Shown here: piece after piece, positions 1-64,000 of the stretch
Layout of the letters: each line of letters starts with the position of its first letter
Numbering within the stretch: position 1 is the stretch's first letter
Virus record (IMG/VR): IMGVR_UViG_3300025647_000019
Coordinates: 29,965 to 93,964 of that record
Strand: one strand, 5' to 3'
DNA from: a virus
DNA length: 64,000 nucleotides
Made by a program: the position numbers and the translations under genes
Notes under the pieces: model-generated
What the model was told of the DNA's origin: nothing
What the model saw: only the letters and a program-made list of their open reading frames with translations
Databases searched by the model: none

Positions 1-1
1 A

Positions 2-703
2 TTAGCACAAGACCTTGCAGCATACCACAGTGTTGATGCTGAAGCAGAACTAACTGGATTGCTTTCCGAGGAACTTGCCGCTGAAATTGATCGTGAAATT
101 ATTCGCGACCTAATCAATGTAGCTGCATTCCAGGATCAATGGAATTACAGTAGATCTGCATCAAGTGTGCGTGTTGATGGTGTAACTGTTTCACCTGATA
201 CTGCATCTGGATATGTGACACAAAAAGAATGGAACCAGACATTGATCACTAAGATCAACAAAGTTTCAGCAGCTATTCATAAGGCAACTCTACGTGGTGG
301 AGCCAACTGGATCGTATGCTCAACTGAAGTTGGATCTGTCTTAGAAGATCTTGAAAAGTTCCACGCAGTAAACAAGGATGACGACTTCCAATTCAATATG
401 GGTATCGAACAAATCGGTAGTCTAGGAAGCCGCTATACTGTTTACAAGGATCCTTATTTACCACAAAGCGTCCTGCTTATGGGTCATAAGGGCTCAAGCT
501 TCATGGATACTGGATATGTGTATGCTCCATACATTCCATTCCAGTTGACTCCAGTTGTTCTTGATCCGGACGATTTCACACCTCGTAAGGGTATCATGAC
601 TCGTTACGCTAAGAAGGTAGTTAATAACCGCTACTTTGGTTTAATTAGAGTCATTTTCCCAAGCGAATATGATATCATTCATCAAGATCAAATTCCAAGT
701 TAA
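2..703 (+). CDS. 23: Major capsid protein, C-terminal part (T4 gp23-like)
   Basis: This is the C-terminal 233 residues of a T4-type major capsid protein; the reading frame is open from the left edge, so the 5' part lies outside the window. The segment reading DAEAELTGLLSEELAAEIDR followed by REIIRDLINVA is the typical late-middle portion of gp23-type HK97-fold capsid proteins. The end (APYIPFQL, PDDFTPRKG, then TRYAKKVV) is the usual P-domain and A-domain tail of the family. The gene is followed at once by a strong terminator, as expected for a highly expressed late gene. The family is clear from sequence pattern; exact type is inferred without a database search. Confidence 0.9.
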   Translation, partial: LAQDLAAYHSVDAEAELTGLLSEELAAEIDREIIRDLINVAAFQDQWNYSRSASSVRVDGVTVSPDTASGYVTQKEWNQTLITKINKVSAAIHKATLRGGANWIVCSTEVGSVLEDLEKFHAVNKDDDFQFNMGIEQIGSLGSRYTVYKDPYLPQSVLLMGHKGSSFMDTGYVYAPYIPFQLTPVVLDPDDFTPRKGIMTRYAKKVVNNRYFGLIRVIFPSEYDIIHQDQIPS

Positions 704-721
704 TAACTAGGAATTAATCTG

Positions 722-753
722 AATGGGAGATCTTCGGATCTCCCATTTTTTAT
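722..753 (+). terminator. Rho-independent terminator after the capsid gene
   Basis: An 11-bp perfect stem (AATGGGAGATC pairing with GATCTCCCATT) encloses a TTCG tetraloop at 733-736 and is followed by a T-rich tract. UUCG is an unusually stable loop. It isolates the capsid transcript from the neck genes. Confidence 0.9.
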
Positions 754-760
754 GAACTTA

Positions 761-768
761 GATAAATA
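761..768 (+). promoter_or_regulatory. Possible T4-type late promoter (GATAAATA)
   Basis: The octamer GATAAATA matches 7 of 8 positions of the T4 late -10 consensus TATAAATA. It lies between the capsid terminator and the next gene, 40 nt before its ATG, where a new promoter is needed. In an AT-rich genome the match alone is weak. Confidence 0.4.
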
Positions 769-807
769 ATTTTAATATTTATTAACACAATGAATGGAGT
801 CCATTAA

Positions 808-1905
808 ATGGCCAATTATATTTCTACTGACCCCGAAGTAACGGGGATGACAGATTATATTTCTTCTATGCTAGGGGCACCGGTTGTTAACGTTGAATTA
901 GTTGCATCCCAATATACTCATGCATTTAATACAGCAATCGAAGAATATAGTAATTATATTAATCAGTGGGCAATTAAATCTCATATTGCAAATGCTCTTG
1001 GTCTTCCTTCTTCACAAGATTTTACTCTTAGATGGGTATCTCAAAATTTTGAGTTTGCAAAATCCTTTTCAAAAGCATATTCCGAACAAGTAAATGTTGG
1101 TGGCGAAGTTCCCGTAAGGAAAGATTATATAACTTTAGCTAATGATAAACAAACATATTATCTTCCAAATGATAGACAAATAATAGATGTTATGTGGCAT
1201 GAACCTGTTGCTATTAATCGATACCTAATTGATCCGAATACAAATCCAGCTTGGGTAAATCAAGAATTTGGCTGGGCTTATATGGGATCGTCACTTCAAT
1301 ATGTAGCTCCAGTTTCATTTACAATTCAATTATCAAATGCAACTGAATTGAGATATAGAACATTGCGTGGGGATTTTTCATATACTGTAAGACCTGCTCC
1401 GGCCGATGCTACAAGAACCGGAGATGACTATACAGGAGTAACAACAAATGCTGTTTCAATATATCCAGTTCCAACAGGTCAGTATGTTGGAGATAGAGTC
1501 TGGTATTTTTATAAACTAAATGAAGACCTTAATGCCTATGCAAATCAGCAAGCTGGAGATTATATTTCAAATCCAGGAACAATGCCAATTGATGAAATAC
1601 CTTATTCGGCATTTAATTCAGCATCAAAAAGATGGGTTAAGCAATATTCACTAGCTTTGGCAAAAGAAATACTTGGAAGAATAAGATCTAAATTTAGTGA
1701 ATTACCAATTCCCGATGCTACAGTAACTTTAGATGGAGATACTTTAATATCTGAAGCTCAACAAGAAAAACAAGATCTAAAAGAATATCTTCTTAATGAA
1801 CTTGAAGCAATGGACATTGGAAAGCTTATTGCTGACGATGCTGATGCTGCAGAAAATATTAATAGGTCATTAAGTTTTAATCCTGGAGGTCTTTTCATTG
1901 GCTGA
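808..1905 (+). CDS. Probable neck / head-tail connector protein (gp13-like position)
   Basis: A 365-residue soluble protein directly after the capsid gene and before the sheath, the position held by the neck proteins gp13-gp15 in many T4-like phages. The N-terminus is helical with a pattern (GAPVVNVEL, then AFNTAIEEYSNYIN) common in phage head-completion and adaptor proteins. The middle is beta-rich and the last 100 residues are again helical. ATG start with weak upstream pairing (GGAGTCC). The next gene starts at a TTG inside its end, so the two are translationally coupled. The neck role is inferred mainly from gene order; no catalytic motif is visible. Confidence 0.55.
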   Translation: MANYISTDPEVTGMTDYISSMLGAPVVNVELVASQYTHAFNTAIEEYSNYINQWAIKSHIANALGLPSSQDFTLRWVSQNFEFAKSFSKAYSEQVNVGGEVPVRKDYITLANDKQTYYLPNDRQIIDVMWHEPVAINRYLIDPNTNPAWVNQEFGWAYMGSSLQYVAPVSFTIQLSNATELRYRTLRGDFSYTVRPAPADATRTGDDYTGVTTNAVSIYPVPTGQYVGDRVWYFYKLNEDLNAYANQQAGDYISNPGTMPIDEIPYSAFNSASKRWVKQYSLALAKEILGRIRSKFSELPIPDATVTLDGDTLISEAQQEKQDLKEYLLNELEAMDIGKLIADDADAAENINRSLSFNPGGLFIG

Positions 1906-2380
1906 CGGACTACCTATTTGGTTTAATGATGAAGAATTCACCCTTTTTAAAAATTTAGGGAGAGAACTAGTTGAGACATTAACCAATCAGCATTTTATTT
2001 TATATTCGATTTCATATGGGGAAACCTCATCAAATCTTTATGGGGAATCAAAACATAAAGTATACTCTGCTCAAACAAAAGTAATAGGAAGAATTCAAAT
2101 TGTGGATTCTGATATTGTTGAACAGGGGGGAGTAAGACGTATGGCCAAAGGCGATATGACTGCCTGGGTCTATGATGATCATCTCGTCGAATTGGGATTA
2201 AGTATTAAAGTTGGGGATTTTATTGGCTTTGAAGGAAAATTTTATGAAATATATGATGCAGGATATAATCAAGATGAAATAAATAGAAAACTTGGTGTAG
2301 ATAGAGAATATTATCATGAAATAAAAGCTAAAGTTATCACAGACGACATTTTTAAATCCATTGAGGGAGATTTTGAATAA
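1898..2380 (+). CDS. Probable neck protein (gp14-like position)
   Basis: A 160-residue protein starting at TTG; GGAGGT at 1885-1890 is seven bases upstream and overlaps the end of the preceding gene, which decides the start. The N-terminus (LPIWFNDEEFTLFKNLGREL, then VETLTNQHFILYSI) is helical, followed by a beta-rich part containing GDFIGFEGKFYEIYDA, a pattern typical of small phage neck or head-tail joining proteins whose barrel loops contact the portal ring. It sits between two other putative neck genes, which supports an adaptor or tail-terminator role. Much shorter than T4 gp14 (256 residues), so equivalence is only positional. Confidence 0.5.
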   Translation: MADGLPIWFNDEEFTLFKNLGRELVETLTNQHFILYSISYGETSSNLYGESKHKVYSAQTKVIGRIQIVDSDIVEQGGVRRMAKGDMTAWVYDDHLVELGLSIKVGDFIGFEGKFYEIYDAGYNQDEINRKLGVDREYYHEIKAKVITDDIFKSIEGDFE

Positions 2381-2616
2381 TGGAAAAAGATGAATTAAAA
2401 GAATTAATTAAAGAATGTATTCTTGAAGAAGCATATTGGGTATCAAGAGATTCAATTGTTAGATTAATGAATGAAATTGAAAGACTATTAGATGGCACAT
2501 ATGAAGATGCTGTTATGGGATGGGCAGAAAAAACAAGTGATAATGTACTTAAAAAATATGTAAAAAGCTTTTCTGAAGTTAAAACTGCATTAAAAGATAT
2601 GCAAAAATATACATAG
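2380..2616 (+). CDS. Small protein with capsid-targeting-like N-terminus
   Basis: A 78-residue, mostly helical, charged protein. Residues 1-16 (MEKDELKELIKECILE) are nearly identical to the starts of several other small proteins here (2803, 3039, 6383, 7682). This short amphipathic, acidic peptide ends in I/L-x-E, which is the form of T4 capsid-targeting peptides cut by the gp21 prohead protease. I infer, without proof, that it may be packaged into the head. The rest is unrecognised. Its start overlaps the stop of the previous gene (TAATG). Confidence 0.6.
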   Translation: MEKDELKELIKECILEEAYWVSRDSIVRLMNEIERLLDGTYEDAVMGWAEKTSDNVLKKYVKSFSEVKTALKDMQKYT

Positions 2617-2625
2617 GAATAAATA

Positions 2626-3042
2626 ATGTATAAACTTGACATAAATAAAGGCGATATAATCCTTCGTGGAAAATATAGAAATAAAAAAGAAGTTGTTAAA
2701 ACCTTTGGTCACGATGATAAAGGCCAACCAACAATAAATGGAAAGAGAATTCTCAATTTTAACATTGAGAAATTATTGCCTAAGAAAGAGATTAAAGAGA
2801 TAATGAAAAAATCAGAATTAAAAGAACTAATTAAAGAGTGTCTTCTTGAAGAAGAATATTCTAAGCGAACTGTTGAATCATTCGCCGAAGATATTTTCTT
2901 TGAAATCTATGAAATTGGAAAATCAAATGGATACCCAGTTCAAGAACATGGATTTTTAGAAGAAACATATAAAGCATTGGTTAAGTATATCAATAAAAAG
3001 CTTAAACAAGGCAAGATAAGTAGAGGTGGATTTGGTAGATGA
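2626..3042 (+). CDS. Two-part small phage protein: RGKYRNKK domain plus targeting-like peptide and helical tail
   Basis: 138 residues in two blocks. Residues 1-55 (DIILRGKYRNKK, then QPTINGKRIL) form a compact beta-rich domain of a type I recognise as a stand-alone small protein in many marine phages. Residue 60 is a methionine that begins a perfect copy of the shared peptide MKKSELKELIKEC; its ATG at 2803 could be a second start giving a 79-residue protein. The ORF may therefore be a fusion or two nested in-frame genes. Function unknown. Its 3' end overlaps the next gene by 4 nt. Confidence 0.6.
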   Translation: MYKLDINKGDIILRGKYRNKKEVVKTFGHDDKGQPTINGKRILNFNIEKLLPKKEIKEIMKKSELKELIKECLLEEEYSKRTVESFAEDIFFEIYEIGKSNGYPVQEHGFLEETYKALVKYINKKLKQGKISRGGFGR

Positions 3043-3365
3043 AAAAATCAGAATTGAAAACCCTCATAAAGGAATGTTTTCTTGAACTTCAAGAAGACCG
3101 TCTTCTTGAAGAATATGACGATCCTTCATTAGCATATTCAAAAAAAGAGCTAAAGAGTATCTTAAAAGATATTGATCAAATTTGGAAGCTAATATCAAGA
3201 ATGGATAAATCAATAAAGGGAGCATTTAGACCGGGACAAGCTGGAACGACATTACAATGGGATAAATTGTATGATACAGTTGGAAGTAAATATTTTGAAT
3301 CAGTAAGATATGCTCTTGAGGATTTTCAAGAGTCCGTTAAAAAAGCTTTAAAGGAAATTAAATGA
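3039..3365 (+). CDS. Small protein with capsid-targeting-like N-terminus
   Basis: 108 residues. It begins MKKSELKTLIKECFLELQ, a member of the repeated N-terminal peptide family of this phage, followed by a highly charged helical body (two likely long helices around residues 30-60 and 75-105). No known domain recognised. It overlaps both neighbours by 4 nt (ATGA), so it is coupled to the morphogenesis operon. A head-internal or assembly role is inferred from the peptide and the location only. Confidence 0.6.
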   Translation: MKKSELKTLIKECFLELQEDRLLEEYDDPSLAYSKKELKSILKDIDQIWKLISRMDKSIKGAFRPGQAGTTLQWDKLYDTVGSKYFESVRYALEDFQESVKKALKEIK

Positions 3366-4087
3366 AAAGATTTCCTCCAGGATATCAAGCGTCAACACTT
3401 GAAGAACCCGAATGGTTTAAAGATCCGAATCCATTACAAACTCAACAAACTTTTTTTCCGATAGCAATAGGATTGGAAGATATTGATCAAGGGGTTATGG
3501 ATTGGTTTGTGGAAAAAGAAATAAAAATAGATGGAAAAAATGTTCCTGTATTTTTCTTAACTCCTGAAAAATGGGCTGAATTTAAACACAGTTGGACATA
3601 TACTGATCAAAATCATAACATTAAATTTCCATATATAACTGTGAGAAGAACTCAAGCTCCTAGATTATCTCAAAATCCAGTTAAAGGTCGTGTTGTTAAT
3701 CCTAGAAAATTTACCACTTATAAGATTCCATATTATGATAATAATGGAATGACATACAAATTTTATAAAGTTCCTCAACCAATAAAAGTTGAATTGGAAT
3801 ATGAAATTAGAGCTTTAACTCATTACATGACGGATATTAATCAGATAAATGAAGCATTTTTACGGCATTTCGCGAGTCTACATTCATATTTAAATATACA
3901 ACAGCACTATATGCCAATGAAGATCGAGAATGTCAGTGATGAATCTGATTATACTACGGATCTTAGTGAGGAGAGGATTATCCATACCCTCTATACTATT
4001 ACTGTGCAAGGGTACCTTATCGATAAAGAAGAGTTTGAAGAAAAAATTGGGCTTAAAAGTACTACTGTTAGTATAACAGAAGCCTAA
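3362..4087 (+). CDS. Probable tail-completion / sheath-proximal neck protein (gp15-like position)
   Basis: A 241-residue protein immediately before the sheath gene, where T4-like phages carry gp15 (tail terminator and sheath stabiliser). It is mixed alpha/beta; the central part (YKIPYYDNNGMTYKFYKVPQ followed by PIKVELEYEIRALTHYM) has the alternating strand pattern of tail-terminator folds, and the C-terminus (RIIHTLYTITVQGYLI) is a long strand pair, as in small-terminase or gp15-like rings. Start ATG preceded by AAAGGAAATTAA. Assignment is by order and general pattern; I cannot exclude another neck component. Confidence 0.5.
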   Translation: MKRFPPGYQASTLEEPEWFKDPNPLQTQQTFFPIAIGLEDIDQGVMDWFVEKEIKIDGKNVPVFFLTPEKWAEFKHSWTYTDQNHNIKFPYITVRRTQAPRLSQNPVKGRVVNPRKFTTYKIPYYDNNGMTYKFYKVPQPIKVELEYEIRALTHYMTDINQINEAFLRHFASLHSYLNIQQHYMPMKIENVSDESDYTTDLSEERIIHTLYTITVQGYLIDKEEFEEKIGLKSTTVSITEA

Positions 4088-4114
4088 CATAAGAATTATG
4101 AAAGAGAGAAAATA

Positions 4115-6334
4115 ATGGCAGAAATATTTGTTTCTCCGGGCGTATATGTTCGCGAGAGAGATTTTTCCTACTATGTATCAAGTGTAAATGAATCTTCATT
4201 AGCATTAGTAGGAGAAACAAAAAAGGGTCCAGCATTTTTACCTACAATGATTTCTAATATTTCAGAATTTAAAGAAATCTTTGGTAACTTAGATCCAAAT
4301 AAAATTCTAGGCTACTCAGCTAAGAATTATTTTAAGTATGCAAATCGAGCATATGTAACTAGAGTCTTAGGAAGCGATTCTTTAAGAGGGACAAATAACA
4401 TTCTTGCTATTGTTTCTTCTGGGGCTTCTCCAGTTGTATTAGCAACATTCCTTTGCTCTGGGGCTCTTCAAGTTAACATTACAGGATCAAGTACATCTTT
4501 AGATGCTGATTCAACTTTCTATATGAATATAGGGGGGGTTTATAGTGGTAATGTAAGCTTATCAGATGCTAATTCCCCAGTATATGTAGAAACTTTATTC
4601 CCAAGAACGAATACTGTAAATGCTACAACTATTGCTTTACAACATGTATTCCCAATTCAAACTGACGGTCTTCTTGTAGCAACTGGAACTTCAAGTTGTG
4701 TTACTGGAACTACTTTAACTGATGGGCCATTTGATGTAGAAGGATATCTTGCAGCTTCAACTCCGATGATTGTTGGTAATACAGTTGATGCAACAAATGC
4801 TGGAACTAGTTTGTTCACAGTAACCACTATCAGTCATGGACAAGAAGCTAATAAAGACGTAAAAATCACTATTGAAGATATTGATACTGGAAATACGACA
4901 TTCAGTCTTGGCGTTCGTCAATTTAGTGATACAAATGAAGCTCCGATCTATCTTGAAAAGTTTACTCAACTTTCAATGGATCCAACAAATACAAACTATA
5001 TTGCAAGAGCAATTGGTGATAGTAGAGATGGATCTGGGGATTATGCTCAAGTTTCAAAATACATATATGTTACTGTTGAAGCTGGAGCCCCAGCAACGGC
5101 TCTTCCATATGGATTCAATGGAGTTTCTGCACCTTGGAGTGGACAAACTGGATTCCCACAATGGCCAATGGACAAAACTTATGTAACAACTACTTCACTT
5201 AAGAAACAGATTTTAGGATTAAATTTTGATGCTATTGATCCAGATCATATTATGGGTGGTTGGTCAAGTTCATGGAATATTGGAGCATCTTCAGATAAAA
5301 CTCTGACAGGATTCCACTTGAATACTAGTTCAAATGCTACTTTATATCAAGTTCCAACTGTGGATTATATTCCATCAGGTAAAACTTATATGAAGTTTGG
5401 TGTACCTCTATTGGGAGGAAATGATGGTTGGGTACAAAGTGCTCAAACAAGATATACTTTATCTGGAACACCAACTGATTCTCTTGTTGCTTCATATCAA
5501 ACTGCATTTGATCTTATTTCAAGTACAGAAGATTATGATATCAACTTACTAGCAGTACCTGGTGTTGCTTTTGATAATACTATTGGTCAGAATGCTATTG
5601 CTCTTGCAGAATTAAGAGCTGATACTTTCTATGTTGGAGATTTCCCAAGTAACTATACCACAGTTGCTGGAGCAGCTAATGTTCCTTCAAATTCTAGTAT
5701 TGATACAAACTATGCTGCAACATATTGGCCATATGTCAAGATTTATGATTCTGATAACATGCAAGACGTAATGATTCCTCCAACCCCACAAGTGTTGGAA
5801 GCCATTGCTTATACCGATCAAGTTTCTTACCCATGGTTTGCTCCAGCAGGAATGAACCGTGGATTATTAACTGATGTTATCAAGACTCAATATAAATTAA
5901 CTCAAGACGATCGGGATGATCTTTATACTAATAAGATCAATCCAATTGCTACTTTACCTGGACAAGGTTATGCTGTTTGGGGTCAAAAGACTCTTCAAAC
6001 TAGAACAACAGCCTTGGACAGAATCAATGTAAGAAGAATGCTTCTTTATATTGAAAAAGTAATTGCTGGAGCAAGTCGTTATCTTGTATTCGAACAAAAT
6101 GATTCTAAAACTTGGGATCGTTTCAAGAATATGGTTCAACCAGTTCTCGATCGAGTTAAGATCAAACAAGGACTATATGACTTCCGTGTAAAAATGGATG
6201 AAACAACCAATACTCCAGATATGATCGATCGTGGTCAAATGGTTGGAGAAATTTATATTAAACCAACAAAATCAGCAGAAGCAATTCTGATTAACTTCAA
6301 CATTATGCCAACTGGTGCAGTGTTTGAGGAATAA
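4115..6334 (+). CDS. 18: Contractile tail sheath protein (T4 gp18-like)
   Basis: 739 residues. The first 20 residues (MAEIFVSPGVYVRERDFSYY) are the N-terminal beta-hairpin arm typical of gp18-type sheath proteins, followed by SLALVGETKKGPAFLPTMI and a segment on building the ring (EFKEIFGNLD). The C-terminal 200 residues (WGQKTLQTRTTALDRINVRR, then MLLYIEKVI; WDRFKNMVQPVLDRVK; GEIYIKPTKSAEAILINFN) form the conserved sheath core that contacts the tube and links subunits. The middle Thr/Ser-rich part is the variable outer domain. Longer than T4 gp18 (659 residues). GC content is higher than neighbours in places, fitting high expression. Confidence 0.93.
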   Translation: MAEIFVSPGVYVRERDFSYYVSSVNESSLALVGETKKGPAFLPTMISNISEFKEIFGNLDPNKILGYSAKNYFKYANRAYVTRVLGSDSLRGTNNILAIVSSGASPVVLATFLCSGALQVNITGSSTSLDADSTFYMNIGGVYSGNVSLSDANSPVYVETLFPRTNTVNATTIALQHVFPIQTDGLLVATGTSSCVTGTTLTDGPFDVEGYLAASTPMIVGNTVDATNAGTSLFTVTTISHGQEANKDVKITIEDIDTGNTTFSLGVRQFSDTNEAPIYLEKFTQLSMDPTNTNYIARAIGDSRDGSGDYAQVSKYIYVTVEAGAPATALPYGFNGVSAPWSGQTGFPQWPMDKTYVTTTSLKKQILGLNFDAIDPDHIMGGWSSSWNIGASSDKTLTGFHLNTSSNATLYQVPTVDYIPSGKTYMKFGVPLLGGNDGWVQSAQTRYTLSGTPTDSLVASYQTAFDLISSTEDYDINLLAVPGVAFDNTIGQNAIALAELRADTFYVGDFPSNYTTVAGAANVPSNSSIDTNYAATYWPYVKIYDSDNMQDVMIPPTPQVLEAIAYTDQVSYPWFAPAGMNRGLLTDVIKTQYKLTQDDRDDLYTNKINPIATLPGQGYAVWGQKTLQTRTTALDRINVRRMLLYIEKVIAGASRYLVFEQNDSKTWDRFKNMVQPVLDRVKIKQGLYDFRVKMDETTNTPDMIDRGQMVGEIYIKPTKSAEAILINFNIMPTGAVFEE

Positions 6335-6345
6335 TTTAACATAAT

Positions 6346-6365
6346 GGGGAGTTTTCGGACTCCCC
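6346..6365 (+). terminator. Hairpin after the sheath gene, probable weak terminator
   Basis: GGGGAGT pairs with ACTCCCC across a TTTCGG loop. The downstream sequence (TATATTTAGG) is only partly T-rich, so termination is likely incomplete and the next genes can be read through. Confidence 0.6.
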
Positions 6366-6382
6366 TATATTTAGGAGAATAA

Positions 6383-6685
6383 ATGAAAAAGTCTGAATTA
6401 AAAGAAATTATTAAAGAATGCATTCTTGAAGAAGCTAAAGAAGAAGATGATGCTCAATTTGACTATGGATATTTGGCTGATGTTTTTTCGAATATATGTT
6501 CATATGGAATTGATAAATTCGGAAATAGAGAATTAAAAAGCGAATACGATGCCCGTTTTAAAGTGAAGAGTATTGACAGTGTAGGGGGATCTGGGGCTGG
6601 CTCAAAGTCTGCACTTAATGTAAAAGTATCTACCCCAAGGGGAGATAAAGTAATTAAGATAGAAATAAAAGCACCAAGAAAATAA
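6383..6685 (+). CDS. Small protein with capsid-targeting-like N-terminus
   Basis: 100 residues starting MKKSELKEIIKECILEEAKE, another copy of the shared N-terminal peptide with an I-L-E-E end compatible with gp21-type cleavage. The remaining part is beta-rich at the C-terminus (ALNVKVSTPRGDKVIKIEIK) with a Gly-Ser loop. Good ribosome site (TTTAGGAGAATAA). Function unknown; placed between sheath and baseplate chaperone. Confidence 0.6.
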   Translation: MKKSELKEIIKECILEEAKEEDDAQFDYGYLADVFSNICSYGIDKFGNRELKSEYDARFKVKSIDSVGGSGAGSKSALNVKVSTPRGDKVIKIEIKAPRK

Positions 6686-6706
6686 AACAAATAAGGAGTT
6701 ATTTAA

Positions 6707-7510
6707 ATGAGCGATTTACATGATCCTGGCAAAATGAAGCCAGCAGGTTCTTCGGTAGATTTAGAAATGGCTTTTGATGTGATAAGTTTACCTTCAAAAG
6801 GATTAGTTTATTCACCAGAATCCAAATTATATAAAAAAGAAACACTTGAAATAAATTATCTGACAGCAATTCACGAGGATATTTTAACTTCTCCAAATTT
6901 AATTCAAACGGGGTTAATGATTCCAGTTTTATTAAAATCCGTTATTCGAGACAAACAGATTGATGTAGATGAATTATGTTTGGGAGATCGAAATACAATT
7001 CTTATTTGGTTAAGATCTACAGGATATGGTTCTGAATATCCGGTTAGATTAAATTGTGTGGATTGTGGAGCAAATTATACTTATGAATTTGATTTATCTA
7101 AACTGGATATAAAAGAATTAGAAGCTAAGCCTGATGATAATGGTTTATTCGAATTTACTTTACCAGTTAGTAAGAAATTAATTAAATTTAGATTTCTAAA
7201 TAGTAAGGATGAAAAAGAAATTAATGATATAGTATCTTCTAAGAAGAAAAAGCTTGGAAATAAAATTAATAATAGTCTTTCATTAAAGATGTTCAGAATA
7301 ATTCAAGAAGTTGAAGGAAATGAAGATCGAGGATATATTAGATCTTTTACTGAAAGTATGCCTGTAAAAGACGCCAAAGAATTCCGAAAATATTTGCAGG
7401 AAATAGAGCCTGGAGTTGTTATGAAACAAGAAGCTAAATGCTCTGAATGTGGATCTATCCACGAGGAGGTTGTGCCTATTCAGGCGAGCTTTTTTTGGCC
7501 TGACAGCTGA
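6707..7510 (+). CDS. 26: Baseplate hub / tail assembly chaperone (T4 gp26-like)
   Basis: 267 residues, resembling the T4 gp26-type baseplate protein family (T4_baseplate). N-terminal part contains FDVISLPSKGLVYSPESK and the conserved run on YLTAIHEDILTSPNLIQTGL. Cys117-x2-Cys120 and Cys245-x2-Cys248 could together bind one zinc. Related proteins act during hub or tape-measure assembly and are usually not strong virion components. Good start (ATAAGGAGTTATTTAAATG). The end overlaps a downstream frame, and a run of seven T at 7490-7496 with a GAGGAGG site upstream suggests a programmed shift that would add the next frame as a C-terminal extension. Confidence 0.75.
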   Translation: MSDLHDPGKMKPAGSSVDLEMAFDVISLPSKGLVYSPESKLYKKETLEINYLTAIHEDILTSPNLIQTGLMIPVLLKSVIRDKQIDVDELCLGDRNTILIWLRSTGYGSEYPVRLNCVDCGANYTYEFDLSKLDIKELEAKPDDNGLFEFTLPVSKKLIKFRFLNSKDEKEINDIVSSKKKKLGNKINNSLSLKMFRIIQEVEGNEDRGYIRSFTESMPVKDAKEFRKYLQEIEPGVVMKQEAKCSECGSIHEEVVPIQASFFWPDS

Positions 7511-7685
7511 GCATAAACAATATTTCTATGAGGAATTATTTAGTTTAGCATATTATGGGAAAATAAGTATTTCAGAAGCTCAGAGAATGCCTATTTATAC
7601 AAGACAATGGTTTATTCAAAGAGTAAAAAAAGAACTAAAAGAACTAAAGAAAAAACAAGATCAAGCTTTAAAGGGTAAAAAATGA
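7449..7685 (+). CDS. +1-frame extension of the gp26-like chaperone (probable frameshift product)
   Basis: In the +1 frame relative to the gp26-like gene. The meaningful sequence begins near FFGLTAEHKQYFYEELFSLA and runs through MPIYTRQWFIQRV to a lysine-rich coiled end, a pattern I associate with C-terminal parts of tail assembly chaperones (helix, MPI, then R-x-W-F). Its residues before 7490 read like a shadow frame, and no start codon lies at proper distance from GAGGAGG (7463-7469): TTG 7470 is immediately adjacent and GTG 7449 is upstream of it. The likely product is therefore a gp26-like fusion made by a shift at TTT TTT T, comparable to the G/GT arrangement of lambda. A stand-alone small protein is the alternative. 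Confidence 0.55.
   Translation: MDLSTRRLCLFRRAFFGLTAEHKQYFYEELFSLAYYGKISISEAQRMPIYTRQWFIQRVKKELKELKKKQDQALKGKK
7490..7496 (+). other. Candidate +1 (or -2) frameshift site, seven T
   Basis: The frame-0 codons AGC TTT TTT TGG contain seven consecutive T, allowing tRNA-Phe to re-pair after slipping one base forward into TTT GGC. GAGGAGG (7463-7469) is 20 nt upstream; internal anti-rRNA pairing is known to stimulate some bacterial shifts, though usually at shorter spacing. Zero-frame stop is 12 nt downstream at 7508. Confidence 0.5.
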
Positions 7686-8008
7686 AAAAATCAGAATTGA
7701 AAGAGCTTATTAAAGAGTGTATTTCAGAATTAAATGAAGGTAAAAAATATATTGAACCTGAGGATCTTTCGGAATTTGTTCGTGAAAAAAATATATTTAA
7801 AAAAATATATGGAAAGGATTTTCAATGGTCCGATAAAATTGAAAGAGATGGAATAGGAAAATCTCAAGAAAAGAAAATGGAAAAATGGATTATGAATAAA
7901 ACGGATCTACCTGAAAATCCCAAAAGATATGACCCCGATAATTGGGAAGATTATTTTATGCAATTTTGGGAAGATTTTTATTATCGTCAAAACCCCGACT
8001 ATCTATAG
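7682..8008 (+). CDS. Small protein with capsid-targeting-like N-terminus
   Basis: 108 residues beginning MKKSELKELIKECISELNEG, the best conserved version of the shared N-terminal peptide; ISELNE offers an I/L-x-E cleavage context. The rest is charged with an aromatic-rich C-terminus (NWEDYFMQFWEDFYYRQNPD). No recognised domain. Its ATG overlaps the stop of the chaperone extension, so it is coupled. Confidence 0.6.
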   Translation: MKKSELKELIKECISELNEGKKYIEPEDLSEFVREKNIFKKIYGKDFQWSDKIERDGIGKSQEKKMEKWIMNKTDLPENPKRYDPDNWEDYFMQFWEDFYYRQNPDYL

Positions 8009-8020
8009 AAAGGAAAAATA

Positions 8021-8239
8021 ATGGGAATTTACAAATCAGGATTAAGCGTATGGCAAAGAAATAGAGCTAAACTTCCAGCGGATCATGCGGGAGATAAAGA
8101 AGTAATTGGGGGAGAAACTCCCGGTAAATACTTAGGGGAAAAAGAGACCCCTCCTGCTCCTGAACCTGCACCAAAAGCTGTCGTAGAGGAAAAAAAAGAA
8201 CCAGTAGCTAAGAAAACTACTCCTAAGACCAAAAAATAA
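8021..8239 (+). CDS. Small Pro/Lys-tailed unknown protein
   Basis: 72 residues. The N-terminal half is a short charged region (YKSGLSVWQRNRAKLPADHA); from residue 44 on it is a low-complexity Pro-Ala-Lys-Glu tail ending in TTPKTKK, probably disordered. Good ribosome site (GAAAGGAAAAATA). Last gene before the convergent terminator region. Function unknown. Confidence 0.5.
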   Translation: MGIYKSGLSVWQRNRAKLPADHAGDKEVIGGETPGKYLGEKETPPAPEPAPKAVVEEKKEPVAKKTTPKTKK

Positions 8240-8270
8240 TTAAGGGCTTATACTTTACCCTTAATAAAAA

Positions 8271-8303
8271 AAAGAGCTCTTATAATTCAAATAAGAGCTC
8301 TTT
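8271..8303 (-). terminator. Terminator between convergent genes (mainly for the tail tube gene)
   Basis: A 13-bp perfect inverted repeat (AAAGAGCTCTTAT and its complement) with loop AATTCAA. Read on the minus strand it is followed by seven or more U, so it ends the tail tube transcript; on the plus strand only a short TTT follows. A smaller inverted repeat (TTAAGGG/CCCTTAA, 8240-8264) lies beside it. Confidence 0.85.
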
Positions 8304-8321
8304 AATGTTGTTTGTTTTTAA

Positions 8322-8810
8322 TTAATAAGCTAGGATTGCTCTATCATATCTTATAGATACACTAATATCAGTTAAATCATCAGATCCATGATCTAGATCC
8401 CCAAAATCTACAGAAGTGATCATTGCTCCATAGATGACCCATTTTTCAACTTCTTCACCAGCTGGATCTAAGATTTTCAGAGAAAGATTCTTTTTATAAT
8501 TGGTAGCATATCCCATTTTACCAGTTGAATATTCAACGTGTTGTCTAACCCATTCCATTACCTTTTGGGAAGTAGAAGGACCAATGACATCAATAAATTT
8601 AATGTCCATTGATTCCCACTGTGTTTTACCAGCAACCCAAGATGTAGTATTCATATAATCAATTTGTTTTTCTGCAATAGTTAATTTTGGTCTTGCAGCA
8701 ACTTGAACCATCCATTCTGCAAAATCTAAGTCAGCAGGGAATTCAAGTATAAATCTATTTTTTCTTTTAGGTTCCAGGTCAACTGGAATTGGTCTCAACA
8801 TTTCAGCCAT
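8322..8810 (-). CDS. 19: Tail tube protein (T4 gp19-like)
   Basis: 162 residues, close to the length of T4 gp19 (163). The sequence starts MAEMLRPIPVDLEPKRKNRF and continues as a tube-fold beta barrel with features usual for the family: NRFILEFPADLD, the WMVQVAARP turn before the first helix, a WESMDIKFIDVIGPSTSQ segment, and a C-terminal beta strand pair (GAMITSVDFGDLD, then DLTDISVSIRYDRA). It polymerises into the inner tail tube inside the sheath. Unusually it is on the opposite strand to sheath, baseplate and tape measure; start ATG with GGAGAAC upstream on the minus strand. Confidence 0.9.
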   Translation of the reverse strand: MAEMLRPIPVDLEPKRKNRFILEFPADLDFAEWMVQVAARPKLTIAEKQIDYMNTTSWVAGKTQWESMDIKFIDVIGPSTSQKVMEWVRQHVEYSTGKMGYATNYKKNLSLKILDPAGEEVEKWVIYGAMITSVDFGDLDHGSDDLTDISVSIRYDRAILAY

Positions 8811-8867
8811 TATAGTTCTCCTTTATTCAATCTTATACCTCTTAGGGTATTTTTATTTCTTATCAAT

Positions 8868-8875
8868 TATAAATA
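8868..8875 (+). promoter_or_regulatory. T4-type late promoter (exact TATAAATA)
   Basis: Exact match to the T4 late -10 octamer, in the divergent gap between the minus-strand tube gene and the plus-strand tape measure gene. Transcription would begin about 6 nt downstream, inside the longest open frame, which fixes the tape measure start at 8941 rather than 8875. Confidence 0.75.
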
Positions 8876-8940
8876 TGCACAACAATTTTTTGTTCTTGAA
8901 GTTACAAGATATTTATTCATATCTAACAAAAGGATTAAAT

Positions 8941-11025
8941 ATGGCTGATAATAATATTATGAGCAATCAAGAGAATTTTTTAAAGGGATTTTCTAGTTCC
9001 GTAACTAAAATGAGTGGAGCTATAGCTTCTTTTGTAGCAGGAGTTGATGCTTTTAATAGTGGAAATTTTGAATTTGTTAGTATGTTAGAAAAATGGGGAA
9101 AAACTTTTTCATTTACTAATATAATTTTAACTCTTGAAAAAATGACCCGAGAATATAATGATGCTCGTCTTGAATTAGCTAAAACTTTTGGTGTTTATGG
9201 TGAACGAAGAACTGGATTGATGAGCATCCTTCAAGATGAACGACAAGAATTTATAAGATATGGAATAGGATTAAATGAATCTTTAGAAACAACTCTAGCT
9301 TTATCAGATAAATTTGGCTCTATTGATTTTGTTACTTCACAGCAAGGTTTAATTTCAACAACAGCTTTAATATCCAAATCATTTAATGTTTCTGCTGAAG
9401 CTGCTGCAGAATTAACTTCCCAATTTGCCTTATTTGCCGGTAGAGATGCTTTAGAAATCAAAGATACTATGGAATATATGGCAACAATGGCTGATGCAGC
9501 TGGAGTTTCTACTTCTGCTGTATTTGAAAATATGAAAAGTGCTGCTAATGTCATGTATCTTTTCAATCTTCAAGGGGCTAATGCAGATAAAAAAATGGCA
9601 GATCTAGCAGTATTTGCTACTGGAATTGGTTTAGATCTTGGTTCTGCAACTACAGCTTTAAAAGCTATGAGGGATCCCATGAATGCTATAAAAGCTTCGG
9701 CTGAATTAGCTAGAGTGGGAATTATGACTACGAGTACGGAATTAATGTCCATGTCTTTTGGAGGACCAGAAGCTCAACAATCAGGTTTGATAAACCTTCT
9801 TTCCCAATTACAAGGATTTGATCCTGCAATCCAAGCACAACAATTTGAAGTAATTGCGGATAAATTGGGACAATCTCCGGAACAAATAGCTAAGTCCTTT
9901 GAAAGAATGGAAAAAGTTGGATTTAATAAATTAATCGCTGGTGATGCTGAAGCTCTTAAAGAATTAGAAAACATGGCAGAAGCAAGTATGGGATTTACTG
10001 CAAGATTAGATGCTTTAATGAAGAGTTTATTTACAGCATTAGATCCTATTGCTACAATGGTTTTCCCTGCTTTAGATGCAGTTTTTAAATGGCTAGCAGA
10101 ACATGTTAAAATTACTAGGGGAATAGCAATAGCAGTTACAGGTATATTTTTACTTCAAAAAAGTCAAGCAGTTAGAAAAGCCGTTGGAGGAGCATTTTCG
10201 GGAGCAGCTCAAACCTTATTATTAAAAGGAATGGATCAAAGGGGGGGAACTGGATCTGTTTCGGGATGGTTAGCTGATAGATTTTTTCCTGCTGCTTCTA
10301 TATCAGCACCTTCAACCCCTTCAGCACCAACTACACCGGGCGGTCCGGGTTTTGGGGGTATTACAGGAAAAGACCTTATGCAAGGAGCAGCAGGAGTATT
10401 AATAATGGCCGGAGCATTATTTGTTATGGCTAAATCTTTTCAAGAATTTGAAAAATTAGATAATGGTTGGGAAACATTTGGTTTAGCCGCAGCTTCAATT
10501 GCTGCTCTTGGATTAATAACTGCTGGATTAGGTTTAATTGCTACTCCATTAATGGCCGGAGGAGCAGCTTTAGCTGCTGCTTCTGTCGGATTTGCCGTTT
10601 TTGGATGGGCAATGGGAATTTTTTCTAATGGTATTTCACCTTTATTGGGATATGGAGAAGATTTAGCTTTAATTGGAAAAGGCCTTATGAGTATATTTGG
10701 GGCTATAGCTTTAATGCCTATTGCTACAGTTGGGGGACTTATAGGTAGCATTTTCGGCGGAACTTCTACAATGATTCGTCCATTAGAAGAACTTTTACAA
10801 TTTGCACAAAATGATTTAACACCACTTAAAGAGTTAGGTGAAGTTCTAACTAAAATTAGTCTAGCAATGGAATCAATTTCAGATTCACAATTATCAGGAC
10901 TTCAAGCCGATATTAATACTGCCGGTCGAGGTGGGGGAGTACCATTACAAAATAATATTCGAATTGATTTAGATGGTAGAAAATTATGGGATAGTATGTA
11001 CGAATCAAAAGCAGGTAAGAAATAA
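8941..11025 (+). CDS. Tail tape measure protein
   Basis: 694 residues. Long helical N-terminal and central region, then Ala/Gly-rich hydrophobic segments from about residue 405 on (GIAIAVTGIFLL; GAAGVLIMAGALFVMA; further segments to about 620), as in tape measure proteins that span the tube and later insert in membrane. A Pro/Thr-rich linker sits near residue 460. The start at 8941 is chosen because it follows AAAGGATTAAAT and the late promoter lies just upstream; the open frame extends 22 residues further, but that ATG overlaps the promoter. At about 1.5 A per residue the tail would be roughly 100 nm (general rule, not measured). Confidence 0.85.
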   Translation: MADNNIMSNQENFLKGFSSSVTKMSGAIASFVAGVDAFNSGNFEFVSMLEKWGKTFSFTNIILTLEKMTREYNDARLELAKTFGVYGERRTGLMSILQDERQEFIRYGIGLNESLETTLALSDKFGSIDFVTSQQGLISTTALISKSFNVSAEAAAELTSQFALFAGRDALEIKDTMEYMATMADAAGVSTSAVFENMKSAANVMYLFNLQGANADKKMADLAVFATGIGLDLGSATTALKAMRDPMNAIKASAELARVGIMTTSTELMSMSFGGPEAQQSGLINLLSQLQGFDPAIQAQQFEVIADKLGQSPEQIAKSFERMEKVGFNKLIAGDAEALKELENMAEASMGFTARLDALMKSLFTALDPIATMVFPALDAVFKWLAEHVKITRGIAIAVTGIFLLQKSQAVRKAVGGAFSGAAQTLLLKGMDQRGGTGSVSGWLADRFFPAASISAPSTPSAPTTPGGPGFGGITGKDLMQGAAGVLIMAGALFVMAKSFQEFEKLDNGWETFGLAAASIAALGLITAGLGLIATPLMAGGAALAAASVGFAVFGWAMGIFSNGISPLLGYGEDLALIGKGLMSIFGAIALMPIATVGGLIGSIFGGTSTMIRPLEELLQFAQNDLTPLKELGEVLTKISLAMESISDSQLSGLQADINTAGRGGGVPLQNNIRIDLDGRKLWDSMYESKAGKK

Positions 11026-12182
11026 TGAAAAAAATTCCTTGGACAAAATATAATGAATATGTTGGACAATCTAGACTAAAAAGTAAAATAGACGAGATTA
11101 ATAAATTTGAATCTACTTATGATATCACTGCTGAATCAGAAAGAGAATATGAAAGACAAAGGGCTTTGAATAAAAGTAATGCAGTAAAAAATGCTGTAGA
11201 AGCTCTTTATGAAAAAGGAGCAACGGCAGTAGAGAATTTTGCATTTAATAGTGCAAAATCTGTTTTATTTGGTGGAGGACAAATTCCGGGAATTACGGGA
11301 AGTCTTCCCGATGCTTCTACTCTTCTTCCCCCAAGAGCAGTTGGACCACTTGAAGAAATGCCTTATGCAACTTTATTTACTGATTCAATTATGCTTCAAA
11401 ATGTAGTGTCAAAAACAATGATAGCTGCTGAGCATAGACTCAAAGCTAAATTAGCAACACATAAAACAGCTGATGGAATTGCTCCAAACAAATGGTATAA
11501 AGAACCTGGACTTCAATCTCCAGCAGATTTTTTCGATATAAACAGATTTACTTTTGCTATTCGAAATAAAGCATATACATATACAACTGTAAATCCTCCC
11601 CCGGGAGTATATCAAGATCCAAATGGAATATATCAAGCATTTCCTGCATATATTAAAACTTTTAATGAAAATCTTGGAGCTACTTGGGATGCAGTTCATT
11701 TTATAAATGCAACTGAAGACAAATATATTTATCAAAAAGGGGATAGAAGTTTTACTCTTGAGTTTATTTTATTTGCAACTCATGCCTCAGATTTAGAAAG
11801 TTCAACAATTGAACTTGAACAAAGTAGAACTAATAATGCTATGGGGATTCCAGATATAAAATTTTATAGTTTGTTTAGTGCTTATGAATTGGAATTTGCT
11901 TTGGAATTTTTAAACAAATTAATAAGACCTAAAATTGTAAATGATGTTATAACTGAAGTTCCTTTCTGTGAGTTAACCCTTGGAAATATGTTCAATAAGC
12001 AAAAATGTATTTTCGATGGGGTTTCCTTAAATTATGATCTACTTTGGGATTTGAATATGGAAAGTCCCGGCTATTTAAAACCTAAAATGGTTGAAGTTAC
12101 TTTAACCGGTAAATTCCTTCATGACAATCCTTCTACAGATACAAGATATTATGCTATTAATTCGAAGGCGGTATCCTCTTGA
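11025..12182 (+). CDS. Baseplate / tail-tube initiator protein (gp48/gp54-type candidate)
   Basis: 385 residues, following the tape measure gene with a TAATG overlap. N-terminal third is helical and charged; the C-terminal half is beta-rich and ends with a region (LTLGNMFNKQKCIFDGVSLN, later PKMVEVTLTGKFLHD) typical of baseplate proteins that share the tube fold and nucleate tube assembly. Position between tape measure and a gp53-like protein fits a tube-initiator or hub-cap role. I infer this from pattern and order; a wedge component remains possible. Confidence 0.55.
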   Translation: MKKIPWTKYNEYVGQSRLKSKIDEINKFESTYDITAESEREYERQRALNKSNAVKNAVEALYEKGATAVENFAFNSAKSVLFGGGQIPGITGSLPDASTLLPPRAVGPLEEMPYATLFTDSIMLQNVVSKTMIAAEHRLKAKLATHKTADGIAPNKWYKEPGLQSPADFFDINRFTFAIRNKAYTYTTVNPPPGVYQDPNGIYQAFPAYIKTFNENLGATWDAVHFINATEDKYIYQKGDRSFTLEFILFATHASDLESSTIELEQSRTNNAMGIPDIKFYSLFSAYELEFALEFLNKLIRPKIVNDVITEVPFCELTLGNMFNKQKCIFDGVSLNYDLLWDLNMESPGYLKPKMVEVTLTGKFLHDNPSTDTRYYAINSKAVSS

Positions 12183-12427
12183 TTAACAAATATAAATCAA
12201 ATATCGATTTTACAAAAAAAATAAATAGAAGAGAAACAGATGTTTATATCGAAATAAATGATCAAGATAGGTTTGATCGTATTTCATATAGAGCGTATGG
12301 GGATCCTCAATATTGGTGGTTGATTCTTCAAGCAAATGGATATCAAATTGAATTTGATGTTGAAGCGGGAGAATTAATTCGAATTCCATATCCCTTATCT
12401 GCTGCTTTATCTGATATAGAGGTTTAA
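12179..12427 (+). CDS. Small baseplate protein, gp53 / LysM-like
   Basis: 82 residues starting at TTG (12179), overlapping the previous stop. It contains RFDRISYRAYGDPQYWWLIL followed by QAN, the signature of gp53/tail-protein-X type baseplate wedge proteins, where a LysM-like fold carries the Y-G-x-x-x-Y-W-W motif, and ends in a short strand pair (VEAGELIRIPYP). These proteins join the baseplate wedge to the hub or bind peptidoglycan-like surfaces. Assignment by motif is fairly safe; start codon is less certain. Confidence 0.75.
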   Translation: MINKYKSNIDFTKKINRRETDVYIEINDQDRFDRISYRAYGDPQYWWLILQANGYQIEFDVEAGELIRIPYPLSAALSDIEV

Positions 12428-12428
12428 A

Positions 12429-14156
12429 ATGAGAATAGAAGGTCTCTTAAATTCTTCGTATGTTCGACTATGGTATACTAATCCCGACTTAGATCAAGAA
12501 AATAAATATATCATTGGAACTGATCCTGAAAGACCAGTAAAAAGTAGAATTGAAACTCTTGGAGGAGGAATTAAAGATTTCACTGTTAAAGTGGAAGGTC
12601 AAAATATTATAGTTTCTACAGTATTTGTTGTTCCCTTTCAAACTTTAAATTTATCCCAAGATCCAGATTTGAATAATGAAATTGAAAATTTATTTAATTT
12701 GAATAATACTTGGGGAGCTCAACTCGGAAGAGGTGAGAAAAATGATTTTTGTTGGATTCCAAATTTAAGAGTTGGTGAATCCCAAATTGAATATTCAACA
12801 AGTATTAGAGGAATTGAAATTTCTTTAACTCTTCATGGGGCTCTTTTTTCTCTTTTGAATTATATTAAATTATCCAATCTAAAAAAATATGATATACAAT
12901 ATGGGAGAAATTCTTTTTCTGAAGATAATTTAATTGATCCTTCCTTAGGATTTATAACATTAAGAAATGTTGTAACTGCTATTTTGAATTCTTGTAAAAG
13001 ATATATTGCTTTGTCTTCAGCAGAAAGATTGGCTATTAATGACCCAACCTTTGTACCTCCTCCAATTATTGAAACTCCTGATTTACCTTTCTTTCAGAAT
13101 GAAAATGTTCCTTTACCCCCTGGTGTAGAACTTCCTCCTGCTCCGCCAATTAATTCGGAGAATTTACCAGCAGATCAATTGGAAAAATTAAGGGTATATG
13201 AAGAGGAAGATGCAATATTAGGGGCTACTCCTGATTTAATTCCTTCATTTTCTGATTTAAGAAAAATTATTGTAGCAAAAACCCCTGAAGAAGGATTAGA
13301 AGTTTATAATAAATCTTGGAATGGAAAATTAATTAAAACAAATAATCTTAAAAAGCTTTATGAAGAATTAAGTGCAAATGATAGAACTTCTGTTCAAGCT
13401 TATTTGTCAGCTTTATTAAATGAAAAAGCTTTACAAATGGTTCCTGCTCCCCAAATTTCAGTTAAAAGGTCCGGACTGTCTATATTAGTAATACCAATTG
13501 GGGCTATTCAGGGAGCCGGGTTTTCGGAATTTGAAGTAAAAGAAGATGGTCAAATTTCAGACAAATATAATAGTTCAGATTATTCAGATGAATATTTTAA
13601 TTTACAAAAGGTCGGAAATGTGGTATTATCAGTTCAGGCTAGTACAAATAAAGGTGAGCAAACTCTTGCTTCAATCTCTCAAGCAAAAAGACTGGCTGAA
13701 AATGATGCAGCAGATCAAGAACTTAGTATTTACAATTTCTTAGAAAAAACTTCTAAAGAGATTACTGTTGAAATGATCGGAGCCCCAAAATTAACTTATT
13801 ATGATAATGTTAATATAGAATTTTTGAGTTCGGTTTTTACTGGTAACTATAAAATTATTTCTTTCACTCATAAAGTAAATGGAAACCAATTTACAACTGA
13901 ATTCGAAGCTATCAGGCTTGAAAAAGGAATTTCATCTTCTGCAAATAATGCTGCCGCAGATGAAATTTCAAAGGAAAAAAGAAAAAAAGAATTTGAAGAA
14001 GGATTAAATTTCTTTGAAAGAATGTTTGGAAAGTTGGATACCTCAGAAATAAATATTATCCCTGAGGGTCAAACAATGACAGAAGCAGCAGAACAACTTA
14101 GAAATGAGACTGGTTCGGGTTTACCTTATAATCGGTGGAGAAGAGATTCGAATTAA
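12429..14156 (+). CDS. Baseplate central hub protein (gp27 / gpD-like)
   Basis: 575 residues. The N-terminal domain (strands around residues 50-180) and the C-terminal 80 residues (SKEITVEMIGAPKLTYYDNV, then GNYKIISFTHKVNGNQFTTE) match the pattern of phage late-control/hub proteins that form the trimeric ring beneath the tube. A Pro-rich linker (PPGVELPPAPP, about residue 230) separates the two halves. There is no lysozyme motif, so peptidoglycan cutting, if any, must come from another protein. Good ribosome site (GAGGTTTAAA). Ends the baseplate block. Confidence 0.7.
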   Translation: MRIEGLLNSSYVRLWYTNPDLDQENKYIIGTDPERPVKSRIETLGGGIKDFTVKVEGQNIIVSTVFVVPFQTLNLSQDPDLNNEIENLFNLNNTWGAQLGRGEKNDFCWIPNLRVGESQIEYSTSIRGIEISLTLHGALFSLLNYIKLSNLKKYDIQYGRNSFSEDNLIDPSLGFITLRNVVTAILNSCKRYIALSSAERLAINDPTFVPPPIIETPDLPFFQNENVPLPPGVELPPAPPINSENLPADQLEKLRVYEEEDAILGATPDLIPSFSDLRKIIVAKTPEEGLEVYNKSWNGKLIKTNNLKKLYEELSANDRTSVQAYLSALLNEKALQMVPAPQISVKRSGLSILVIPIGAIQGAGFSEFEVKEDGQISDKYNSSDYSDEYFNLQKVGNVVLSVQASTNKGEQTLASISQAKRLAENDAADQELSIYNFLEKTSKEITVEMIGAPKLTYYDNVNIEFLSSVFTGNYKIISFTHKVNGNQFTTEFEAIRLEKGISSSANNAAADEISKEKRKKEFEEGLNFFERMFGKLDTSEINIIPEGQTMTEAAEQLRNETGSGLPYNRWRRDSN

Positions 14157-14171
14157 AAGGGGGATTATCCC

Positions 14172-14915
14172 ATGGTTATTTGTAATATTGTTTATGACAA
14201 GAAAGACGATTGTCTTCAGAAGTATCTTGATCTTCCATTTATTAATGCTGCAGATAAACATTGGAAAGTTAAAAGAAATATTCCAACGCTAATTTATGGA
14301 TTTAAATTAGCAAAAGAATTATATCCAAATGAAATTGATCCTCATAATAATTGCATCAGAACTAATGGTCTTTTAAATTGGTCGTATAGCATTGAAGAAT
14401 TTGAAAATAAATGTTGGCTTGATTCTTGGATTACACAATCCATTGAAAAACATTTAAGGTGTGTTCCGAATAATATTGATGTTATTTTTAATAAATCTTT
14501 TGAATTGAAAGCTTTTTTGGAAAAAATAGATCCTTTTCCTCTTGTCCATGCAGGTAAACATGAAATTTACATTGCAGAAAAAAGGGATTGGGATAATGCT
14601 TGTATTATTCATTCCTTTCAAATGGACAATCTGACTTATGCTGGAATTGATCCAGAAACTTTCTATTACGAATTGTTGAATTATTTCGAAAATAGATGTG
14701 TAGTTCTTTCTACAAATGACATTGATTTTACTAGAATAAAAAATACTCCGATCTCATTTCAAGATTTATCTTTGGCTAGTCAAAATGAATCTATAGATAT
14801 TCAAAAGATAATCAGAACATTTTCTTCGTTTATTCCTCTTTCAAAAGAAATGGTTCTTACTTATTTTCTGAAACATGACCTTTATTCTAAGACCCTTTTT
14901 CACAGTTTTTTATGA
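14172..14915 (+). CDS. Unknown protein upstream of mini-polymerase
   Basis: 247 residues, mixed alpha/beta, acidic and Asn/Asp-rich, with no membrane segment and no motif I can name. AAGGGGG lies upstream of the ATG. It is 100 nt before the small family A polymerase gene and separated from it by the shared ATACTATAGTCC leader motif. The repeated aromatic pattern (RTNGLLNWSY, CWLDSWITQS) hints at an alpha-helical fold. A partner of the polymerase is possible from location alone. Confidence 0.5.
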   Translation: MVICNIVYDKKDDCLQKYLDLPFINAADKHWKVKRNIPTLIYGFKLAKELYPNEIDPHNNCIRTNGLLNWSYSIEEFENKCWLDSWITQSIEKHLRCVPNNIDVIFNKSFELKAFLEKIDPFPLVHAGKHEIYIAEKRDWDNACIIHSFQMDNLTYAGIDPETFYYELLNYFENRCVVLSTNDIDFTRIKNTPISFQDLSLASQNESIDIQKIIRTFSSFIPLSKEMVLTYFLKHDLYSKTLFHSFL

Positions 14916-14930
14916 TTTAAATCTTTGTCC

Positions 14931-14948
14931 ATACTATAGTCCGTAGGA
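14931..14948 (+). promoter_or_regulatory. Leader motif ATACTATAGTCCgTAGGA (copy 1)
   Basis: 18 nt identical, except one base, to 54111-54128; both sit just before a ribosome site and a gene. It includes a TACTAT element with TTTATG 17 nt upstream (14909-14914), so it may be a promoter -10 region rather than an operator. Confidence 0.45.
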
Positions 14949-15015
14949 AAGAACTAAATTGAGTACAGACAAAAAAAATGAAGAAAAACATATGGTTTTT
15001 AAGGAGAACGTATCA

Positions 15016-15903
15016 ATGAATGATACCAAAAGACATTATGATAGATTAATTGCTGCTTCTAAGGCAGAACAGATCTTGGGTAAGAGTAAAATTTATGTAA
15101 ATGTCCCGGCTTTGAAGATCATAAATAAGCTTAGACCAACAAAAGAACGAAATCAATATCTGATTAATTCTATTGATACAGGATATATTCAAACCAAATA
15201 TAGTTCTAAAGATAAGATTACTGCTAGGATGTTTACTACTCCCGGGAATTTAAATCTAATCACTCTTTCAGATGAGGATATTTTAAATTGTATTGTTTCA
15301 AAATATGGAAGAGAAGGTATTTTAGTTGAATTGGATTTTAAACAATTCGAACCGACAATTATGTCAAAGCTTATAGGATACTCATTTGATGGGGACATTC
15401 ACACAATAGTAAGTAAAAAATTAAAAATGACTCGTAATGATGCTAAAATATTAAACAATGCTTATTTTTATGGAGCATCAGAAGAAACTATCAACCAAAA
15501 ATTTTATGTAGGGGGGGATATAAAGGATTATCTTGATATGATGGAGGACTTTAATAATGCAAAAGATAAATTTTTAGAACCCCATTTAGAAATGTATGAA
15601 AAAAATGGATATATTATTAATCCTTATGGAAGAAAAGTGTTTCCAAGAGAAAAAAGAAATATATTTAATAACATGATACAATCTACTGGTTCTGATATCC
15701 TGATTGATACTATCATCAAATTAAATCAAGAAAACTTAAATGTAATCTTACACCGATTTGATTCTTTATTTTTTGATTTAAAGAAATTAAATATATATTT
15801 AGAATTAGAGGAAATAATTACTATAATGACTGAGAATAATTATAACTTAGAGGTCTCAGTTTTAGTGGGAAAGAATTTAAATAAACTTAAGAAACTCAAT
15901 TAA
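15016..15903 (+). CDS. Minimal family A DNA polymerase (palm and fingers only)
   Basis: 295 residues with all three family A polymerase motifs in order: motif A DFKQFEP (Asp107, Glu112 in the place of the PolI steric-gate Glu710), motif B R140-x3-K144-x7-Y152-G153, the NMIQSTGSD helix (residues 219-227, like PolI QGTAAD), and motif C HRFDSLFFD (Asp249). A nucleic-acid-contact segment (ITARMFTTPGNLN) precedes motif A. There is no exonuclease domain and little or no thumb; usual PolA enzymes exceed 550 residues. ATG 15016 follows AAGGAG at nine bases; an in-frame TTG at 14959 with AGGAAAG is the alternative start. Catalysis is inferred, not shown; motif C has Ser after Asp, as in T7 RNA polymerase. 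Confidence 0.7.
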   Translation: MNDTKRHYDRLIAASKAEQILGKSKIYVNVPALKIINKLRPTKERNQYLINSIDTGYIQTKYSSKDKITARMFTTPGNLNLITLSDEDILNCIVSKYGREGILVELDFKQFEPTIMSKLIGYSFDGDIHTIVSKKLKMTRNDAKILNNAYFYGASEETINQKFYVGGDIKDYLDMMEDFNNAKDKFLEPHLEMYEKNGYIINPYGRKVFPREKRNIFNNMIQSTGSDILIDTIIKLNQENLNVILHRFDSLFFDLKKLNIYLELEEIITIMTENNYNLEVSVLVGKNLNKLKKLN

Positions 15904-15906
15904 AAT

Positions 15907-16302
15907 ATGAAATCAATACTTCTATTGTCGTTTATAAACAAAGACCAAATCTATTTAGCATTAGATAAAATATCCGAAACTTTAAATATAAAAAAAAGTC
16001 AAATTTTTGTATTTAAAATCCAGGATACTGAAGAATTGATTGTAACTTATAATTTAAATCCAAATTATACCAATATTAAATTTAATTCAATTTGGCCAAA
16101 TACTATTTCTATTCACAGAAAAAAACAAACTAATACATTATATTCTTTAAATGCTATGAACGAACTTATTAAGAAAAAAAATGGTGGGGTTTTTAAAAAA
16201 GAATATGCTCTTCATTGGGAAGATTTTAAAAATTCTTTAATGATAATTAAAAACGGGAAACTTAAAATTCTAAAAATTCAACTTGTCAAAATAAACCAAT
16301 AA
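15907..16302 (+). CDS. Small conserved-looking unknown next to mini-polymerase
   Basis: 131 residues, lysine-rich and basic at the C-terminus (KNGKLKILKIQLVKINQ). The N-terminal part looks like an alpha/beta domain (KSILLLSFINKDQIYLALDK); the middle has NTISIHRKKQTNTLYSLNAM, a run that reads as a conserved core. It begins 3 nt after the polymerase gene, so both are co-transcribed. No catalytic motif recognised; a polymerase partner or nucleic-acid binder is only a guess from charge and position. Confidence 0.5.
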   Translation: MKSILLLSFINKDQIYLALDKISETLNIKKSQIFVFKIQDTEELIVTYNLNPNYTNIKFNSIWPNTISIHRKKQTNTLYSLNAMNELIKKKNGGVFKKEYALHWEDFKNSLMIIKNGKLKILKIQLVKINQ

Positions 16303-16309
16303 AAAAAGA

Positions 16310-16338
16310 TTTACAAATTCCAAACAACGTGTTAAAAT
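16310..16338 (+). promoter_or_regulatory. Sigma70-type promoter before gp32
   Basis: TTTACA (16310-16315), 17-nt spacer, TAAAAT (16333-16338). One of six promoters here with the same -35 form and identical spacing. An 80-nt leader precedes the gp32 start. Confidence 0.75.
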
Positions 16339-16418
16339 AGGGCACGTTTACAACAGTGGTAATATTGCCACAACTCAACGTACAGCGATCAGCGGTACAA
16401 CTTTATAGGAGGTCCAAT

Positions 16419-17219
16419 ATGGACATAAAAGCACTCAAAGAAAAACTAAACAAACTTCAATCTCAAAACAAAAGCGGCGGATCAAATATTTTTCTTAAGC
16501 AAACTGAAGAGCCACAGATGATTCGAATTCTACCTTATCCTCACAATCCGGATAAAGATCCATATATTGAAATCTATTGGCATTATGATATTGCTGGCTA
16601 TAGATCTATTTTCTGTCCTCAGGAAAATCTTGGCGAGCCATGTCCCATTTGTAAATTGTCAGCAGAATTTCTTTCAATGGGAGGAAAGGAAAATTGGAAG
16701 ATTCATAAACAACTAGAAGCAAAAATTCGTACTTATTCCCCCGTAATTGTTCGGGGTAGAGAAGAAGAACTAGGGGTTAAGCTTTATGGTTATGGTGTAC
16801 AAATTTATGAGGATCTCTTGACTACTTCAGTTGAAGAAGGGGATATTGCAGATCTTAAAACTGGTCACGATTTAAGTGTCAAGCAAATTCCAGTTGGAGC
16901 GCCAGGAAATGACACTACTTATCCAAAGCCTATTTGCAAGGTTCAATTTAAAGAATCACCAGCACTTGAAGACACTGCTCTTTTGAAAAAGCTTTTGAAG
17001 AGTATTCCTGATTATAAGGAGGATCGAGAAGCCTTTCCCCTTATGACTTATCAAGAGCTATCTGAAATTGTAAATAAGCTTAAAACCGAAGAAGATGAAA
17101 GTTCCTTTGAAGATGATATGGATGATGTTTTTGAGGAAAAGACTGAAAAGCCTAGTACCTCAGTTAAAGCTTCAACCGTTGATATTGATGAACTTGATGC
17201 TCTTCTAGAGGAAGATTAA
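16419..17219 (+). CDS. 32: Single-stranded DNA-binding protein (T4 gp32-like)
   Basis: 266 residues. N-terminal basic helix (DIKALKEKLNKLQSQNKSGG) for cooperative binding, a core OB-fold with a zinc site (His55, Cys66, Cys75, Cys78; the C-P-I-C turn is clear), then an acidic flexible tail (DEDESS-like run from residue 225 and a final LDALLEED) that binds replication proteins. This is the full gp32 architecture, slightly shorter than T4 (301). The start ATG at 16419 follows GGAGG at 16408; the open frame extends upstream to a GTG but that part overlaps the leader. It coats ssDNA during replication and recombination. Confidence 0.92.
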   Translation: MDIKALKEKLNKLQSQNKSGGSNIFLKQTEEPQMIRILPYPHNPDKDPYIEIYWHYDIAGYRSIFCPQENLGEPCPICKLSAEFLSMGGKENWKIHKQLEAKIRTYSPVIVRGREEELGVKLYGYGVQIYEDLLTTSVEEGDIADLKTGHDLSVKQIPVGAPGNDTTYPKPICKVQFKESPALEDTALLKKLLKSIPDYKEDREAFPLMTYQELSEIVNKLKTEEDESSFEDDMDDVFEEKTEKPSTSVKASTVDIDELDALLEED

Positions 17220-17221
17220 TA

Positions 17222-17563
17222 ATGACTAAAAAAGATAACATCAAGATAATTCGCGGAAGTGGATTTAAAAGTCTTGATGGATCATTAGTTTCGGTTATTT
17301 CTATGGGGGATGACGGTCGATCGACCGTCGTTCCCTATGGTATTGAATGTGTTCCTATTTCTATAGATTCAAGATGTTTGCAGGATGTTGATATCGATAA
17401 AACTTTTTCATATACATTTGAAATTTTAAAATATAATTCAGATGGATCTGGTTATGAAGAACAAAAGTTCTATAAAATTGAAAAAGCTTTAAGAGATGTT
17501 CCTTTAAACACCATTATTGAATACTTAGAAACTCACCTTAAACCAATATTAAAGTTGGAGTAA
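17222..17563 (+). CDS. Unknown protein between gp32 and recombinase
   Basis: 113 residues, beta-rich N-terminus (SLVSVISMGDDGRSTVVPYG) and helical C-terminus. No motif recognised. Lies 2 nt after gp32 and 2 nt before the RecA-like gene, so it belongs to the recombination operon; T4 has no obvious counterpart at this spot. Its codons contain an 18-nt perfect palindrome. Confidence 0.5.
   Translation: MTKKDNIKIIRGSGFKSLDGSLVSVISMGDDGRSTVVPYGIECVPISIDSRCLQDVDIDKTFSYTFEILKYNSDGSGYEEQKFYKIEKALRDVPLNTIIEYLETHLKPILKLE
17312..17329. repeat. Perfect 18-nt palindrome
   Basis: GACGGTCGATCGACCGTC inside the 113-residue gene. It is GC-rich in an AT-rich gene and could be a hairpin in RNA or a dyad for a protein. 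Confidence 0.6.
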
Positions 17564-17565
17564 AT

Positions 17566-18693
17566 ATGGTAAAAAAAGAAGATTCTTTTGAAGACGAAAT
17601 GATTGATGCTTTATCGTCTTCATTTAAGAAACAAAGTTCAAATGCCAAGGCATCTTATTTGTGGCAATCATCTTCAAACATTAAAGATTATATTTCAACG
17701 GGAAATCCTCTTTTAGATATGTGTTTATCTAATAAGCCCAATGGGGGTTTACCAGTTGGAAGATTGACAGAAATATCAGGAGGGGAAGGTGCTGGTAAAA
17801 CCTTACTTGCATCTTATGTTTTAGCCAATACTCAGAAAAAAGGGGGTATTGGAATTTTTATTGATACAGAGCATGCTGCATCAATGGAAGTTTTAAAAGA
17901 AGTTGGGGTTGATACTGATAAATTAGTATATGTCCAATGTGGCTGTGTTGAAGAAGTTTTTGCTGCTATGGAGACTATTGTTGGAAAAATTGTGGCATCA
18001 GGAGCAGGAAAAGAAAGACCTATAACCATTGTTTGGGATTCAGTTGCAGCCACTTCAACAAAGGCAGAAGTGGAGGGTGATTATGATCAACAAACTATTG
18101 CTATGGCGGCTAGAGTTATATCTAAAGGACTTAGAAAGTATATTCCTCTTTGCAGTGCTCATAATGTTTGCTTGGTATTTTTGAATCAATTAAGAACTAA
18201 TATTAGTAGTTTTGGGCATGCTGAAAAATTCACGACCCCCGGAGGAAAAGCAATTCCATATCATGCTAGTATTAGATTGAGACTTTCTCATTATAAAAAG
18301 ATCAAAGATCCTAAAACAAAGGATGAAATTGGGCGAGAAATTAAATGTGAAGTTAAGAAAAACAAAATTGCTCCCCCTATGAGAACAACATATCATACGA
18401 TTCGTTGGGGTTCAAAACCTGGTGCATGGTTTGATATTGGTGCTACTCTTTGGGAAGCGGGAATTACTTCTGGACTGTTTAATAAAATTTCAGCTCAAAA
18501 ATATGGATTTATAACTTCCGAAGGGGAAGAACTTGAATTTACAAAAAAGGTTTTTAATGATCTAGTTAAAGATAAAAATTTCTACAATGAAGTGGTTAGA
18601 TTATTAGAAGGATATTATATAATTGGACCGGATAATGCTCCAGATCCAGATGAACTAATAAAAGAAGAATCAGATGAAGACGAAGGGATTTAA
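17566..18693 (+). CDS. uvsX: RecA/UvsX-type recombinase
   Basis: 375 residues of the RecA core: lead-in STGNPLLDMCLSNKPNGGLP, Walker A GGEGAGKT (72-79), the IGIFIDTEHAAS strand, Walker B-like ITIVWDSVAA, and loop-2 region with NQLRTNISSFG. It forms ATP-dependent filaments on ssDNA and drives strand exchange and recombination-dependent replication. The sequence reads closer to bacterial RecA than T4 UvsX does (GPSKSFKS in T4). The acidic C-terminus (ESDEDEG) is a usual regulatory tail. Same operon as gp32. Confidence 0.9.
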   Translation: MVKKEDSFEDEMIDALSSSFKKQSSNAKASYLWQSSSNIKDYISTGNPLLDMCLSNKPNGGLPVGRLTEISGGEGAGKTLLASYVLANTQKKGGIGIFIDTEHAASMEVLKEVGVDTDKLVYVQCGCVEEVFAAMETIVGKIVASGAGKERPITIVWDSVAATSTKAEVEGDYDQQTIAMAARVISKGLRKYIPLCSAHNVCLVFLNQLRTNISSFGHAEKFTTPGGKAIPYHASIRLRLSHYKKIKDPKTKDEIGREIKCEVKKNKIAPPMRTTYHTIRWGSKPGAWFDIGATLWEAGITSGLFNKISAQKYGFITSEGEELEFTKKVFNDLVKDKNFYNEVVRLLEGYYIIGPDNAPDPDELIKEESDEDEGI

Positions 18694-18695
18694 AT

Positions 18696-18920
18696 ATGAC
18701 AAACTCAAACAAAAACCACAATTTTTTAGTTACATTAAAAATGGATGGAAAGATTATTGCAACACGTAACACGACTGTTACTGAATATAATGACAATGTT
18801 ATATATTCTTTGAGACTAAATCAGCTCATGAATGAAATGTCTGATTTAATTGTTGAAGCTCTTAAAGATAAAAGTATAGATGAAGCCCATCGTCTTCTTA
18901 AGAAGGGACAATACAGTTGA
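18696..18920 (+). CDS. Unknown small protein
   Basis: 74 residues; strand-rich N-terminus (FLVTLKMDGKIIATRNTTVT) and a helical C-terminus (IVEALKDKSIDEAHRLLKKG). No known motif. Sits between the recombinase and the 5'-3' exonuclease and overlaps the latter's start by 4 nt. Possibly a small replication accessory, by location only. Confidence 0.5.
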   Translation: MTNSNKNHNFLVTLKMDGKIIATRNTTVTEYNDNVIYSLRLNQLMNEMSDLIVEALKDKSIDEAHRLLKKGQYS

Positions 18921-19930
18921 AAAAACGAAGAATAGTTCTAATAGACTATTACAATCTCTTTATAAGAAATTGGCAAGTTTGCCCTTTGACTGATGAAAAT
19001 GAAGAGCATTTTGGGGCAGTCGTTGGTAGTTTAAATTCTATTAAATCCTTTATCAAGAAAACAAATCCCACTGATGTATTCGTTATAACAGACGGGGAAA
19101 ATGCTGCATTACGTAGAAAAATGATGATGAAGGAATATAAAGCTAATAGAAAAAAGGAATGGGCCCGAGGAGCTTGTCGGGCCTATGACTTTTTAAATGA
19201 ACAAGATCAAAAAGACAATTGGACATTTCAGAAAAGAAGACTAGATGAATATCTTTCTGTCTTGCCTATAAAAACTATTTCGATTCCATATCTTGAAGCA
19301 GATGATGTTATAGCTCAAATTTCTAATGTAATGAATAATGAGGAAACTCAAATAGTAATTTATTCATCAGACGCTGATTATCAACAGCTAATAAATGAAA
19401 ATGTTTTTTGTTATAATCCCATCACAAAAAAATTATTGAATGAAGAGAAATTTTTTAAGAAACACGGCATCCCGCCATATAATTATATCTATCTAAAGTG
19501 CATCCAAGGGGACGCTTCAGATAATGTTACAGGAATAAAAGGAATTGGTCCTAAAACTCTAATAAAAATGGTACCGGAAATAGTTGATACAAGAATAGAT
19601 TCAATTCAAGATTTTTTAGAAATATGTCAACATGCAATTGATAGTGGATCTAAAGTCTATACAAAATCAATGCTGAATAAATTCAAATTATTGATAGAAA
19701 ATGAAAGTAAATTACAATTAAATTATAATATAATGCAATTATCAGATGTTGATATTTCTCAGCAATCTAAGGATTTAATAAATCGGGTTATTGAAGAAGA
19801 TGTTACACCCTTTAGTAAAACTAAATTAAGAGCTATGTTTTATAATGATGGAATGTATAATAACGTAAAATATCTCACTGATTGGTCAACTATGTTTAGT
19901 AAATTAACATTATATGGGAGAAATAAATGA
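18917..19930 (+). CDS. rnh: 5'-3' exonuclease / RNase H (FEN1-like)
   Basis: 337 residues with FEN-family features: N-terminal LIDYYNLF, VFVITDGEN, the acidic YLEADDVIAQ, YSSDADYQQL, and the helix-3-turn-helix DNA clamp GDASDNVTGIKGIGPKT. These carry the metal-binding Asp/Glu residues. In T4 the homologous RNase H removes RNA primers and flaps from the lagging strand. Starts at TTG 18917, overlapping the previous stop, with AGAAGGG nine bases upstream. Good agreement with the T4 rnh size (305). Confidence 0.85.
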   Translation: MKKRRIVLIDYYNLFIRNWQVCPLTDENEEHFGAVVGSLNSIKSFIKKTNPTDVFVITDGENAALRRKMMMKEYKANRKKEWARGACRAYDFLNEQDQKDNWTFQKRRLDEYLSVLPIKTISIPYLEADDVIAQISNVMNNEETQIVIYSSDADYQQLINENVFCYNPITKKLLNEEKFFKKHGIPPYNYIYLKCIQGDASDNVTGIKGIGPKTLIKMVPEIVDTRIDSIQDFLEICQHAIDSGSKVYTKSMLNKFKLLIENESKLQLNYNIMQLSDVDISQQSKDLINRVIEEDVTPFSKTKLRAMFYNDGMYNNVKYLTDWSTMFSKLTLYGRNK

Positions 19931-20793
19931 AAAATAAAATCTTAGTTTTTTTAAATAGTTATGACGGGGGAACTTTTTTGGGTATGTTGATATTAATAAT
20001 TTGTCTTTTGTTTTATCATAACTGTTCAGCTCAAGAAATATCAGGGGATCTTTCAATCTTGGGAAATATTGATGTTACAAATAAAAGCGAAGATCCAAAT
20101 TCCCATTTACAATATTTTGGGGGAACATTAGATTCCGATAATGCTTTTGTTTCAGCTTCAATGGACAGTACTGAAACTTTAAAATTACGAGAAGCTTATA
20201 TTAAGTTTAATTATGACGGATTATTAATTCATATCGGTAAAGTTGCTGTTCCATTTGGTTATATGAATTTGGATGATCCGTCAACTAGCGTATTTATTTT
20301 GTATCCTCGAAAAGATTATCGTGACTATGGTTTACATTTATCTACTATGTATGATATAGTAAAGTTTGAAGGGGCATATATTGATCACGCCAATTATAGC
20401 ATTAAATCAAAATTAATATTATTGGGCGGGGGAGAAGTTATATCGATAAGTTATGCAAATAGTGAATATTTGAAGGAGTTAATACTTAATAATGAATTTT
20501 ATTTTTCCTCCCTATTATTCAATATGTCGAATGTATTAGAATGGTGTCCAGATAATGGTGATTTTTGGATCAGATCAGTATTTGCCCCGGGCATATTTGA
20601 TGTCTTAGGTTTAACATTAGGATATTATCATTTAGATTATATTGAACAAACATTACAAGATTATGATTTAACTGGTGATGCTTGGACTTATGGATGTTAT
20701 TTGGATTTTTCAACCCATGCAACTGTATCAACAGAATGGGTCTTTGGTGAAAGTATTAATAAACCAACAGTTAAACTTGTTGCAAAATTTTAA
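19927..20793 (+). CDS. Phage-encoded outer-membrane beta-barrel (porin-like)
   Basis: 288 residues. A hydrophobic segment (residues 17-33) ends in CSA then QE, a good signal-peptidase I site after Ala35. The rest alternates hydrophobic and polar residues with aromatic girdles and Gly/Asp/Asn turns (KLREAYIKFNYDGLLIHIGK; YGLHLSTMYDIVKFEGAYI), and ends TVKLVAKF: a terminal Phe with alternating hydrophobics is the BAM signal of outer-membrane proteins. It resembles phosphate-type porins (GKVAVPFGY, DYRDYG) but is shorter. It lies between exonuclease and helicase with a 4-nt overlap. Likely exported to the host outer membrane; purpose unknown (receptor masking, nutrient entry or lysis). Confidence 0.7.
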   Translation: MKNKILVFLNSYDGGTFLGMLILIICLLFYHNCSAQEISGDLSILGNIDVTNKSEDPNSHLQYFGGTLDSDNAFVSASMDSTETLKLREAYIKFNYDGLLIHIGKVAVPFGYMNLDDPSTSVFILYPRKDYRDYGLHLSTMYDIVKFEGAYIDHANYSIKSKLILLGGGEVISISYANSEYLKELILNNEFYFSSLLFNMSNVLEWCPDNGDFWIRSVFAPGIFDVLGLTLGYYHLDYIEQTLQDYDLTGDAWTYGCYLDFSTHATVSTEWVFGESINKPTVKLVAKF

Positions 20794-20802
20794 GAGGTAA
20801 AA

Positions 20803-22248
20803 ATGACCAGTTTTGAAAAGTTTGGAGAAAACTTTCAATCTAAAATTATATATCATTTGGTAACTGATTCTGATTTCGCTATTCAAGTTCTGGAGATTCT
20901 AAAGCCAGAATTTTTTAGTCAAGAAAACCATAGAACCATAGCTCAATTAATTATGAGATGGAATGAAAAATATGGAACAATACCTTCTTTCGAAAATCTA
21001 AGAACTCTGTTAGCAAAATTATATAAAGAAGATGAAATTTTATCCGAATATATGACTTCGTTAGTTTCTGATATTGAGTTTAAAACCAACTTACTTGATA
21101 AAGCTCATGTTATAGATGAAACAGTGGAATTTTGTAAGCAACAAGCATTTAGAAATGCTATTTTTGAATCCGTTGAATTAGTTAAAAAAGAAAAATACGA
21201 TGAGATTTATTCTATCTTTCAAAAAGCAATGGTTGCAGGAGAAAAGAAAAATATTGGTCACGATTATTTCCACGATATGAATAAAAGAGTTATGGAAAGA
21301 AGATTTCCTATAGCTACAGGGTTCCAAATGCTAGATCCAGTTATTTCCGGTGGATTATCGGGAGGAGAATTGGGTCTTATTTTAGCAGGAACTGGTATTG
21401 GTAAATCTATGATTTTAGTTCATCTTGCTGCTGAAGCATATAAGCAAGGTAAAAAAGTTCTTTACTATACTTTAGAACTATCAGAAAAAATAGTAGGACT
21501 TAGAATTGATTCAAAGATTGCAGGAATTCCTTTATCAAGTTTATTAACAGATATTGATGGTGGATTGAGAAACAGAATCAAAAATGAAATCACTAAAGAA
21601 AGAAACAAACATCAGATTAAACCAGAATTAATAATCAAGAATTTTCCAACTAAAACAGCTTCAATTCAAACATTAAATAATCATTTACGAATGCTAGAAA
21701 ATAAGGGTTTTATTCCTGATATTATTTTTGTTGATTATGTTGATCTTCTTAGACCAACTAATAGATATGGGGATAAAAGATTTGAGCTTGAAAGCTTAAC
21801 TGAAGAATTAAGAGGGATGGCTGGAACTAGAGATATTCCTTTATGGTCAGCTTCTCAAACAAATAGAGAAGGCTGGGATACTTCAATAGTGGGATTAAAA
21901 ACAATTTCAGAATCAGCAGCAAAAGCATTCGTTGCAGATTTAGTTATATCAATTGGTCGATCACAAGCTCTTGTTGATGAGGGAAGAGCTTGCTATTATA
22001 TTGCAAAGAGTAGATTGGGTCCCGATAAACTTCCCTTTACGGGAGAATTTGATACTTCATTAGTCAATTTTACAATTGATTCGGAAGGTTTTGATGAAGA
22101 AGAATTAAGAGAACAAGATCGTAGATTTGCAATGAATAGAGCAGTTGAAAGGGTTCAAAGTCAAGCCCCAACTGAAACTTCAAACAATAATTTAAATGAG
22201 ATCTTAAGAACATTGGATATGAATATAAGTAATGGAGATACAGAATGA
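20803..22248 (+). CDS. 41: Replicative DNA helicase (DnaB / T4 gp41-like)
   Basis: 481 residues. N-terminal helical domain (1-160) typical of DnaB hexamers, then a RecA-fold ATPase: GGLSGGELGLILAGTGIGKS with Walker A around 195-202, KVLYYTLELSE, Walker B PDIIFVDYVDLL, and the arginine-finger region VADLVISIGRSQ. It unwinds DNA at the fork in the 5'-3' direction on the lagging strand. Size equals T4 gp41 (475). No primase domain is fused, so primase is expected elsewhere. Confidence 0.88.
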   Translation: MTSFEKFGENFQSKIIYHLVTDSDFAIQVLEILKPEFFSQENHRTIAQLIMRWNEKYGTIPSFENLRTLLAKLYKEDEILSEYMTSLVSDIEFKTNLLDKAHVIDETVEFCKQQAFRNAIFESVELVKKEKYDEIYSIFQKAMVAGEKKNIGHDYFHDMNKRVMERRFPIATGFQMLDPVISGGLSGGELGLILAGTGIGKSMILVHLAAEAYKQGKKVLYYTLELSEKIVGLRIDSKIAGIPLSSLLTDIDGGLRNRIKNEITKERNKHQIKPELIIKNFPTKTASIQTLNNHLRMLENKGFIPDIIFVDYVDLLRPTNRYGDKRFELESLTEELRGMAGTRDIPLWSASQTNREGWDTSIVGLKTISESAAKAFVADLVISIGRSQALVDEGRACYYIAKSRLGPDKLPFTGEFDTSLVNFTIDSEGFDEEELREQDRRFAMNRAVERVQSQAPTETSNNNLNEILRTLDMNISNGDTE

Positions 22249-24104
22249 AAAATCTTTCAAATGAAATACTCTCTGATATTACAGTTCACATGAAATATGC
22301 AAAATATGTGAGAGAAGAGAACAGACGAGAAACTTGGGAAGAGCTTGTGGATAGAAATAAGAAAATGCATCTTAAGAAATTTCCAGAACTTAAGGAGCAA
22401 ATTGATTGGGCATATGAATTTGTTTATGATAAAAAGGTTGTGCCATCAATGAGGTCAATGCAGTTCGCAGGAAAGCCAATTGAAATTTCACCTAACAGAC
22501 TTTTCAATTGTGCATACACACCCATGGATGATTGGAGAGCATTCCATGAAATCATGTTTCTTTTGTTAGGTGGTAGCGGGGTAGGATTTTCTGTTCAGAA
22601 TCATCACATTGAACAACTTCCAGAAATTAGGAAACCGAATAAGAATCGCAATCGCAGATATCTTATTGGAGATTCAATTGAAGGTTGGGCAGACGCAGTT
22701 AAAGCATTGATGAAGTCTTATTTTTTTGGTGGGTCAAATCTTAAGTTTGACTTTTCTGATATTAGACCAAAGGGTGCAGAACTTGTGACCTCTGGGGGTA
22801 AAGCTCCAGGTCCACAACCACTAAAAGAATGTTTGGTTAAAATTAAAGGAATGTTGGAGGAAAAGGAAAATGGTGACCAACTCACATCAATCGAAGTCCA
22901 CGATATTGTGTGTCATATTGCAGATGCAGTTCTTGCTGGAGGGATCAGGAGAGCGGCACTTATATCATTATTCTCCGCAGATGACGGGGACATGCTATCG
23001 GCTAAAGCTGGGCACTGGTGGGAACACAATCCGCAAAGAGGTCGTGCCAACAACTCTGCCGTCTTGGCCAGATCGAAAATTACTAGAGAATTTTTTATGG
23101 ACTTGGGAGAAAGAATCGAAGCGTCAAATGCTGGAGAACCCGGAGTATTTTTCACAAATGACAAAGATGTTGGAACAAATCCCTGCTGTGAAATCTCCCT
23201 CAAGGCTAATCAGTTTTGTAACCTTACCGAAGTCAATGTATCAAACGTGGTATCACAAGAAGATCTTAATGACAGAGTAAGAGCGGCAACAATAATTGGA
23301 ACACTCCAAGCAACATACACAGACTTCCATTATCTCCGTCCAGTGTGGCAACGCACAACAGAGAAGGAAGCATTGCTTGGCGTGTCCTTAACTGGAATTG
23401 CCAGTAAAAGAATTTTTGACTTTGATCTCAAAGAAGCCGCAAAAAAGGCAAAAATGCTAAATGAGCAATTGTCCGCTGAATTGGGAATCAATCCAGCGGC
23501 AAGAATAACATGTGTCAAACCATCTGGAACCAGTTCACTTGTATTGGGAACCAGTTCTGGAATTCATGCTTGGCATTCACCATATTACATTCGCAGAATT
23601 CGTGTTGGAAAGAATGAAGCAATTTATTCATATCTGTCTGAACATCACCCAGAACTCGTTGAAGATGAATACTTCAGCCCACATGATACGGCAGTTATTC
23701 AGGTTCCACAAAAAGCACCAGCAGAAGCTATCTATAGGACTGAATCTCCTATTGACTTGCTTGAGAGAATAAAATATATCAATAGAAATTGGATTCAACC
23801 CGGCCATAGAAATGGTATGAATAAACACAATATTTCTGCAACCATTTCAATCAAACCTGAAGAATGGATTGAAGTCTTCAATTGGATGTGGGATAATCGT
23901 GATTGTTATAATGGAATTTCTCTGTTGCCTTATGATGGTGGATCTTACATCCAAGCACCATTTGAAGAATGTACAGAAGAAAAATATAATGAGATGTTCG
24001 ATTCACTCACAAAAGTAAACTTAAAGAGTATAATTGAACACACAGACAATACAGACCTTAAGGGTGAAGTTGCCTGTTCAGGGGGAGCGTGTGAGATTGT
24101 ATGA
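22245..24104 (+). CDS. nrdJ: Class II (adenosylcobalamin-dependent) ribonucleotide reductase
   Basis: 619 residues of the monomeric class II type: GGSGVGFSVQ loop, the N312-P-C314-C-E316 catalytic triad motif, redox pair Cys89 and Cys325, GTSSLVLGTSSGIHAW, and the C-terminal C611-x4-C616 that re-reduces the active site. It converts ribonucleoside (tri)phosphates to deoxy forms using vitamin B12, without oxygen. It is shorter than the bacterial enzyme (739) and overlaps the helicase gene by 4 nt. Its base composition is somewhat richer in C/G than the neighbours, a hint of separate acquisition. Host must supply B12. Confidence 0.92.
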   Translation: MKNLSNEILSDITVHMKYAKYVREENRRETWEELVDRNKKMHLKKFPELKEQIDWAYEFVYDKKVVPSMRSMQFAGKPIEISPNRLFNCAYTPMDDWRAFHEIMFLLLGGSGVGFSVQNHHIEQLPEIRKPNKNRNRRYLIGDSIEGWADAVKALMKSYFFGGSNLKFDFSDIRPKGAELVTSGGKAPGPQPLKECLVKIKGMLEEKENGDQLTSIEVHDIVCHIADAVLAGGIRRAALISLFSADDGDMLSAKAGHWWEHNPQRGRANNSAVLARSKITREFFMDLGERIEASNAGEPGVFFTNDKDVGTNPCCEISLKANQFCNLTEVNVSNVVSQEDLNDRVRAATIIGTLQATYTDFHYLRPVWQRTTEKEALLGVSLTGIASKRIFDFDLKEAAKKAKMLNEQLSAELGINPAARITCVKPSGTSSLVLGTSSGIHAWHSPYYIRRIRVGKNEAIYSYLSEHHPELVEDEYFSPHDTAVIQVPQKAPAEAIYRTESPIDLLERIKYINRNWIQPGHRNGMNKHNISATISIKPEEWIEVFNWMWDNRDCYNGISLLPYDGGSYIQAPFEECTEEKYNEMFDSLTKVNLKSIIEHTDNTDLKGEVACSGGACEIV

Positions 24105-24574
24105 TATTTGATTTACCAAAAAACATGTTTCAACACATGACAAAGGTTGATACAAAAATCGATGATTCATTTTTTATTATTGATTCAATAGACAAGCAAA
24201 TAGCAAAAGCAATAGATGAAGAATTTTTGAACTTAATCGAAAGAGAGGAAAATAATATGGGAATGTACAGAAAGAAACCAGTCATTGTTGAAGCAATTCA
24301 ATGGACTGGTGAGAATAAAGAAGAAATTATTGGTTTCGTTGATGGAAATGGATTTTTTGATCATAATGATCTTGTGATCAAAACCCTTGAAGGGAAACTC
24401 ATATCAAAACCCGGGGATTATATAATCAAAGGTATTGATGGAGAATTTTATCCATGTAAAGAAAAAATATTCAATGAAACATACGAACGTGCCCATGGAT
24501 ATGAAATGGATATAACTGATGATTTCTTATCCCACGATTATAATATGGATACAAAACCGTTTCGAAGCAGATGA
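24101..24574 (+). CDS. Unknown N-part plus phage PGDYIIKG domain
   Basis: 157 residues. The last 105 (MYRKKPVIVEAIQWTG, later KPGDYIIKGIDGEFYPCKEK) are a widespread small phage protein usually encoded alone and beginning at the MYRKKP methionine. An ATG at 24257 with GAGAGGAAAATAAT upstream is a strong internal start for that form. The first 52 residues are a helical acidic segment of unknown function. Either a fusion or a nested pair. The first ATG overlaps the nrdJ stop. The domain's function is unknown to me. Confidence 0.65.
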   Translation: MIFDLPKNMFQHMTKVDTKIDDSFFIIDSIDKQIAKAIDEEFLNLIEREENNMGMYRKKPVIVEAIQWTGENKEEIIGFVDGNGFFDHNDLVIKTLEGKLISKPGDYIIKGIDGEFYPCKEKIFNETYERAHGYEMDITDDFLSHDYNMDTKPFRSR

Positions 24575-24614
24575 CAAATAATTGATTAAGATTGGTTCAA
24601 TCTAAGGAGTTATT

Positions 24615-24815
24615 ATGGGAAAACAAAAAAGTGCAAATGAAATAAGAAATAACAAAGCAAAAAAAAGAGCCTCTAAAAAAAGAAAATATGCAAAACAACA
24701 TAAAGAAAAGCTAAGAGCTAAAATGAACCAAAGAAGGGATTTTATTGAACAACTCCAAAATGAATATGTAAAGGAAATGGTGAAACGTTATGAAGAGAGC
24801 CAAAAAGAAAATTAA
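24615..24815 (+). CDS. Small very basic protein
   Basis: 66 residues, about 40% Lys plus Arg, helical throughout (EIRNNKAKKRASKKRKYAKQ). Likely binds nucleic acid by charge. AAGGAGTT upstream gives a good start. Function unknown; overlaps the next gene by 26 nt. Confidence 0.5.
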   Translation: MGKQKSANEIRNNKAKKRASKKRKYAKQHKEKLRAKMNQRRDFIEQLQNEYVKEMVKRYEESQKEN

Positions 24816-25221
24816 AAGGAAACCGGTAAGATATCTTCGTAGAATAAAACCTGGTTATGTTAGAGAAGTTGTTACTTTAACCGAACAACTTAATACTGGT
24901 GATATTTTGGAATTTCAATATGGGCGTAAACAAAAACCAGGTCAAGTTGGCGGCTGGAAAAATGATCCTAAACCAAAGCTTTTAGTTTTTTATGATGATA
25001 AGATAAAATATATCGAAGGAATAAATACTAATTACCTGAGCGATTGGTATTTAATGAGACTGAATAATATTTTAAAGAAATACCCAGGGATTAATGGCGA
25101 AGAGCTTTATGATATAGTTATGAGGAGTACCAAAGGTGCTGTTCAAAAAGGCTATAGAAAATATATCAGAGCAAGTGTTAAGAATCCCTTGAAGCATATT
25201 TATAAAGTCGAAGGGGATTAA
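24790..25221 (+). CDS. Unknown basic phage protein (KPGYVREVV type)
   Basis: 143 residues. Basic N-terminus (MKRAKKKIKRKPVRYLRRIK) then a domain with LNTGDILEFQYGRKQKPGQV, LLVFYDDKIKYIEG, and YLMRLNNILKKYPGI, a layout seen in uncharacterised T4-like marine phage proteins. The start lies within the previous gene (AAATGG...TGAAACG). No catalytic residues apparent. DNA/RNA binding is plausible from charge. Confidence 0.55.
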   Translation: MKRAKKKIKRKPVRYLRRIKPGYVREVVTLTEQLNTGDILEFQYGRKQKPGQVGGWKNDPKPKLLVFYDDKIKYIEGINTNYLSDWYLMRLNNILKKYPGINGEELYDIVMRSTKGAVQKGYRKYIRASVKNPLKHIYKVEGD

Positions 25222-25226
25222 ACGAT

Positions 25227-26021
25227 ATGAACGATATGAACGAAATAACGTCAACATATATTTTATTTGGTAAATTAAAAATTGGATCTGAATTTAGAAT
25301 GTTTAATGATCCTGATAATGCCATTCTTATTAAAACTGGAAATAAAACATATAGAACAAGTAAATCAAAAGTTACATACACTCTTGATCCAAAAACAAAA
25401 GTGCAATCTATGGGGGCAAAGGGATATAAATTTGATGAATCTTTTAATATACATTATCCATCACTTAAAAAGCTAGTCGATTTACAATACGATGATCCCC
25501 GCACGAAAGACAGCTGTACAATTGTCGCTGAAAAATGCGGAAAGCTAAGAAAAGAAAATGGAGAAGTTATTGAGGGATCATATATTATGTATGAGGATTC
25601 TGAAATGAAAGGCAAATTTATCGCAGTTCATGTTTCAGATGCTATCAATGAAGAATCTGGAGAATCCGAAGTAAATGTTATCGCTATTGGTAATAAGAAA
25701 TCTGTTCGTGAAAGAATGGGGTATAGGATTCGTAGAAATAAAAATCTTGAAGAGGGATTTAAACCTTATTTAGAAATACAATTAAATAATAAATTAAATG
25801 AAGTAAAAATTAACAAACAAAAAGTTCAAAATGCAACTGAATATGCAAACAATTATGACTTTAAAAAATCTAGAAATTTTATAGGGATGTTACAGGGATA
25901 CGGAATAAGCACAGAACCTGGATATGAATATACAATTGATGATGCAATTGATAATTTTGATGAAAAAGATAAACAAATGTTTGTTAAAGATATGAAAAAA
26001 TTTGGTTTTAAAGTAACTTAA
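25227..26021 (+). CDS. Unknown protein
   Basis: 264 residues. N-terminal third is beta-rich (YILFGKLKIGSEFRMFNDPD, NKTYRTSKSKVTYTLDPKTK), the middle likely alpha/beta, and the end acidic and helical. No motif I can name. A tandem CGATATGAA repeat gives two adjacent in-frame ATGs (25227, 25236). Part of the nucleotide/replication operon; function unknown. Confidence 0.5.
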   Translation: MNDMNEITSTYILFGKLKIGSEFRMFNDPDNAILIKTGNKTYRTSKSKVTYTLDPKTKVQSMGAKGYKFDESFNIHYPSLKKLVDLQYDDPRTKDSCTIVAEKCGKLRKENGEVIEGSYIMYEDSEMKGKFIAVHVSDAINEESGESEVNVIAIGNKKSVRERMGYRIRRNKNLEEGFKPYLEIQLNNKLNEVKINKQKVQNATEYANNYDFKKSRNFIGMLQGYGISTEPGYEYTIDDAIDNFDEKDKQMFVKDMKKFGFKVT

Positions 26022-26068
26022 AATATAGAACGATTAACCACATCCAGAGAGATGTAGATCGGAAAAAA

Positions 26069-26239
26069 ATGAAATACTATTGTGAGAAGTGTAAGGGATC
26101 TTACACTATTCCAGTAGGGGATAAACTAATCGAAAAAAATGATATTTGTAAATGTGGTGAGAAAGCTAAAAACTTTCAAATTACAGACAATATCATTTTT
26201 TTTAAGTTCCCCGAAAATATGATGCTAATTAGGGGTTAA
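26069..26239 (+). CDS. Small zinc-ribbon protein, 56 residues
   Basis: Reads MKYYCEKCKGSY ... ICKCGEKAKNFQ ... MMLIRG. Cys5-x2-Cys8 and Cys27-x-Cys29 form a probable zinc ribbon. Preceded by GATCGGAAAAAA (weak). It fills the gap before the dNMP kinase promoter. A nucleic-acid or protein adaptor is possible; I do not know its function. Confidence 0.6.
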   Translation: MKYYCEKCKGSYTIPVGDKLIEKNDICKCGEKAKNFQITDNIIFFKFPENMMLIRG

Positions 26240-26242
26240 TAA

Positions 26243-26271
26243 TTTACTTTAATAGGTTTTTGTAATATAAT
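26243..26271 (+). promoter_or_regulatory. Sigma70-type promoter before the dNMP kinase
   Basis: TTTACT (26243-26248), 17-nt spacer, TATAAT (26266-26271), 26 nt before the ATG. Perfect -10. Confidence 0.8.
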
Positions 26272-26296
26272 AGTTGAAACTAACTAGGAGGTTTTA

Positions 26297-26836
26297 ATGA
26301 TCATTCATATGGAAGGCCCAGATCGTTGTGGTAAAACCACAATTGCAAAATATTTGGCCAAGGTTTATAATCTAGAATATTGGCGATATAGTAATGTAGA
26401 TGAAACATTAAGAAGAAATCCCGATCACTGGAAATATATTCTACGATATTATTATTCTGAAATTCCTGAATTTGCTAAAATGCTAGAAAATCAAGGTAGT
26501 GGTTTAATTTTAGATCGAAACTATATCACTGAATGGGTTTATTCTAAATTATTTAAAAGAGATACATATCCCATTATTTTGGCTGACCTAGAAAGCCAAT
26601 ATGCAGAATTAGGAGCAGTTACCATTTATTGTACTAAAAAGAAATATGATGATTTTGAAGATGAGTTTGTAACAAAAAATCAGATTGATGAAATAAAAGA
26701 ACTCTATGAAAATTATTTTTTGATCTTTTCTAAAATGCCGGTTCTTTGGTTAGATACAACTAATGAGGATTTAGAAAAACAATTAGAAATTATTGATGAA
26801 TTTTTAAAGGAGAATGTTAATGTGGATGAAAATTAA
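26297..26836 (+). CDS. Thymidylate / deoxynucleotide monophosphate kinase
   Basis: 179 residues of the P-loop kinase fold: GPDRCGKTT (Walker A, 7-15), SGLILDRNYITEWVYS (the D-R of the family), and a C-terminal IYCTKKK lid-like region. It phosphorylates dTMP or, as T4 gp1 does, several dNMPs, which would be needed to make triphosphates of any modified base. AGGAGG upstream of the ATG. Its substrate cannot be told from sequence; the neighbouring dUTPase supports a role in dTTP supply. Confidence 0.75.
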   Translation: MIIHMEGPDRCGKTTIAKYLAKVYNLEYWRYSNVDETLRRNPDHWKYILRYYYSEIPEFAKMLENQGSGLILDRNYITEWVYSKLFKRDTYPIILADLESQYAELGAVTIYCTKKKYDDFEDEFVTKNQIDEIKELYENYFLIFSKMPVLWLDTTNEDLEKQLEIIDEFLKENVNVDEN

Positions 26837-27242
26837 AAAATTAAATGGACGAGCAAAATTACCAACAAGAGCCCATTCAACTGATGCTGGTATGGATGTA
26901 TATTCAATGAACAATGTTGTTATTGCTCCCGAGGGTGATTACTTATTTCCTCTTGGATGGGCTTGTGAAATACCAAGAAATTGGGCATTAATTGTAAAAG
27001 AAAAATCCGGTAGGGCTGTTAAAGATAAATTAGATGTTGGTGCATGTGTAATTGATTCGGGGTATCGTGGAGAAGTTCATGTTCACTTATTTAATAATTC
27101 AAAAATTCCCGTTGAAATAAAAGAAGGTGAAAAAATTGCACAGATGCTTTTGGTTCCTTGTTGGTGTGGGACTCCAGAAGAAGTTGATGAACTTGATAAT
27201 ACTCCTAGGGGTTCAGGGGGGTTTGGATCTACTGGATTATAG
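26820..27242 (+). CDS. dut: dUTPase (dUTP pyrophosphatase)
   Basis: 140 residues of the trimeric dUTPase: motif 1 AHSTDAGMDVYS, motif 2 EKSGRAVK (S-G-x-A), motif 3 GVGACVIDSGYRGEVHVHL (the catalytic Asp in IDSGYRG), motif 4 GEKIAQMLLVPC, motif 5 RGSGGFGSTG at the end. It hydrolyses dUTP to dUMP and diphosphate. The start at 26820 is chosen because AAAGGAGA lies six bases upstream; another ATG six bases earlier lies too close. Overlaps the kinase gene by 17 nt. Confidence 0.9.
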   Translation: MWMKIKKLNGRAKLPTRAHSTDAGMDVYSMNNVVIAPEGDYLFPLGWACEIPRNWALIVKEKSGRAVKDKLDVGACVIDSGYRGEVHVHLFNNSKIPVEIKEGEKIAQMLLVPCWCGTPEEVDELDNTPRGSGGFGSTGL

Positions 27243-27251
27243 AACAAATTG

Positions 27252-27280
27252 TTTACATTTGTTGATAAGTGGTGTATAAT
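27252..27280 (+). promoter_or_regulatory. Sigma70-type promoter before DNA polymerase
   Basis: TTTACA (27252-27257), 17-nt spacer, TATAAT (27275-27280). 32 nt before the polymerase start. Confidence 0.8.
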
Positions 27281-27312
27281 TGTATTATATACCATTTTTA
27301 TTAGGAGAGGTT

Positions 27313-29781
27313 ATGGCAAACACAACATATAAAATTTCTAGAATATGTTCTTCGTTTAATTATGGGAGATGGAATATCCATAAATTTGGCTATACTCCTA
27401 AAGGGGAATTTGTAAAAGTAAAGTCCGATTTTACTGATTATTTTTATTTTAATTCCGAAGAAGTTTCAAATTTAATTCCCTTTAATAAATTAGATCAAAA
27501 TGACTATGGGGATTATATGTCGGTTTATGGAAAACCGACTCGTAAAATTGAATACAGATCAATAAAAGAAAAAAATCAAGTTGTATCTCAATATCCTGAA
27601 TCAGTATATGAAGCAGATGTTCCCCCCGAGTTTAAATACCTTATGGAAATAAAACATGAATGGGCAGATTCATCTGAAAGACATATTCTATATTTTGATA
27701 TTGAAACATGGGCAAAAGATATAAGTTCTACTCCAGAAAGACCTGATGCTCCCATCACTTCTATTCAGCTTTACTCTACTAGGTTTCAGAGATACTTTTT
27801 GTTTGCTTGGCATCCGGAAAAGACTTCGGATTTCTCAGTTCCTAAAATTCTCCAGAATGAAGAAGTAACTTATATCTTTAGTAAAGACGAACGTGGAGTA
27901 ATTGAATCCTTTATTGCTTTTTTTGAAGAATATTCCCCAGATATTATATCTGGATGGTGGTCTGCTGGATTTGACTTACCATATATTCTTAATCGATGTT
28001 CCAGATTAAACATTGACTATAATCGTTTATCTCCAATAGGAAAAGTAAATCACTATCAAAAAAAGGGAAACTGGAAAACCTATATCAGTGGTGTTGATCA
28101 CATTGATATGCTTGAAGCAATAAAAGACATTGGATATAATCTTCCAAATTATAAACTTGCCACTGCTGCAAAAGAAATCCTTCAAGATCCTGATATTGAA
28201 AAGCTTACTGAAGTTACTTGGGCAGATTGGATGGACAATTTTGGGGGCTTTATAAAATACGGTCTTAGGGATGTCGAGATCCTTAAAGAAATAGATGAAG
28301 AACTAAAGATTTTTGACCTGTACTGCACGATTCAGAAACTTACAAACATTACTACGCTCGGTGAAGTTATGTTTAAATCGTCCGTTGTAGATAAGTTTAT
28401 TTTGACTGAAAGCCACGGAGAATATGTTTTCCCAACTCGTTCAACTTCATCTAGACAGAAATATATGGGTGCACATGTGATGGATCCTAAACCGGGTCTT
28501 CACAAGGATGTAGCTATTTTTGACTTTGCTTCGCTTTATCCAACATCCATTATGACGTTTAATATCTCTCCCGAGACTTTCATTTGCTCAGATAAGCAAC
28601 TTGAAAGAAGAGGATTAACAATAGATGATGTTATCGAGAATTTAAACAAAAGAAACATTCCATTTATCGATACAGGATATGATACAGAACTATTTGGAAA
28701 TAGATACTTGTTTTATTCTCACAGTCATAGATTGGGGATTTTTCCCAAGATCCTTAAAAAGATGTATGAAGAAAGAAAAGCAATCAAATCCGAAATGAGA
28801 AATGAATCTGATGAACATAAATTGAATACTTTAGATAAGCATCAGCAAGCAATTAAATTGATTCTTAATTCTGCTTATGGTGCTTTAGGATTTAATTATT
28901 TTAGATTATATAAACCTGAATGTGCTGATTCTATTACTTACTTTGCTAGACAAGCATTATATTTTGCCCAGGAAAGTTTGCAAAAAGAAGGAATGGAAGT
29001 TATATACCAAGATACAGACTCTGAATTTGCTCTTCAAAATGGGAAAACTGCTACCGAAATTAATATGTGGGTTGACCGATTCAATGGAAGTGAAGTTATT
29101 GAATTTGCTCAGCAATATAATAATGGGGAAATAGAATCTTTTGAAGATTATCTTACTCTTGAAATGGAATATGAAAAAGATCTAGAAAGAATTTATTTCG
29201 GTTATGATGATAAATTAAAAATTGGTGTTAAGAAAAGATATTATGGGATTATTCGTAATTCCCGAAAGAAGTATATTCGGGGATTGAATATCATTCGAAA
29301 AGATACTCCAGAATTCCTAAAAAAGAAATTAGATGTTCTTTCTGAATTGGCAGTCAATGATGCTCTTCAGATAAAACATCTTGAAACAATCAAAAAATTG
29401 ATAAAGCTTCAGGATCTAAAAAATATCGGAATAACTAAAGCATTTGGAAAAAGATTCGATGCTTATGATAAAACTCAGCCACAACATTTAGTTGCTGCTA
29501 AATGGGCAAATGAAATTTTAGGTTGCAATATAAACCATACACATAATCCATATTTGTTTTATGTTATTTCAAAATGTGAAGATCATCTTCCCAAAGGAAA
29601 AAGAAATAAAGCAATTTGCTTACTTGAGGAGGATCTAGAAAAGGCAAAAACAAATCCGGATCTTTTCGAAATCGATTATGACATATATTTCAGAAAACAA
29701 GTATTAGATCAACTTGAGGAGTTTGATCTTATTCCCTCTGTTAAAAATGTTATTGCAGAATATAAGGAGAAAATGAAATGA
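27313..29781 (+). CDS. 43: Family B DNA polymerase (T4 gp43-like)
   Basis: 822 residues with all family B motifs: exonuclease DIE (Asp129, Glu131), FDLPYILNR (Exo II), YGLRDVEILK (Exo III); polymerase motif A DFASLYPTS, motif B LNSAYGALG, motif C YQDTDSE. Both polymerase and 3'-5' proofreading residues are intact. The replicative polymerase of the phage. AGGAGAGG upstream of ATG 27313. Slightly shorter than T4 gp43 (898). The end has a short PIP-like hydrophobic tail (EFDLIPSVKNVIAEY). Confidence 0.95.
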   Translation: MANTTYKISRICSSFNYGRWNIHKFGYTPKGEFVKVKSDFTDYFYFNSEEVSNLIPFNKLDQNDYGDYMSVYGKPTRKIEYRSIKEKNQVVSQYPESVYEADVPPEFKYLMEIKHEWADSSERHILYFDIETWAKDISSTPERPDAPITSIQLYSTRFQRYFLFAWHPEKTSDFSVPKILQNEEVTYIFSKDERGVIESFIAFFEEYSPDIISGWWSAGFDLPYILNRCSRLNIDYNRLSPIGKVNHYQKKGNWKTYISGVDHIDMLEAIKDIGYNLPNYKLATAAKEILQDPDIEKLTEVTWADWMDNFGGFIKYGLRDVEILKEIDEELKIFDLYCTIQKLTNITTLGEVMFKSSVVDKFILTESHGEYVFPTRSTSSRQKYMGAHVMDPKPGLHKDVAIFDFASLYPTSIMTFNISPETFICSDKQLERRGLTIDDVIENLNKRNIPFIDTGYDTELFGNRYLFYSHSHRLGIFPKILKKMYEERKAIKSEMRNESDEHKLNTLDKHQQAIKLILNSAYGALGFNYFRLYKPECADSITYFARQALYFAQESLQKEGMEVIYQDTDSEFALQNGKTATEINMWVDRFNGSEVIEFAQQYNNGEIESFEDYLTLEMEYEKDLERIYFGYDDKLKIGVKKRYYGIIRNSRKKYIRGLNIIRKDTPEFLKKKLDVLSELAVNDALQIKHLETIKKLIKLQDLKNIGITKAFGKRFDAYDKTQPQHLVAAKWANEILGCNINHTHNPYLFYVISKCEDHLPKGKRNKAICLLEEDLEKAKTNPDLFEIDYDIYFRKQVLDQLEEFDLIPSVKNVIAEYKEKMK

Positions 29782-30101
29782 GAACACGTTGGGATGAATT
29801 AAGAAGAATGGCTGGAGGAATTAATATTCCAGGTCCAGAAAGAATGGGTAAAACCTTTGTTGAACTTTTTTGTCATTGTGATTTTGAACCTTTTGGTCGT
29901 GCCTCTGAAATGTGGGAATATGTTTGGACATTACATTTTCCAGAAGCACCAAGAATGTGGAAATCAACAAAAGGTTGGGTTCAATCTCACACTCATCCAT
30001 ATGGAATGCAATTCAGGGGAAGATCAGTTGAAGATGTTATGAAACAAGCAGAAGATTTTTTTGGTGAATTGGAGAAACAAAATGACAGACCCAAGAAGTA
30101 A
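29778..30101 (+). CDS. Unknown Trp/His-rich small protein
   Basis: 107 residues rich in Trp, His and Met (WEYVWTLHFPEAPRMWKSTK, THPYGMQFRGRSVED). It begins in the last codons of the polymerase gene and ends inside the dCMP deaminase. No recognised family. Conserved-looking aromatic clusters suggest a small folded domain. Function unknown. Confidence 0.5.
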   Translation: MRTRWDELRRMAGGINIPGPERMGKTFVELFCHCDFEPFGRASEMWEYVWTLHFPEAPRMWKSTKGWVQSHTHPYGMQFRGRSVEDVMKQAEDFFGELEKQNDRPKK

Positions 30102-30630
30102 AGTTATGTGTGAATATTGTATGGACACACAAGTATATACTGCAAACCCAATGGACCCACCCCATTCGTGTCCATATTGTACACCAGCAGAAAATAGAGC
30201 AATAAGTTGGGATAGTATATGGATGGATCTTGCAAAGTCCATTGCTTTAAGATCAACATGTAAAACTCCAAATAGACAAGTTGGGTGTGTTATTGTATCA
30301 TCTGATAATTCAAGAGTATTAGCTCTTGGATATAACGGTTCAGCAAAGGGTGACGATAATTCTTGTGAATATGGAACTGGTCAAGCATTTAATAGTCGAT
30401 GTACATGTATTCACGCTGAAATGAATGCTCTGACTAAACTTGACACAACGAATCCATGTGATAAGAAAATGTATTTAACATTGTCCCCGTGTGATGTATG
30501 TTGGAAATTGATTGTTAATGCTGGTATTAAGGAATTAATTTTCGATGAAAAATATGGAACAACTGGTGAAAATTTAAAGTATCTAACACATTTAGGAATT
30601 TTGGTGAGGAAATTTAATGGAGATTATTGA
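30082..30630 (+). CDS. cd: dCMP deaminase with N-terminal zinc ribbon
   Basis: 182 residues. Catalytic zinc motif HAEMNAL (His and Glu) with PCDVC, as in deoxycytidylate deaminases; GYNGSAKGDDNSCEYG is the substrate loop. The N-terminal 35 residues carry a separate C-x2-C and C-x2-C pair (MCEYC, CPYC), not present in most bacterial enzymes. It converts dCMP to dUMP, feeding thymidylate synthase. ATG 30082 follows TTGGAGAAAC. Overlaps both neighbours. Confidence 0.85.
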   Translation: MTDPRSKVMCEYCMDTQVYTANPMDPPHSCPYCTPAENRAISWDSIWMDLAKSIALRSTCKTPNRQVGCVIVSSDNSRVLALGYNGSAKGDDNSCEYGTGQAFNSRCTCIHAEMNALTKLDTTNPCDKKMYLTLSPCDVCWKLIVNAGIKELIFDEKYGTTGENLKYLTHLGILVRKFNGDY

Positions 30631-30826
30631 TATTAAAGAAAACAGATACCAAGTAATCCGAAAATATATAAATCCGGATAAAGAATTTATAGAGAAATTA
30701 AGTAAATTCTATAGAGAACAATATTCAGATTATGAACTAATTAAAACAAGAAATAAAAATGAGTATCTTATGTGTCGATTGATACATAATTTGACTTTTG
30801 TAGAAGAGAATAATATTTATATATAA
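30617..30826 (+). CDS. Unknown small protein
   Basis: 69 residues, charged and helical (YINPDKEFIEKLSKFYREQY). Starts inside the dCMP deaminase end. No motif. Function unknown. Confidence 0.45.
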   Translation: MEIIDIKENRYQVIRKYINPDKEFIEKLSKFYREQYSDYELIKTRNKNEYLMCRLIHNLTFVEENNIYI

Positions 30827-30843
30827 GAAGGTTGAGAGGTTAA

Positions 30844-31026
30844 ATGAAAGTCACAAAAGACACATTAAGAGAATTAATAAAACAAGTAATAGACGAAATG
30901 TCTGATGATGAAATTATTACTTCAGAAATAGTTTCTAATACGACAGCAAACGTAGCTGGATATGATGGTCCTTTACAAAAAAAACCTGTAAAAAGGAAAT
31001 TGAGTAAGAAAAAAGATAAGGATTAA
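30844..31026 (+). CDS. Small protein with shared helical N-terminus
   Basis: 60 residues. MKVTKDTLRELIKQVIDEMS matches the targeting-like N-terminal peptide family (divergent copy, I-D-E end), followed by a disordered polar region and a Lys-rich tail (KKPVKRKLSKKKDKD) that could bind nucleic acid. AGAGGTTAA upstream. If the peptide is processed, this could be a packaged basic protein like T4 internal proteins; this is a guess. Confidence 0.5.
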   Translation: MKVTKDTLRELIKQVIDEMSDDEIITSEIVSNTTANVAGYDGPLQKKPVKRKLSKKKDKD

Positions 31027-31028
31027 TA

Positions 31029-31232
31029 ATGGAGTTTGCTGATCTGCTAATAGCAATATTTAAACAATATGGCGCCCCTGGACTTGCTATTGTTGGTGGG
31101 TTATATTATATAAAGGCTCTAGATTCAAAAATAGATAGGTTAACAAATTTAACCTATAAAACTTTTGGTGTTATGCTTTCATTAGTTGATGACAAATTTA
31201 GAAGAGACTTAATTGATAAGGGAGATGATTAG
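31029..31232 (+). CDS. Holin-like small membrane protein (candidate)
   Basis: 67 residues with one membrane segment (YGAPGLAIVGGLYYIKAL) and a charged C-terminal tail with a short coiled helix, the topology of BhlA-type holins. It lies in the lysis region just before the endolysin genes. Holin identity rests on topology and location; a spanin or other membrane protein remains possible. Confidence 0.5.
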   Translation: MEFADLLIAIFKQYGAPGLAIVGGLYYIKALDSKIDRLTNLTYKTFGVMLSLVDDKFRRDLIDKGDD

Positions 31233-31235
31233 GCA

Positions 31236-31844
31236 ATGTTATTATTAGATGTTGTTTTTATCGGGTCTATAGTTATTATTCTATTTATATTATTTAAAAA
31301 ATTAAAGAAACAAAATAAAATATTAACACAAATAGAAAATCAATATGAAGGGACTCTTCTTTCGTTTGTCAATGACAATAATTTAGCGGAAGTCGATATT
31401 GATTTTTTAAATCCTGGAGATCTAAAAAAAAAATCAAGGGGAAATGAAGTAATAAGATTTGTTGGTGTTGACATTAATAAAGGATATGACTTTATTGAGG
31501 CTAAACACGAAAAGGGTTATATATTTGGACCCCACGTTCATCATAACTCAAGTGAATTTTTTTATGTAGTATCTGGGAAGATAAAAATCACCGAATGTAG
31601 TAGGGCTATAAAACAATGTGAAAAATGTAAAGGTGATTGTGGATTATACGGGGGGAATGATAATGGATTTATTGATACCTTTATTTTAAATTCAGGGGAC
31701 CATTACTTTTTAACTGCTGAAACTTATCATACATTTGAGGCATTGGAGGATTCATTTGTGATTGTTGTTACAATGCCGCCAATTGGAAAATTATATTTAG
31801 ATCAATATAACATATACAATAAAGACGCTGTTCATAAGGGATAA
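31236..31844 (+). CDS. Membrane-anchored cupin-domain protein
   Basis: 202 residues. Residues 3-21 form one membrane segment, followed by a coiled-coil linker and a cupin domain at about 80-195 with motif GPHVHHNSSEFFYVVSGK (His, His, Glu metal ligands) and a second strand pair with GDHYFLTAETYHTF. A Cys cluster (CEKCKGDCG) near residue 130 may bind metal. It lies between the holin-like gene and the endolysin. Anchored cupins are uncommon in phages; binding of a small sugar or metal compound is possible. Role unknown. Confidence 0.6.
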   Translation: MLLLDVVFIGSIVIILFILFKKLKKQNKILTQIENQYEGTLLSFVNDNNLAEVDIDFLNPGDLKKKSRGNEVIRFVGVDINKGYDFIEAKHEKGYIFGPHVHHNSSEFFYVVSGKIKITECSRAIKQCEKCKGDCGLYGGNDNGFIDTFILNSGDHYFLTAETYHTFEALEDSFVIVVTMPPIGKLYLDQYNIYNKDAVHKG

Positions 31845-31864
31845 TGCTGTTCATAAGGAATAAT
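31827..31864 (+). repeat. 19-bp tandem duplication around a gene junction
   Basis: GCTGTTCATAAGGgATAAT and GCTGTTCATAAGGaATAAT occur back to back. The duplication covers the last codons and stop of the cupin gene and supplies a second AAGGA ribosome site for the endolysin. One base differs. Confidence 0.85.
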
Positions 31865-31869
31865 AAGTT

Positions 31870-32460
31870 ATGAATATTTGGGTATTTTTTGAAATATTTA
31901 ATAGATTAAATAAAAGGCTTAGAAAACTTATGTCAAAAAACGAGATTGAAATACAAACATTAAAATTGGAAAGGAATCCAAGAAACCCCAATTGGGGTCA
32001 AAGAGATATTTCTTTGATAAATAAAATAATAGTTCATCAAGAACTTGGAGAAGGAACAACTGAGCAAGTTCACGCATATCATATAAGTAAAGAATCACAT
32101 TTAAAACCAGGTGTTGGAGCTCCGGCCATAGCATACCATTTTACAATTGAAAAAGATGGAACTATATATAAAGTAAATGATCTTACAGATGTCACTTGGC
32201 ATTGTGCAGGAGAAAATCTTCAAAGCATTGGAATAATGGCTGTGGGAGATTTTGCATGTAAAGATAATATTAATGGAAAGGCCCCAACACAAGAGCAATT
32301 GAAATCTTTAAGATTATTGTTAAATTATTTAACCGATAAATATATGATTCTTAAAGCTAATGTTTATGGGCATAAAGACTTTGGGAAAGAATCTTGCCCG
32401 GGATTTGTTTTATATGATTTTGTTCAAGATTATAAAAAAGAAAGCTTTAATGTAGTATGA
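31870..32460 (+). CDS. N-acetylmuramoyl-L-alanine amidase, endolysin (Amidase_2)
   Basis: 196 residues. Amidase_2/PGRP fold with zinc ligands His56 (IIVHQE), His168 and Cys176 (GHKDFGKESCPG); AIAYHFTIEKDGTIYKVN and IGIMAVGDFA are the usual core strands. It cuts the amide bond between MurNAc and L-alanine in peptidoglycan. ATG 31870 is used; ATG 31930 (MSKNEIEIQ) is an alternative without the N-terminal amphipathic stretch MNIWVFFEIF. Together with the membrane genes upstream it forms a lysis cassette. Confidence 0.85.
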   Translation: MNIWVFFEIFNRLNKRLRKLMSKNEIEIQTLKLERNPRNPNWGQRDISLINKIIVHQELGEGTTEQVHAYHISKESHLKPGVGAPAIAYHFTIEKDGTIYKVNDLTDVTWHCAGENLQSIGIMAVGDFACKDNINGKAPTQEQLKSLRLLLNYLTDKYMILKANVYGHKDFGKESCPGFVLYDFVQDYKKESFNVV

Positions 32461-34853
32461 AAGTAAAATACCATAAATTTACAGGTAGTATGCCTATTAT
32501 TTTTGTAGAGAGATTTTCAGATTTTGCTACAAAAATAGGATGTCGTCGGGAAGAATTAGAAGAAGGAACTGAATTTGATGGTGGAAAATATTTTAGAACT
32601 ATTGGATTTAAAGGATCTCCACTAAAATTTGCTGTATTTGAAGACTCAATGATGAGAACTCTTTTTGGTACTAGACGAAATGATATAGTTGATGCTACCT
32701 TGGCAATGTATGTTTCCGAAAAGAAATATCCATTAAACAGTAAATTATCAATGAATAATGCAATTAAAATGACTTTAGAAAATGATGCTCAAGGAGCATA
32801 TAGAATTTTACAAAAAGTTTATTTGAATAAATTTAAGGTTGAGAATCCATATCACAAAATAGCTATTCAAGAAGGATTTATCAATGAAGTTCCAGATAAA
32901 CATTTGAATGAACCCGGTGATGCTGAAAAATATAAAGATTCCCATACTCATGTTTCAGGGGGGGAAGGAAATCTTTATATGGTTGGAAAAATGCCACAAG
33001 AAAAGGCACAAGAAAAAGCAAAGAAACAAGGTGCCGATGCTAAACTTGTCAAAGGAAAAATGGTTCCATTATCACCCGAGGAAAAAAAACCATTAGATGG
33101 TGATAAACAAAAACCCCAACAAGAACCAAAAGAGCCTAAAAAAAGAGAAGTTAAAATTGTCAAGACAGATACCGGAGAAGAAATCTCTCCTGAAGAATTA
33201 CCGACTGATACAACGGGAAATGCCGAGCAAGAAAAAACTGGGGGAGGTCAAATTACCCCTGACAAAGTATCAGACAAAAACTTTGATAATATGATTTCGG
33301 CAATTAAAAAGTCTGGGAATAAATCAAAGGAAATAGATGAAGTAATTTCTCTTTTGGAAAAAGCAAAAAAAGGTGAACCAATTTCTACTGCCGAAGCTAA
33401 ATTTATTGGACAATATATTCGACCAACTGAAAGCCCAAAAAATGTTTATATGACACATTCTCAAGTACCAGGAAACCCTCTAGAAGATTTTGGAAAAAAG
33501 GGTATTAAAAGAAACTATGATAAAATTGGAAACCCGACATTAAATAGATTATTAAAACAACTTGGAATCCCTGAAGCAGTCCAAACCCTTACTGGTAGCT
33601 CTAAAATGAAACCAGAAAAAATATTCATAGATGAAAATGGCGATACTAGAACAACAAAAGTTAAAATGGGGGCAGGATCTAAAGGACTTACTATCAATGG
33701 AAGAACTTTAAAAGAAAAGAAAATCCCCGATGGATCTAAATTTGTTGATTATTATCTTCAGCAAGGACTTTCTCAAGAAGAAGCTAAATCTAAAGCAAAA
33801 AATGCTATAAGAGCCTTGAAAAAGTATAATAAAGGGATTGAATATTTCAGAAATGTTATTCAATCTGAAGGAACTGATGCTTTATCAACCATAGATATTA
33901 TTCCAGGGGTTCATCCAACAACATCAGAAAATCGTAGAAAATTAATTGATAAAGCCATTGATGATACAGTATTAAAAATGGCTCAATTAACTGAAGGACA
34001 TAATAAAGAAGAAATAATTAAAGGATTAGAAAAATTAAAAAAAGCTAATTCCGATAATTTTGAACAAATAATGGATGAAGCTCTTCACCCCTTAATGACA
34101 GATAAACTATTAAGAGACGGAGGAGCAGATCTTGTTGAAGTTATTAGCTATGTAAAAGCTTTAGTTAATGGATATGAAGCTTATATGCCTGCAGAAGGAA
34201 ATTGGCCATTAGGTGATGTTTTGATTTTACCCGGTGAAGATACTCCTTTAAAGACTATTGAAGATATGGCAACACATCTCGACATGATTGCAGTTTCATT
34301 AGAAAATCAATCAGTTAAAAAGAATGCTGGGGCTGCCAGTGCAGCAAAAAATAAAATTGAACAGTCATCATTCGTAGATCCACCTCCGGGAGTAAAAGAA
34401 GATCTCCAAAAAATGGAAGGTGAGATTTATGATGATATCTGGAATAATAACAACTTAGATAAAGCAGAAGAAGCTATATATGAACTATATCAAAAATATG
34501 GATTAGATCCAAAAAAATATTTAAAAGATCCAAGTGCAAAACAAATTGATAAAGTTTTAAAAATGAACTTAAAAGCAAACCCAGAATTGGATAAAAAAGA
34601 GCATAGAAGACAATTAGAATTAGAATATTTAAATGGAATGCTTTTACAGGATGTTCATAATGCTTATATTGATACTCAATTTTATTCAAATGAAGTATAT
34701 AAGGTTCAGAAAAATAATTTTACAACGAATAGATCTAACGGGGTTACAAAAATCGCATATATGAAATATGCCTTTAATAACAAATATAGTAAAAGTGGAA
34801 AACCCGATACTAGAATTGCTGGACTTATGGTAAATAAAGATAGGATGAAATAA
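32457..34853 (+). CDS. Large unknown protein with candidate protease-processing sites
   Basis: 798 residues. An N-terminal domain (1-130), a linker with SHTHVSGGEG and a long Lys/Glu/Pro-rich disordered part (about 185-260), then a helical half. Sites like AIQEGF and HLNEP are I/L-x-E type and would suit a gp21-like prohead protease, so it may be packaged in the virion. No catalytic motif recognised. It is 4-nt overlapping with both endolysin and the NMNAT-like gene. Confidence 0.5.
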   Translation: MKVKYHKFTGSMPIIFVERFSDFATKIGCRREELEEGTEFDGGKYFRTIGFKGSPLKFAVFEDSMMRTLFGTRRNDIVDATLAMYVSEKKYPLNSKLSMNNAIKMTLENDAQGAYRILQKVYLNKFKVENPYHKIAIQEGFINEVPDKHLNEPGDAEKYKDSHTHVSGGEGNLYMVGKMPQEKAQEKAKKQGADAKLVKGKMVPLSPEEKKPLDGDKQKPQQEPKEPKKREVKIVKTDTGEEISPEELPTDTTGNAEQEKTGGGQITPDKVSDKNFDNMISAIKKSGNKSKEIDEVISLLEKAKKGEPISTAEAKFIGQYIRPTESPKNVYMTHSQVPGNPLEDFGKKGIKRNYDKIGNPTLNRLLKQLGIPEAVQTLTGSSKMKPEKIFIDENGDTRTTKVKMGAGSKGLTINGRTLKEKKIPDGSKFVDYYLQQGLSQEEAKSKAKNAIRALKKYNKGIEYFRNVIQSEGTDALSTIDIIPGVHPTTSENRRKLIDKAIDDTVLKMAQLTEGHNKEEIIKGLEKLKKANSDNFEQIMDEALHPLMTDKLLRDGGADLVEVISYVKALVNGYEAYMPAEGNWPLGDVLILPGEDTPLKTIEDMATHLDMIAVSLENQSVKKNAGAASAAKNKIEQSSFVDPPPGVKEDLQKMEGEIYDDIWNNNNLDKAEEAIYELYQKYGLDPKKYLKDPSAKQIDKVLKMNLKANPELDKKEHRRQLELEYLNGMLLQDVHNAYIDTQFYSNEVYKVQKNNFTTNRSNGVTKIAYMKYAFNNKYSKSGKPDTRIAGLMVNKDRMK

Positions 34854-36679
34854 TGGCAGTAAGTAAACCAAATGTTATAGTATCCTATGGGGGAAGATTT
34901 CAGCCCTTTCATTTAGGACATTTTAAAGTTTATCAGGCCTTAGTTAAAAAATTCGGTAAAAAAAATGTATACATAACTACTTCAAATAAAGTTGAAGATA
35001 AAAAAAGCCCATTATCTTTTCAATGGAAAAAAAAGATGATGATTCATACTGGCGTTCCATCAAATAAAATTCTTCAAGTTGCAAATGGGTATAAAGCAGA
35101 TCTTGTTTCTAAAGCTGCAGGATTCAATTTAGAAGATACAATATGGATTTCGGCTATTGGGGAAAAAGATGTAAGCAGATTAAGTGGTTGGAATTATTTT
35201 TTACCATATAAATCTGGGGGAGCAATGGTAACTGCTGATAAGCATGGTTATTATTATCCAGTTCCAAGTTCTGAAAGCGTTACCAAAGTTCAGGGAAAAG
35301 TTTTATCTGCAACAGTTGTTCGTGATGTATTAAGAAAAGACGAGTTAGATAAAAAAGATTATGAATTTTTAAAGGGGGCTCTTGGAGCTCCTAGAGCTTT
35401 AATTGATACTTTACGAACTCAAATAAAATTAGAATCTCAAATTAGAAATGGTACGATTTTAACCGAAGGTGGGATGGGTGGACATATGTCTAATCTTTAT
35501 GATGATCCCACATTAAAATTCTCAGATCTTGAAAAAATTATTAAAGACTCCTTAAGCGGTGAATTAAATAAAACAGAAATTCGAGAAAAAACTGATGGCC
35601 AAAATTTATTCGCATCAGTTATAAATGGGGAAGTTCGTTTATCAAGGAATAAATCTCAAACCAAAAATAAAGGAGCTAATTCCCTAGATGCTCAAGGTAT
35701 TGCTAAAAATTGGGCAGAGGTTCCACAAGTAAGAGATGCATTTTTAGAAGCTTTGAAAGCATTAGAGACTTCATTTAAGCAATTTTCAAAAGAGGAACTA
35801 GAAACTATTTTTGACAATGGGGGAAATTGGGTTAATATGGAAATTATGACTCCGAGTAACCAAAATGTTTTCTATTATGGGGATCCCCAAGTTGTATTTC
35901 ATGGATTAGAAATGGTTGATGATGATGGTAAGAAAATTGGGGTTAATGCAGATCTAACTAAAAAACTATATGATAAAATTAGTTCTATTAAGCCAGGAAA
36001 AGTTCCTGTTAAAACTCCCCCGTTTGTAAAATTAAAAAAACGTGAGGATTTTTCGGAAAAAACTTCATACTTTATTTCAAAATTATCAAAATTTAGAAGT
36101 CAACAAAAAGTTGGAAGTAATGCAACTCTTGGTGATTGGTATGAAAAATATTTTGAGAAAAAAATTTCCGAAATGGAAAAGAAATATAGTCATAAAATAG
36201 ATCCAAAACTTAAAGCTAAAATTGCTTATAGATTTGGATGGAACGATAAGTCCTTAACTATGCCAACAATAAAAAAGGAATTAAAATTCTTACCAGTATA
36301 TGAAGAACTAGCACAATTGAATCGGAATCTAAATGATGAATATAAAAAAGCTAGAGAACCTCTTGTTAGATTATTGATGGAATTAGGTATTGAGGTATTA
36401 CAGAATCTTGAGCAGTATTTATCAGCAAGTCCTGAGCAAACTATTCAGAATTTAAGAGATAATCTTGCTAAAAAAATAAAACAAATTCGGGGATCTAAAA
36501 ACCCTGAAGACATAGAAAAAATGAAAGACATTTTAAAGCAGGTTCAATCTGTTGGAGGAATTCAGAATATGGTTCCAACAGAAGGTATTATCTTTGTTTA
36601 TAATGGCAAATCTTATAAGTTAACGGGGACATTTGCTCCTATAGGGAAGTTACTTGGAATGGGAAGGTATGGTAGATGA
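34853..36679 (+). CDS. Fused nucleotidyltransferase (NMNAT-like) and ligase-like enzyme
   Basis: 608 residues, two domains. Residues 1-190: HIGH-type nucleotidyltransferase, GGRFQPFHLGH (His20-x2-His23) and the C-terminal LSATVVR (152-158), the SxTxxR signature of NMN adenylyltransferase-like enzymes. Residues 205-608: a covalent-nucleotidyl ligase-like fold with KTDG (Lys246 as adenylylation site), VRLSRNKS (motif-Ia-like), WVNMEIM (motif III-like), EGIIFV (577-581, motif IV) and lysines at 586/589 (motif V). The two are joined by an ILTE-GGMGG linker that resembles a prohead-protease site. NAD or nucleic-acid end chemistry is likely; substrate unknown. Confidence 0.65.
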   Translation: MAVSKPNVIVSYGGRFQPFHLGHFKVYQALVKKFGKKNVYITTSNKVEDKKSPLSFQWKKKMMIHTGVPSNKILQVANGYKADLVSKAAGFNLEDTIWISAIGEKDVSRLSGWNYFLPYKSGGAMVTADKHGYYYPVPSSESVTKVQGKVLSATVVRDVLRKDELDKKDYEFLKGALGAPRALIDTLRTQIKLESQIRNGTILTEGGMGGHMSNLYDDPTLKFSDLEKIIKDSLSGELNKTEIREKTDGQNLFASVINGEVRLSRNKSQTKNKGANSLDAQGIAKNWAEVPQVRDAFLEALKALETSFKQFSKEELETIFDNGGNWVNMEIMTPSNQNVFYYGDPQVVFHGLEMVDDDGKKIGVNADLTKKLYDKISSIKPGKVPVKTPPFVKLKKREDFSEKTSYFISKLSKFRSQQKVGSNATLGDWYEKYFEKKISEMEKKYSHKIDPKLKAKIAYRFGWNDKSLTMPTIKKELKFLPVYEELAQLNRNLNDEYKKAREPLVRLLMELGIEVLQNLEQYLSASPEQTIQNLRDNLAKKIKQIRGSKNPEDIEKMKDILKQVQSVGGIQNMVPTEGIIFVYNGKSYKLTGTFAPIGKLLGMGRYGR

Positions 36680-37779
36680 GTGAATCGTTATTAAAAATCT
36701 TAGTATTAGAAGGCGGAGCAGTTTTTAAAACTACTATATCCGCAGTTCCAAAAGAATATTTAAATCCAACAATGAATAAAGCTCTTAAAGATTCAGGGTT
36801 TGGGAAAATAAGATCAAACCCTGTTGGAAATATCTCAAAACCTTTTTTAGGAGATGTTGATATTGCTGTTGAATTTGAAGATCTTGTTAAATTATTTGGA
36901 TCAACTAAAGATAAAAAAGACTTTTGGGAAAAAGCTGATATCTTTATGAAGAAACAAAAAATTAAAGACTATTCAATAAATAAGGGTCTTCAACAGATTC
37001 ACGTTCTTTCTCCCTTAGTTGATAAAAAAGGAAAACAATTACCTGCTGTTAATAAAGAAGGAAAAGAAATTGGAGGAGAAGGATGGGTTCAAATTGATTT
37101 TATGATTGGTCGAGTAAAATTCATGAAAGACATGCTATCAGGAACAGTTGATAGCAAATATAAAGCAGCATGGAGAAATCAATTATTAGTCGATATTCTA
37201 GCTAATACCTCAACTGGTGATGGGGATGTAAAACATAAATTCCAGGTTAATCGTAAAGACGGATTACAATACGTTCGTTATATAGATCAAAACGGTAAAA
37301 AGAAGAAATTAAATGTTAAGACAGTATCTACTGATATGGATGAAATTTCTTCTTATATATTCGGGAAAAAATATAAATGGAAAGACGTTGATACATTTGA
37401 AAAAATGTGGAAAGCATTTAAAGGATCCGAATTTAGGTGGGCAAGTAAACGTAAGCAAATAATTAAAACCTTTACCGATGCTTTAAAAAGACAAAAAATG
37501 GAATTGCCTTCTGAATTAAATGAAGTAGAAAAAACTATGAATAAGAAACAAATTACTGAAATTGCTGAAATCATTTTAGAAGAACTTGAAAATAAAAATG
37601 AAAAACTCATTAAGCTTATAAAATCTTATGAAGAAAGATTAGATTCTAGTGAATTAAATGAAGAAATTTTTATTGAAGAAACTGAAAGGGCTCTTAGAGA
37701 ACACTTGGGATTCCATGATGATACTGAACTAACAAAAGCTGAATCGGAATTAGAGCGTATGAGGAGATTAATGGGATGA
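36676..37779 (+). CDS. Pol beta-type nucleotidyltransferase-like protein
   Basis: 367 residues. A Pol beta superfamily core: LGDVDIAVEF (Asp60, Asp62) and third carboxylate in VQIDFMIG (Asp141), with a helical C-terminal half. The N-terminus MSESLLKILVLEGG ends in L-x-E followed by GG, like a cleavable capsid-targeting peptide. The C-terminus has a shared type helix (MNKKQITEIAEIILEELE, from residue 289). Overlaps the NMNAT/ligase gene by 4 nt, suggesting a common pathway. Could add nucleotides to RNA or protein; not a known family to me. Confidence 0.55.
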   Translation: MSESLLKILVLEGGAVFKTTISAVPKEYLNPTMNKALKDSGFGKIRSNPVGNISKPFLGDVDIAVEFEDLVKLFGSTKDKKDFWEKADIFMKKQKIKDYSINKGLQQIHVLSPLVDKKGKQLPAVNKEGKEIGGEGWVQIDFMIGRVKFMKDMLSGTVDSKYKAAWRNQLLVDILANTSTGDGDVKHKFQVNRKDGLQYVRYIDQNGKKKKLNVKTVSTDMDEISSYIFGKKYKWKDVDTFEKMWKAFKGSEFRWASKRKQIIKTFTDALKRQKMELPSELNEVEKTMNKKQITEIAEIILEELENKNEKLIKLIKSYEERLDSSELNEEIFIEETERALREHLGFHDDTELTKAESELERMRRLMG

Positions 37780-38159
37780 AAAAGAAAGAATTAATTGAGC
37801 TAATAAGGGAAGTAATTTATTCTGAACTTCCAGATATTATTTCAGAAATCAAAGCTTCTTCTTATGAAAATAATGAATATTTAAAAGAAGAAGACGTTTT
37901 TGATGGTCAATCAGTTCGGGAACATATAAGATCTGAATTTAGAAAAGTAAATCCAATTCAAGAAAGACCTAAAGCCCCAAAAGGTAAAAAAATGTTAGTT
38001 GATTATAGAGGAGAGAAAGTTACTTCTGGATTGGGAGTAATGGATTGGTTTAAAGGACAAGTAGCAGAAGGAAAAACTAGACCAACTGGTGAATTTAAAC
38101 ATACTGATGATCAAATGAAAAATTTTATGGAACAAAAATTTGGAAAGAAGATAAAATGA
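37776..38159 (+). CDS. Small protein with shared helical N-terminus
   Basis: 127 residues. Starts MKKKELIELIREVIYSELPD, a member of the MKKSELKELIKEC family. The rest is charged with a basic C-terminus (MEQKFGKKIK). No domain recognised. 4-nt overlaps on both sides, so it is coupled to the nucleotidyltransferase gene. Confidence 0.55.
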   Translation: MKKKELIELIREVIYSELPDIISEIKASSYENNEYLKEEDVFDGQSVREHIRSEFRKVNPIQERPKAPKGKKMLVDYRGEKVTSGLGVMDWFKGQVAEGKTRPTGEFKHTDDQMKNFMEQKFGKKIK

Positions 38160-38722
38160 AAGTATCAAAAGAAATTTATGATTTAGTTCAAAAGCACGAC
38201 CAAAAAGAAATTAAAATGGGAATTGCTGTTGAGCGTGAACACGATGTTGGTGACACAGACGTTGTTCAATCTGATCTTGATGTATTGAAAATCGCTCTTG
38301 CCCATCTTGAAGAAGACCCCGAATATTATACCCATCTGAAAGCAATGGAAGATAAATATGTCAAAGAACGTGATGGTATGTCTATTGATGTTAAAAAGGG
38401 AATGAAACCTTGGACTAAAAAGAAAAAAAGTAGATTAGCGTCTGAAGAAATGGTTCAAGAATGGATTCTTGAAGAAGGAACTGGAACACTTAAAAAAAAA
38501 ACTTTAAATGAAGCTCCACACATTGAAGTCAACGATAAGGTTATTGATTTCGAATTTGAAAAAGACAAAAACGAAGGTCTCAAAAAAATAATCAAAGCCA
38601 TTATGAAACAAGAAATTTCCGACAAGTATGGCAACAAATTTAAACTCACATCAGATCGGGAGGTTGAGGAATTCATAAAGAAGATTATGAGAAATCCTCA
38701 GATTAAACGATTAATATCTTAA
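38156..38722 (+). CDS. DUF5661-like protein
   Basis: 188 residues. The N-terminal 65 residues (MGIAVEREHDVGDTDVVQSD, LDVLKIALAHLEEDPEYYTH, LKAMED) match the DUF5661 pattern (G-I-x-V-E-x-E-H ... H-L-x-E-D-P-x-Y-Y-x-x-L). Function of the family is unknown; it appears in phages and bacteria. After it come ILEEGTG and LNEAP, which look like prohead-protease sites, then a helical domain of about 70 residues. Last large gene of the lysis/enzyme operon. Confidence 0.7.
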   Translation: MKVSKEIYDLVQKHDQKEIKMGIAVEREHDVGDTDVVQSDLDVLKIALAHLEEDPEYYTHLKAMEDKYVKERDGMSIDVKKGMKPWTKKKKSRLASEEMVQEWILEEGTGTLKKKTLNEAPHIEVNDKVIDFEFEKDKNEGLKKIIKAIMKQEISDKYGNKFKLTSDREVEEFIKKIMRNPQIKRLIS

Positions 38723-38733
38723 GGAGGTGAAAA

Positions 38734-38796
38734 ATGATGTTTGAATTAATTTGTGGTCTTGCTCTTATTGACCTATTTTGGTGGTTGAAGAAGTAA
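38734..38796 (+). CDS. 20-residue membrane micropeptide
   Basis: MMFELICGLALIDLFWWLKK with a near-perfect ribosome site AAGGAGGTGAAAA before the first ATG. It is almost entirely hydrophobic with a basic end, so it likely inserts in the membrane. The strong ribosome site, not the length, argues for translation. Confidence 0.55.
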   Translation: MMFELICGLALIDLFWWLKK

Positions 38797-38821
38797 GAAT
38801 TCACATGAGCTGAGACGAGAC

Positions 38822-38877
38822 GAGCGGGATACTATACGGAGCCGAAGTAACATTTTTGAAGTATCCCACTCTTTTTT
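38822..38877 (+). terminator. Rho-independent terminator before the glycan operon
   Basis: GAGCGGGATAC (38822-38832) pairs with GTATCCCACTC (38861-38871) with one C-A mismatch around a 28-nt loop, followed by TTTTTT. It separates the lysis operon from the promoter at 38879. Confidence 0.75.
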
Positions 38878-38878
38878 A

Positions 38879-38907
38879 TTTACATTTGAAATTAAAAGTA
38901 ATATTAT
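38879..38907 (+). promoter_or_regulatory. Sigma70-type promoter of the glycan operon
   Basis: TTTACA (38879-38884), 17-nt spacer, TATTAT (38902-38907). 21 nt to the first ATG with TTGGAGGT. No other promoter is obvious until 54.1 kb, so it may drive a 15 kb operon. Confidence 0.75.
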
Positions 38908-38927
38908 ATTATTACTTGGAGGTTTAT

Positions 38928-39290
38928 ATGGGAAGAATAATAGGAATAGTTGGTTCTAGATCTCGCGATTCACAAGCCGATCTTTTAGCAGTATCAAAAA
39001 TTTTTAATGAAATATATCAAGATGGGGATTGGATTTGCTCTGGGGGATGCCCAAAGGGCGGAGATCGATTTGCTATTCTTCTTCATAAAGCTTTTGTTAC
39101 TCCATATTTAGAATTTCCAGCACATTGGGAAAAACATGGAAAAGTTGCGGGGTTTTTAAGAAATAGCGATATTGCTAAAGCTTCGGATATTCTCATTGCA
39201 TGTGTACATATAAATCGTATTGGTGGTACTGAGGATACGATAAGAAAGTTTATTGAAGCTCACGGAGAAGAAAGGTTATATATTGTATGA
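38928..39290 (+). CDS. SLOG-domain protein (YspA/DUF2493-like)
   Basis: 120 residues: GIVGSRS at the start, then ICSGGCPKGGDRFA, the G-G-x-x-G-A/G-D motif of SLOG/DprA-like nucleotide-binding folds, and IACVHINRIGGTEDTI. Small phage forms often belong to the DUF2493 or lysine-decarboxylase-like group and may bind a nucleotide second messenger or act on nucleotides. Start ATG 38928 with GGAGGT. First gene of the glycan operon; relationship to it is unclear. Confidence 0.65.
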   Translation: MGRIIGIVGSRSRDSQADLLAVSKIFNEIYQDGDWICSGGCPKGGDRFAILLHKAFVTPYLEFPAHWEKHGKVAGFLRNSDIAKASDILIACVHINRIGGTEDTIRKFIEAHGEERLYIV

Positions 39291-40426
39291 ATAAAATTAG
39301 AGTTATGATGATACCATCAGATCCTTATGGGGTAGGACATTATCGAAATTTCTGGCCAGCCAAAATGATCCAAAAAAATCATAGTGATGAATTTCAAGTA
39401 GATGTCAGATTCAGGGAAGCCATTACTGAAGACGATTTAAAAAATTATGACATCATTCATTATCATAGATCTATCCCTGCTGAAGATCCTTTAAAAATAG
39501 TAAATCAATTCAAAAATGCAGGAGTGATTACAGTTTGTGATATTGATGATTATTGGGTTCCTCCTTATGGACATCCAATAAGGGAATTAGCTATAAAAAA
39601 GGGTTTACCAAAACAAATCACTGACAATTTAAAAATGGCAGATTATGTTACAACTACTACTGATATTTTTAAAAAGAGAATATGTGCATTAGATAAAAAT
39701 ATAAAAGTAAAAGTACTCCCAAATGGAATTGATCATAATGTGGAAATGTGGCAATTAAAAAGAGAACCTTCAGATAAAGTTCGTATTGGATGGGTTGGGG
39801 GATCTTCTCATGAAAAAGATCTATCTAAACTTCATGGAACCTTTAATAAGCTTTTTTCAGATAAAGAGCTTGAAGGAAAATTCCAGATTATTATGTGTGG
39901 TTATGATACAAGAGGAACAATAACTGAAGTAGGCCCAGATGGTAAAGAGAGAACTAGAAAGATTAGACCTGAAGAATCTATTTGGAATAAATTTGAAGCA
40001 ATCTTTAATAACAATGGAAATCATTTTAAAGACGGGTATGTAAGAAGAAATACTTTACCTATTAACCAATATGGAAAACATTACAATTATATTGATGTTT
40101 GTTTAGCTCCTTTGGTTGAAAATATTTTTAATGAATGTAAATCTGAGCTTAAATTGATAGAAACCGGAATGATGAAATCAGCTCTTATTGCTTCTGATAT
40201 TCACATTTATGGAGAAATGTTAGAACATGGAAAAACTGGGTTATTAATTCCCGCTAAGAAAGATCATAAACTCTGGTACAAATATATTAAAGAATTAATC
40301 CTTAATGAAGAACTAAGAACCTCTTTACAAAACAATTTACATGACCTAGTTGATCCTGCTTATCGTCTTGATGTTTTAACTGAGGATAGATGTAATTGGT
40401 ATAAGGAGATATTAAATGGGCAATAA
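39287..40426 (+). CDS. Glycosyltransferase (GT4-like, GT-B fold)
   Basis: 379 residues: an N-terminal Rossmann domain with YDIIHYHRSIPAED, VCDIDDYW, and a C-terminal domain with VKVLPNGIDH, RIGWVGGSSHEKD and the E-x7-E-type motif LIETGMMKSALIASDI. Typical of GT4 enzymes that transfer an activated sugar to a glycan or to another acceptor. 4-nt overlap with SLOG gene. Acceptor unknown. Confidence 0.8.
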   Translation: MNKIRVMMIPSDPYGVGHYRNFWPAKMIQKNHSDEFQVDVRFREAITEDDLKNYDIIHYHRSIPAEDPLKIVNQFKNAGVITVCDIDDYWVPPYGHPIRELAIKKGLPKQITDNLKMADYVTTTTDIFKKRICALDKNIKVKVLPNGIDHNVEMWQLKREPSDKVRIGWVGGSSHEKDLSKLHGTFNKLFSDKELEGKFQIIMCGYDTRGTITEVGPDGKERTRKIRPEESIWNKFEAIFNNNGNHFKDGYVRRNTLPINQYGKHYNYIDVCLAPLVENIFNECKSELKLIETGMMKSALIASDIHIYGEMLEHGKTGLLIPAKKDHKLWYKYIKELILNEELRTSLQNNLHDLVDPAYRLDVLTEDRCNWYKEILNGQ

Positions 40427-40667
40427 AATAATTCTTGAAAATCTAGAAGGAGTTAGATTCAACAAAAGAATAACCATGGGGGACGATTATTCGTGGATAT
40501 GCAAATCTATTAATCCAGCACTTAAAAATGGATTTTCATCTGAAAATATAGTTTACAATTGGATAGAAACAGTGTATTATAGAACGGATGAATGTTTATA
40601 CGATGAAGAAAGTAATTCTCTATTGACAATATATCGTCAAAGGGATCTACCAAGGAGATGTCCATAA
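40416..40667 (+). CDS. Unknown small protein
   Basis: 83 residues, mixed strands and a Trp-rich middle (DYSWICKSINPALKNGF, IVYNWIETVYYRTDE). No motif. Overlaps both neighbours. Function unknown. Confidence 0.45.
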   Translation: MGNKIILENLEGVRFNKRITMGDDYSWICKSINPALKNGFSSENIVYNWIETVYYRTDECLYDEESNSLLTIYRQRDLPRRCP

Positions 40668-41290
40668 TGAAACAAATTAAATTTTCAACTGACAAGATTA
40701 TGGCATTAGTCGATTATTTCAATAATAAAATCGATGAAATTGAATGCCCTAAAAATCATGCCGCCGCTCGGGCATTGATTGAAGATGTAGGAGAGCGATT
40801 CTTTTCAGCCCCGGCATCCGGTAGATTGATGTATCATAACTGTTGTGTTGGAGGATTACTTGAGCATTCAATTAGAGTCCATACTATTTTTTCTGATCTT
40901 TGTGAAAAATATCATGAAGTTGAAAGCAAAGATGACATTATTATTGCAGCACTATTTCATGATATTGGTAAAATTGGAACATTAGATCAAGATTATTATG
41001 TACCAAAAAATTCAAAATGGCACGAAGAAAATATGGGTCTTTATTATGAATCAAATCCAAAACTTCGATTCATGCCTCATGCACAAAGATCTCTTCAGCT
41101 CTTGGGTCAATATGAATTCAATTTAGTAAATGATGTTTATACTGGGATCCTTATTCACGATGGACAGTATGTTGATGAAAATAAGCCGTATAAAATGAAA
41201 GAAGGAAAGTTTCCTCTTTTGCTTCACATGGCAGATAGACTTGCTTGTGAAATTGAAAAAGAAAAATGGGAGGAATTGAATGGAATTTGA
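40667..41290 (+). CDS. HD-domain phosphohydrolase
   Basis: 207 residues. HD metal motif: LLEHSIRVH, then AALFHDIGKIG (His-Asp pair), and a downstream His in MPHAQRS plus Asp in HMADRLA. HD enzymes cleave nucleotide or other phosphate esters, or phosphodiesters. ATG 40667 chosen: AAGGAG lies nine bases upstream, while the earlier ATG 40658 is directly adjacent to it. Why it sits in the glycan operon is unknown; nucleotide-sugar turnover or phage defence by nucleotide clearing are possibilities. Confidence 0.75.
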   Translation: MKQIKFSTDKIMALVDYFNNKIDEIECPKNHAAARALIEDVGERFFSAPASGRLMYHNCCVGGLLEHSIRVHTIFSDLCEKYHEVESKDDIIIAALFHDIGKIGTLDQDYYVPKNSKWHEENMGLYYESNPKLRFMPHAQRSLQLLGQYEFNLVNDVYTGILIHDGQYVDENKPYKMKEGKFPLLLHMADRLACEIEKEKWEELNGI

Positions 41291-42125
41291 AGATCATTTT
41301 CCTATCTTATCAGTAATCGATAACGATTTTTATTTTGGAATTGGAGGATTAGGAGATTTTGTTTTATTGCTATCAACTTTTTATGATGACGTTAAAGGAG
41401 TAGATATTGTTTTTGTTGCTAATAATGTTAAACAAATAAAAGAATTTTCTAAGTTATTTATCGGTAAAAAGGGAATAAGAAAAGTTTGGATTTATCCTAA
41501 TGAAGGATTTTTTAATTTTCCAAATGGACGTATTGATGCATGGAATAAAATCGCTAATCATCCTTTATGTCAAGGAACAGGAGTTACTCCAAAAGAGTTT
41601 GATTATTATGGTGAATGGGATAAAGTAAAAGAAACGAATGTATTTGAATATTATGGAGTTAAAAAAGATGTAAAGTTTATTACTAAAGCAGTCCCCGTTT
41701 ATAAAAACATTACTATTCAGCCATTTGGTGGATTAGATGCAAATAGAATTTCAGAAATGCCAAGAGAGTTTATTGAAGGAATAACTGAAATATATAAAGA
41801 TCAATATGAGATTTTTTTAATCGGATCTCCAAAAGATAGAGATACTCTAGGGAATATTCCCGGAGCTAGATGGTTAACGGATTTGGAAGATTCTTTACAT
41901 AAAATTGCAATGGCAGAATTTCATGTTGGAGTTAACTCTTGGGCAAAATCTTTATCCGGTATATTAGGAATTCCAACTTATATTTGGCCTAGTAGTTATC
42001 GAGATTTAAGTATGTATCCTAATGATAAAGATCCTGCAGATTGGGTGTTTATTGAAAATTGGGGATTTAAAAATGCTTTAGAATTATTACAAGAAGTAGA
42101 GATAGAAGATGTCAGTGAAGAGTAA
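41280..42125 (+). CDS. Glycosyltransferase family 9-like (heptosyltransferase-type)
   Basis: 281 residues. N-terminal GIGGLGDFVLLLSTFYDDVK (GDxxLxxP-like opening of GT9), C-terminal NITIQPFGGLDANRISEMPR, IFLIGSPKDRD and AEFHVGVNSWAKSLSGILG-IPT, where heptosyltransferases have the S/T-G-x-x-H region. Some catalytic details differ, so the substrate is uncertain. Overlaps next gene by 17 nt. Confidence 0.65.
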   Translation: MEFEDHFPILSVIDNDFYFGIGGLGDFVLLLSTFYDDVKGVDIVFVANNVKQIKEFSKLFIGKKGIRKVWIYPNEGFFNFPNGRIDAWNKIANHPLCQGTGVTPKEFDYYGEWDKVKETNVFEYYGVKKDVKFITKAVPVYKNITIQPFGGLDANRISEMPREFIEGITEIYKDQYEIFLIGSPKDRDTLGNIPGARWLTDLEDSLHKIAMAEFHVGVNSWAKSLSGILGIPTYIWPSSYRDLSMYPNDKDPADWVFIENWGFKNALELLQEVEIEDVSEE

Positions 42126-42828
42126 AAATATATCTGTTTGCACTATAGCCAAAAATTGTGCAGATATTGTAGAAACATATCTTAGATGGGCAACTGATAA
42201 TTTTGAAGAAGTTAATGTTGTTTGTGATTTAGAAAATGATGATAATACTTTAGAAATATTAAATGATTGGGTTCCAAAAATAACTTTATGGACAAATGTA
42301 TTTGATAATTTCTCTGCTCAAAAAAATAGAGCGTTCTCAATGGCAACAAAGCCTTGGATATTATCAGTTGATACAGATGAAATCTATGAAGAAAATATTC
42401 CATGGGATAAATTAGTTGAAGGATTAGAAAAGCATAATCAAGATATTGGATCATTTAACCTATATAATCTTCAAAAAGATCTAGATCATTATCTTGATCA
42501 AGTTCTTCCTAAACCTCGTCTTATGAGAACTGAAATAGCCAGAATGGACGGTAAGCCTGTTGACGAAGGAATTGATTTTGCTGGAAAGAAAATTATTTGT
42601 TTTCCATATGCACATATTCATTTTGGTCACGTTAGAAATACTGAAGCTTTATTCCTAAAAGGTAAAGATCGAATAAAATGGAAAGATACAGATCTATGTG
42701 ATGGACCGGGATTAAAAGAACACGGAGAATCCTGGTTCATCTATAGAAATGATAAATGGAATCAACATATAAAAGAAGTTCCAAATGAAATAAAACGAAC
42801 AATAAGGAGATACCATATTGCCTTATAA
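42109..42828 (+). CDS. Glycosyltransferase family 2-like
   Basis: 239 residues: ISVCTIAKNCADIVETYLRW opening and ILSVDTDEIY (DxD metal motif), with RAFSMATKPW between them. GT-A fold of the GT2 class (WaaE/KdtX-like glycosyltransferases have the same opening). Transfers a sugar to an LPS-like or glycan acceptor. C-terminal half carries a basic, aromatic acceptor domain. Confidence 0.78.
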   Translation: MSVKSKNISVCTIAKNCADIVETYLRWATDNFEEVNVVCDLENDDNTLEILNDWVPKITLWTNVFDNFSAQKNRAFSMATKPWILSVDTDEIYEENIPWDKLVEGLEKHNQDIGSFNLYNLQKDLDHYLDQVLPKPRLMRTEIARMDGKPVDEGIDFAGKKIICFPYAHIHFGHVRNTEALFLKGKDRIKWKDTDLCDGPGLKEHGESWFIYRNDKWNQHIKEVPNEIKRTIRRYHIAL

Positions 42829-43483
42829 AATATTATTTGCTTTTGCAACAAGATCCAGACCCGAAAGAGCTTTATTTCTTTTGAAACAGTATCAAAAATA
42901 TATTCACGATAAAGAGAATTCCATAATTCATTTATCGTGTGATGTTGATGATGAAACAATGAACAATGAATCTATTATTGAGTTATTAAAAACTTTTAAT
43001 GGGGTTAAATATTTTTTCGGGGAAAATAAAACAAAACTTGATGCTGTGAATGCTAATATATCTGGATATGACTGGGATATTGTAGTTGGGCTTCAAGATG
43101 ATTTATACCCTTTAGTTCCTGGATTTGATAATATTATAAGAGAAGAAATGAAAAATGCTTTTGATCCAGATTTAGATGGGGTTTTATTTTTATTTGATGG
43201 AGCTTTACAAATTTGCACTACTCCTTGTATGGGAAGACGCTTTTATAATCGATTTGGATACTTAAATTATCCGGGATATAAATCTTTATTTGCCGACAGT
43301 GAATTAACTGAAGTTTCAGAAAGACTTGGAAAACTTAAAAGAGTAAATAAAGTTTTATTAGAGCATAAACATCCAACAAGAGCTAATATCCCTTATGATG
43401 AATTATATCGAAGAAATGATTCTTTTTGGGATGAAGATCAAGAATTATTTGAAAAAAGAAAGGAAAATAATTTTTATTTATGA
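42818..43483 (+). CDS. Glycosyltransferase-like (GT-A fold, small)
   Basis: 221 residues starting at TTG 42818 with AAGGAG upstream. N-terminal LFAFATRSRPERALFLLKQY and IHLSCDVDDETM; VGLQDDLYPLVPGFD occupies the DxD place; the rest is charged. Layout is that of a small glycosyltransferase A domain, catalytic residues less certain. Likely the third transferase of the cluster. Confidence 0.6.
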   Translation: MPYKILFAFATRSRPERALFLLKQYQKYIHDKENSIIHLSCDVDDETMNNESIIELLKTFNGVKYFFGENKTKLDAVNANISGYDWDIVVGLQDDLYPLVPGFDNIIREEMKNAFDPDLDGVLFLFDGALQICTTPCMGRRFYNRFGYLNYPGYKSLFADSELTEVSERLGKLKRVNKVLLEHKHPTRANIPYDELYRRNDSFWDEDQELFEKRKENNFYL

Positions 43484-44217
43484 ATATTTTGGTTATAGGT
43501 GATAATTGTTTAGATCGACACATATATGGAGAATGTAAAAGGCTTTGTCCTGAAGCTCCGGTTCCCGTTTTTACCCCAATAAGAACTGTAGAAAATTACG
43601 GAATGGCCGGAAATGTTTCTAGAAATTTAAAGGCTTTAGGCAATAAAGTTGAAGAGCTTATTCCCCTTAATGTTCCAGTAAAAACTAGATATATAGATGA
43701 TCATACCAATCAAATGTTTTTAAGAGTTGATGAAGATGATTATTGTTCTTGGGTAGAATTTAGATTGGACGAAATAGATCCTAAAAAATATGATGCAATA
43801 GTAATTGCTGATTATGACAAGGGGTTTTTAACCAAACAAGACATATTATTTATTTCCCGACTACACGATATTACATTTTTAGATACCAAAAAGATCTTAG
43901 GTTCCTGGGCAGAAAGACTGTCTTATATCAAGTTAAACTCCCAAGAATATAAACAAAACCTTGATATTCTAAAGCAAAATGAAACTTTAATGGATAAAGT
44001 AATAGTAACCAAAGGTCCCGAAGGTTGCGTGTTTAAAAATGAAATTTATCCAGTTAAAAAAGTTGATGTAAAAGATCTTTCTGGAGCTGGAGATACATTC
44101 ATGGCTGGATTAGTTTCTCAATACATTCAAAATGGAAATCATATAGAAGACGCAATTAAATTTGCAAATGAATGTGCAACAATTGTTGTTCAAAAAAGAG
44201 GAGTTGCTTGTTTGTGA
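43480..44217 (+). CDS. Heptose-7-phosphate kinase-like (RfaE/HldE kinase domain, PfkB family)
   Basis: 245 residues, PfkB kinase: GDNCLDRHIYGECKRLCPEA followed by PVPVF, the RfaE/HldE opening; MAGNVSRNLKALG; and the catalytic DLSGAGDTFMAGL with the Asp base. In bacteria this domain phosphorylates D-glycero-D-manno-heptose 7-phosphate at C1. Shorter than the bacterial kinase half (about 310). It points to heptose-like activated sugar synthesis, or to a related ketose/sugar kinase. No adenylyltransferase domain is fused. Confidence 0.78.
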   Translation: MNILVIGDNCLDRHIYGECKRLCPEAPVPVFTPIRTVENYGMAGNVSRNLKALGNKVEELIPLNVPVKTRYIDDHTNQMFLRVDEDDYCSWVEFRLDEIDPKKYDAIVIADYDKGFLTKQDILFISRLHDITFLDTKKILGSWAERLSYIKLNSQEYKQNLDILKQNETLMDKVIVTKGPEGCVFKNEIYPVKKVDVKDLSGAGDTFMAGLVSQYIQNGNHIEDAIKFANECATIVVQKRGVACL

Positions 44218-44714
44218 TTATACGAAGATATCTTGATAAGAAAATACAAGGGGTAGAAATTATCCACAGGAAAGTAATGCATGATCATAGGGGATGGAAT
44301 ATTGAAAGATTCAATGAAGGGGAATTTGATATAAAATTTGTAACCGATAGTATTTCTAAATCAAAATCCCAGACCTTCCGGGGTTTACATGGGGATTCAA
44401 AAACTTGGAAATTAATCGAATGTTTATTTGGAAGATTTTGGCTGATTATATACGATAACAGAAAAGATTCTCCAACATATAAAAATTGGACTACTTCAAT
44501 GTTAACTGGATTTAGTGGAGATCAGATTTTATTACCCCCTGGGGTTGCTAATGGTCACTATTGTTTTGAAGATTGTTTATTCTCTTATAAAATGTCTCAT
44601 CCATATACACAAATAGAAGATCAATTTACAATAAAATGGCATGATGAAAATTTATCAGAGGTTCCTTGGCCATGGGAAATAGAACCAAAATATATTTCAG
44701 AAAGGGATAGATAA
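44214..44714 (+). CDS. dTDP-sugar 3,5-epimerase-like (RmlC-type cupin)
   Basis: 166 residues. GVEIIHRKVMHDHRGWNIER, QTFRGLHGDSKTWKLIECL (the F-R-G-L-H signature), then FSGDQILLPPGVANGHYCFE. This is the RmlC cupin fold, which epimerises C3/C5 of 4-keto sugars. Starts at GTG overlapping the previous stop with GAGGAG upstream. Sugar nucleotide cannot be told. Fits with the sugar dehydratase downstream. Confidence 0.78.
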   Translation: MIIRRYLDKKIQGVEIIHRKVMHDHRGWNIERFNEGEFDIKFVTDSISKSKSQTFRGLHGDSKTWKLIECLFGRFWLIIYDNRKDSPTYKNWTTSMLTGFSGDQILLPPGVANGHYCFEDCLFSYKMSHPYTQIEDQFTIKWHDENLSEVPWPWEIEPKYISERDR

Positions 44715-45331
44715 TGGAAAAAAATAAAAGAGATCCCAAAAGGTTTGATACCGAATTATTTGGGTGGGTAAACACTAATAAAGAAGATGATTATTCTTCT
44801 GAAACTTGGGCATATATCATGTTAAATAAAGAATACATCAAAGGCACTGTAATGGATATTGGATGTGCAGTTGGCCTTCATGTTATTCCTCTTGCAACTA
44901 TATTCGAAGATTTAGATTTGGTATATGGGATTGATATCAATCAAGAAGCTATAGATTGTTCTAATAGTAGACTACCCGAGGAACTTAAAGATAAAGTAAA
45001 ATATTATAAAGTTAATGTTTTAGATTTAGAAAATTATCAAGAAGAAAGTTCTATTGATACTATGGTAAGTTTTCACACTATGGAACATTTTCCAGAAGTG
45101 GATTTAGAAGATATATTTAGTCAGATAAAAAGAGCTTTAAAAAATAATGGACACATAATAATTATTATACCTTATGAACATGCTCATAATGATGGGAATC
45201 ATAAAACCTTTTGGAATGAAACTTCATTGTCAGAATTTATGGAAAAAAATGGTTTTGAAACAATTAAATGTAACAAAATCCAAAATAACAATCTTGCTGG
45301 AATATTTAAAAACAATAAGGAAACAATATGA
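44714..45331 (+). CDS. SAM-dependent methyltransferase
   Basis: 205 residues, class I Rossmann methyltransferase: VMDIGCAVGLHVIPLA (motif I), YGIDINQEAIDC (motif II, acidic), DTMVSFHTMEHFPEVD (motif IV), then NNGHIIIIIP. Probably methylates a sugar or another small molecule in the operon. Confidence 0.8.
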   Translation: MEKNKRDPKRFDTELFGWVNTNKEDDYSSETWAYIMLNKEYIKGTVMDIGCAVGLHVIPLATIFEDLDLVYGIDINQEAIDCSNSRLPEELKDKVKYYKVNVLDLENYQEESSIDTMVSFHTMEHFPEVDLEDIFSQIKRALKNNGHIIIIIPYEHAHNDGNHKTFWNETSLSEFMEKNGFETIKCNKIQNNNLAGIFKNNKETI

Positions 45332-46263
45332 AAAGAGTTTTAATAACTGGTGGTGCTGGTTATATCGGAAATGTTTTAGTTGAATTATTATTAGATAAGG
45401 GATATCATGTATTAGTTTTAGATTCTCTTCTTTTTAATCAAACAGAATTGATTAGATTTTCCAATAATCAAAATTTTGAATTTATATATGGGGATGTTAC
45501 TAATGAAGATCTTTTATATAAGTATACACAGTGGGCTGATATTATTATTCCATTAGCTGCTTATGTTGGAGCCCCCATTTGTAATAATAATTACATCATG
45601 GCCAAAGCAGTAAATCAAGACCACGTTGTTAATATTTCTAGAACTGCCGGAAGTAGAAAAGTTATTTATCCAAATACTAATTCTGGCTATGGGATTTCTT
45701 CTAGTGATGAAATTTGTACAGAAGAAACTCCACTTCACCCTATCAGTCATTATGGAAAAACAAAAACAGCAGCAGAAGAAGTAATTTTAGCAAACGATCA
45801 GGTTTCATTAAGACTTGCTACTAATTTTGGTATATCCCCGAGAATGAGAATGGATTTATTAGTTAATGATTTTGTTTATAGAGCAGTAACAGAAAGATCT
45901 ATTGTTTTATTTGAATCTCATTTTAAGAGAAATTATATTCACGTTAAAGATGTTGCTGCAACATTTTTATTTGCAATTGAAAATTATGATAGAATGAGGG
46001 GAAGAGCTTTTAATCTGGGATTATCAAATGCGAATCTAAATAAATTAGAACTTTGTGAAAAAATAAAATACTATATTCCAGAATTAATTATCATTGAAAG
46101 CCCAATTGGTAAAGATCCAGATAAACGAGATTATATTGTTTCAAATGAAAGATTGGAAAAATTGGGATGGAAACCTGAATATAGTTTAGATAATGGTATT
46201 ACTGAATTAAAAAGGGCATATGAAATTATTAAAAATACTAGAAAAAGGTTTGGTAACGTATGA
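45328..46263 (+). CDS. NAD-dependent sugar epimerase/dehydratase
   Basis: 311 residues, short-chain dehydrogenase fold: GGAGYIGNVLVELLL (NAD site), PLAAYVGAP, active-site Y-x-x-x-K in HYGKTKTAAEE, and NYIHVKDVAATFLFAIENYD. Acts on a nucleotide-sugar, with 4-epimerase or related activity possible. 4-nt overlap with next gene. Confidence 0.85.
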   Translation: MKRVLITGGAGYIGNVLVELLLDKGYHVLVLDSLLFNQTELIRFSNNQNFEFIYGDVTNEDLLYKYTQWADIIIPLAAYVGAPICNNNYIMAKAVNQDHVVNISRTAGSRKVIYPNTNSGYGISSSDEICTEETPLHPISHYGKTKTAAEEVILANDQVSLRLATNFGISPRMRMDLLVNDFVYRAVTERSIVLFESHFKRNYIHVKDVAATFLFAIENYDRMRGRAFNLGLSNANLNKLELCEKIKYYIPELIIIESPIGKDPDKRDYIVSNERLEKLGWKPEYSLDNGITELKRAYEIIKNTRKRFGNV

Positions 46264-47807
46264 AAGATTGTTTATTTATAGCTCCTAGAATTTCTAAAGC
46301 TACATATCAGGAACTAGCTGAAAATTTTACTGCAATAGAAACCCCAACTTGGTCATTACTTTTAGCAGAATCTTGTCGATCTATCGGCTTTGATGTTTCA
46401 ATTTTAGATATGAATGCTGAAAGATTAACTGATGGACAAATGTTATTAAGGATCTCAAATGAAGATCCCAGATTTATTTGTTTCCCAGTTTATGGATCAA
46501 ATCCAAATTCAGGATCTCTTATGATGGGCGATGCAATTTTATTAGCAGAAACTATTAAAGAGACTTTTCCAAATATTCCCATAATATTTGTTGGATCTCA
46601 TATGCAAGCAAGACCAAATCAAGTACTACTGGATCATAAGGGAATTGTCGATATTATTCTTACTGGTGAGGGGGTTTATGCTTTAAGGAATTTATTAAAA
46701 TTGGATTATACAGTTGGAGCCCCTGAATTATTAAATTTGGATTCTGTTAAAGGAATAGGATTTATTAAAGACGGAAATCCCTTTTTAACCCCGCCAGAAA
46801 AAATAGTTCCACAAGAAAGAATGGATATTGATCTCCCGGGATATGCTTGGGATCTTTTACCATATAAGGAGAGTCCTTTAGACTTATATAGATCTCATTT
46901 TTTCCATGCAGAATATCAACACGATAAAAGAACTCCATTTGCTGCAATTTATACATCATTGGGTTGCATGTTTAAATGCTCATTTTGTATGATCAATCTT
47001 ATTAATAAAAATGATAATGATTCTATTGGAGTTGCTTCAAATTATTCAGGAATGAGATTCTGGAGTCCCGAGCTTATAGCGGGAGAATTTGATAAGTTAT
47101 GGGAAATGGGGGTAAGAACAATTCGTATTAGTGATGAAATGTTTTTACTTAATAGAAAATATTATGTTCCATTGTGTGAAATGTTAAGAGATCGTGGATA
47201 TGGAGAAGAACTTCTGATGTGGGTTTATTCTCGGGTTGATACCATTAATGATAAAAGCAATCTTAAGCTTCTCAGAGACGCAGGAATTAAAATGGTTTCT
47301 TTAGGAGTTGAAAGTGGAAATAAAAAAGTTCGCTTAGAAGTTACTAAAGGAAAATTTGAAGAAGTTGATATCAAAGATGTTATTCAAAAATGTAGAGATG
47401 CAGGAATTGAACCAATGGCAAATTATATGTTTGGTCTTCCAGGGGATACTTATGAATCAATGTTAGAAACACTTCAATTATCATTGGAATTAAATACAAC
47501 AGTATGGAATGCCTATGCAGCTACAGCTTTACCTGGTAGTCAACTTTATAAAGATTGTGTAGATAAAAATATTCCTTTACCTCAAACATATAATGATTGG
47601 TCATTCTTTTCTGAAAATACTATTGGTATTCCAACAGAAGAATTAACTTCCGATCAAATTATAGAATTTAGAGATTGGGCATATCAAGTTTATCATACTT
47701 ATCCTCCATTTTTATATACAATAGAAAAGAAATACGGTAAGATAGCAAAAGAAAATATTTTGAACCAGAATAAGATTTCATTAAAAAGGAATAAAATTAA
47801 TGACTAA
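46260..47807 (+). CDS. B12-binding-type radical SAM enzyme
   Basis: 515 residues. N-terminal domain (1-150) with the alternating strands of a B12-binding Rossmann fold (FICFPVYGSNPNSGSLMM, PIIFVGSHMQARPN) but no DxHxxG; then the radical SAM core with C236-x3-C240-x2-C243 for the 4Fe-4S cluster, EMFLLNRKYY, and a GVESGNKKVRLEV segment. Such enzymes methylate unreactive carbon or phosphorus or rearrange carbon skeletons. In a sugar operon, C-methylation is attractive. B12 need is shared with the RNR. Confidence 0.82.
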   Translation: MKDCLFIAPRISKATYQELAENFTAIETPTWSLLLAESCRSIGFDVSILDMNAERLTDGQMLLRISNEDPRFICFPVYGSNPNSGSLMMGDAILLAETIKETFPNIPIIFVGSHMQARPNQVLLDHKGIVDIILTGEGVYALRNLLKLDYTVGAPELLNLDSVKGIGFIKDGNPFLTPPEKIVPQERMDIDLPGYAWDLLPYKESPLDLYRSHFFHAEYQHDKRTPFAAIYTSLGCMFKCSFCMINLINKNDNDSIGVASNYSGMRFWSPELIAGEFDKLWEMGVRTIRISDEMFLLNRKYYVPLCEMLRDRGYGEELLMWVYSRVDTINDKSNLKLLRDAGIKMVSLGVESGNKKVRLEVTKGKFEEVDIKDVIQKCRDAGIEPMANYMFGLPGDTYESMLETLQLSLELNTTVWNAYAATALPGSQLYKDCVDKNIPLPQTYNDWSFFSENTIGIPTEELTSDQIIEFRDWAYQVYHTYPPFLYTIEKKYGKIAKENILNQNKISLKRNKIND

Positions 47808-48780
47808 AAAAATATGTATAATTTTTTGTACGTGTTCAAGAAACCCAAATCAGGGAAATGCTTGGAAAATTTCAACATTGCAGAATTTATTTTCTCAGAC
47901 ATCAGAAAAATATGAATATACTTTTGTAAGTTCGGATTGTTGTTCTCATCCAGATAATAGAAATAATTTAATTAATTTCAATTTTGATGGAAGAGGTTTT
48001 GATTATATTAATCATATTGATACTCCCATATCTCTACAAATGTCATTAAATCATACAATAAAAAAAGTTCACGAAATAGATCCTCACGATTATTATATAA
48101 TGTGGAGTAGTGATACTGGATTCTTAGATCCATATGCAATTCAAAAAATTATAAACGAATTAGATAATGATGATTCAATTTTTGCCCCGGGGTGGAAATG
48201 TGATTTAGCTGGTCCTCCATTTGGAGAAGCTCACAAATATAAACCAGATGTAAAGAAAACTATTTTGCCAATTGGTTATGGATTTAATGGAATATTCGTA
48301 GGATTTTCAAAATATCATGTTGAAAAATATAATTTAAAACCATATTCTGATGTTGTTTTAACTAATTGCGGAGAATGTATGTTAACATATCAAGCTGCTG
48401 CAATAAAAAAACATCAATCAATTATTAATTATGTTTGCTTAGAGGAAAAAATGTGTCCCCCAGATGGATCTTCAAATCTCTTTATGGGGAGAAGGGAAAA
48501 TTTAGTAAGAACATTAAATCTTCGAGGTCCTTCTGGTGAATTAACTTTATGGGATAATTCGAAATATAATTTTAAAGAAATGGTTGAAGGGGGATTAAAA
48601 TATGGATTAGGATATCAAGAAATGGATGCAAATCAATGGTGGTTACATGATCCAAATTGTTATGATGAAAATTATTTCTGTACAAATGATGATTTGTATC
48701 ATTACATAAAAAACAATTGGTATATAAAAAAAGAAGATTTTGATTATGATGCAAATCATGGTGAATTTAGGAGGTTATAA
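47800..48780 (+). CDS. Putative glycosyltransferase (GT-A fold)
   Basis: 326 residues. CIIFCTCSRNPNQGNAWK opening, YYIMWSSDTGFLDPYAI (DxD-like), IFAPGWKCDLAGPPF and VGFSKYHVEKY. The order fits a GT-A type transferase; the C-terminal half is Trp/Tyr-rich and unfamiliar. Overlaps neighbours. Acceptor unknown. Confidence 0.55.
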   Translation: MTKKICIIFCTCSRNPNQGNAWKISTLQNLFSQTSEKYEYTFVSSDCCSHPDNRNNLINFNFDGRGFDYINHIDTPISLQMSLNHTIKKVHEIDPHDYYIMWSSDTGFLDPYAIQKIINELDNDDSIFAPGWKCDLAGPPFGEAHKYKPDVKKTILPIGYGFNGIFVGFSKYHVEKYNLKPYSDVVLTNCGECMLTYQAAAIKKHQSIINYVCLEEKMCPPDGSSNLFMGRRENLVRTLNLRGPSGELTLWDNSKYNFKEMVEGGLKYGLGYQEMDANQWWLHDPNCYDENYFCTNDDLYHYIKNNWYIKKEDFDYDANHGEFRRL

Positions 48781-49322
48781 TGGTAATTAGAAAAGCTTTG
48801 ATATTAACTTATGATAAATTTCAGGATAATGAAGTTCTTTATCCTTATTATCGATTACAAGAGGCGGGATTTAAGGTAGATGTTTCTGCTGAAAAGATTG
48901 GACCTATTTTTGGAATCAATGGATGTAAAATGATGGCAACAGTAGAAGCAGATAAAATTAATCCTGATGATTATGATTTCCTTTGTATTCCCGGAGGAGT
49001 TAAAGCTTTAGAAAAGCTTCGTCAAGTTTCAGAAGCAATTGAATTTACTAGAAAATTTCATGACGATGGAAAAATTATTGCTTCAATTTGTCATGGGGCT
49101 CAAATACTAATTTCAGCTGGGGTTTGTAAAGGAAAGAAAATTTCTGGATATTATAGCATCAAAGACGATATTATTAATGCTGGTGGAACTTATATAGATG
49201 AAGCTTGGGCTCGAGACGGAAATGTTATTTCTTCACCTCATTATGATTTTATGCCGGAATGGTTAGCCATAGCTTTGAAGATGTATGATACATGGAGTCT
49301 TGTTAACAATGACAGATCATAA
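48780..49322 (+). CDS. DJ-1/PfpI family protein
   Basis: 180 residues, full PfpI fold: ALILTYDKFQDNEVLYPYYR, IPGGVKALEKLR, and the nucleophile elbow SICHGAQILISAG (Cys). Family members act as deglycases, glyoxalases or amidotransferase-like hydrolases. The final His (PHYDFMPEW) is kept. In a glycan operon it may remove reactive dicarbonyls or act on sugar carbonyls; unknown. Confidence 0.82.
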   Translation: MVIRKALILTYDKFQDNEVLYPYYRLQEAGFKVDVSAEKIGPIFGINGCKMMATVEADKINPDDYDFLCIPGGVKALEKLRQVSEAIEFTRKFHDDGKIIASICHGAQILISAGVCKGKKISGYYSIKDDIINAGGTYIDEAWARDGNVISSPHYDFMPEWLAIALKMYDTWSLVNNDRS

Positions 49323-49977
49323 AAATGTAATTGTCAAAAAGCCCTGGGGAAAAGAATATCTCATTTTCGAAAATGATGATGTTGGTATTTGGGCTTTACA
49401 TATTAATAAGGGTGAGAGTACTTCATTGCACTGTCACCCTAAAAAAAATACGGGACTGATTATATTAAAGGGGGAAGTAGAAGTTTCCTTTTTAAATGAT
49501 TCAAGAATTCATGTTCCAATGGACAAAATAATGATCCGAAGAGGATTATTTCATTCTTCAAAAGCTATAACTGATGCAGTCATCCTTGAAATAGAAAGTC
49601 CAAAAGATAAATTGGATCTAGTTAGATTTACAGATAATTACGGAAGAAAATATAAACCCTATGAAGGAAAAGATCAAGAAATAGAAAGAACTGATGAGTT
49701 ATGGATTGAAGTTCCTGAAGATCACATAGTTAGCTGTAAATCGGCTTTTGGTAAATTATTTGTAACTGAAAGAACTAATACGGGTAGAATTCCCCTTACA
49801 ACTCACGAATTAGACATAATAATAATTTGTGAAGGAGGAATTATTGATCAGAAGACTGGATGGTATGTTGCTGCTCCGGGTGATGTTATAACTTCAAAGG
49901 TTATGAATATATTATTAGAAAGATTTAATCCAACTCAATCATTAGTTACTATAAAAATTCCAGTCGGGAAAGGTTAA
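49309..49977 (+). CDS. Cupin-domain protein (phosphomannose isomerase-like)
   Basis: 222 residues. VKKPWGKEYLIFENDDVGIW and STSLHCHPKKNTGLIILKGE form a cupin (His-x-His, Glu), like type II mannose-6-phosphate isomerases; a second cupin-like part (IPLTTHELDIIIICEGG) follows. ATG 49309 is chosen over an ATG 24 nt upstream. Likely sugar isomerase or sugar-binding enzyme. Confidence 0.7.
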   Translation: MTDHKNVIVKKPWGKEYLIFENDDVGIWALHINKGESTSLHCHPKKNTGLIILKGEVEVSFLNDSRIHVPMDKIMIRRGLFHSSKAITDAVILEIESPKDKLDLVRFTDNYGRKYKPYEGKDQEIERTDELWIEVPEDHIVSCKSAFGKLFVTERTNTGRIPLTTHELDIIIICEGGIIDQKTGWYVAAPGDVITSKVMNILLERFNPTQSLVTIKIPVGKG

Positions 49978-49978
49978 T

Positions 49979-50770
49979 ATGTTTGAACAAATTTGTTATA
50001 ATAGATTTTTTGAATTTGAAGTAGCAAAAGCTATTGAAGAAAAAAGAATTCAGATACCAGTTTATTTATCAGCAGGACAAGAATCAATTCCAGTTGGGGT
50101 TCATTCAGTATATCCGGATGCTGCTATTTTTGCACAGCACAGATGTCATTCATGGTATCTTACTTATGGAGGTTCTCCTGAAAAATTACGTGATGAACTC
50201 TTGGGATTAGAAACCGGATGTGCAAAAGGAATGGGGGGATCTGCTTCTATTCACGATCCCGATATTCCTATGTTTGGACATAGTGGGCTAATGGGGGATC
50301 AAGTTCCTATTGCTGTTGGTTATGCTCTTGAATCTCAAAAAACAACTATAGCAGTTATTGGAGACGGGGCAGTAGAAGAAGATTATGTTCTTGCTTCATT
50401 AGGTTTTGCTGCAACTAAAAACTGTCCAATATTATTTGTAGTTGAAGATAATAATTTAGCTATTCTTACTGAAAAGAAAGTAAGAAGGTCTTGGAGTATC
50501 GTAGATGTTGCTAAAGGATTTGGATTGAATTCAGCTCATTGTTCAGATGATCCAACTGAAATAAAACATACTTTAGAAATTTTAAAATTACCTGCATTAA
50601 TCAATGTTCATACACATAGACATTTATGGCATGCTGGATCTGGAAATGATGGTCCTCCTGAATTTAATAGATATGAAGATATTAAATCTAGATATAGATT
50701 GGGGTTTCTTGGTGATGAAATGGAACGTAATGTTATAAATGAAGTGAGGGAATTATGGCAAAAACAGTAG
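49979..50770 (+). CDS. TPP-dependent dehydrogenase E1 alpha-like subunit
   Basis: 263 residues: YLSAGQESIPVGVHSVYPD, AQHRCHSWYLTYGG, GMGGSASI, and the TPP motif GDGAVEEDYVLASLGFA ending VVEDNN (128-159). This matches the alpha subunit of pyruvate/acetoin-type E1 but is shorter (usual 320-360). The beta subunit follows, overlapping by 16 nt, so a heterotetramer is expected. No E2 or E3 gene is here, which argues against an oxidative dehydrogenase complex and for a C2 transfer on a small molecule. Confidence 0.82.
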   Translation: MFEQICYNRFFEFEVAKAIEEKRIQIPVYLSAGQESIPVGVHSVYPDAAIFAQHRCHSWYLTYGGSPEKLRDELLGLETGCAKGMGGSASIHDPDIPMFGHSGLMGDQVPIAVGYALESQKTTIAVIGDGAVEEDYVLASLGFAATKNCPILFVVEDNNLAILTEKKVRRSWSIVDVAKGFGLNSAHCSDDPTEIKHTLEILKLPALINVHTHRHLWHAGSGNDGPPEFNRYEDIKSRYRLGFLGDEMERNVINEVRELWQKQ

Positions 50771-51666
50771 CTGAAACCATTAGGGATACCACAAGATCTC
50801 ATTTGGAAAAAGGCGGAAAATTATTTGGGCAATGTGTAACTGCTGTTGGTTGGGTCGGAGGAACAATTCCTGAAATGACTGAAGAAGAAGGAATTGTAGA
50901 ATTAGCCCTATCAGATTCTTCCAATCCGGGAATGCCAATTGGTTGTGCCTTAGCTGGTAATCGACCAATTTATGTAGTTCGATATCAGGGCTTTTTATGG
51001 TATAATGCTGTATCATTGATTAATTATGCAGGCAAGTCAAAAGAAATGTGGGATGTTCCTTGCCCGGTTTTTATTCGAGCAATTGGAATGGAAGGAAGCA
51101 TAGGTCCAGTTGCAACTTCTTCTGAACATAGCATGATTATGAGAAAATCTGGTATACCTGTATTTGCTCCAATGACCCCAAAGGAATGGTTAAAAGTTTG
51201 GAATTATTATCTTGAGCATGATGATCCAGTATTTTGTTCAGAACATAGAAAAAGTTTTCAATTAACCGATGAGGGAGATTTATCATATATAAAGTTTTAT
51301 AAGGATGCAGATATAACTTTATTTCCAATTTCTGCAGCTAGATTATCAACTAAAGAAGCTGTTGAAGCTTTATACAATGATAAAAAAATAAAATGTAATG
51401 TTTATCCAATTGTTCAATTAAAGCCTTTTGATATTGGTTATGCTAGCAGAGGATTAATTACCCAAAAAGCTTTAGTTATAGATTCTGACAATGAAATTTG
51501 TGGAGCATCAAAATCTATTGCACACGATATTATGCTTCATACAAGAATTCCAACTCATACTTTAGGGTTAGAAGATCGAACAGCAGGGTTTGCCAAACAT
51601 TTAGACAATGGAACTCCGGATGCTAAAAAGATTTATGATAAGGTGGTTTCTCTTGTTAACTATTAA
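50755..51666 (+). CDS. TPP-dependent dehydrogenase E1 beta-like subunit
   Basis: 303 residues, transketolase-type pyrimidine domain and C-terminal domain: NPGMPIGCALAGNRPIYVVR, RAIGMEGSIGPVATSSEHSM, GIPVFAPMTPKEW, and a C-terminal region on ALVIDSDNEICGASKSIAHD. The beta partner of the previous gene. E1 beta contributes the catalytic Glu that activates TPP; its exact residue cannot be placed with certainty here (EEEGIVELAL). See the finding on branched sugars. Confidence 0.8.
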   Translation: MAKTVAETIRDTTRSHLEKGGKLFGQCVTAVGWVGGTIPEMTEEEGIVELALSDSSNPGMPIGCALAGNRPIYVVRYQGFLWYNAVSLINYAGKSKEMWDVPCPVFIRAIGMEGSIGPVATSSEHSMIMRKSGIPVFAPMTPKEWLKVWNYYLEHDDPVFCSEHRKSFQLTDEGDLSYIKFYKDADITLFPISAARLSTKEAVEALYNDKKIKCNVYPIVQLKPFDIGYASRGLITQKALVIDSDNEICGASKSIAHDIMLHTRIPTHTLGLEDRTAGFAKHLDNGTPDAKKIYDKVVSLVNY

Positions 51667-52045
51667 CGATATACCAACGGGATTTGGTAATCCTGAAAAA
51701 ATAATAGCAATAGATTTTGATGGAGTAATTCATGATTCATATAATGGATATGGTGATGGAACTTGTTATGGAGAACCCATTCCGGGAGCTATTGATGCTA
51801 TAATTGAATTGTCTGAAAATTATGATATAGTTATTTTTACCGCTAAAGCAAAACCAGATCGGCCATTGGTTAATGGTAAAACTGGAACTGAGTTAGTTTG
51901 GGAATGGCTAAAGGAATATAATATTGATATGTTTATTGCAAAAGTTACCTCTGAAAAACCTAGAGCAAAATATTATATTGATGATAATGCAATAAGATTT
52001 GAAACGTGGAATCAAACAATGAAGGAATTAAAAAATGGAAATTAA
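51653..52045 (+). CDS. HAD-family phosphatase-like protein
   Basis: 130 residues: IIAIDFDGVIHDSYNG (D-x-D nucleophile), IVIFTAKAKPDRP (motif II Thr), TSEKPRAKYYIDDNAIRF (motif III Lys and IV Asp). Small HAD without cap, related to phage/NagD-like hydrolases. TTG 51653 with AAGGTGG six bases upstream is the chosen start. May remove phosphate from a sugar phosphate. Confidence 0.8.
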   Translation: MLTINDIPTGFGNPEKIIAIDFDGVIHDSYNGYGDGTCYGEPIPGAIDAIIELSENYDIVIFTAKAKPDRPLVNGKTGTELVWEWLKEYNIDMFIAKVTSEKPRAKYYIDDNAIRFETWNQTMKELKNGN

Positions 52046-53231
52046 ATATCCTCTTGCTAAACAAACAATAACAAATGAAGAAATAGATGCTCTTATTGAA
52101 TGGCTAAAAACATATCCCCGTTTAACAATGGGAGAAATTACCAAGGAGTTTGAAAGAAAATGGGCAGAATATATTGGAACAAAATATGCCGTATTTGTAA
52201 ACTCTGGATCATCAGCAAACTTACTAATGATATATGCGTTACTGGTGACTGGGAGATTAAAGAAAGGTGATAAAGTTCTTGTTCCAGCAGTTGGCTGGGG
52301 AACAACAGTGGCACCACTGATTCAACTGGGTCTTGAACCAATTATGGTAGATGTGGATCCTTTTACATTTGGTATAGATGTTTATAAATGCGAAAGAGAA
52401 TTAGAAAAAAATCCAGGAATTAAAGCAATATTATTTGTTGATGTTCTTGGAGTTCCTGCCAATATAAAAGAATTAAAAGAGTTGGCTTCTAATAGAAAAT
52501 TATTATTGCTTGAAGATTCGTGTGCAGCATTAGGATCAAAATATGATAACAAAATGATTGGATCCTTTGGGGATATTTCTACATTTTCATTTTATTTTGG
52601 TCATCAACTTTCTACAATTGAGGGTGGAATGATCAATACAAACAATGAAGAAATTTTTGAAGCTTTAATTATGTCAAGAAGCCATGGATGGGGAAAAGAA
52701 TTATCTCAAGAAACATATGATCATTTGATTTCTGAAAACGATATTGATGACTTTCATAAACCATTTACATTTTTTATTCCTGGATTTAATTTAAGAGGAA
52801 CAGATCTTCAAGCAAAAATAGGATTAGGGCAAATAGAAAAAGCAGAATGGGTTGCAAATAGAAGACATGAAAATCATAAAAGATATATGAAAAATCTCGA
52901 TAGATATTGTGATTTCCAATGTCCAGTTCTTGGCCCAGTTGAAGATAGAGTTTCAAGCATTTCATTTGGGTGTTTAGTAAGAGAAAATTCAACCAGAAAA
53001 GAAATAGTTAGAAGATTAGTGGACAATGGAATTGAAACAAGATTATTCAGTGCTGGAAATTTGGGGCTTCATCCATTCTGGAAACAGTATAATAAAGATT
53101 TTTCAAATTTTCAAGTAGCAAACTTAATTCATTCAAATGGATTTTTTCTACCGAATTATCCAGAGCTTACATTAGATGAGATTGATTTTATTTCATCAGT
53201 TGTTATAGAAGGGGTTACTCATGAGCATTAA
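52035..53231 (+). CDS. PLP-dependent sugar 3-dehydratase (ColD/DegT-like)
   Basis: 398 residues of the DegT/DnrJ fold: NSGSSANLLMIYAL, VPAVGWGTTVAPLIQLGLEP, EDSCAALGSKYDNK (Asp161 for the pyridine N), and SFYFGHQLSTIEGGM. At the place of the Schiff-base Lys there is His190. This His is the hallmark of ColD (GDP-4-keto-6-deoxymannose 3-dehydratase) and related dehydratases, which remove the C3 hydroxyl of 4-keto sugars instead of transaminating them. So a 3,6-dideoxy sugar is expected. Activity is inferred from this residue. Confidence 0.85.
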   Translation: MEIKYPLAKQTITNEEIDALIEWLKTYPRLTMGEITKEFERKWAEYIGTKYAVFVNSGSSANLLMIYALLVTGRLKKGDKVLVPAVGWGTTVAPLIQLGLEPIMVDVDPFTFGIDVYKCERELEKNPGIKAILFVDVLGVPANIKELKELASNRKLLLLEDSCAALGSKYDNKMIGSFGDISTFSFYFGHQLSTIEGGMINTNNEEIFEALIMSRSHGWGKELSQETYDHLISENDIDDFHKPFTFFIPGFNLRGTDLQAKIGLGQIEKAEWVANRRHENHKRYMKNLDRYCDFQCPVLGPVEDRVSSISFGCLVRENSTRKEIVRRLVDNGIETRLFSAGNLGLHPFWKQYNKDFSNFQVANLIHSNGFFLPNYPELTLDEIDFISSVVIEGVTHEH

Positions 53232-54054
53232 ACCAAAAACTTATCCATCAGAAATTATAGACATAGAATTATCAGGACATAAATTTAAATTTGTAGATTG
53301 GAAGCATCCATCACAAGGAGGGCCTCATTTTGACGTTGGAATGTTTGAATTTATAAAATCAATAGTTAAACCCGGAGATGTTGTAATAGACATTGGAACT
53401 CATGTTGGGGTAAAAACTCTAATGTATGGTTTAGCTGCTGGGAAAAAGGGCGCTGTTTATGGTTTTGAACCAAATCCATATGTTTTCGAGCCTTTTAAAA
53501 AATCTTGTGAATTAAATAGGGATATTATAAATGTTATTCCCGTTTGTGCAGCTATAACTGAAGAACCCGGGAACTTTATTTTTCATTATTCAGACGAAGG
53601 ATATTATAATGGAGGATTTGCTTCTAAAACAGATTATGGAGTTGGAGGATGTGGCCATGTTGTCCCAATAGAAGTTGAAGGAATACGATTTGATGATTAT
53701 TTTTTCGGGGTTGAAGGGAAAGAAAAAATTAAATTATTCAAGGTTGATACTGAGGGATATGATCTATCGGTTTTAAAATCCGTTAAATCTTTATTAGAAG
53801 AAGTCAAACCCATTATTCAATCAGAATTATTTTTAATGTTATCGGATGAAGAAATTCAGAATCATTTAAAATTCCTTGACGATTTGGGTTATGTTAATTA
53901 CTTTTTCCCCGATGAAAAACAATCCGTCTATGGTAAAACCAATATTTATAATTTAAGGGATAAAAATTTCACTTGTAATGAATGGCAGCATGCAAAAAGG
54001 GTTTTCAAAGGCAAAAATTTAATTTCAGTTCATAAGAGTCAATTAGAAGCTTAA
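53221..54054 (+). CDS. FkbM-family methyltransferase
   Basis: 277 residues: VIDIGTHVGVKTLMYGLAAG (SAM motif I), YGFEPNPYVFEPFKKS, IKLFKVDTEGYDLSVL (the FkbM signature), and VKPIIQSELFL. FkbM-type enzymes O-methylate sugars and other small molecules. It is the last gene of the glycan operon; overlaps the dehydratase by 11 nt. Confidence 0.85.
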   Translation: MSIKPKTYPSEIIDIELSGHKFKFVDWKHPSQGGPHFDVGMFEFIKSIVKPGDVVIDIGTHVGVKTLMYGLAAGKKGAVYGFEPNPYVFEPFKKSCELNRDIINVIPVCAAITEEPGNFIFHYSDEGYYNGGFASKTDYGVGGCGHVVPIEVEGIRFDDYFFGVEGKEKIKLFKVDTEGYDLSVLKSVKSLLEEVKPIIQSELFLMLSDEEIQNHLKFLDDLGYVNYFFPDEKQSVYGKTNIYNLRDKNFTCNEWQHAKRVFKGKNLISVHKSQLEA

Positions 54055-54110
54055 AAGCCCCTACTTAAAGTATATTTTTTTAACCTGTATTCAATTTAAT
54101 ATTGACTTTA

Positions 54111-54128
54111 ATACTATAGTCCATAGGA
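54111..54128 (+). promoter_or_regulatory. Leader motif ATACTATAGTCCaTAGGA (copy 2)
   Basis: Second copy of the 18-nt motif at 14931. It follows a T-rich stretch and precedes AGGAGG of the 55-residue gene. See the finding. Confidence 0.45.
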
Positions 54129-54136
54129 GGAAAACA

Positions 54137-54304
54137 ATGACGTCAGAAAATTTTTTTGATAGTTTAAATGAAGAACAAAAACTAAAAGTTGAACAGAAAG
54201 TAAAAGAGATCTTAAATAAAACCCCGGGAGAATCAACGATTCTTGAAATAAAGGAACTTCAGGAAAGTGTAGCAAAATCTATATACAGAATTCTTCACGA
54301 TTAA
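54137..54304 (+). CDS. Small helical acidic protein, 55 residues
   Basis: MTSENFFDSLNEEQKLKVEQ then KVKEILNKTPGESTILEIKE, ending in SIYRILHD. AGGAGG is six bases before the ATG. Entirely helical and charged. Located before the modification operon and after the shared leader motif. Function unknown. Confidence 0.6.
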   Translation: MTSENFFDSLNEEQKLKVEQKVKEILNKTPGESTILEIKELQESVAKSIYRILHD

Positions 54305-54308
54305 ATTA

Positions 54309-54337
54309 TTTACAAACCAGGTTCTTTGTGATATAAT
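54309..54337 (+). promoter_or_regulatory. Sigma70-type promoter of the nucleotide-modification operon
   Basis: TTTACA (54309-54314), 17-nt spacer, TATAAT (54332-54337). Consensus -10. Confidence 0.85.
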
Positions 54338-54370
54338 CTGCATAGACCGAAAAATTATGGAGGTATGATA

Positions 54371-54877
54371 GTGCAGATTTTAAATGTCGGTTATGAATTG
54401 ACAAAGCAATTAGAAGAAAAGTATTCAGTTTTACAAAATAGACCTCTTAAGATTAACATCCATCATCCAGAACACCAAATGATCTTGAAAAGATTCATAG
54501 GCCAATTAAATGAGGAATTGGTTGAATATCATCTTGGGGAGGATTTTGAAAGGATTGAAGAAATAGCAGATATTTTAAATTTTGCTATGAGTATTCTTCT
54601 AATGCTAGATTTTGAGTATTATGATATAGAATATTATGAAGAAGTTTGTATGTTTGAATTGTTTATTTCGTGGAATGATATTGCCCACAAGTTGAAAAAT
54701 CGACCTTGGAAAAACGATCAAGTTCTAACTTGTATGGAAACAATAAAACCTTTAGTTAAAAAAGCTTTTGATCAAACCTATTGTTTTGCAGTAGATAATC
54801 ATCCCAAAGAAGAAATAGTTGAAGCAATTAGACATAAGTTTCAGAAAAACCTTTTTAGATTAAAGTCAAATTATTAG
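54371..54877 (+). CDS. MazG-like nucleotide pyrophosphohydrolase (candidate)
   Basis: 168 residues, all helical. LNEELVEYHLGEDFERIEEI and ADILNFAMSILLML carry the E-x2-E ... E-x2-D pattern of all-alpha NTP pyrophosphatases (MazG or dimeric dUTPase group). Such enzymes hydrolyse (d)NTPs; in a modification operon, they could remove an unmodified nucleotide, as T4 gp56 does for dCTP. GTG 54371 is chosen (GGAGGT six bases upstream); ATG 54365 directly abuts it. Family is a probable, not firm, call. Confidence 0.6.
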   Translation: MQILNVGYELTKQLEEKYSVLQNRPLKINIHHPEHQMILKRFIGQLNEELVEYHLGEDFERIEEIADILNFAMSILLMLDFEYYDIEYYEEVCMFELFISWNDIAHKLKNRPWKNDQVLTCMETIKPLVKKAFDQTYCFAVDNHPKEEIVEAIRHKFQKNLFRLKSNY

Positions 54878-54885
54878 GAGGAGCT

Positions 54886-55581
54886 ATGAGGATATTCATG
54901 AATCTGGATGAAGCATATCCAGAGATTAAACGAGATTTAAATAAATTTGGGATCATTGTTCATCCGAATACAATGCAAGATAAATATGTTGCGGATGATG
55001 ACGATTATTCTACTAAAGAACTTCAGCTATATAGCTTTTGTATTCTCAATACAGAAGATCATTTGAAATATGCTAAGGATAAAGAATGGTGTATTGCTGA
55101 ATTTGCAGAAAGAATTGATACTAGCAAGGAAACTATTAATCCTGGATACGCATATAAAATTCGTCCGATGTGGGAAGAGTTTGTACACGATGGAAAATTT
55201 GGATACACTTATCATGATCGAATGGCTTTTCAAGTTCCAAAAATTATTGAAGAGTTAAAAAAGAATCCCGATAGTCGTCAGTTGATAGTTCAAATATTTG
55301 ATCCTAATATTGACAATAATAATATTGGATCTGGCGATGGAGGAGCTAAAATCCGAATTCCATGTTCGATGTATTATCAATTAATGTATCGTGAAGAGAA
55401 ATTAGATATTCTCTATCATATGAGAAGTGCAGATTTTAATGAACATTTTAGAAATGATGTTACTCTTGCAATGATGCTTCAGCACTATATTGCCAAAGAA
55501 GCGGGACTTGAACCTGGAAAAATGTTTTATACAGCGGGAAGTTTTCACATTTATAAAAAGGATTGGGAAGTTCTAGCCTAA
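54886..55581 (+). CDS. ThyA-family enzyme, dNMP hydroxymethylase or thymidylate synthase
   Basis: 231 residues. NPDSRQLIVQIFDPNID, RIPCSMYYQLMY (Cys160 nucleophile), YHMRSADF (Arg180, Asp183) and FYTAGSFHIYKKDW are the ThyA signatures. The base-reading Asn region, F-N-I in thymidylate synthases, reads F-R-N-D-V, which an ungapped alignment makes Asp191; T4 dCMP hydroxymethylase also has Asp here. Because a ThyX gene is 3 kb downstream, a hydroxymethylase that marks phage DNA is attractive. N-terminus is shorter than ThyA. Substrate must be tested. Confidence 0.78.
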   Translation: MRIFMNLDEAYPEIKRDLNKFGIIVHPNTMQDKYVADDDDYSTKELQLYSFCILNTEDHLKYAKDKEWCIAEFAERIDTSKETINPGYAYKIRPMWEEFVHDGKFGYTYHDRMAFQVPKIIEELKKNPDSRQLIVQIFDPNIDNNNIGSGDGGAKIRIPCSMYYQLMYREEKLDILYHMRSADFNEHFRNDVTLAMMLQHYIAKEAGLEPGKMFYTAGSFHIYKKDWEVLA

Positions 55582-55590
55582 GGAGCTTAT

Positions 55591-56904
55591 ATGTGCGGAA
55601 TAGCAATTAGAAACATTAAGAACTCAAACTATTATACAAAGGAAATGATTCATCGAGGAATTCTTTCTTATGAAAAGGAATATGGGAATCTTCAAATTAT
55701 TCATGAGCATCTTCCAATTCAAAGTTTGGATCTGGATTATCCTATAATTGAAACTGAAAAATATATTGTTCTTTTTAATGGAGAAATATTTGATCACGAT
55801 AAAAAAGACGATTTAGAATATCTAAAAGAAGTTTTTGAAAATTCTAAAAATATATTCAATGCAATTGAAGAAATAAAATATAAAGATGGATTTTATTCGT
55901 TTATAGTTTTAGATAAAGAAGAAAATAAAGTTTATGCTTTTACAGATCCTCTAGGAAAAAAGCAACTATATTATTCTGAGGGAAGTGGAATTGCATCGGA
56001 AATCCGTGGATTGAACTCCATTAAAAAATTCGATCATACTTATTTTGGGACAATTCTTAAATGGGGATATAATACAGACGATAGAACTCCTTTTATTTCT
56101 GTAAAAAGAATTTTACCAAATAAAATCTATACGTTTAATATTGAAATTGAACTTCGGGGAATTAAGAATGATTATTTTGATTTCTTTACTGATAGAACTT
56201 TTTATGGCAGTCCAAGAGATATTATTTATTATACTCTAGAAAAAGCTACACAAAATAGATTAATTGGTCATAAGAAAATTGCTTTATTGCTTTCAGGAGG
56301 TTTAGATAGTAGCATTATTAATCACCATCTCAGTAATGCAGATGTAGTATCTTATACGGTCGAAAATCAAGAAGATATAGAATTTGCTCTTCAGCTTAGA
56401 CCTGATGCTAAAAGAATTAAATTCGATCAATTTGATTTCAAAGATCCTATGTTAGCTATGGAAATGCCAGTAGATCTAGGAAGTATGATTCCACAATATA
56501 ATCTCTGTAAAAATATTAGCGAAACTGTTATCATAACTGGGGATGGAGCTGATGAACTTTTTGGTGGATATAAAAGAATCGCAGAATATGATTCACAAGT
56601 TTCTGATGTTTTTGATGAACTGAGTTATTACCATCTTATTAGATTAGATCGAATGTCAATGTATTTTACAAAAGAACTTCGAAGCCCTTTTTTGAATTTA
56701 GATTTGGTTCGATTTGCTCTTTGCTTACCTCGTGAAGACAGAATGAATAAAAAAATTCTAAAGGAAACTTATAGCGGGATTCTTCCTGATGAAATTATTA
56801 ATCGGAAAAAGACTGCTCTTAAAATTAATAGATGTGCTCAGGATCCTTATGGTTATCGTAAAGAAATGATTAATTGGTTTATGAAAGGAAAAATTAATGG
56901 TTGA
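55591..56904 (+). CDS. Asparagine synthetase B-like amidotransferase
   Basis: 437 residues. MCGIAI puts the glutaminase nucleophile at Cys2; FNGEIFDHD corresponds to NGEIYN. The synthetase domain has the PP-loop SGGLDSSI and GDGADELFGGYKRI, as in AsnB. The R-G-P-D motif is altered (HRGILS). Shorter than bacterial AsnB (about 550). It would activate a carboxylate with ATP and add ammonia from glutamine. In phages, AsnB-like enzymes occur in nucleobase or sugar modification; here it lies between the ThyA homologue and the methylase-like gene. Confidence 0.82.
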   Translation: MCGIAIRNIKNSNYYTKEMIHRGILSYEKEYGNLQIIHEHLPIQSLDLDYPIIETEKYIVLFNGEIFDHDKKDDLEYLKEVFENSKNIFNAIEEIKYKDGFYSFIVLDKEENKVYAFTDPLGKKQLYYSEGSGIASEIRGLNSIKKFDHTYFGTILKWGYNTDDRTPFISVKRILPNKIYTFNIEIELRGIKNDYFDFFTDRTFYGSPRDIIYYTLEKATQNRLIGHKKIALLLSGGLDSSIINHHLSNADVVSYTVENQEDIEFALQLRPDAKRIKFDQFDFKDPMLAMEMPVDLGSMIPQYNLCKNISETVIITGDGADELFGGYKRIAEYDSQVSDVFDELSYYHLIRLDRMSMYFTKELRSPFLNLDLVRFALCLPREDRMNKKILKETYSGILPDEIINRKKTALKINRCAQDPYGYRKEMINWFMKGKING

Positions 56905-57775
56905 ATCAAAACATATAAATAAAATTACTGCTCAAGAAGCATTACTTTTTAGAAAAGAAATTCCTGAGGATTATCATTGCAATTGTGAATATTGTAGAGA
57001 AAATTTTATTGGAGAAATTTTTAATACTGATGTAGGAAAATATTATTCACAAAGATGTAGAAATTCTTATTATCCAAAAGATACAGAAAAGAAATTTAAA
57101 CATCTCGATGTTGGTCATTGGCCTGGTTATAGATTTGCAGTTCACCATTATACTAATCCAGGGGATATTGTTTTTGATCCAACGGTAGGATCTGGAACTG
57201 CCATTGCTGAGGCAGAAAATAATCATCGAAGAGGTATTGGGGTAGAATTAGAGTTTCCGGAAGTAGCTGATTTTTTTTGTAATGGAAGAGGTACTGTTAT
57301 TCATGGAAATGCTCTGAAAGTTAATCCTGATGATTTTTTAGAAAAAGAATCAATTCAACTTTTAATTAATGGTACTCCATATCCAACAGTAGGAGCAGTT
57401 TCTTCAGATGCTCCAGAAAGAAAAACTGAAGGGTCTTTAAAAGATTATATGCACAAAGAAAATTTAGGAAAACTTAAACTTGATGAATATTATGATATTA
57501 TCCCCCATCTTTATCTTCGATGGATTCCTTATATTAAAAAAGAGGGATATCTCGGGATTATTATTAAAGACATGATGATGAATAAAGAGCCTTATTTACT
57601 TCACAAATATATTATAGATAGCATTTTGGAAAAAACAGATGAACTTGTTTATGATAGCTGTTTTATTCACAAACATACCCCTTCAACAATGTTTATGAAC
57701 ACTTATCCTAAAAGATTCCCCGGGATTAAAATCCCCCTTTATCAAACTGCTATTATACTAAGGAAAATTAAATGA
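56897..57775 (+). CDS. DNA methylase-like protein (N4/N6 type, altered motif)
   Basis: 292 residues. IVFDPTVGSGTAIAEAENNH is the DPxxGSGT SAM motif of N4/N6 DNA methylases, followed by GIGVEL. The catalytic D/N/S-P-P-Y motif appears as G-T-P-Y (residues 159-162). N-terminus carries CNCEYC and a further Cys pair, possibly zinc. It may act on modified bases or be a divergent methylase. Motif order fits group beta. Overlaps AsnB by 8 nt. Confidence 0.6.
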   Translation: MVESKHINKITAQEALLFRKEIPEDYHCNCEYCRENFIGEIFNTDVGKYYSQRCRNSYYPKDTEKKFKHLDVGHWPGYRFAVHHYTNPGDIVFDPTVGSGTAIAEAENNHRRGIGVELEFPEVADFFCNGRGTVIHGNALKVNPDDFLEKESIQLLINGTPYPTVGAVSSDAPERKTEGSLKDYMHKENLGKLKLDEYYDIIPHLYLRWIPYIKKEGYLGIIIKDMMMNKEPYLLHKYIIDSILEKTDELVYDSCFIHKHTPSTMFMNTYPKRFPGIKIPLYQTAIILRKIK

Positions 57776-58332
57776 ATAAAAACGTAATAGCTCACGAATT
57801 AGGTCATGCCATTGTTGGGTATTTAATGGATAAGGATTTTTGGCCAACAAATATTGAATTATATTCAAATGATCATAAAGTAAAGGCGGCATGTATTTTT
57901 GAATCTAATAGAATGGAAAAACCTAAATTATCTGGTACAAAATATGTGTCAGATCTTGGTGGGCTTATTGGCGAAATGATATGGGAAGGAAGTTGGAGAG
58001 TTTGGGGAGCTTCGTATGATCTTGATTCAATTGCTGGTTCTGGAAATAATAAGATAGCAGTTGAAATTGATAATTGGATGTGGATGGAAAATGGACCAAA
58101 GTCTTATCATGGACTAATGGCAAATATGTCCAGAAGTAAACGGAAAAAAATATATGTTGATGAAAGCTTTACACAATATAAATTGCCAAATGTTTGGAAA
58201 GTCTATAAAAAGGTTTTAAAAAATATCAATTCTGAAGAATTTAGAAATATTGTAAATGAAATTTATAAAGAAAAATTAAATAAAATCTTATATAAGAGAT
58301 TACATGGTTATATTCAAAGGATAGTTAAATGA
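57772..58332 (+). CDS. M41 (FtsH-like) metalloprotease domain
   Basis: 186 residues. IAHELGHAIVGYLM: H8-E9-x2-H12 zinc motif; DLGGLIGEMIWEG then WGASYDLDSIAG (Asp83) matches the FtsH peptidase region (AGRxAEExxFG ... GAxxDL) where Asp is the third ligand. No AAA ATPase or membrane domain is present. It probably cuts a host or phage protein. In a nucleotide-modification operon, the reason is unknown. Confidence 0.72.
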   Translation: MNKNVIAHELGHAIVGYLMDKDFWPTNIELYSNDHKVKAACIFESNRMEKPKLSGTKYVSDLGGLIGEMIWEGSWRVWGASYDLDSIAGSGNNKIAVEIDNWMWMENGPKSYHGLMANMSRSKRKKIYVDESFTQYKLPNVWKVYKKVLKNINSEEFRNIVNEIYKEKLNKILYKRLHGYIQRIVK

Positions 58333-59072
58333 AGGTTTTAGAAAATGGTTATATCAATCTGATTGATGTTATGGGTGACGATCTTAGGATTGTTAATGCC
58401 GCAAGAAAGTCTTTCGGATCCAGAACATATTCTTTTGGACCAAAGGAAAAGAAACTTCTCAAATATCTTTGGGATAATCAACACACTTCTCCATTCGAAA
58501 TGGTTGAGTTCATGTTTGAAGTCAAGGCTCCATTGTTTGTGGTTCGCCAATGGCAACGTCATAGGACTTGGAGTTATAACGAAGTGAGCAGACGATATAC
58601 TTCAGACGGTTTGGATTTTTACGTTCCAGAAAAAATAAGAACCCAAGCAAAGGATAATAAACAAGCATCAGATGGATTTTTGTATGAATCTGGAAGTAAA
58701 TTTATTGTTGAAGCGATAAAAGAACACAATGAAGATTGTTTGTCTTTTTATGAAAATCTAATCAATGAAGGTTGTTGCCGTGAACAAGCAAGAATGGTTC
58801 TCCCTCAAAATATGATGGTGGAATTTGTGGCAAAGGTTGACCTTTCAAATCTGATAAAGTTTCTTAGACTTCGAAACCATCCTCATGCTCAATGGGAGAT
58901 TCAAGAGTACGCAAGAGCAATTGAAAAGTTGATTGAACCAATCGTTCCTGAAACTATGAAATTATATAGGGAAACAATACCAGCAACGGTTGGTCCAGTT
59001 CAAGAGCGAAAAATTGTGCCACTAAATGAAGAAGAATTCAATCCAACTTTTGATGGAGATGGGAGTGAATAA
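58329..59072 (+). CDS. thyX: FAD-dependent thymidylate synthase
   Basis: 247 residues with the ThyX signature RHRTWSYNEVSRRY (R77-H-R-x7-S87), and QHTSPFEMVEF, RMVLPQNMMVEF. It makes dTMP from dUMP with methylenetetrahydrofolate and FADH2, fed by dCMP deaminase and dUTPase. Because this phage also has a ThyA-type enzyme, the two may have different jobs. Base composition is slightly more GC-rich than neighbours. 4-nt overlaps on both sides. Confidence 0.94.
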   Translation: MKVLENGYINLIDVMGDDLRIVNAARKSFGSRTYSFGPKEKKLLKYLWDNQHTSPFEMVEFMFEVKAPLFVVRQWQRHRTWSYNEVSRRYTSDGLDFYVPEKIRTQAKDNKQASDGFLYESGSKFIVEAIKEHNEDCLSFYENLINEGCCREQARMVLPQNMMVEFVAKVDLSNLIKFLRLRNHPHAQWEIQEYARAIEKLIEPIVPETMKLYRETIPATVGPVQERKIVPLNEEEFNPTFDGDGSE

Positions 59073-59302
59073 TGTTCGGATTAGAAGACGACCTTTATAG
59101 TAAAATTGAAAAGTTAACAACAAAGGGTGATGCATTGGCTCTTTGGATTTGTGATAATTATGATAAGATTCAAGAATTAAAAGATATGAATTCACATGAA
59201 TCAAAGATGCTCCATAAACTTTTAAAAGATTGGGGCGATGCAAAAAGATTTAGTCCTTGGATGTATAAAGAGGGGCAACAAGAGAAGTTCAAAACTTTAT
59301 AG
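59072..59302 (+). CDS. Unknown small protein
   Basis: 76 residues, helical (LYSKIEKLTTKGDALALWIC, ESKMLHKLLKDWG). GGGAG upstream overlaps thyX end. No motif. Function unknown. Confidence 0.5.
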   Translation: MFGLEDDLYSKIEKLTTKGDALALWICDNYDKIQELKDMNSHESKMLHKLLKDWGDAKRFSPWMYKEGQQEKFKTL

Positions 59303-59311
59303 GGGGGAATA

Positions 59312-59611
59312 ATGTTAGAAATCATACTTTTTATAATAATTTTTATTTTAGTCTTATTGGTTTTAGTTGAGGGAATTATAATTCGGGGTTTTTTAAAAAC
59401 TGATAAAATTGATTCCGAATATAAACCTGCAGCTTTAACCGGTAGGGAAATTGAAGCAATTAGGAGAAAATTAGAAAGCATAGGAATGAATGCTATTAGT
59501 AGGGCTGATGTAGCTAATTTAATAAGGACTTTTCAATTAATAGTTCTTGGTGTTTATGAGGACAAGGATCCTTATGTTCCAGCAGATCCCTATGAAGATA
59601 TACCCCAATAA
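59312..59611 (+). CDS. Small membrane-anchored protein
   Basis: 99 residues with one strong N-terminal membrane segment (ILFIIIFILVLLVLV), then a soluble part with LTGREIEAIRRKLESIGMNA and a Pro/Asp-rich tail. AGGGGGG upstream. Last gene before the terminator. Function unknown. Confidence 0.55.
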   Translation: MLEIILFIIIFILVLLVLVEGIIIRGFLKTDKIDSEYKPAALTGREIEAIRRKLESIGMNAISRADVANLIRTFQLIVLGVYEDKDPYVPADPYEDIPQ

Positions 59612-59636
59612 AATATATACTTATGGGAATAAGAGG

Positions 59637-59690
59637 AATGTCTCTGTTATAAAGTGATTATTTCCAATCATTTATCAGGGGCATTTTTTT
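59637..59690 (+). terminator. Rho-independent terminator at the end of the modification operon
   Basis: Long imperfect hairpin: ATAAA-g-TGATT pairs with AATCATTTAT around ATTTCC, extended outward by TCTCTG with CAGGGG (G-U pairs), then seven T. Lies between the last gene and the next promoter. Confidence 0.8.
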
Positions 59691-59700
59691 GTGTTTTTTA

Positions 59701-59729
59701 TTTACTTTTATCCGGGATTAATATATAAT
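59701..59729 (+). promoter_or_regulatory. Sigma70-type promoter of the small-gene region
   Basis: TTTACT (59701-59706), 17-nt spacer, TATAAT (59724-59729), 42 nt before the first gene. Confidence 0.85.
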
Positions 59730-59770
59730 AGACCTATCAGTTAAACAAACACCTTTCAAGGAGTTCCCCA

Positions 59771-60115
59771 ATGTTCAAGATCTATTACGCCGGCAAGCTT
59801 AGCAAAATGCCTCAAGGTCCCGTTCGGGACGACTTCACTAACAAGGTTATTGATTTGACGTTTGGCTGGGATTTCTACATCGAACGCCACGATGGCCTCG
59901 ATCTTGATGAAACTCACACTTTTGTTGGTATCACTGATCTGACCGATCCTGAAGAGATCTTTTACAAATATAATATGGAAATCGATGAAGATTTCGCCGA
60001 ATATATTTACAACTCTGATGCTACTCATACTAGCATGAGTGTTGGTGATGTTCTGGTCGATACAATGACGGGCAAGAGGTACTTCTGCGACCGAATTGGT
60101 TTTACAGAGGTTTAA
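59771..60115 (+). CDS. Unknown early-type protein
   Basis: 114 residues, acidic, first gene after the promoter, with AAGGAGTTCCCCA upstream. Codons are more GC-rich than in the rest of the genome. TFGWDFYIERHDGLDLDETH is notable for acidic and aromatic residues; no known family. Possibly a host-takeover protein, by position only. Confidence 0.55.
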   Translation: MFKIYYAGKLSKMPQGPVRDDFTNKVIDLTFGWDFYIERHDGLDLDETHTFVGITDLTDPEEIFYKYNMEIDEDFAEYIYNSDATHTSMSVGDVLVDTMTGKRYFCDRIGFTEV

Positions 60116-60117
60116 CA

Positions 60118-60363
60118 ATGAATTCCTACGATCCAAATAAAACCTATGTTCTCGCTCATAATGATTGGTGTGTCAGTACACAGTATCCAGTTTATAATAA
60201 TGAAACTCATGAGGTGATTAATAAACACGAACTTCACATTTTCAGTTGGCAAGGTCGTAAATTAATTAAACATAAATCCTATGGAATGTTGTTCGATAGT
60301 TCCGAAGAAGCTCGGGAATATGCTTTTAACCTTGGATTTTTGAAGGAGTACAATCATGGATAG
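60118..60363 (+). CDS. Unknown small protein
   Basis: 81 residues; strand-rich, His/Tyr-rich (YVLAHNDWCVSTQYPVYNNE). GAGGTTTAACA upstream. No motif. Function unknown. Overlaps the next gene by 8 nt. Confidence 0.5.
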   Translation: MNSYDPNKTYVLAHNDWCVSTQYPVYNNETHEVINKHELHIFSWQGRKLIKHKSYGMLFDSSEEAREYAFNLGFLKEYNHG

Positions 60364-60589
60364 CAGAAAGACAAACAGTCATCATGATCTTCGACATGGG
60401 GGTCCCTGGGATCGTGGAGCAGCCGATAGCTATTATCATCGGCCGAGATCTCCTCATTATTATGTCGGCAGTACTGGAACTTCACTTAGAATTGACGAGG
60501 AAAATATGACAGAAGAAGAGCTCCGGGATTACTACGAGGGCTATGAATGGAATGAAACCTTTGGAGACAAGAAAGATTGGGGATGGTAA
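60356..60589 (+). CDS. Unknown small acidic protein
   Basis: 77 residues, His/Arg-rich N-terminus (SHHDLRHGGPWDRGAADSYY) and acidic C-terminus. AAGGAGTACAATC upstream. No motif. Function unknown. Confidence 0.45.
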   Translation: MDSRKTNSHHDLRHGGPWDRGAADSYYHRPRSPHYYVGSTGTSLRIDEENMTEEELRDYYEGYEWNETFGDKKDWGW

Positions 60590-60590
60590 A

Positions 60591-60824
60591 ATGAACAAAA
60601 TTATAGATGAATTATCAGTAGCTGGATATTGGGATGAGTTTTGCTTTGTTTGTCAAACTCACACATATCAGCCAGAAGGATTTTGTTCGGTTTGTGGATG
60701 GTGTGATTACCTTAATGATTATATGACTGAAAGGGAGTATAAGAATCGTGAAACTTTGGATGACGTTTTTGCTCGTGTGGACGCTAGGTTTGATAATAAT
60801 AGGATTGCTGCCAAGAAAAAGTGA
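60591..60824 (+). CDS. Small zinc-binding protein
   Basis: 77 residues. CFVCQTHTY and CSVCGWCDY give C-x2-C and C-x2-C-x2-C, a treble-clef or zinc-ribbon motif, followed by an acidic helix and a basic tail. Likely nucleic-acid or protein binding. ATG 60591 is chosen (GGGGATGGTAAA upstream). Confidence 0.55.
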   Translation: MNKIIDELSVAGYWDEFCFVCQTHTYQPEGFCSVCGWCDYLNDYMTEREYKNRETLDDVFARVDARFDNNRIAAKKK

Positions 60825-61227
60825 AGTAGTAATTCAAGAAATTGAAATAATTTCTGAACCTGACACTTTGAAATTTGAAGACCCAGATTGGGTTTATCCA
60901 GAATATATTGATGTCACTGTAACTGTATATCATGCTGTTGAATCACAGACAGATGATACACCACATATAACAGCAGATGGGACGGTAATTGATGTACGAA
61001 ATGCTGGACAATATAGATTTTGCGCTCTTTCACGAAATCTTTTGGAACGTTGGGATGGTCCTTATAGTTATGGTGACACTGTTTTTGTTGAAGGTGCTGG
61101 ATCTCTTTCGGGTCCATGGATCGTCAAAGACACGATGCACAAAAGATGGGAAAACAGAGTAGACCTTTTGGTTGATGTTGACACAAGACCCTATAAATTT
61201 GAAACTGCAAAGTTAAGGAGTTTGTGA
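60748..61227 (+). CDS. Membrane-anchored 3D-domain protein (double-psi barrel type)
   Basis: 159 residues starting GTG. Hydrophobic N-terminus (LWMTFLLVWTLGLIIIGLL) is a signal anchor. The rest resembles the 3D domain of MltA/RlpA-like cell-wall enzymes: VTVYHAVESQTDD, HITADGT, CALSRNLLERW, then a GDTVFVEG strand and WIVKDTM with VDLLVDV. In such domains three Asp form the active site. It may act on peptidoglycan. Ends in RSL with the ribosome site of the next gene inside. Confidence 0.6.
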   Translation: MKLWMTFLLVWTLGLIIIGLLPRKSEVVIQEIEIISEPDTLKFEDPDWVYPEYIDVTVTVYHAVESQTDDTPHITADGTVIDVRNAGQYRFCALSRNLLERWDGPYSYGDTVFVEGAGSLSGPWIVKDTMHKRWENRVDLLVDVDTRPYKFETAKLRSL

Positions 61228-61394
61228 TGTTGGCAATTTCAATTATGAAATGCATGTCGGTAGTTGGAATTGTGACTTCACTAATGTCAATGACAAATGA
61301 AAAAACAATTTCTGGTGAAATGGTAGTTGGATTCATAATCTTTTTGGCTTTGTTTATCATTACAGATTATGTTTCAAATCTTAAGAGAAAGTAG
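61227..61394 (+). CDS. Two-span small membrane protein, 55 residues
   Basis: MLAISIMKCMSVVGIVTSLM and, later, GFIIFLALFIITDYVS give two hydrophobic spans. AAGGAG six bases upstream of ATG. Follows the 3D-domain gene, so it could be a membrane helper of a lysis or wall function. No family recognised. Confidence 0.5.
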   Translation: MLAISIMKCMSVVGIVTSLMSMTNEKTISGEMVVGFIIFLALFIITDYVSNLKRK

Positions 61395-61401
61395 GTCTGT
61401 G

Positions 61402-61563
61402 ATGAATATGACACCGAAAGGTTATAAATGGGTAAAGAACACAATTACCACTGGATATCGGATGATAAAAGAAATCGATCCAAGTGGGAATATTCATGTT
61501 ACACACGAACCAATTGAAGAATCAAACTGGGTTTTGGTTCCTATAAAAAATAGGAGTTTGTGA
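61402..61563 (+). CDS. Unknown small protein, 53 residues
   Basis: MNMTPKGYKWVKNTITTGYR, then EESNWVLVPIKNRSL. TAGGTCTGTG upstream. Ends in R-S-L like the gene at 60748. No motif. Function unknown. Confidence 0.45.
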   Translation: MNMTPKGYKWVKNTITTGYRMIKEIDPSGNIHVTHEPIEESNWVLVPIKNRSL

Positions 61564-61751
61564 TGGAATGGTCTTTGACTTCAGTTTTAATCGGTGCAGT
61601 TATCGCATTTATTATCACATTGCCAATTCGTATTGGTGAAGAATATAATAAGAATAGAGAATATTGGGAATTGAAAGTCACTTGGGAACCTTGGTTGATT
61701 TCACTTGGACTTTTGATAATTACATTAATGTCTTTGGAGGTATGGAGATGA
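61563..61751 (+). CDS. Two-span small membrane protein
   Basis: 62 residues with two membrane spans (VLIGAVIAFIITLPI; WLISLGLLIITLMSLEV). AGGAGTTTGTG upstream, same junction as at 61213. Function unknown. Confidence 0.5.
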   Translation: MEWSLTSVLIGAVIAFIITLPIRIGEEYNKNREYWELKVTWEPWLISLGLLIITLMSLEVWR

Positions 61752-61788
61752 ACCATTATGACGATCATGGGGTTGGGGATTTAAAGGC
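61748..61788 (+). repeat. Direct repeat, copy 1 (41 nt)
   Basis: The first 41 nt of the gene are repeated at 62461-62501, with three third-codon-position changes (38 of 41 identical). It encodes the common MNHYDDHGVGDLKA start. Confidence 0.85.
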
Positions 61789-61963
61789 TGAAATTAAACA
61801 CCTTAATCTTGTTATTGAAAGATTAACAGAACAGAAGAAATTTCATAAAGAACGAAATGATGAATGGATAAAGCAAGCAAATTATTATAAAAACAAATGG
61901 GTTACTCTTAAACGTCTTGTTTTTGAATTCAATACTCAAGCAAGAGAAAAGGAATGTTTGTGA
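61748..61963 (+). CDS. Small coiled-coil protein (MNHYDDHGVGDLKA family, copy 1)
   Basis: 71 residues. N-terminus MNHYDDHGVGDLKAEIKHL is shared with the gene at 62461. The rest is a basic coiled coil. ATG 61748 chosen: GGAGGT six bases upstream; ATG 61742 abuts it. Function unknown. Confidence 0.55.
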   Translation: MNHYDDHGVGDLKAEIKHLNLVIERLTEQKKFHKERNDEWIKQANYYKNKWVTLKRLVFEFNTQAREKECL

Positions 61964-62250
61964 TGAGACTTAAATTATGGAGAATTTTAATTTGTTGTGT
62001 TGACAGTTATAAAGAAAAATTTCCATACAATTTGTGTGACCATCATTATTTTGAAACACCGCAAGAAGTTGATGATGCTTATCATATGATGTATAAGCAT
62101 TATGGGTATAGAAGGAGATTATTTAACAGAAATGAAATATTCAATATAAAAATTGAAAAATGGATTAACCCACAATCTACTTTACCAACTGGACGGTGGA
62201 TTGAAGTAACACTTAAAGATTTATATAAATCAGATGAGGAATTATATTAA
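61963..62250 (+). CDS. Unknown small protein
   Basis: 95 residues. DHHYFETPQEVDDAYHMMYK and GRWIEVTLKDLYKSDEE. AAGGAATGTTTGTG precedes ATG 61963. No motif. Function unknown. Confidence 0.5.
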   Translation: MRLKLWRILICCVDSYKEKFPYNLCDHHYFETPQEVDDAYHMMYKHYGYRRRLFNRNEIFNIKIEKWINPQSTLPTGRWIEVTLKDLYKSDEELY

Positions 62251-62252
62251 CG

Positions 62253-62327
62253 ATGATTTTAATTAAAGTTATTATTATGATAATAATTGTATACATTCTT
62301 TTAGCAATGTCGTATAATGAAGATTAG
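62253..62327 (+). CDS. 24-residue membrane micropeptide (candidate)
   Basis: MILIKVIIMIIIVYILLAMS followed by YNED: almost all hydrophobic. The upstream GAGGAATTAT is far and weak, so translation is uncertain. The stop overlaps the next start. Confidence 0.3.
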   Translation: MILIKVIIMIIIVYILLAMSYNED

Positions 62328-62461
62328 TGAAACGTGATAGTGGAAATAGGGATTTTACAGATTACGATATGGGATCATTAAGACTTCCTATTGATGTTGA
62401 CTTCTCCGAAAAGTATTTGAAGGTTAAACAAATCATTGTTGTTTTTGAAGGGATTGAATAA
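62327..62461 (+). CDS. Unknown small protein, 44 residues
   Basis: Reads from GTG: MKRDSGNRDFTDYDMGSLRL then PIDVDFSEKYLKVKQ and IIVVFEGIE. Its stop overlaps the next ATG (TAATG). GTG start with no strong ribosome site. Function unknown. Confidence 0.4.
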   Translation: MKRDSGNRDFTDYDMGSLRLPIDVDFSEKYLKVKQIIVVFEGIE

Positions 62462-62501
62462 TGAACCATTATGATGACCACGGGGTTGGGGATTTAAAGG
62501 C
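62461..62501 (+). repeat. Direct repeat, copy 2 (41 nt)
   Basis: Matches 61748-61788 at 38 of 41 positions. Confidence 0.85.
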
Positions 62502-62877
62502 CCGCATTTCAGAACTTGAAGATGAAATTAAACAGCAAGCTATTATCATTGGAAAGAGTATTGATGACAATGATAAGGTTGTGATGGAATTTCGTGGGAA
62601 AGAAATTGAATACGAAAAGCGTATTGCCGAACTTGAGGCCAGGGTGGCGCAGATAAAGGAGTTTTCCGATGGAAATATGTACTACATCCCCAGGCGTACA
62701 ATGATGGGCCTGAAGGCCATCCTCTCCGACACCCGCAAGCCGTTGGCTGTGGTGGAGGGGCGGGTGTATATGCAGGACAACTCATCATGGCTTACCGTTA
62801 CAGAGGTTCCGCTGATGCCAGATCAACCCGTCACCGTAGTCGTCATGCCGAAGGAGGGCGGCGATGGCCAAGATTAA
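62461..62877 (+). CDS. Chimeric coiled-coil protein (MNHYDDHGVGDLKA family, copy 2)
   Basis: 138 residues. Starts with the repeated MNHYDDHGVGDLKA and an AT-rich coiled coil; from about nt 62625 the codons become GC-rich (RVAQIKEF, RRTMMGLKAILSDTRKPLAV). The sharp change in composition inside the frame suggests a recombination joint. Function unknown. Confidence 0.55.
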   Translation: MNHYDDHGVGDLKARISELEDEIKQQAIIIGKSIDDNDKVVMEFRGKEIEYEKRIAELEARVAQIKEFSDGNMYYIPRRTMMGLKAILSDTRKPLAVVEGRVYMQDNSSWLTVTEVPLMPDQPVTVVVMPKEGGDGQD

Positions 62878-63220
62878 ATCACACCCGCTTTACTGGATAG
62901 CGCTCGCCCAGCTGCTCGCCGTATTGGTTTTGGCATGGGCCATGCGCGAAATCGTCATTCCAGTGGTGTCTGACAAGACGGACCCGGAGCCACCGGCGTG
63001 GAGAGTGTTGGTACAGAAGCCAAAGATATGGAGGTACATCAGCGTAACCCCAGATTCGATGATGTGGACTGATGGATCAGGACTATATAGCGACCGCTAT
63101 TTCATGGACCATATCATGCCGTCATGTGTCTACGACACCATTATCACGGGGAAGCCCAATCTGCCGAAGGAGGACGCCGATGATCCTACCATTGATGGCG
63201 ATGGATGTGGGCATTTTTAA
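62864..63220 (+). CDS. GC-rich small membrane protein
   Basis: 118 residues with one N-terminal span (WIALAQLLAVLVLAWAM) then a soluble region rich in Pro/Asp and ending in DGDGCGHF. Its GC content is far above the window average. GGAGGGCGGCG upstream. Probably recently acquired. Function unknown. Confidence 0.55.
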   Translation: MAKIKSHPLYWIALAQLLAVLVLAWAMREIVIPVVSDKTDPEPPAWRVLVQKPKIWRYISVTPDSMMWTDGSGLYSDRYFMDHIMPSCVYDTIITGKPNLPKEDADDPTIDGDGCGHF

Positions 63221-63232
63221 AGGGAGAAAATA

Positions 63233-63463
63233 ATGGCTAAAATTATTTATGAGTTCGACCCAACGGATCCAAATGAAAAATCTTCAATTGCCGTTCATGA
63301 TATGGCATGGGGTATGTGGCATGTATTGTGGAATATTAAAAACAATTACAGAAATAATGCTGACCATGGGGACGAAGAAACTTGTTTAATGTATGAGAAA
63401 ATGCTTTTTGATCTCATGGATCTATTTCATGATTATGGAGTTAACTTAGAGAGAGTTGAATAA
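63233..63463 (+). CDS. Unknown small protein
   Basis: 76 residues; SSIAVHDMAWGMWHVLWNIK and CLMYEKMLFDLMDLFHDYGV are helical. AAGGGAGAAAATA upstream. Back to AT-rich codons. No motif. Function unknown. Confidence 0.5.
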   Translation: MAKIIYEFDPTDPNEKSSIAVHDMAWGMWHVLWNIKNNYRNNADHGDEETCLMYEKMLFDLMDLFHDYGVNLERVE

Positions 63464-64000
63464 TGGCAGACTGGAAAACACTTGAAGGAATTCCTATTGA
63501 GGACATTTACGAAGCTATTCGTGAAGAAAACCAATTAGCACTCGATGCTGGTGGTGCCGTTATAGCATACATTGGTGTTGATGGTCAGAACCTTGGACAA
63601 AGAGGAACATCATTTGTTCAGTGTGTTGCTATTCATCATTACGATGATTGTGCTTCTGGTAAAGGTGGACGGGTTTTTTATGTTCGTCATATTGAGCGTA
63701 GATATAATAATCGTCAACAAAGACTTCTTCGTGAAGCAGAGTTAGCAATAAAGCTTGGACAAAAAATGGAGCCACTTTTTTCGGAATTGGATATTCCATT
63801 TGAGGTTCATGCTGATGTGAACTCTTATGCTGGGAAGAATAAAGAGAACAAGTCTCACGAAGTTCATGATGCCGTTAAGGGCTGGATTGAATCAATGGGT
63901 TGGGTTTGCAAAACAAAGCCTCATGCATTCGTTGCCAGCATCGTTGCTGATCGTCACACAAGAGGAACCAAACCTGCAAGGGGAAGACCTTTTGGAAAAA
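63463..64000 (+). CDS. RNase H-like DUF458/YkuK-type protein, 5' part
   Basis: Frame open to the right edge (179 residues). YIGVDGQNLGQRGTSFVQCV, VFYVRHIERRYNN, VHADVNSYAGKNKENKSHEV and GWIESMGWVCKTKPHAFVAS followed by IVADRHT match the DUF458/YkuK RNase H-like group (Asp in GVDGQ, in HADVN and in VADRHT). Likely a nuclease-fold protein. The 3' end is outside the window. Start ATG overlaps the previous stop. Confidence 0.7.
   Translation, partial: MADWKTLEGIPIEDIYEAIREENQLALDAGGAVIAYIGVDGQNLGQRGTSFVQCVAIHHYDDCASGKGGRVFYVRHIERRYNNRQQRLLREAELAIKLGQKMEPLFSELDIPFEVHADVNSYAGKNKENKSHEVHDAVKGWIESMGWVCKTKPHAFVASIVADRHTRGTKPARGRPFGK

Follow-up and report, generated by a model that had tools for sequence, protein, structure and literature searches.

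What does a phage that has its own PolA, PolB or PolC polymerase do with a second, crippled-looking one? The puzzle is raised here by a locus from a T4-like phage, contained in a record that is a 94-kb fragment; the window, by which we mean the whole stretch of 64,000 nucleotides that was analysed, is the final 64 kb of that record. An earlier note on this DNA had described a three-gene module (ORF1, ORF2 and ORF3 in the following), with a minimal family A polymerase in the middle, next to the baseplate genes of a phage that also has a full PolB. The features of the region are the following, in window coordinates.

14172-14915, plus strand: ORF1, an open reading frame of 247 aa.
14935-14946, plus strand: promoter -10-like element TATAGTCCGTAG (tentative, by sequence likeness) in the gap between ORF1 and the polymerase.
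15001-15006, plus strand: AAGGAG ribosome-binding site, 9 nt ahead of the ATG at 15016.
15016-15903, plus strand: ORF2, a divPolA1-like minimal family A polymerase of 295 aa, from Pfam, PHROG and profile matches.
15334-15351, plus strand: motif A, D-F-K-Q-F-E, with the catalytic Asp D107 and the gate Glu E112 (numbering of the 295-aa chain, as in the next three lines).
15433-15474, plus strand: motif B, R140...K144.......Y152-G.
15679-15687, plus strand: Q-S-T (Q222) of the Q-x-T helix, the Gln being present in 63 of 63 aligned proteins.
15754-15765, plus strand: motif C, R-F-D-S, with the catalytic Asp D249, also present in 63 of 63.
15907-16302, plus strand: ORF3, the conserved partner, of 131 aa, with the motif H-R-K-K-x-x-N-T-x-Y-T/S-x-N-A-x-N.
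16310-16338, plus strand: sigma70-like site TTTACA-17-TAAAAT (extended -10) ahead of the SSB gene, from a promoter scan in which such sites of the region were not above shuffles.
16413-17219, plus strand: single-strand DNA-binding protein (SSB), phrog_1192.
17566-18693, plus strand: UvsX/RecA-like recombinase.
18917-19930, plus strand: 5'-3' exonuclease of the FEN/Pol I N-domain type (PF02739, 2.7e-28).
20803-22248, plus strand: DnaB-like replicative helicase.
27280-29781, plus strand: regular family B DNA polymerase (PolB), the likely replicase (E 1.4e-52).

The full PolB of the earlier note is thus present, and ORF3 does begin 3 nt past the ORF2 stop (15907 against an end at 15903), as it had said. 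If translation of ORF2 began at the in-frame TTG of position 14959 instead, the chain would have 314 aa.

Direct searches with ORF2 retrieved only ordinary PolAs at about 25% identity, and single-sequence searches of IMG/VR and of the genome contigs with the window proteins and their neighbours gave no match. It was the SSB that opened the family, through its match to, and the synteny with, Microcystis phage Mel-JY01 and Flavobacterium phage immuto, a cultured phage with Flavobacterium sp. LMO8 as host. The kind of polymerase is already known, since Yutin et al. 2024 (Virol J 21:200, PMC11348598) describe divPolA1 in their main text from 14 phages, the immuto gene included. With the immuto protein as query, 312 candidate divPolA1 stretches were obtained in IMG/VR by a short-peptide search whose reach is limited to close relatives of immuto, and an alignment of ORF3 gave at least 586 stretches; 80 of each set were kept. 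As the loci were selected through either of the two genes, and close relatives are frequent among them, the locus counts given below are not independent events. Two candidates were discarded along the way: L204, considered as a fourth member of the window lineage, encodes an ordinary PolA of 810 aa in which a uracil-DNA-glycosylase domain is apparent, and a 428-aa gene of Mel-JY01 (L006 17406-18692), considered as the polymerase homologue and located between the polymerase block and the SSB gene, matches S-adenosylmethionine lyase (PF23780, 4.4e-10), the true homologue lying three genes upstream.

The assignment of ORF2 to family A is supported by several profiles. Pfam DNA_pol_A matches it with an E-value of 1.5e-12 and 47.6 bits (curated cut-off 34.3), the PHROG DNA polymerase phrog_17 at 2.4e-15, and a profile of 62 full-length divPolA1 proteins, from which the window protein was left out, at 3.3e-22, which is far above chance. 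In the whole 94-kb record there is one family A match, ORF2 itself, and one PolB match. The protein retains D107, E112, R140, K144, Y152, Q222 and D249, and the alignment of 63 proteins has D257, R223, Y310, Q370 and D401 (immuto numbering) invariant throughout, R223 being the Arg that precedes motif A. These matches and residues bear out the minimal family A polymerase with motifs A, B and C and the Q-x-T helix proposed earlier, steric-gate Glu (E112) included. Judged from its conserved residues, the active site appears intact, and ORF2 may be expected to be enzymatically active.

The sugar-gate column (H262 in immuto) holds His in 60 of the 63 proteins and Glu in three, which are those of the window lineage only, formed by the window and the loci L096 and L177. 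This lineage also keeps the motif B Arg, as in Pol I, and shows Asn, Ser or Met at a motif B position that is mostly Phe in the other members. One alternative idea is that ORF2 is a primer maker or a specialised RNA polymerase using NTPs. T7-type RNA polymerases arose from family A and the F-D-S of motif C recalls their H-D-S, a resemblance to T7 RNA polymerase that the earlier note had pointed out; together with the gate His of most members, this is what speaks for an NTP-using enzyme. The F-D-S is nevertheless close to the Y-D-S/A of divPolA1 and does not indicate an RNA polymerase, the gate Glu is kept in the window lineage, and in the PDB the family finds its best matches among Pol I DNA polymerases, with Klenow first (2.2e-17 for the profile of 63 relatives). 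Furthermore, a DnaG homologue is found in six of the seven divPolA1 genomes searched, a sister genome of L096 among them, and immuto has its own, so that divPolA1 is unlikely to be the primase; in the window record, a 94-kb fragment, no DnaG-type primase was found. We thus consider an RNA- or primer-making role very unlikely.

ORF2 is further marked by what it lacks. No match to DNA_pol_A_exo1 occurs anywhere in the 94-kb record, the alignment of ORF2 to the divPolA1 profile begins at profile position 204, and the chains of the window lineage have about 295-315 aa vs 415-450 aa in the divPolA1 relatives. The profile of 63 relatives, window included, aligns with the Klenow thumb base (weakly, 5.2 bits) and resumes at the palm, leaving out about 90 residues of Klenow in between, so the thumb of ORF2 is predicted to be truncated, on the evidence of sequence. 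The absent exonuclease and the cut-down thumb were both correctly noticed in the earlier note, which had also considered that homologues might reveal the frame to be a remnant of a longer PolA. This has turned out half true: the relatives are longer and related phages do have full PolAs, as one would expect of a decaying, functionless piece of a former full-length enzyme; however, the short form is kept with every catalytic residue in three divergent phages (window, L096 and L177), it is an open frame with a ribosome site, and it has a fixed partner gene. Because the short form is stable in phages in which the polymerases of L096 and L177 are only about 32-38% identical to that of the window, it is not explained by decay, and a remnant is scarcely credible. 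The window thus adds a lineage whose polymerase is cut down to an exonuclease-free core of 295 residues.

The genes around ORF2 indicate where it belongs. Baseplate genes precede the polymerase in the window, immuto and Mel-JY01, as seen by comparison of the whole region, but rather than being tied to them, as had been proposed, the polymerase is the first gene of a downstream replication block whose order, polymerase-ORF3-SSB-UvsX-FEN-DnaB, is common to the three phages. The order in immuto is gp001 (a 441-aa PolA), gp002, gp003, SSB, RecA, 5'-3' exonuclease, DnaB and RNR; gp002 is homologous to ORF3 (33% identity; phmmer 7.9e-21) and a 129-aa gene of Mel-JY01 is another clear homologue. Among the tail genes of the window, which lie on the plus strand, the tail tube gene (8322-8810), homologous to that of immuto (4.6e-28), is on the minus strand.

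Of the divPolA1 loci that have over 1200 nt of downstream sequence, all 60 contain ORF3, and the ORF3 loci in which no polymerase is in view all have less than 2.9 kb of upstream sequence. It overlaps the end of the polymerase gene in 27 of 144 pairs and lies within 50 nt of it in 91 (together 118 of 144), and the SSB gene is found downstream of it in 107 of 107 loci with room. As an independent check, ORF3 was looked for in 50,697 phage records and occurs in six only (four immuto records, LR756508 and Mel-JY01); exactly these six have a divPolA1 that aligns with most of the immuto protein. Where length permits, short MAG contigs of the genome collection with ORF3 show the phage block; they most likely come from phages and were binned with hosts. 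The divPolA1-ORF3 pairing is, then, apparently fixed in the loci examined. The co-occurrence of the three genes, which the earlier note proposed to check, holds for ORF2 and ORF3 at every checkable divPolA1 locus, whereas ORF1 is restricted to three genomes. By inspection, genes resembling GIY-YIG or HNH homing endonucleases are located between divPolA1, ORF3 and SSB in several phages (L048 9376-10026, L059 9283-9933, L079 9458-10084, L080 9450-10133 and L096 7727-8518).

Comparison of ORF3 with PHROGs and the PDB gave nothing convincing and no recognisable family. The likeliest role of ORF3 is that of a dedicated cofactor, for instance one holding the polymerase on DNA. A stronger version, in which the polymerase obligately consists of two parts, ORF2 and ORF3, the latter replacing the missing thumb or clamping the enzyme on DNA, is a real but tentative possibility; if true, a thumb-less Pol I core of about 34 kDa with a 15-kDa partner would be among the smallest family A DNA polymerase holoenzymes, and its relatives would be spread over hundreds of aquatic phages. 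In any case, the apparently fixed partner makes the role of divPolA1 testable.

ORF1 directly precedes the polymerase in the window, L096 and L177, and was found at none of the other divPolA1 loci. Its position in three divergent phages, and a length like that of the approximately 200 N-terminal residues missing from ORF2, would suit a split-off N-terminal half, an exonuclease remnant, the true enzyme being ORF1 plus ORF2 and possibly ORF3. The ORF1 profile, however, reaches a probability of only 0.4% against the N-terminal part of divPolA1 and 0.1% against divPolA2, there is no DNA_pol_A_exo1 match, and the two genes lie at least 43 nt and up to about 255 nt apart, the gap of L177 containing a terminator-like hairpin followed by the promoter-like TTTACT-17-TATACT. 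We therefore regard the split enzyme as unlikely. The gap of L096 contains TTTACA-17-TATACT, and the element TATAGTCCGTAG of the window resembles TATACTTTCGTAG of L096 and TATACTTCCGTAA of L177; the promoter scan of the window called no site at TATAGTCCGTAG, and as counts of promoter-like sites are not above those of shuffles, a promoter ahead of the polymerase stays tentative. ORF1 is probably a separate unit at the end of the upstream transcription unit, rather than part of one module with the polymerase: it is confined to this lineage, a terminator stands between the two genes in L177, and it has no detectable likeness to the N-terminal part of the longer relatives. A group I intron between ORF1 and ORF2, hinted at by ACTATAGTCC, was set aside as no Rfam match was obtained. 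In L096, a 27-bp repeat (GTACCTAATATCTAAAAAGCAGTTAAA) is present three times in tandem directly ahead of the polymerase start, at approximately 5978-6058.

The companions of divPolA1 narrow down its role. PolB stands beside it in the window, Mel-JY01 and the genomes of L096, L130 and L172, a full PolA in immuto and the genomes of L048, L056, L073 and L030, and PolC in LR756508. The last is a 484-kb phage with divPolA1 at L095 12920-14236, together with ORF3 and a PolC-type polymerase. Since the companion is PolA, PolB or PolC depending on the genome, divPolA1 is not bound to one replicase, and standing beside them it is unlikely to be the replicase itself. As PolB is the likely replicase of the window phage, the role of ORF2 is probably accessory. 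The earlier suggestion that the second polymerase must do something else is thus upheld as regards an accessory role; nothing speaks for template-free or tail synthesis, and primer synthesis is unlikely in view of DnaG.

We propose that ORF2 is probably an accessory DNA polymerase of the divPolA1 kind, of low processivity and without proofreading, serving gap filling and recombinational repair. In this mechanism, an enzyme predicted to consist of thumb base, fingers and palm only would use dNTPs to extend 3' ends at primed gaps of single-stranded DNA, as suggested by the intact two-Asp active site and the sugar-gate Glu. Synthesis would take place in short distributive patches, owing to the missing thumb tip, and would not be proofread, the exonuclease domain being absent. 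SSB would sit on the gap, UvsX would carry out strand invasion, and primers or flaps would be removed by the separate 5'-3' exonuclease, so that two activities joined in one protein in bacterial Pol I, exonuclease and polymerase, would be encoded by separate genes of one block. The block may thus serve to fill gaps, replace primers and repair DNA by recombination, with PolB replicating the genome. Against this proposal, motif C no longer has the His and Glu found on either side of the catalytic Asp in Pol I, and motif B is altered in the window lineage. Gene neighbourhood does not prove a pathway, and a 5'-3' exonuclease gene is commonly found nearby in phages lacking divPolA1 too, such as T4. 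The same features can be read differently, as those of a lesion-bypass or mutator polymerase whose open, non-proofreading site copies damaged templates or raises the mutation rate together with UvsX; the missing exonuclease and thumb tip, the changed gate and motif B residues and the UvsX and SSB neighbours are consistent with it. No sequence feature is specific to lesions, though, and the 5'-3' exonuclease and DnaB of the block suit ordinary gap filling equally; we consider this reading rather unlikely.

The accessory repair polymerase proposed here has known relatives. According to the main text of the paper that defined it, divPolA1 is extra to a regular A, B or C polymerase, keeps the palm residues, has a truncated thumb and a 3'-5' exonuclease domain inactivated by replacement of all three catalytic Asp, lies upstream of conserved replication genes, and, in line with the proposal made here, is viewed as an active polymerase with a part in replication; in that main text, no discussion of a partner gene or of an exonuclease-free lineage was found (PMC11348598). 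Reported there from 14 genomes, divPolA1 is far commoner, to judge from the 312 candidate stretches. In profile-to-profile comparison the window lineage matches divPolA1 with 99.3% probability (E 4e-20, 66.9 bits), a small regular PolA profile with 98.3% (2e-14, 42.8 bits) and divPolA2 with 91.8% (E 7.5e-7, 18.3 bits over 71 columns); by profile bits, ORF2 is nearer to divPolA1 than to regular PolA. In the tree, the window lineage and divPolA1 form two separate groups (SH-aLRT 98-99), with a weakly supported root against the regular PolAs (64) and long branches that call for caution.

ORF2 shares with divPolA1, for example gp001 of immuto, its standing as a second divergent PolA beside a regular PolA, PolB or PolC, the kept palm site, the thumb truncated by sequence, the lack of proofreading, the block of SSB, RecA, 5'-3' exonuclease and helicase, and the ORF3 neighbour. 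It differs in having no exonuclease domain at all where divPolA1 has an inactivated one, in its 295 aa, in the gate Glu in place of His, in the motif B Arg that it keeps, and in having Phe where divPolA1 has Tyr ahead of the motif C Asp. Because the exonuclease domain with replaced Asp is absent, we file ORF2 as a sister lineage of divPolA1 and not as a typical member; among the proteins seen here, the window lineage is the shortest, exonuclease-free branch of the divPolA1 group.

divPolA2, known from Barba phages, ICP1 and other Vibrio phages, is likewise a second PolA-like palm beside PolB, and its motif A, D-F-K-A-F-E, recalls the D-F-K-Q-F-E of ORF2; the profile similarity is weaker, however, and kinship with the Barba and ICP1 proteins is not what the comparison gives. 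The main text of PMC11348598 ascribes to divPolA2 an N-terminal domain of its own and a variable gene context. Relatives of divPolA2 occur in ICP1 (L182; L181 25469-26761) and in many Vibrio, Aeromonas, Shewanella and Pseudoalteromonas phages, 266 records in all, some with two places, and are called "hypothetical protein" where annotated.

With Pol I and its Klenow fragment, ORF2 has in common motifs A, B and C and the Q-x-T helix, but neither the exonuclease domains nor the thumb tip; the 5'-3' exonuclease is a separate gene in the window phage, and H-D-E of motif C is replaced by F-D-S. T7-type RNA polymerases have the same family A palm and the Ser after the motif C Asp; they are absent from the listed PDB matches of the family profile, and ORF2 does not belong among them, being a protein of 295 aa only that lacks the N-terminal promoter-recognition part and keeps the gate Glu.

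Follow-up and report, generated by a model that had tools for sequence, protein, structure and literature searches.

The closest described systems are the T4-like RNA repair enzymes (Rnl1 and Rnl2 with Pnk) and the pol-beta-type nucleotidyltransferases (NTases) of the RlaP kind, which adjoin RNA ligases in jumbo phages (PMC7824862). Phage RNA repair has so far been known as made after infection. The internal proteins of T4 bear an N-terminal peptide, in which positions 4 and 7 direct targeting, and positions 8 and 10 direct processing (PMC9026906); IPII and IPIII both start with MKTYQEFIAE. For the polyvalent phage proteins, the available part of the published description reports 2H domains as not seen in association with RNA ligases (PMC5512222).

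We analyzed two overlapping viral genes in a DNA stretch of 64,000 nucleotides (the window), which is a part of an IMG/VR record of 93,964 bases. The first gene encodes a protein in which a nucleotidyltransferase domain with HxGH and SxTxxR motifs is joined to a ligase-like domain with the KTDG lysine. The second gene, sharing four nucleotides (ATGA) with the first, encodes a DxD nucleotidyltransferase, whose GDVDIA supplies D60 and D62; both contain an L-x-E-GG site (E205 of the fusion and E12 of the NTase). A sequence-only reading had proposed this arrangement, and all of its elements were located (Table 1). We propose that the trio of NMNAT-like, ligase and NTase enzymes is a virion-packaged RNA-repair kit, a proposal that has, in our estimate, an even chance of being correct.

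Table 1. Features of the two overlapping genes and of the gene that follows (window coordinates; the arrow marks a candidate cleavage point).
Feature	Position	Strand	Basis
NMNAT-fold + RNA-ligase-type fusion protein, 608 aa	34853..36679	+	ORF, Pfam, structure models
HLGH, aa 20-23, nucleotide-binding motif of fusion	34910..34921	+	sequence; Pfam CTP_transf_like; fold
SATVVR (SxTxxR), aa 152-157 of fusion	35306..35323	+	
L-T-E↓G-G junction, aa 203-207 (E205), candidate prohead-protease site freeing ligase	35459..35473	+	comparison of relatives
EKTDGQN, ligase motif I, aa 245-251, nucleotidyl-lysine K246	35585..35605	+	invariance, 52 rows
E330 (WVNMEIM), ligase motif III Glu	35840..35842	+	invariance
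E577 G578, ligase motif IV EG	36581..36586	+	invariance
K589, ligase motif V Lys	36617..36619	+	invariance; sequence
Pol-beta-type nucleotidyltransferase (NTase), 367 aa, homologous to capsid-tagged jumbo-type NTases	36676..37779	+	
L-V-L-E↓G-G (E12) at NTase N-terminus, aligned with capsid-targeting cleavage point of jumbo NTases	36700..36717	+	
GDVD (D60, D62), NTase metal-binding motif	36850..36861	+	alignment
D140 (QIDFM), NTase third carboxylate	near 37093	+	alignment
Gene after NTase, 4-nt overlap with NTase, begins MKKKELIELIREV	37776..38159	+	

We found relatives in at least 591 stretches of viral contigs and in just three public phage records, including that of Microcystis phage Mel-JY01, where the relative is annotated as a "cytidylyltransferase like protein". 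A search of 84,980 prokaryote species genomes yielded six matching contigs, all from metagenome-assembled genomes. The ligase family is thus essentially viral, and a host origin of the ligase was set aside because of this near-absence from the genomes of bacterial and archaeal species.

Jumbo-type contigs encode the ligase by itself, as a protein of 420-460 aa, and its gene is almost always followed at a short distance by a second gene with a divergent ligase-like domain, in most cases with a C-terminal NMNAT domain. Examples of these second genes are L134:9221-11062, L083:7274-9232 and L226:9240-11480, in which the ligase part has no Pfam match; their motif I sequences are TEKIQAS, SENLDGS and TEKIDAP. 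In L202, L205 and most of the contigs L218-L227, NMNAT is a gene of its own (~200 aa), and a pol-beta NTase gene comes after it, directly adjoining or past small genes; the second ligase-like protein of L202 has no NMNAT part. The window NTase has the DxD motif and the third Asp in the alignment, with GN at the GS motif, which is GS in relatives. Pfam gave no match to it at E values up to 1; it is adjacent to a ligase, as RlaP is, and searches with it in phages, viral contigs and related records gave no convincing relative. Its homology to the jumbo NTases was reached solely via the L202 NTase (25% identity over 243 aa, E 1e-9). Given this homology, ligase, NMNAT and NTase form a conserved set, whose members are joined or overlap in the window but are encoded separately in other contigs, and the recurrence of the trio as neighboring genes in jumbo-type relatives bears out the proposed linkage of three nucleotidyl-transfer enzymes. 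Two separate DNA-polymerase-like genes are found elsewhere in the window (14959-15903 and 27280-29781; PHROG 17 and PHROG 262), and a DUF5661 protein is encoded two genes past the NTase (38156-38722), with relatives near the ligase in L083 and L085.

The residue preceding GG at the L-x-E-GG site of the fusion is Glu in 124 of 154 relatives and Met in 29. These 29 relatives, with LLLMGG, at first contradicted the idea that every L-x-E-GG is a protease site. Five residues upstream of this position, Met-clade members encode Lys-Glu as AAG GAG in 17 of 22 distinct sequences, compared to 1 of 152 Lys-Glu pairs elsewhere in the same frames (Fisher p = 3e-18, calculated on related, hence not independent, sequences), while the Glu clade members with Lys-Glu at the same place have AAA GAA (5/5). 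The Met clade thereby has a Shine-Dalgarno sequence, AAGGAG, nine bases ahead of an in-frame ATG. The Met is therefore very likely a start codon, with the ligase translated internally and separately from MGGAYGH, and the objection to the protease-site reading is lifted. A similar exchange is found in the NTase family, where jumbo phages have the cleavage-type sequence E↓SGNAI and the window has E↓GGAVF: in a Lak phage, a Met that reads as a start directly precedes SGMAI, and in phage Phosso the annotated Met precedes GGAAF. This replacement of a protease-type Glu by a start Met, at the same point in two unrelated folds, is, of all the sequence evidence, the strongest indication of mature proteins that would begin at [GS]G, and it suggests that the ligase may be freed by two interchangeable routes, a protease site or an internal start. 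The use of L-x-E-GG as a processing site, proposed initially from the motif, is thus supported by comparison of relatives. The site stretch (residues 1-10) is disordered in the ligase-only model, with pLDDT 36. It should be noted that GG-x-x-GH persists in relatives that have lost the Glu; thus, a part of the motif is structural.

We found putative capsid-targeting peptides in many relatives. Among stand-alone ligases, 35 of 38 distinct N-termini fit the pattern M..[YF]xx[FW][ILVM]xE, compared to 0.13% of shuffled N-termini and 40 of 354 other genes of the same loci, and most of the adjacent separate NMNAT and NTase genes have a T4-type peptide, too (e.g., MKHVKLFEQFINE). A gene island in L223 (3610-12064) contains many genes that start with a near-identical T4-type peptide, MKHVKLFEQFINE, several of them without known function. 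The peptide preceding the ligase resembles the protein's own N-terminal tag in 16 of about 50 marine fusions (p 0.003, the lowest attainable value); a rule that the fusion always repeats the targeting peptide before the ligase was rejected, as it holds in these 16 only. The T4-type [YF]xxF[IL]xE peptide is absent from the window fusion and NTase. The window phage has a recurrent N-terminal tag of its own, MKKSELKxLIKECxxEL, on seven proteins versus 0.08 expected (starts at window positions 2380, 6383, 7682, 30844 and 37776, and at G000:C1 25722 and 26195). Two of the tagged genes are located between portal and prohead protease, another is the gene that overlaps the NTase (37776), and the relative L085 has seven proteins with a corresponding tag, MKKSELRQLIREE. 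It is possible that this tag serves as the capsid-targeting signal of the window phage group.

The genomic position is informative as well. In 111 of 112 marine-type loci that extend at least 3.5 kb past the gene, a homolog of the terminase large subunit lies within 6 kb downstream, at a median distance of 1.5 kb; in L094, the identities of terminase, portal and S77 protease were confirmed. Of 13 records examined, 12 encode the T4-type S77 protease, compared to 0 of 14 bacterial controls, and in L229 it is located at 12335-12925. The genome of the window phage has a T4-type terminase, portal (gp20), S77 prohead protease and gp23-type capsid protein; the operon, preceded by an amidase gene and a gene for a 798-aa protein, is about 40 kb away from the terminase. 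Taken with the linkage of the trio in relatives, this survey of gene neighborhoods and the targeting peptides support, by comparison, the suggestion that the proteins may be delivered with DNA, and packaging of the trio in the head is likely. Conversely, the trio may consist of RNA-repair enzymes that the infected cell produces and that do not enter the head, similar to T4 Rnl1 and Pnk, with L-x-E-GG being merely structural. This is the described norm for RNA repair (PMC7824862), and it agrees with the lack of a recognizable targeting peptide in the window fusion and with the persistence of GG-x-x-GH without Glu; however, we consider it unlikely in view of the position just upstream of terminase in 111 of 112 loci, the T4-type peptides of stand-alone ligases (35 of 38) and of most adjacent NMNAT and NTase genes, and the Glu/Met swap with an internal Shine-Dalgarno sequence.

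The ligase-only structure prediction (pLDDT 89, pTM 0.85) has a ligase fold, with the Palaeococcus RNA ligase and T4 Rnl1 on top in the Foldseek comparison. Structural realignment gave Z values of 9.6 for Naegleria Rnl5 (188 aa), 8.9 for T4 Rnl1, 8.6 for fungal Trl1, 8.5 for T4 Rnl2 and 8.0-8.2 for archaeal RNA ligases, Rnl5, Rnl1, Trl1, Rnl2 and Rnl3 together spanning 8.0-9.6 over about 180-205 residues, whereas the African swine fever virus ligase had 7.8 and cellular DNA ligases had 6.4 or less; these values are middling and refer to a common core of ~190 residues. The 50 matches listed for the model are nucleotidyl ligases, RNA ligases foremost, and RNA ligases rank above DNA ligases in both structure comparisons. 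In an alignment of 52 diverse rows, E245, K246, T247, D248 and G249 of motif I with the following Q and N, R265 (Ia), E330 (III), F349 and H350 (IIIa), E577 and G578 (IV), and K589 (V) are all invariant. A ligase core was thus found and the catalytic residues are conserved, so that neither of the outcomes named beforehand as refuting a ligase, a predicted fold without the core and active residues not kept in relatives, was observed. The fusion ends only 19 residues past K589; thus, the OB domain and motif VI of DNA ligases and capping enzymes are absent. Motifs IIIa and IV are separated by ~220 residues, mostly helical, a feature that is not known from any described RNA ligase. The ligase part has no match to Pfam or PHROG models, and when the ligase alignment was used as a profile against PDB sequences, no ligase was recovered, only noise from ribosomal eS6. 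The domain is predicted to be a covalent nucleotidyltransferase of the RNA-ligase type, probably acting on RNA, and it is perhaps an unannotated RNA-ligase family; the Pfam, PHROG and PDB profile searches gave no link to the described Rnl1-Rnl5 groups.

In long relatives (1,000-1,474 aa), the chain is extended by a CCA-enzyme head (E 1.2e-29), by HD domains (3 of 33) or by a P-loop kinase (9 of 33), the kinase matches being of AAA_33/zeta toxin type and not specifically polynucleotide kinase. One of the proteins, L113:1709-6115, combines in 1,469 aa a CCA-enzyme head (PolyA_pol), HD, NMNAT-like and RNA-ligase-type domains; another, L103:1450-5058, has a retropepsin-like Zn_protease (PF05618) and a pol-beta NTase-like motif between NMNAT and ligase. 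An RNA-ligase core without an OB domain, a pol-beta NTase partner and fusions to CCA-head, HD and kinase domains make RNA repair the best fit, so that, among the themes raised by the sequence-only reading, RNA end-healing and ligation is the likeliest; a linear three-step chemical chain does not agree with the separate, separately tagged proteins of relatives. A DNA-directed role, in which the ligase would seal nicks or ends in a phage genome that is packaged or entering the cell, is improbable: ligase and DNA would share one head compartment if the enzyme is packaged, and some DNA ligases are found lower in the structure list, but the higher rank of RNA ligases in both comparisons, the lack of an OB domain or motif VI past motif V, and fusions to enzymes of RNA ends (e.g., a CCA-adding head) argue against it. 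Nucleotidylation of host or head proteins rather than nucleic acids is more improbable still, because, although pol-beta-fold enzymes are able to modify proteins and delivery at infection would fit host takeover, as for T4 Alt, the ligase catalytic motifs are all present and invariant, RNA-end enzymes are among the fused partners, no domain for protein modification was seen, and nothing was found in favor of the suggested modification of host proteins.

The role of the NMNAT-like domain is less defined. Pfam CTP_transf_like covers the N-terminal domain of the fusion (E 6.5e-7), and the PHROGs match, "cytidyltransferase", is to the fusion N-terminus only. In the full-length fusion model (pLDDT 83), residues 6-198 match NadD, NMNAT and phosphopantetheine adenylyltransferases with Z about 12, and the window domain carries HxGH and SxTxxR within the NadD/NMNAT fold. 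None of the substrate-specific NCBIfam cut-offs was passed by the domain, the generic TIGR00125 alone passing, and in the alignment GxHH replaces HxGH in most marine relatives. The marine relatives L001-L080 have GxHH together with an intact SGTxIR, pointing to altered or lost catalysis. NadV was found in 2 of 13 relative records searched, and KptA and the NAD-dependent DNA ligase (LigA), sought as NAD partners, are rare or mostly absent in relative records, many of which are fragmentary, making these absences weak. The failed specific cut-offs, the rarity of NadV and the GxHH variant suggest that the domain may make NAD or another dinucleotide, or may be partly non-catalytic. A ligase with NAD recycling was dropped because NadV, KptA and LigA are mostly absent, and NAD formation as the theme of the locus, another idea of the sequence-only reading, is unproven, as the domain falls below the substrate-specific cut-offs and most of the 13 records lack NadV; restoration of NAD by the NMNAT domain after host NADase action is our preferred guess.

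For the window phage, we infer packaging and cleavage, as well as the RNA substrate and the NMNAT reaction. In the proposed mechanism, the NMNAT-fold adenylyltransferase, the RNA-ligase-type enzyme and the pol-beta NTase would act as a set, produced late together with head proteins and packed into a T4-like head. The head protease would cut past the Glu of L-x-E↓GG, parting NMNAT from ligase and removing a short leader from the NTase, and the trio would enter the cell alongside DNA. The NTase would then put back lost 3' nucleotides, the ligase, auto-adenylylated on K246, would reseal RNAs such as tRNAs cut by host defense RNases, and the NMNAT domain would restore NAD or provide an adenylylated cofactor. 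That such a pre-loaded RNA-repair set, freed by the head protease or by an internal start at the same residue, acts before phage gene expression is, in our view, equally likely to be right or wrong. Points that count against a packaged kit are the lack of a recognizable targeting peptide in the window fusion, the position of the window operon away from the terminase, the degenerate NMNAT of most marine members and its failure at the substrate-specific cut-offs, the rarity of NadV, KptA and LigA, the conservation of GG without Glu, and kinase matches that are not specific for polynucleotide kinase.

If the proposal is correct, a particle-borne ligase acts at time zero, when tRNA-cutting and NAD-depleting defenses trigger; an unannotated RNA-ligase family, present in hundreds of viral contigs, is gained; and many proteins labeled "cytidyltransferase-like" are explained. 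The exchange of Glu for Met, with a ribosome site built in upstream, is an unusually clear readout of a proteolytic processing point from sequence.

Compared to known systems, the trio shares the HIGH-superfamily adenylyltransferase fold and the GRFQPFH motif with the NadM and NadR enzymes of phage NAD salvage (PMC9503650); however, a Nudix or kinase partner like those of NadM/NadR is lacking, NadV is mostly absent, and the NMNAT-like domain is fused to a ligase. Polyvalent phage proteins are similar in being long chains of unrelated enzyme domains near packaging genes, whereas the available part of their description contains no NMNAT-ligase core (PMC5512222). The jumbo-type relatives share the N-terminal peptide spacing of T4 IPI-III, and the genomes have the T4-type S77 protease; however, the cargo of the trio is enzyme-like, and the window members are without the T4-type peptide. 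The T4-like RNA repair systems (Rnl1 or Rnl2 with PNK, and RlaP; PMC7824862) are alike in having a KxDG ligase of RNA-ligase fold beside a pol-beta NTase. In contrast to Rnl1, Rnl2 and RlaP, the ligase of the trio has no Pfam or PHROG ligase match and contains the long helical stretch of ~220 residues between motifs IIIa and IV; the trio is fused or linked to NMNAT, and its relatives appear to be capsid-targeted and are located in the head module.

Follow-up and report, generated by a model that had tools for sequence, protein, structure and literature searches.

Background

To our knowledge, LPS-type genes are common in phages and the sugars that they make are almost never known. The window analysed here, a stretch of 64,000 nucleotides from IMG/VR record IMGVR_UViG_3300025647_000019, contains a long run of genes on one strand (39287-54054), which a first-pass annotation had read as an operon for an unusual sugar and its transfer. 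This raises the question of which sugar would be made and on what it would be placed. The record is that of a genuine contractile-tailed phage, uncultured, with genes for sheath, terminase, portal, replicative helicase and polymerase.

Results and discussion

Organisation of the operon

The operon is real and 13-15 kb in size. Between 39287 and 54054 lie 19 ORFs of 83-515 aa, all on the plus strand, instead of the seventeen genes counted previously; the tight packing described for them was confirmed, with overlap or abutment at nearly all junctions. The series begins one gene earlier, with a short ORF (38856-39290; weak PHROG match only) that runs into the first glycosyltransferase gene and is likely the first gene of the transcription unit. 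Its listed start is TTG, and an ATG inside the frame would give MGRIIGIVGSRSRD... A terminator-like hairpin (38822-38878, plus strand; GGGATACT...AGTATCCC and then a T-rich stretch; fold z = -1.97) closes the upstream unit, and behind it is located a promoter-like site, TTTACA-17-TATTAT (38879-38907, plus strand; 10/12 match). A single promoter, as had been proposed, is plausible with this candidate site, although sigma-70-like matches in the region are no more frequent than in shuffled sequence.

A sister phage carries four unrelated genes where the record has the 16 genes of 41280-54054, and this segment is therefore a cargo cassette. The first glycosyltransferase gene (39287-40426; GT4/GT1 type, PF00534) occurs in the sister phage (copy at 54%) and so lies outside the cargo. 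It is followed by an 83-aa ORF (40416-40667) without Pfam or PHROG match and by an HD-domain phosphohydrolase gene (40658-41290; PF01966; sister phage copy at 57%), which the first-pass annotation had overlooked. Like known phage LPS/sugar cassettes, it brings together sugar-nucleotide and glycosyltransferase genes in a tailed phage and differs from one close relative to another; the operon is best read as a mobile glycan cassette.

Gene content

Up to five glycosyltransferases had been suggested, of which three are supported by profiles: the first gene, a family 2 enzyme (42109-42828; PF00535 above cut-off) and a member of a phage family (42818-43483; phrog_14945, E 3.8e-17). The other two gave no profile match. 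The 281-aa protein of 41280-42125 also lacks a PDB match and shows motifs like those of GT9 (heptosyltransferase) on visual inspection only, and that of 47800-48780 is a probable GT-A-type glycosyltransferase, whose family occurs as tandem arrays of two or three genes next to the module in two other phages that carry it. Neither protein had a close relative in the viral contigs searched, and single-sequence AlphaFold models reached a mean pLDDT of 37 and 34, respectively. Wzx, Wzy and ABC exporters were absent from the profile matches of the operon genes, in agreement with the earlier statement that O-antigen export and polymerase genes are lacking.

Profile matches bear out the enzyme families named previously, and with them a sugar pathway with transfer by phage glycosyltransferases. 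The kinase (43480-44217; PF00294) is a compact PfkB protein of 245 aa, probably of HldE type and 37-47% identical to cyanophage kinases, that matches TIGR02198 partially (121.7 bits, the cut-off being 345), is about 70 residues short and retains an intact GAGD motif. It is followed by an RmlC-like dTDP-sugar 3,5-epimerase-type protein (44172-44714; PF00908) with an invariant catalytic His, a class I SAM methyltransferase (44714-45331; PF13847/PF08241), an NAD-dependent sugar SDR of the epimerase/dehydratase/reductase family (45328-46263; PF01370) and a B12-binding radical SAM enzyme (46260-47807; PF04055, PF02310) with the cluster ligands of CxxxCxxC in 68/68. Beyond the probable glycosyltransferase lie a DJ-1/PfpI family protein (48780-49322; PF01965; nucleophile Cys in 96/96), a two-half cupin (49285-49977; metal-type His in 93/93) that resembles bifunctional GMP/PMI in its isomerase half, the E1 alpha-like (49979-50770; PF00676; short, 263 aa) and E1 beta-like (50755-51666; PF02779) subunits of a ThDP enzyme, a HAD phosphatase (51608-52045; phrog_1238; DFDG in 29/29), a PLP-dependent dehydratase (52035-53231; PF01041) and an FkbM-type methyltransferase (53221-54054; PF05050). 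The catalytic motifs of the operon enzymes are all intact.

The closest PDB chains to the 52035-53231 protein are ColD (2gms, E 4.7e-70), and its His, which replaces the PLP-binding Schiff-base Lys as in ColD/RfbH-type enzymes, aligns with the ColD catalytic His; the RfbH-type 3-deoxygenation of yersiniose likewise uses a PLP enzyme with His for Lys. Every DegT protein of the module, 94 in all, has this His; the only 9 with Lys are low-scoring aminotransferases that occur separately in bacterial islands. Assignment as a ColD-type enzyme, predicted to catalyse 3-dehydration of a 4-keto-6-deoxy nucleotide sugar, is thus supported, in line with the earlier annotation. As a query in the collection scan, the DegT protein returned no match.

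A constant core with interchangeable parts

The core of the module, PfpI, cupin and the two-subunit PDH-E1-type enzyme (E1a/E1b), is carried by about 75 other IMG/VR contigs, usually accompanied by the ColD-type 3-dehydratase, the B12-radical-SAM enzyme, a heptose-type kinase, a phosphatase and an SDR. This, and a cyanophage S-SM2 cluster of similar size, speaks against the notion that few phages have a pathway this large. The numbers of phage and bacterial loci were 76 and 40 for E1a, 75 and 21 for PfpI, 72 and 21 for the cupin, and 59 and 28 for ColD; the bacterial genomes include those of SAR11, SAR116, Thiothrix, Nitrospira and Omnitrophota, and in bacteria such as SAR11 the module lies in surface-glycan gene islands. 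Among 50,697 deposited phage records, the E1 pair gave no more than a few weak partial matches, and the radical SAM enzyme had no close relative there. E1a matches in Acinetobacter phage MD-2021a were rejected as relatives of the module, as they come from an entire acetoin operon of bacterial type that includes lipoyl genes and has host-type neighbours. The core looks like a complete pathway and appears to be undescribed; phage LPS cassettes as a kind are known from cyanophages and pelagiphages. In a search of the open-access literature, itself weak evidence, no account of a phage E1a/E1b module came up.

Around the core, several positions are filled by alternative enzymes. In 39 well-flanked phage loci the kinase was of PfkB/HldE type in 23 and of GHMP/HddA type in 8, and never of both (Fisher 2e-4, a test that ignores relatedness; tree-based independent-pair tests fell short of significance). 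These types are mutually unrelated heptose-7-phosphate kinase families, and five switches between them were placed on the E1 tree. Bacterial modules have an HddA-like kinase in 25/27, plus an HddC-GmhB fusion and GmhA. The phosphatase is either a HAD of phrog_1238 type or an MDP-1-type HAD, the two never together. In three phage loci (L133, L134 and L135) a split transketolase sits between the radical SAM gene and RmlC-ColD-kinase-HldE-C; in the first two, from related phages, it takes the place of the entire PfpI-cupin-E1a-E1b block. An SDR gene accompanied the radical SAM gene in 18/18 phage loci, and minimal cassettes of nine or ten genes (L109-L130) had no recognisable glycosyltransferase. 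One locus (L113) encodes a nucleotidyltransferase-cupin fusion; a phosphonate pathway, considered on account of this fusion and of a PhpK-like radical SAM score, was rejected, there being no PEP mutase among the Pfam matches of the operon. A nucleotidyltransferase specific to the module and a GMD-type 4,6-dehydratase were not found in the record; its PF01467 protein (34853-36679) occurs also in the sister phage, which is without the module.

Because the core is constant while kinase, phosphatase and thiamine-enzyme block each come in two exchangeable versions, the range of possible chemistry is reduced, and a pathway of nine genes becomes accessible to laboratory tests. SAR11 is among the most abundant bacteria of the sea, and with the core present in its genomes the resulting sugar may be widespread on marine cell surfaces and contested by phages and hosts.

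The thiamine enzyme

Both subunits belong to the pyruvate dehydrogenase E1 families, with the ThDP motif and active-site His present, and their nearest solved structures are pyruvate dehydrogenase E1. In E1 alpha, H54, H57, D129 and E134 are conserved in 111/111 and N159 in 104/111. In E1b, the place of the catalytic Glu of PDH (Glu59 of E1 beta) is taken by Asp (Asp54 here) in 111/111, and the chemistry may be slow or different; this fixed change is a biochemical question in its own right. Genes for E2 and E3 were absent from the conserved neighbour families at the module loci. The E1 pair is more constant across loci than ColD: a ColD-type dehydratase stands with it in 33/39 well-flanked phage loci, and some complete-flank phage loci (L090, L108, L113, L126 and L127) have the pair without ColD, which fits E1 acting before ColD.

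A possible pathway and its alternatives

We propose, tentatively and at somewhat less than even confidence, that the operon directs synthesis of a heptose-type deoxysugar which receives a two-carbon modification from the thiamine enzyme and is then placed on the host surface. Judged by gene content, the cupin would act as ketose-aldose isomerase on a heptose phosphate and might stand in for GmhA. The compact HldE-type kinase would phosphorylate C1 and the HAD enzyme remove the distal phosphate. A nucleotidyltransferase, encoded by some relatives and here presumably supplied by the host, and a host 4,6-dehydratase would yield a 4-keto-6-deoxy nucleotide sugar, from which the ColD-type enzyme would remove the 3-OH. 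E1a/E1b, as a ThDP enzyme without E2/E3 partner, would then attach two carbons at the 4-keto position, a reaction of the kind proposed for AviB1/AviB2 in the biosynthesis of eurekanate and for YerE in that of yersiniose. RmlC, SDR and radical SAM enzymes could set stereochemistry and carry out deoxygenation or C-methylation, the two methyltransferases would act last, and the phage glycosyltransferases would put the sugar on a surface glycan of LPS type, altering phage reception during infection. We infer the order of steps, product, acceptor and benefit from gene content, intact motifs, co-conservation and slot replacement, which are themselves observed. Several findings weigh against the proposal: the missing module-specific nucleotidyltransferase and GMD-type 4,6-dehydratase, the loci that have the E1 pair but no ColD, the minimal cassettes free of recognisable glycosyltransferases, and the Asp of E1b.

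The thiamine enzyme might instead act early and like a transketolase, building the phosphate of sedoheptulose or of a higher ketose, which cupin, kinase, phosphatase and nucleotidyltransferase would convert to an activated sugar of higher carbon number, with ColD, RmlC, SDR and radical SAM for tailoring only. The true split transketolase that replaces the block in two loci does lie beside the same kinase and HldE-C nucleotidyltransferase, a fused E1 'transketolase' adjoins this kinase in cyanophages S-SM2 and P-TIM68, the greater constancy of E1 agrees, and the nucleotidyltransferase-cupin fusion resembles bifunctional GMP/PMI. We consider this rather unlikely, however, since the enzyme is of 2-oxoacid-dehydrogenase type (PF00676) and not Transketolase_N, a ColD-type dehydratase usually stands beside it, and most hosts already have sedoheptulose-7-phosphate. 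An ordinary auxiliary cassette, in which E1a/E1b would aid host carbon metabolism as a component of pyruvate or acetoin dehydrogenase, is highly improbable: the structural resemblance to pyruvate dehydrogenase points that way, but the missing E2/E3 and lipoyl genes among conserved neighbours, the short E1 alpha-like protein, the invariant Asp for Glu and the constant sugar-enzyme neighbours speak against a role in energy metabolism.

Phage DNA or virion proteins, both named as possible acceptors previously, are improbable targets. The glycosyltransferases look cytosolic, the operon has no exporter, and T4-like phages are well known to glycosylate their DNA. On the other side, no hydroxymethyl-base pathway or hydroxymethylase-type setting was seen, so that DNA hypermodification was rejected; the nearby base-metabolism genes are a dCMP deaminase and a thymidylate synthase family protein, the latter shared with the module-free sister phage. 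Moreover, the bacterial homologues lie in islands with GmhA, HddA and HddC-GmhB, and related pelagiphage clusters have been interpreted as modifying the O-chain (PMC7029224). There is very little likelihood that the segment is a functionless passenger, a fragment of a host genomic island, even though bacterial islands hold the same module and the sister phage does not. The motifs are intact, many phages retain the module, the operon GC of 0.30-0.34 is the same as in the remainder of the window, and even the closest E1 proteins of bacteria share no more than 54-56% identity. On the strength of base composition and E1 identity, we rejected the idea that the cluster was recently acquired intact from a host chromosome, which the first-pass annotation had named as grounds for abandoning its reading. 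The E1 of the window clusters with that of Nitrospira and Myxococcota; with relatives of the module in bacterial islands, this suggests that an older exchange with bacteria is likely.

Comparison with known systems

The proposed heptose-type pathway shares elements with several described systems. Cyanophage and pelagimyophage LPS cassettes (P-SSM2, S-SM2, P-TIM68) have the compact PfkB kinase family (37-47%), HAD, cupin, an HldE-C-type nucleotidyltransferase, epimerases, glycosyltransferases and, in the latter two phages, the fused E1, whereas those deposited lack the PfpI-cupin-E1a-E1b block with Asp-type E1b and a close radical SAM relative. Pelagimyophage host recognition clusters are reported to contain rfaE, glycosyltransferases and radical SAM cassettes (PMC7029224). 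The GDP/ADP-heptose pathways (GmhA, HddA or HldE, GmhB, HddC) resemble the module clusters in their HldE-/HddA-type kinase, HAD phosphatase and nucleotidyltransferase, but the record has no GmhA or nucleotidyltransferase.

For the thiamine enzyme, AviB1/AviB2 of avilamycin and Pau11/Pau12 of paulomycin are likewise two-subunit pyruvate-dehydrogenase-E1-like pairs in a deoxysugar pathway (PMC4425429). Going by the published description, the module is like AviB1/AviB2 in that a deoxysugar cluster contains such a pair and no E2/E3; it differs in its context of heptose kinase, ColD, radical SAM, PfpI and cupin. Two-carbon branches are known to arise by 'only two' mechanisms, the E1-like AviB1/AviB2 and the ThDP enzyme YerE (PMC4425429), and octoses branched at C-4 have been described from Gram-negative LPS (PMC4753412). 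In the yersiniose pathway, too, an RfbH-type dehydratase is combined with a ThDP enzyme, YerE, that adds two carbons at C-4 (PMC4425429, PMC4753412); YerE is, however, a single-chain ThDP flavoprotein in contrast to the E1a/E1b pair, and the operon is without CDP-glucose genes. Compared with these systems, the Asp-type E1a/E1b with PfpI and the two-half cupin could, as we suggest with some doubt, constitute a new self-contained means of ThDP-dependent building or branching of a heptose-type carbon skeleton, passed in cassette form between T4-like phages and surface-glycan islands in the genomes of abundant bacteria of the sea and of groundwater, and giving rise to an as yet undescribed class of surface sugar.

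Gene content and organisation of the operon

The whole IMG/VR record (93,964 bases, of which the window covers 29965-93964) is that of a contractile-tailed phage, with phage-family matches to tail sheath, terminase, portal, DnaB-like helicase, ribonucleotide reductase and DNA polymerase. At positions 39287-54054, 19 ORFs of at least 80 aa lie on one strand, mostly abutting or overlapping. An ORF at 38856-39290 overlaps the first of the series, so the transcription unit probably begins there. The unit would follow a terminator-like hairpin and a promoter-like site; promoter-like matches did not exceed the frequency seen in shuffled sequence, which leaves the single promoter proposed in the first-pass annotation plausible and unproven. 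The GC content and skew of the operon did not differ from the remainder of the phage.

Genes were assigned using Pfam, NCBIfam and PHROGs. Profile matches supported three glycosyltransferases (genes starting at 39287, 42109 and 42818), an HD phosphohydrolase, a compact HldE-type PfkB kinase (37-47% identical to cyanophage kinases), an RmlC-like protein, two methyltransferases, an SDR, a B12-binding radical SAM enzyme, a DJ-1/PfpI protein, a cupin, E1 alpha (49979-50770) and E1 beta (50755-51666), a HAD and a DegT-family protein. The proteins at 41280 and 47800 matched no profile in these databases; the latter belongs to a family with tandem copies adjoining the same module in other phages. Key motifs of the operon enzymes were intact and invariant across relatives. 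The DegT-family protein most resembled ColD (E 4.7e-70) and, like ColD, has a histidine at the position of the PLP lysine, which upholds its earlier ColD-like assignment. The operon itself was borne out, and we consider it more interesting than a plain list of sugar genes.

Distribution of the module

An E1 alpha single-sequence scan of IMG/VR identified 35 contigs (46-54% identity) and an alignment-based scan at least 80, so the first-pass view that few phages carry such a pathway was wrong. A genome scan revealed 45 loci, chiefly in SAR11 single cells, the other taxa being SAR116, Thiothrix, Nitrospira, Omnitrophota, Chloroflexi and one Myxococcota genome. Clustering of neighbouring genes (phage/bacterial loci) gave E1 alpha 76/40, PfpI 75/21, cupin 72/21, ColD 59/28, radical SAM 42/26, RmlC 40/11, window-type SDR 35/26 and PfkB 30/0. 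Among 50,697 deposited phages, matches to the E1 subunits were weak and mostly partial; the best was a complete bacterial acetoin operon, not a module relative. Phage sugar cassettes are of a known kind; our search of the open literature suggests that the thiamine-enzyme core has not been described before.

In a T4-like lineage (loci L109-L130), a reduced unit between core genes comprises cupin, MDP1, radical SAM, PfpI, E1 alpha, E1 beta, GHMP kinase, ColD and SDR; no glycosyltransferase was recognised in it. We regard this reduced unit as the strongest candidate for the pathway proper, to which the glycosyltransferases and methyltransferases are local additions. A 301-aa family (L130:11658-12563 and relatives; 17 phage and 5 bacterial module loci) has an HxD...H pattern and no Pfam match; judged by eye, it is possibly a 2-oxoglutarate oxygenase.

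Mobility of the cassette

A sister phage (record of 114,796 bases; terminase 72% and thymidylate synthase 84% identical to the window) shares the first glycosyltransferase and HD gene upstream, and the 170-aa, thymidylate synthase, AsnB and DNA methylase genes downstream. Four unrelated genes occupy the place of window 41280-54054, and E1 is absent from its entire record. In the E1 tree, the window's E1 proteins fell outside the marine phage clade and grouped with those of Nitrospira, Myxococcota, Omnitrophota and Chloroflexota (support 99); the grouping persisted after removal of the related phage module L113. Supported branches require a minimum of four changes between phage and bacterium. 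The cassette has a mosaic make-up and is mobile.

Outside the cassette, a 608-aa protein (34853-36679) with an N-terminal cytidylyltransferase-like domain also occurs in the sister phage, where its homologue carries GGRFQPxHxGH. A protein that resembles asparagine synthase and bears a glutamine amidotransferase domain (55591-56904) is 60% identical to the sister phage copy.

Signatures of the dehydratase and E1 enzymes

The dehydratase histidine was present in 94 of 103 aligned DegT-family proteins from module loci; the nine with lysine were low-scoring, separate aminotransferases of bacterial islands. At the position of the catalytic Glu59 of PDH E1 beta, all 111 E1 beta proteins from loci with full E1 pairs have Asp, and their E1 alpha partners retain the His residues and the ThDP-motif Asp. 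By these residues, the Asp-type pair is classed as a distinct E1 subfamily. A fused cyanophage E1 protein retains the canonical Glu, as does the second E1 pair found in SAR11 clusters. The former, the 'transketolase central region' protein of cyanophage S-SM2 (L039:9975-11183), is an E1 alpha-E1 beta fusion. SAR11 loci (L050, L069, L072 and others) hold up to three adjoining thiamine enzymes: the Asp-type pair, the Glu-type pair and, at some of the loci, a protein resembling acetolactate synthase.

Interchangeable parts

Among 39 phage loci flanked on each side by 7.5 kb or more, the kinase was HldE-type in 23, HddA-like GHMP in 8 and never both (Fisher 2e-4), although independent-pair tests on the E1 tree, with too few pairs, gave no significance. 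The phosphatase was a window-type HAD in 16, an MDP-1-like HAD in 12 and never both; radical SAM and window-type SDR occurred together in 18/19. Since kinase choice changes five times on the E1 tree and phosphatase four times, the pattern does not reflect one inherited event. An HddA-like kinase was found in 25 of 27 bacterial loci, and the bacterial clusters hold GmhA and an HddC-GmhB fusion; together with the kinase and phosphatase alternation, these ties link the module to heptose phosphates.

Three phage loci (L133, L134 and L135, the last two near-identical and scored as one) keep the order SDR, radical SAM, X, RmlC, ColD, kinase, HldE-C. PfpI and cupin are missing, and X is a split transketolase (Transketolase_N; Transket_pyr plus Transketolase_C). 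As this enzyme stands in its place, the PfpI-cupin-E1 block would supply a thiamine-dependent two-carbon transfer. L113 encodes a fusion of the cupin with a cytidylyltransferase-like domain (8923-9978), recalling bifunctional GMP/PMI proteins; an adjoining LicD-family protein (8316-8912) suggests that a phospho-sugar or similar group is transferred there.

Proposed function

Sugars with two-carbon branches are known from antibiotics and from the O-antigens of Gram-negative bacteria (PMC4753412). Only two routes to such branches are described: one uses AviB1/AviB2, which are E1-like, and the other YerE, a thiamine flavoprotein (PMC4425429). Pelagimyophages offer an analogy for the acceptor, which is likely to be the host surface (PMC7029224).

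The main rival to a branching role is that the E1 pair would build a ketose phosphate before activation; the replacement of the block by a split transketolase in L133-L135 and the lack of ColD in some module loci speak for this rival. The best reading of the gene content is a product that would be a branched, deoxygenated heptose-type sugar, because of the AviB1/AviB2 and YerE routes and the logic of yersiniose synthesis. In that pathway a ColD/RfbH-type dehydratase acts, followed by a thiamine enzyme, and the module likewise pairs a ColD/RfbH-type dehydratase with a thiamine enzyme.
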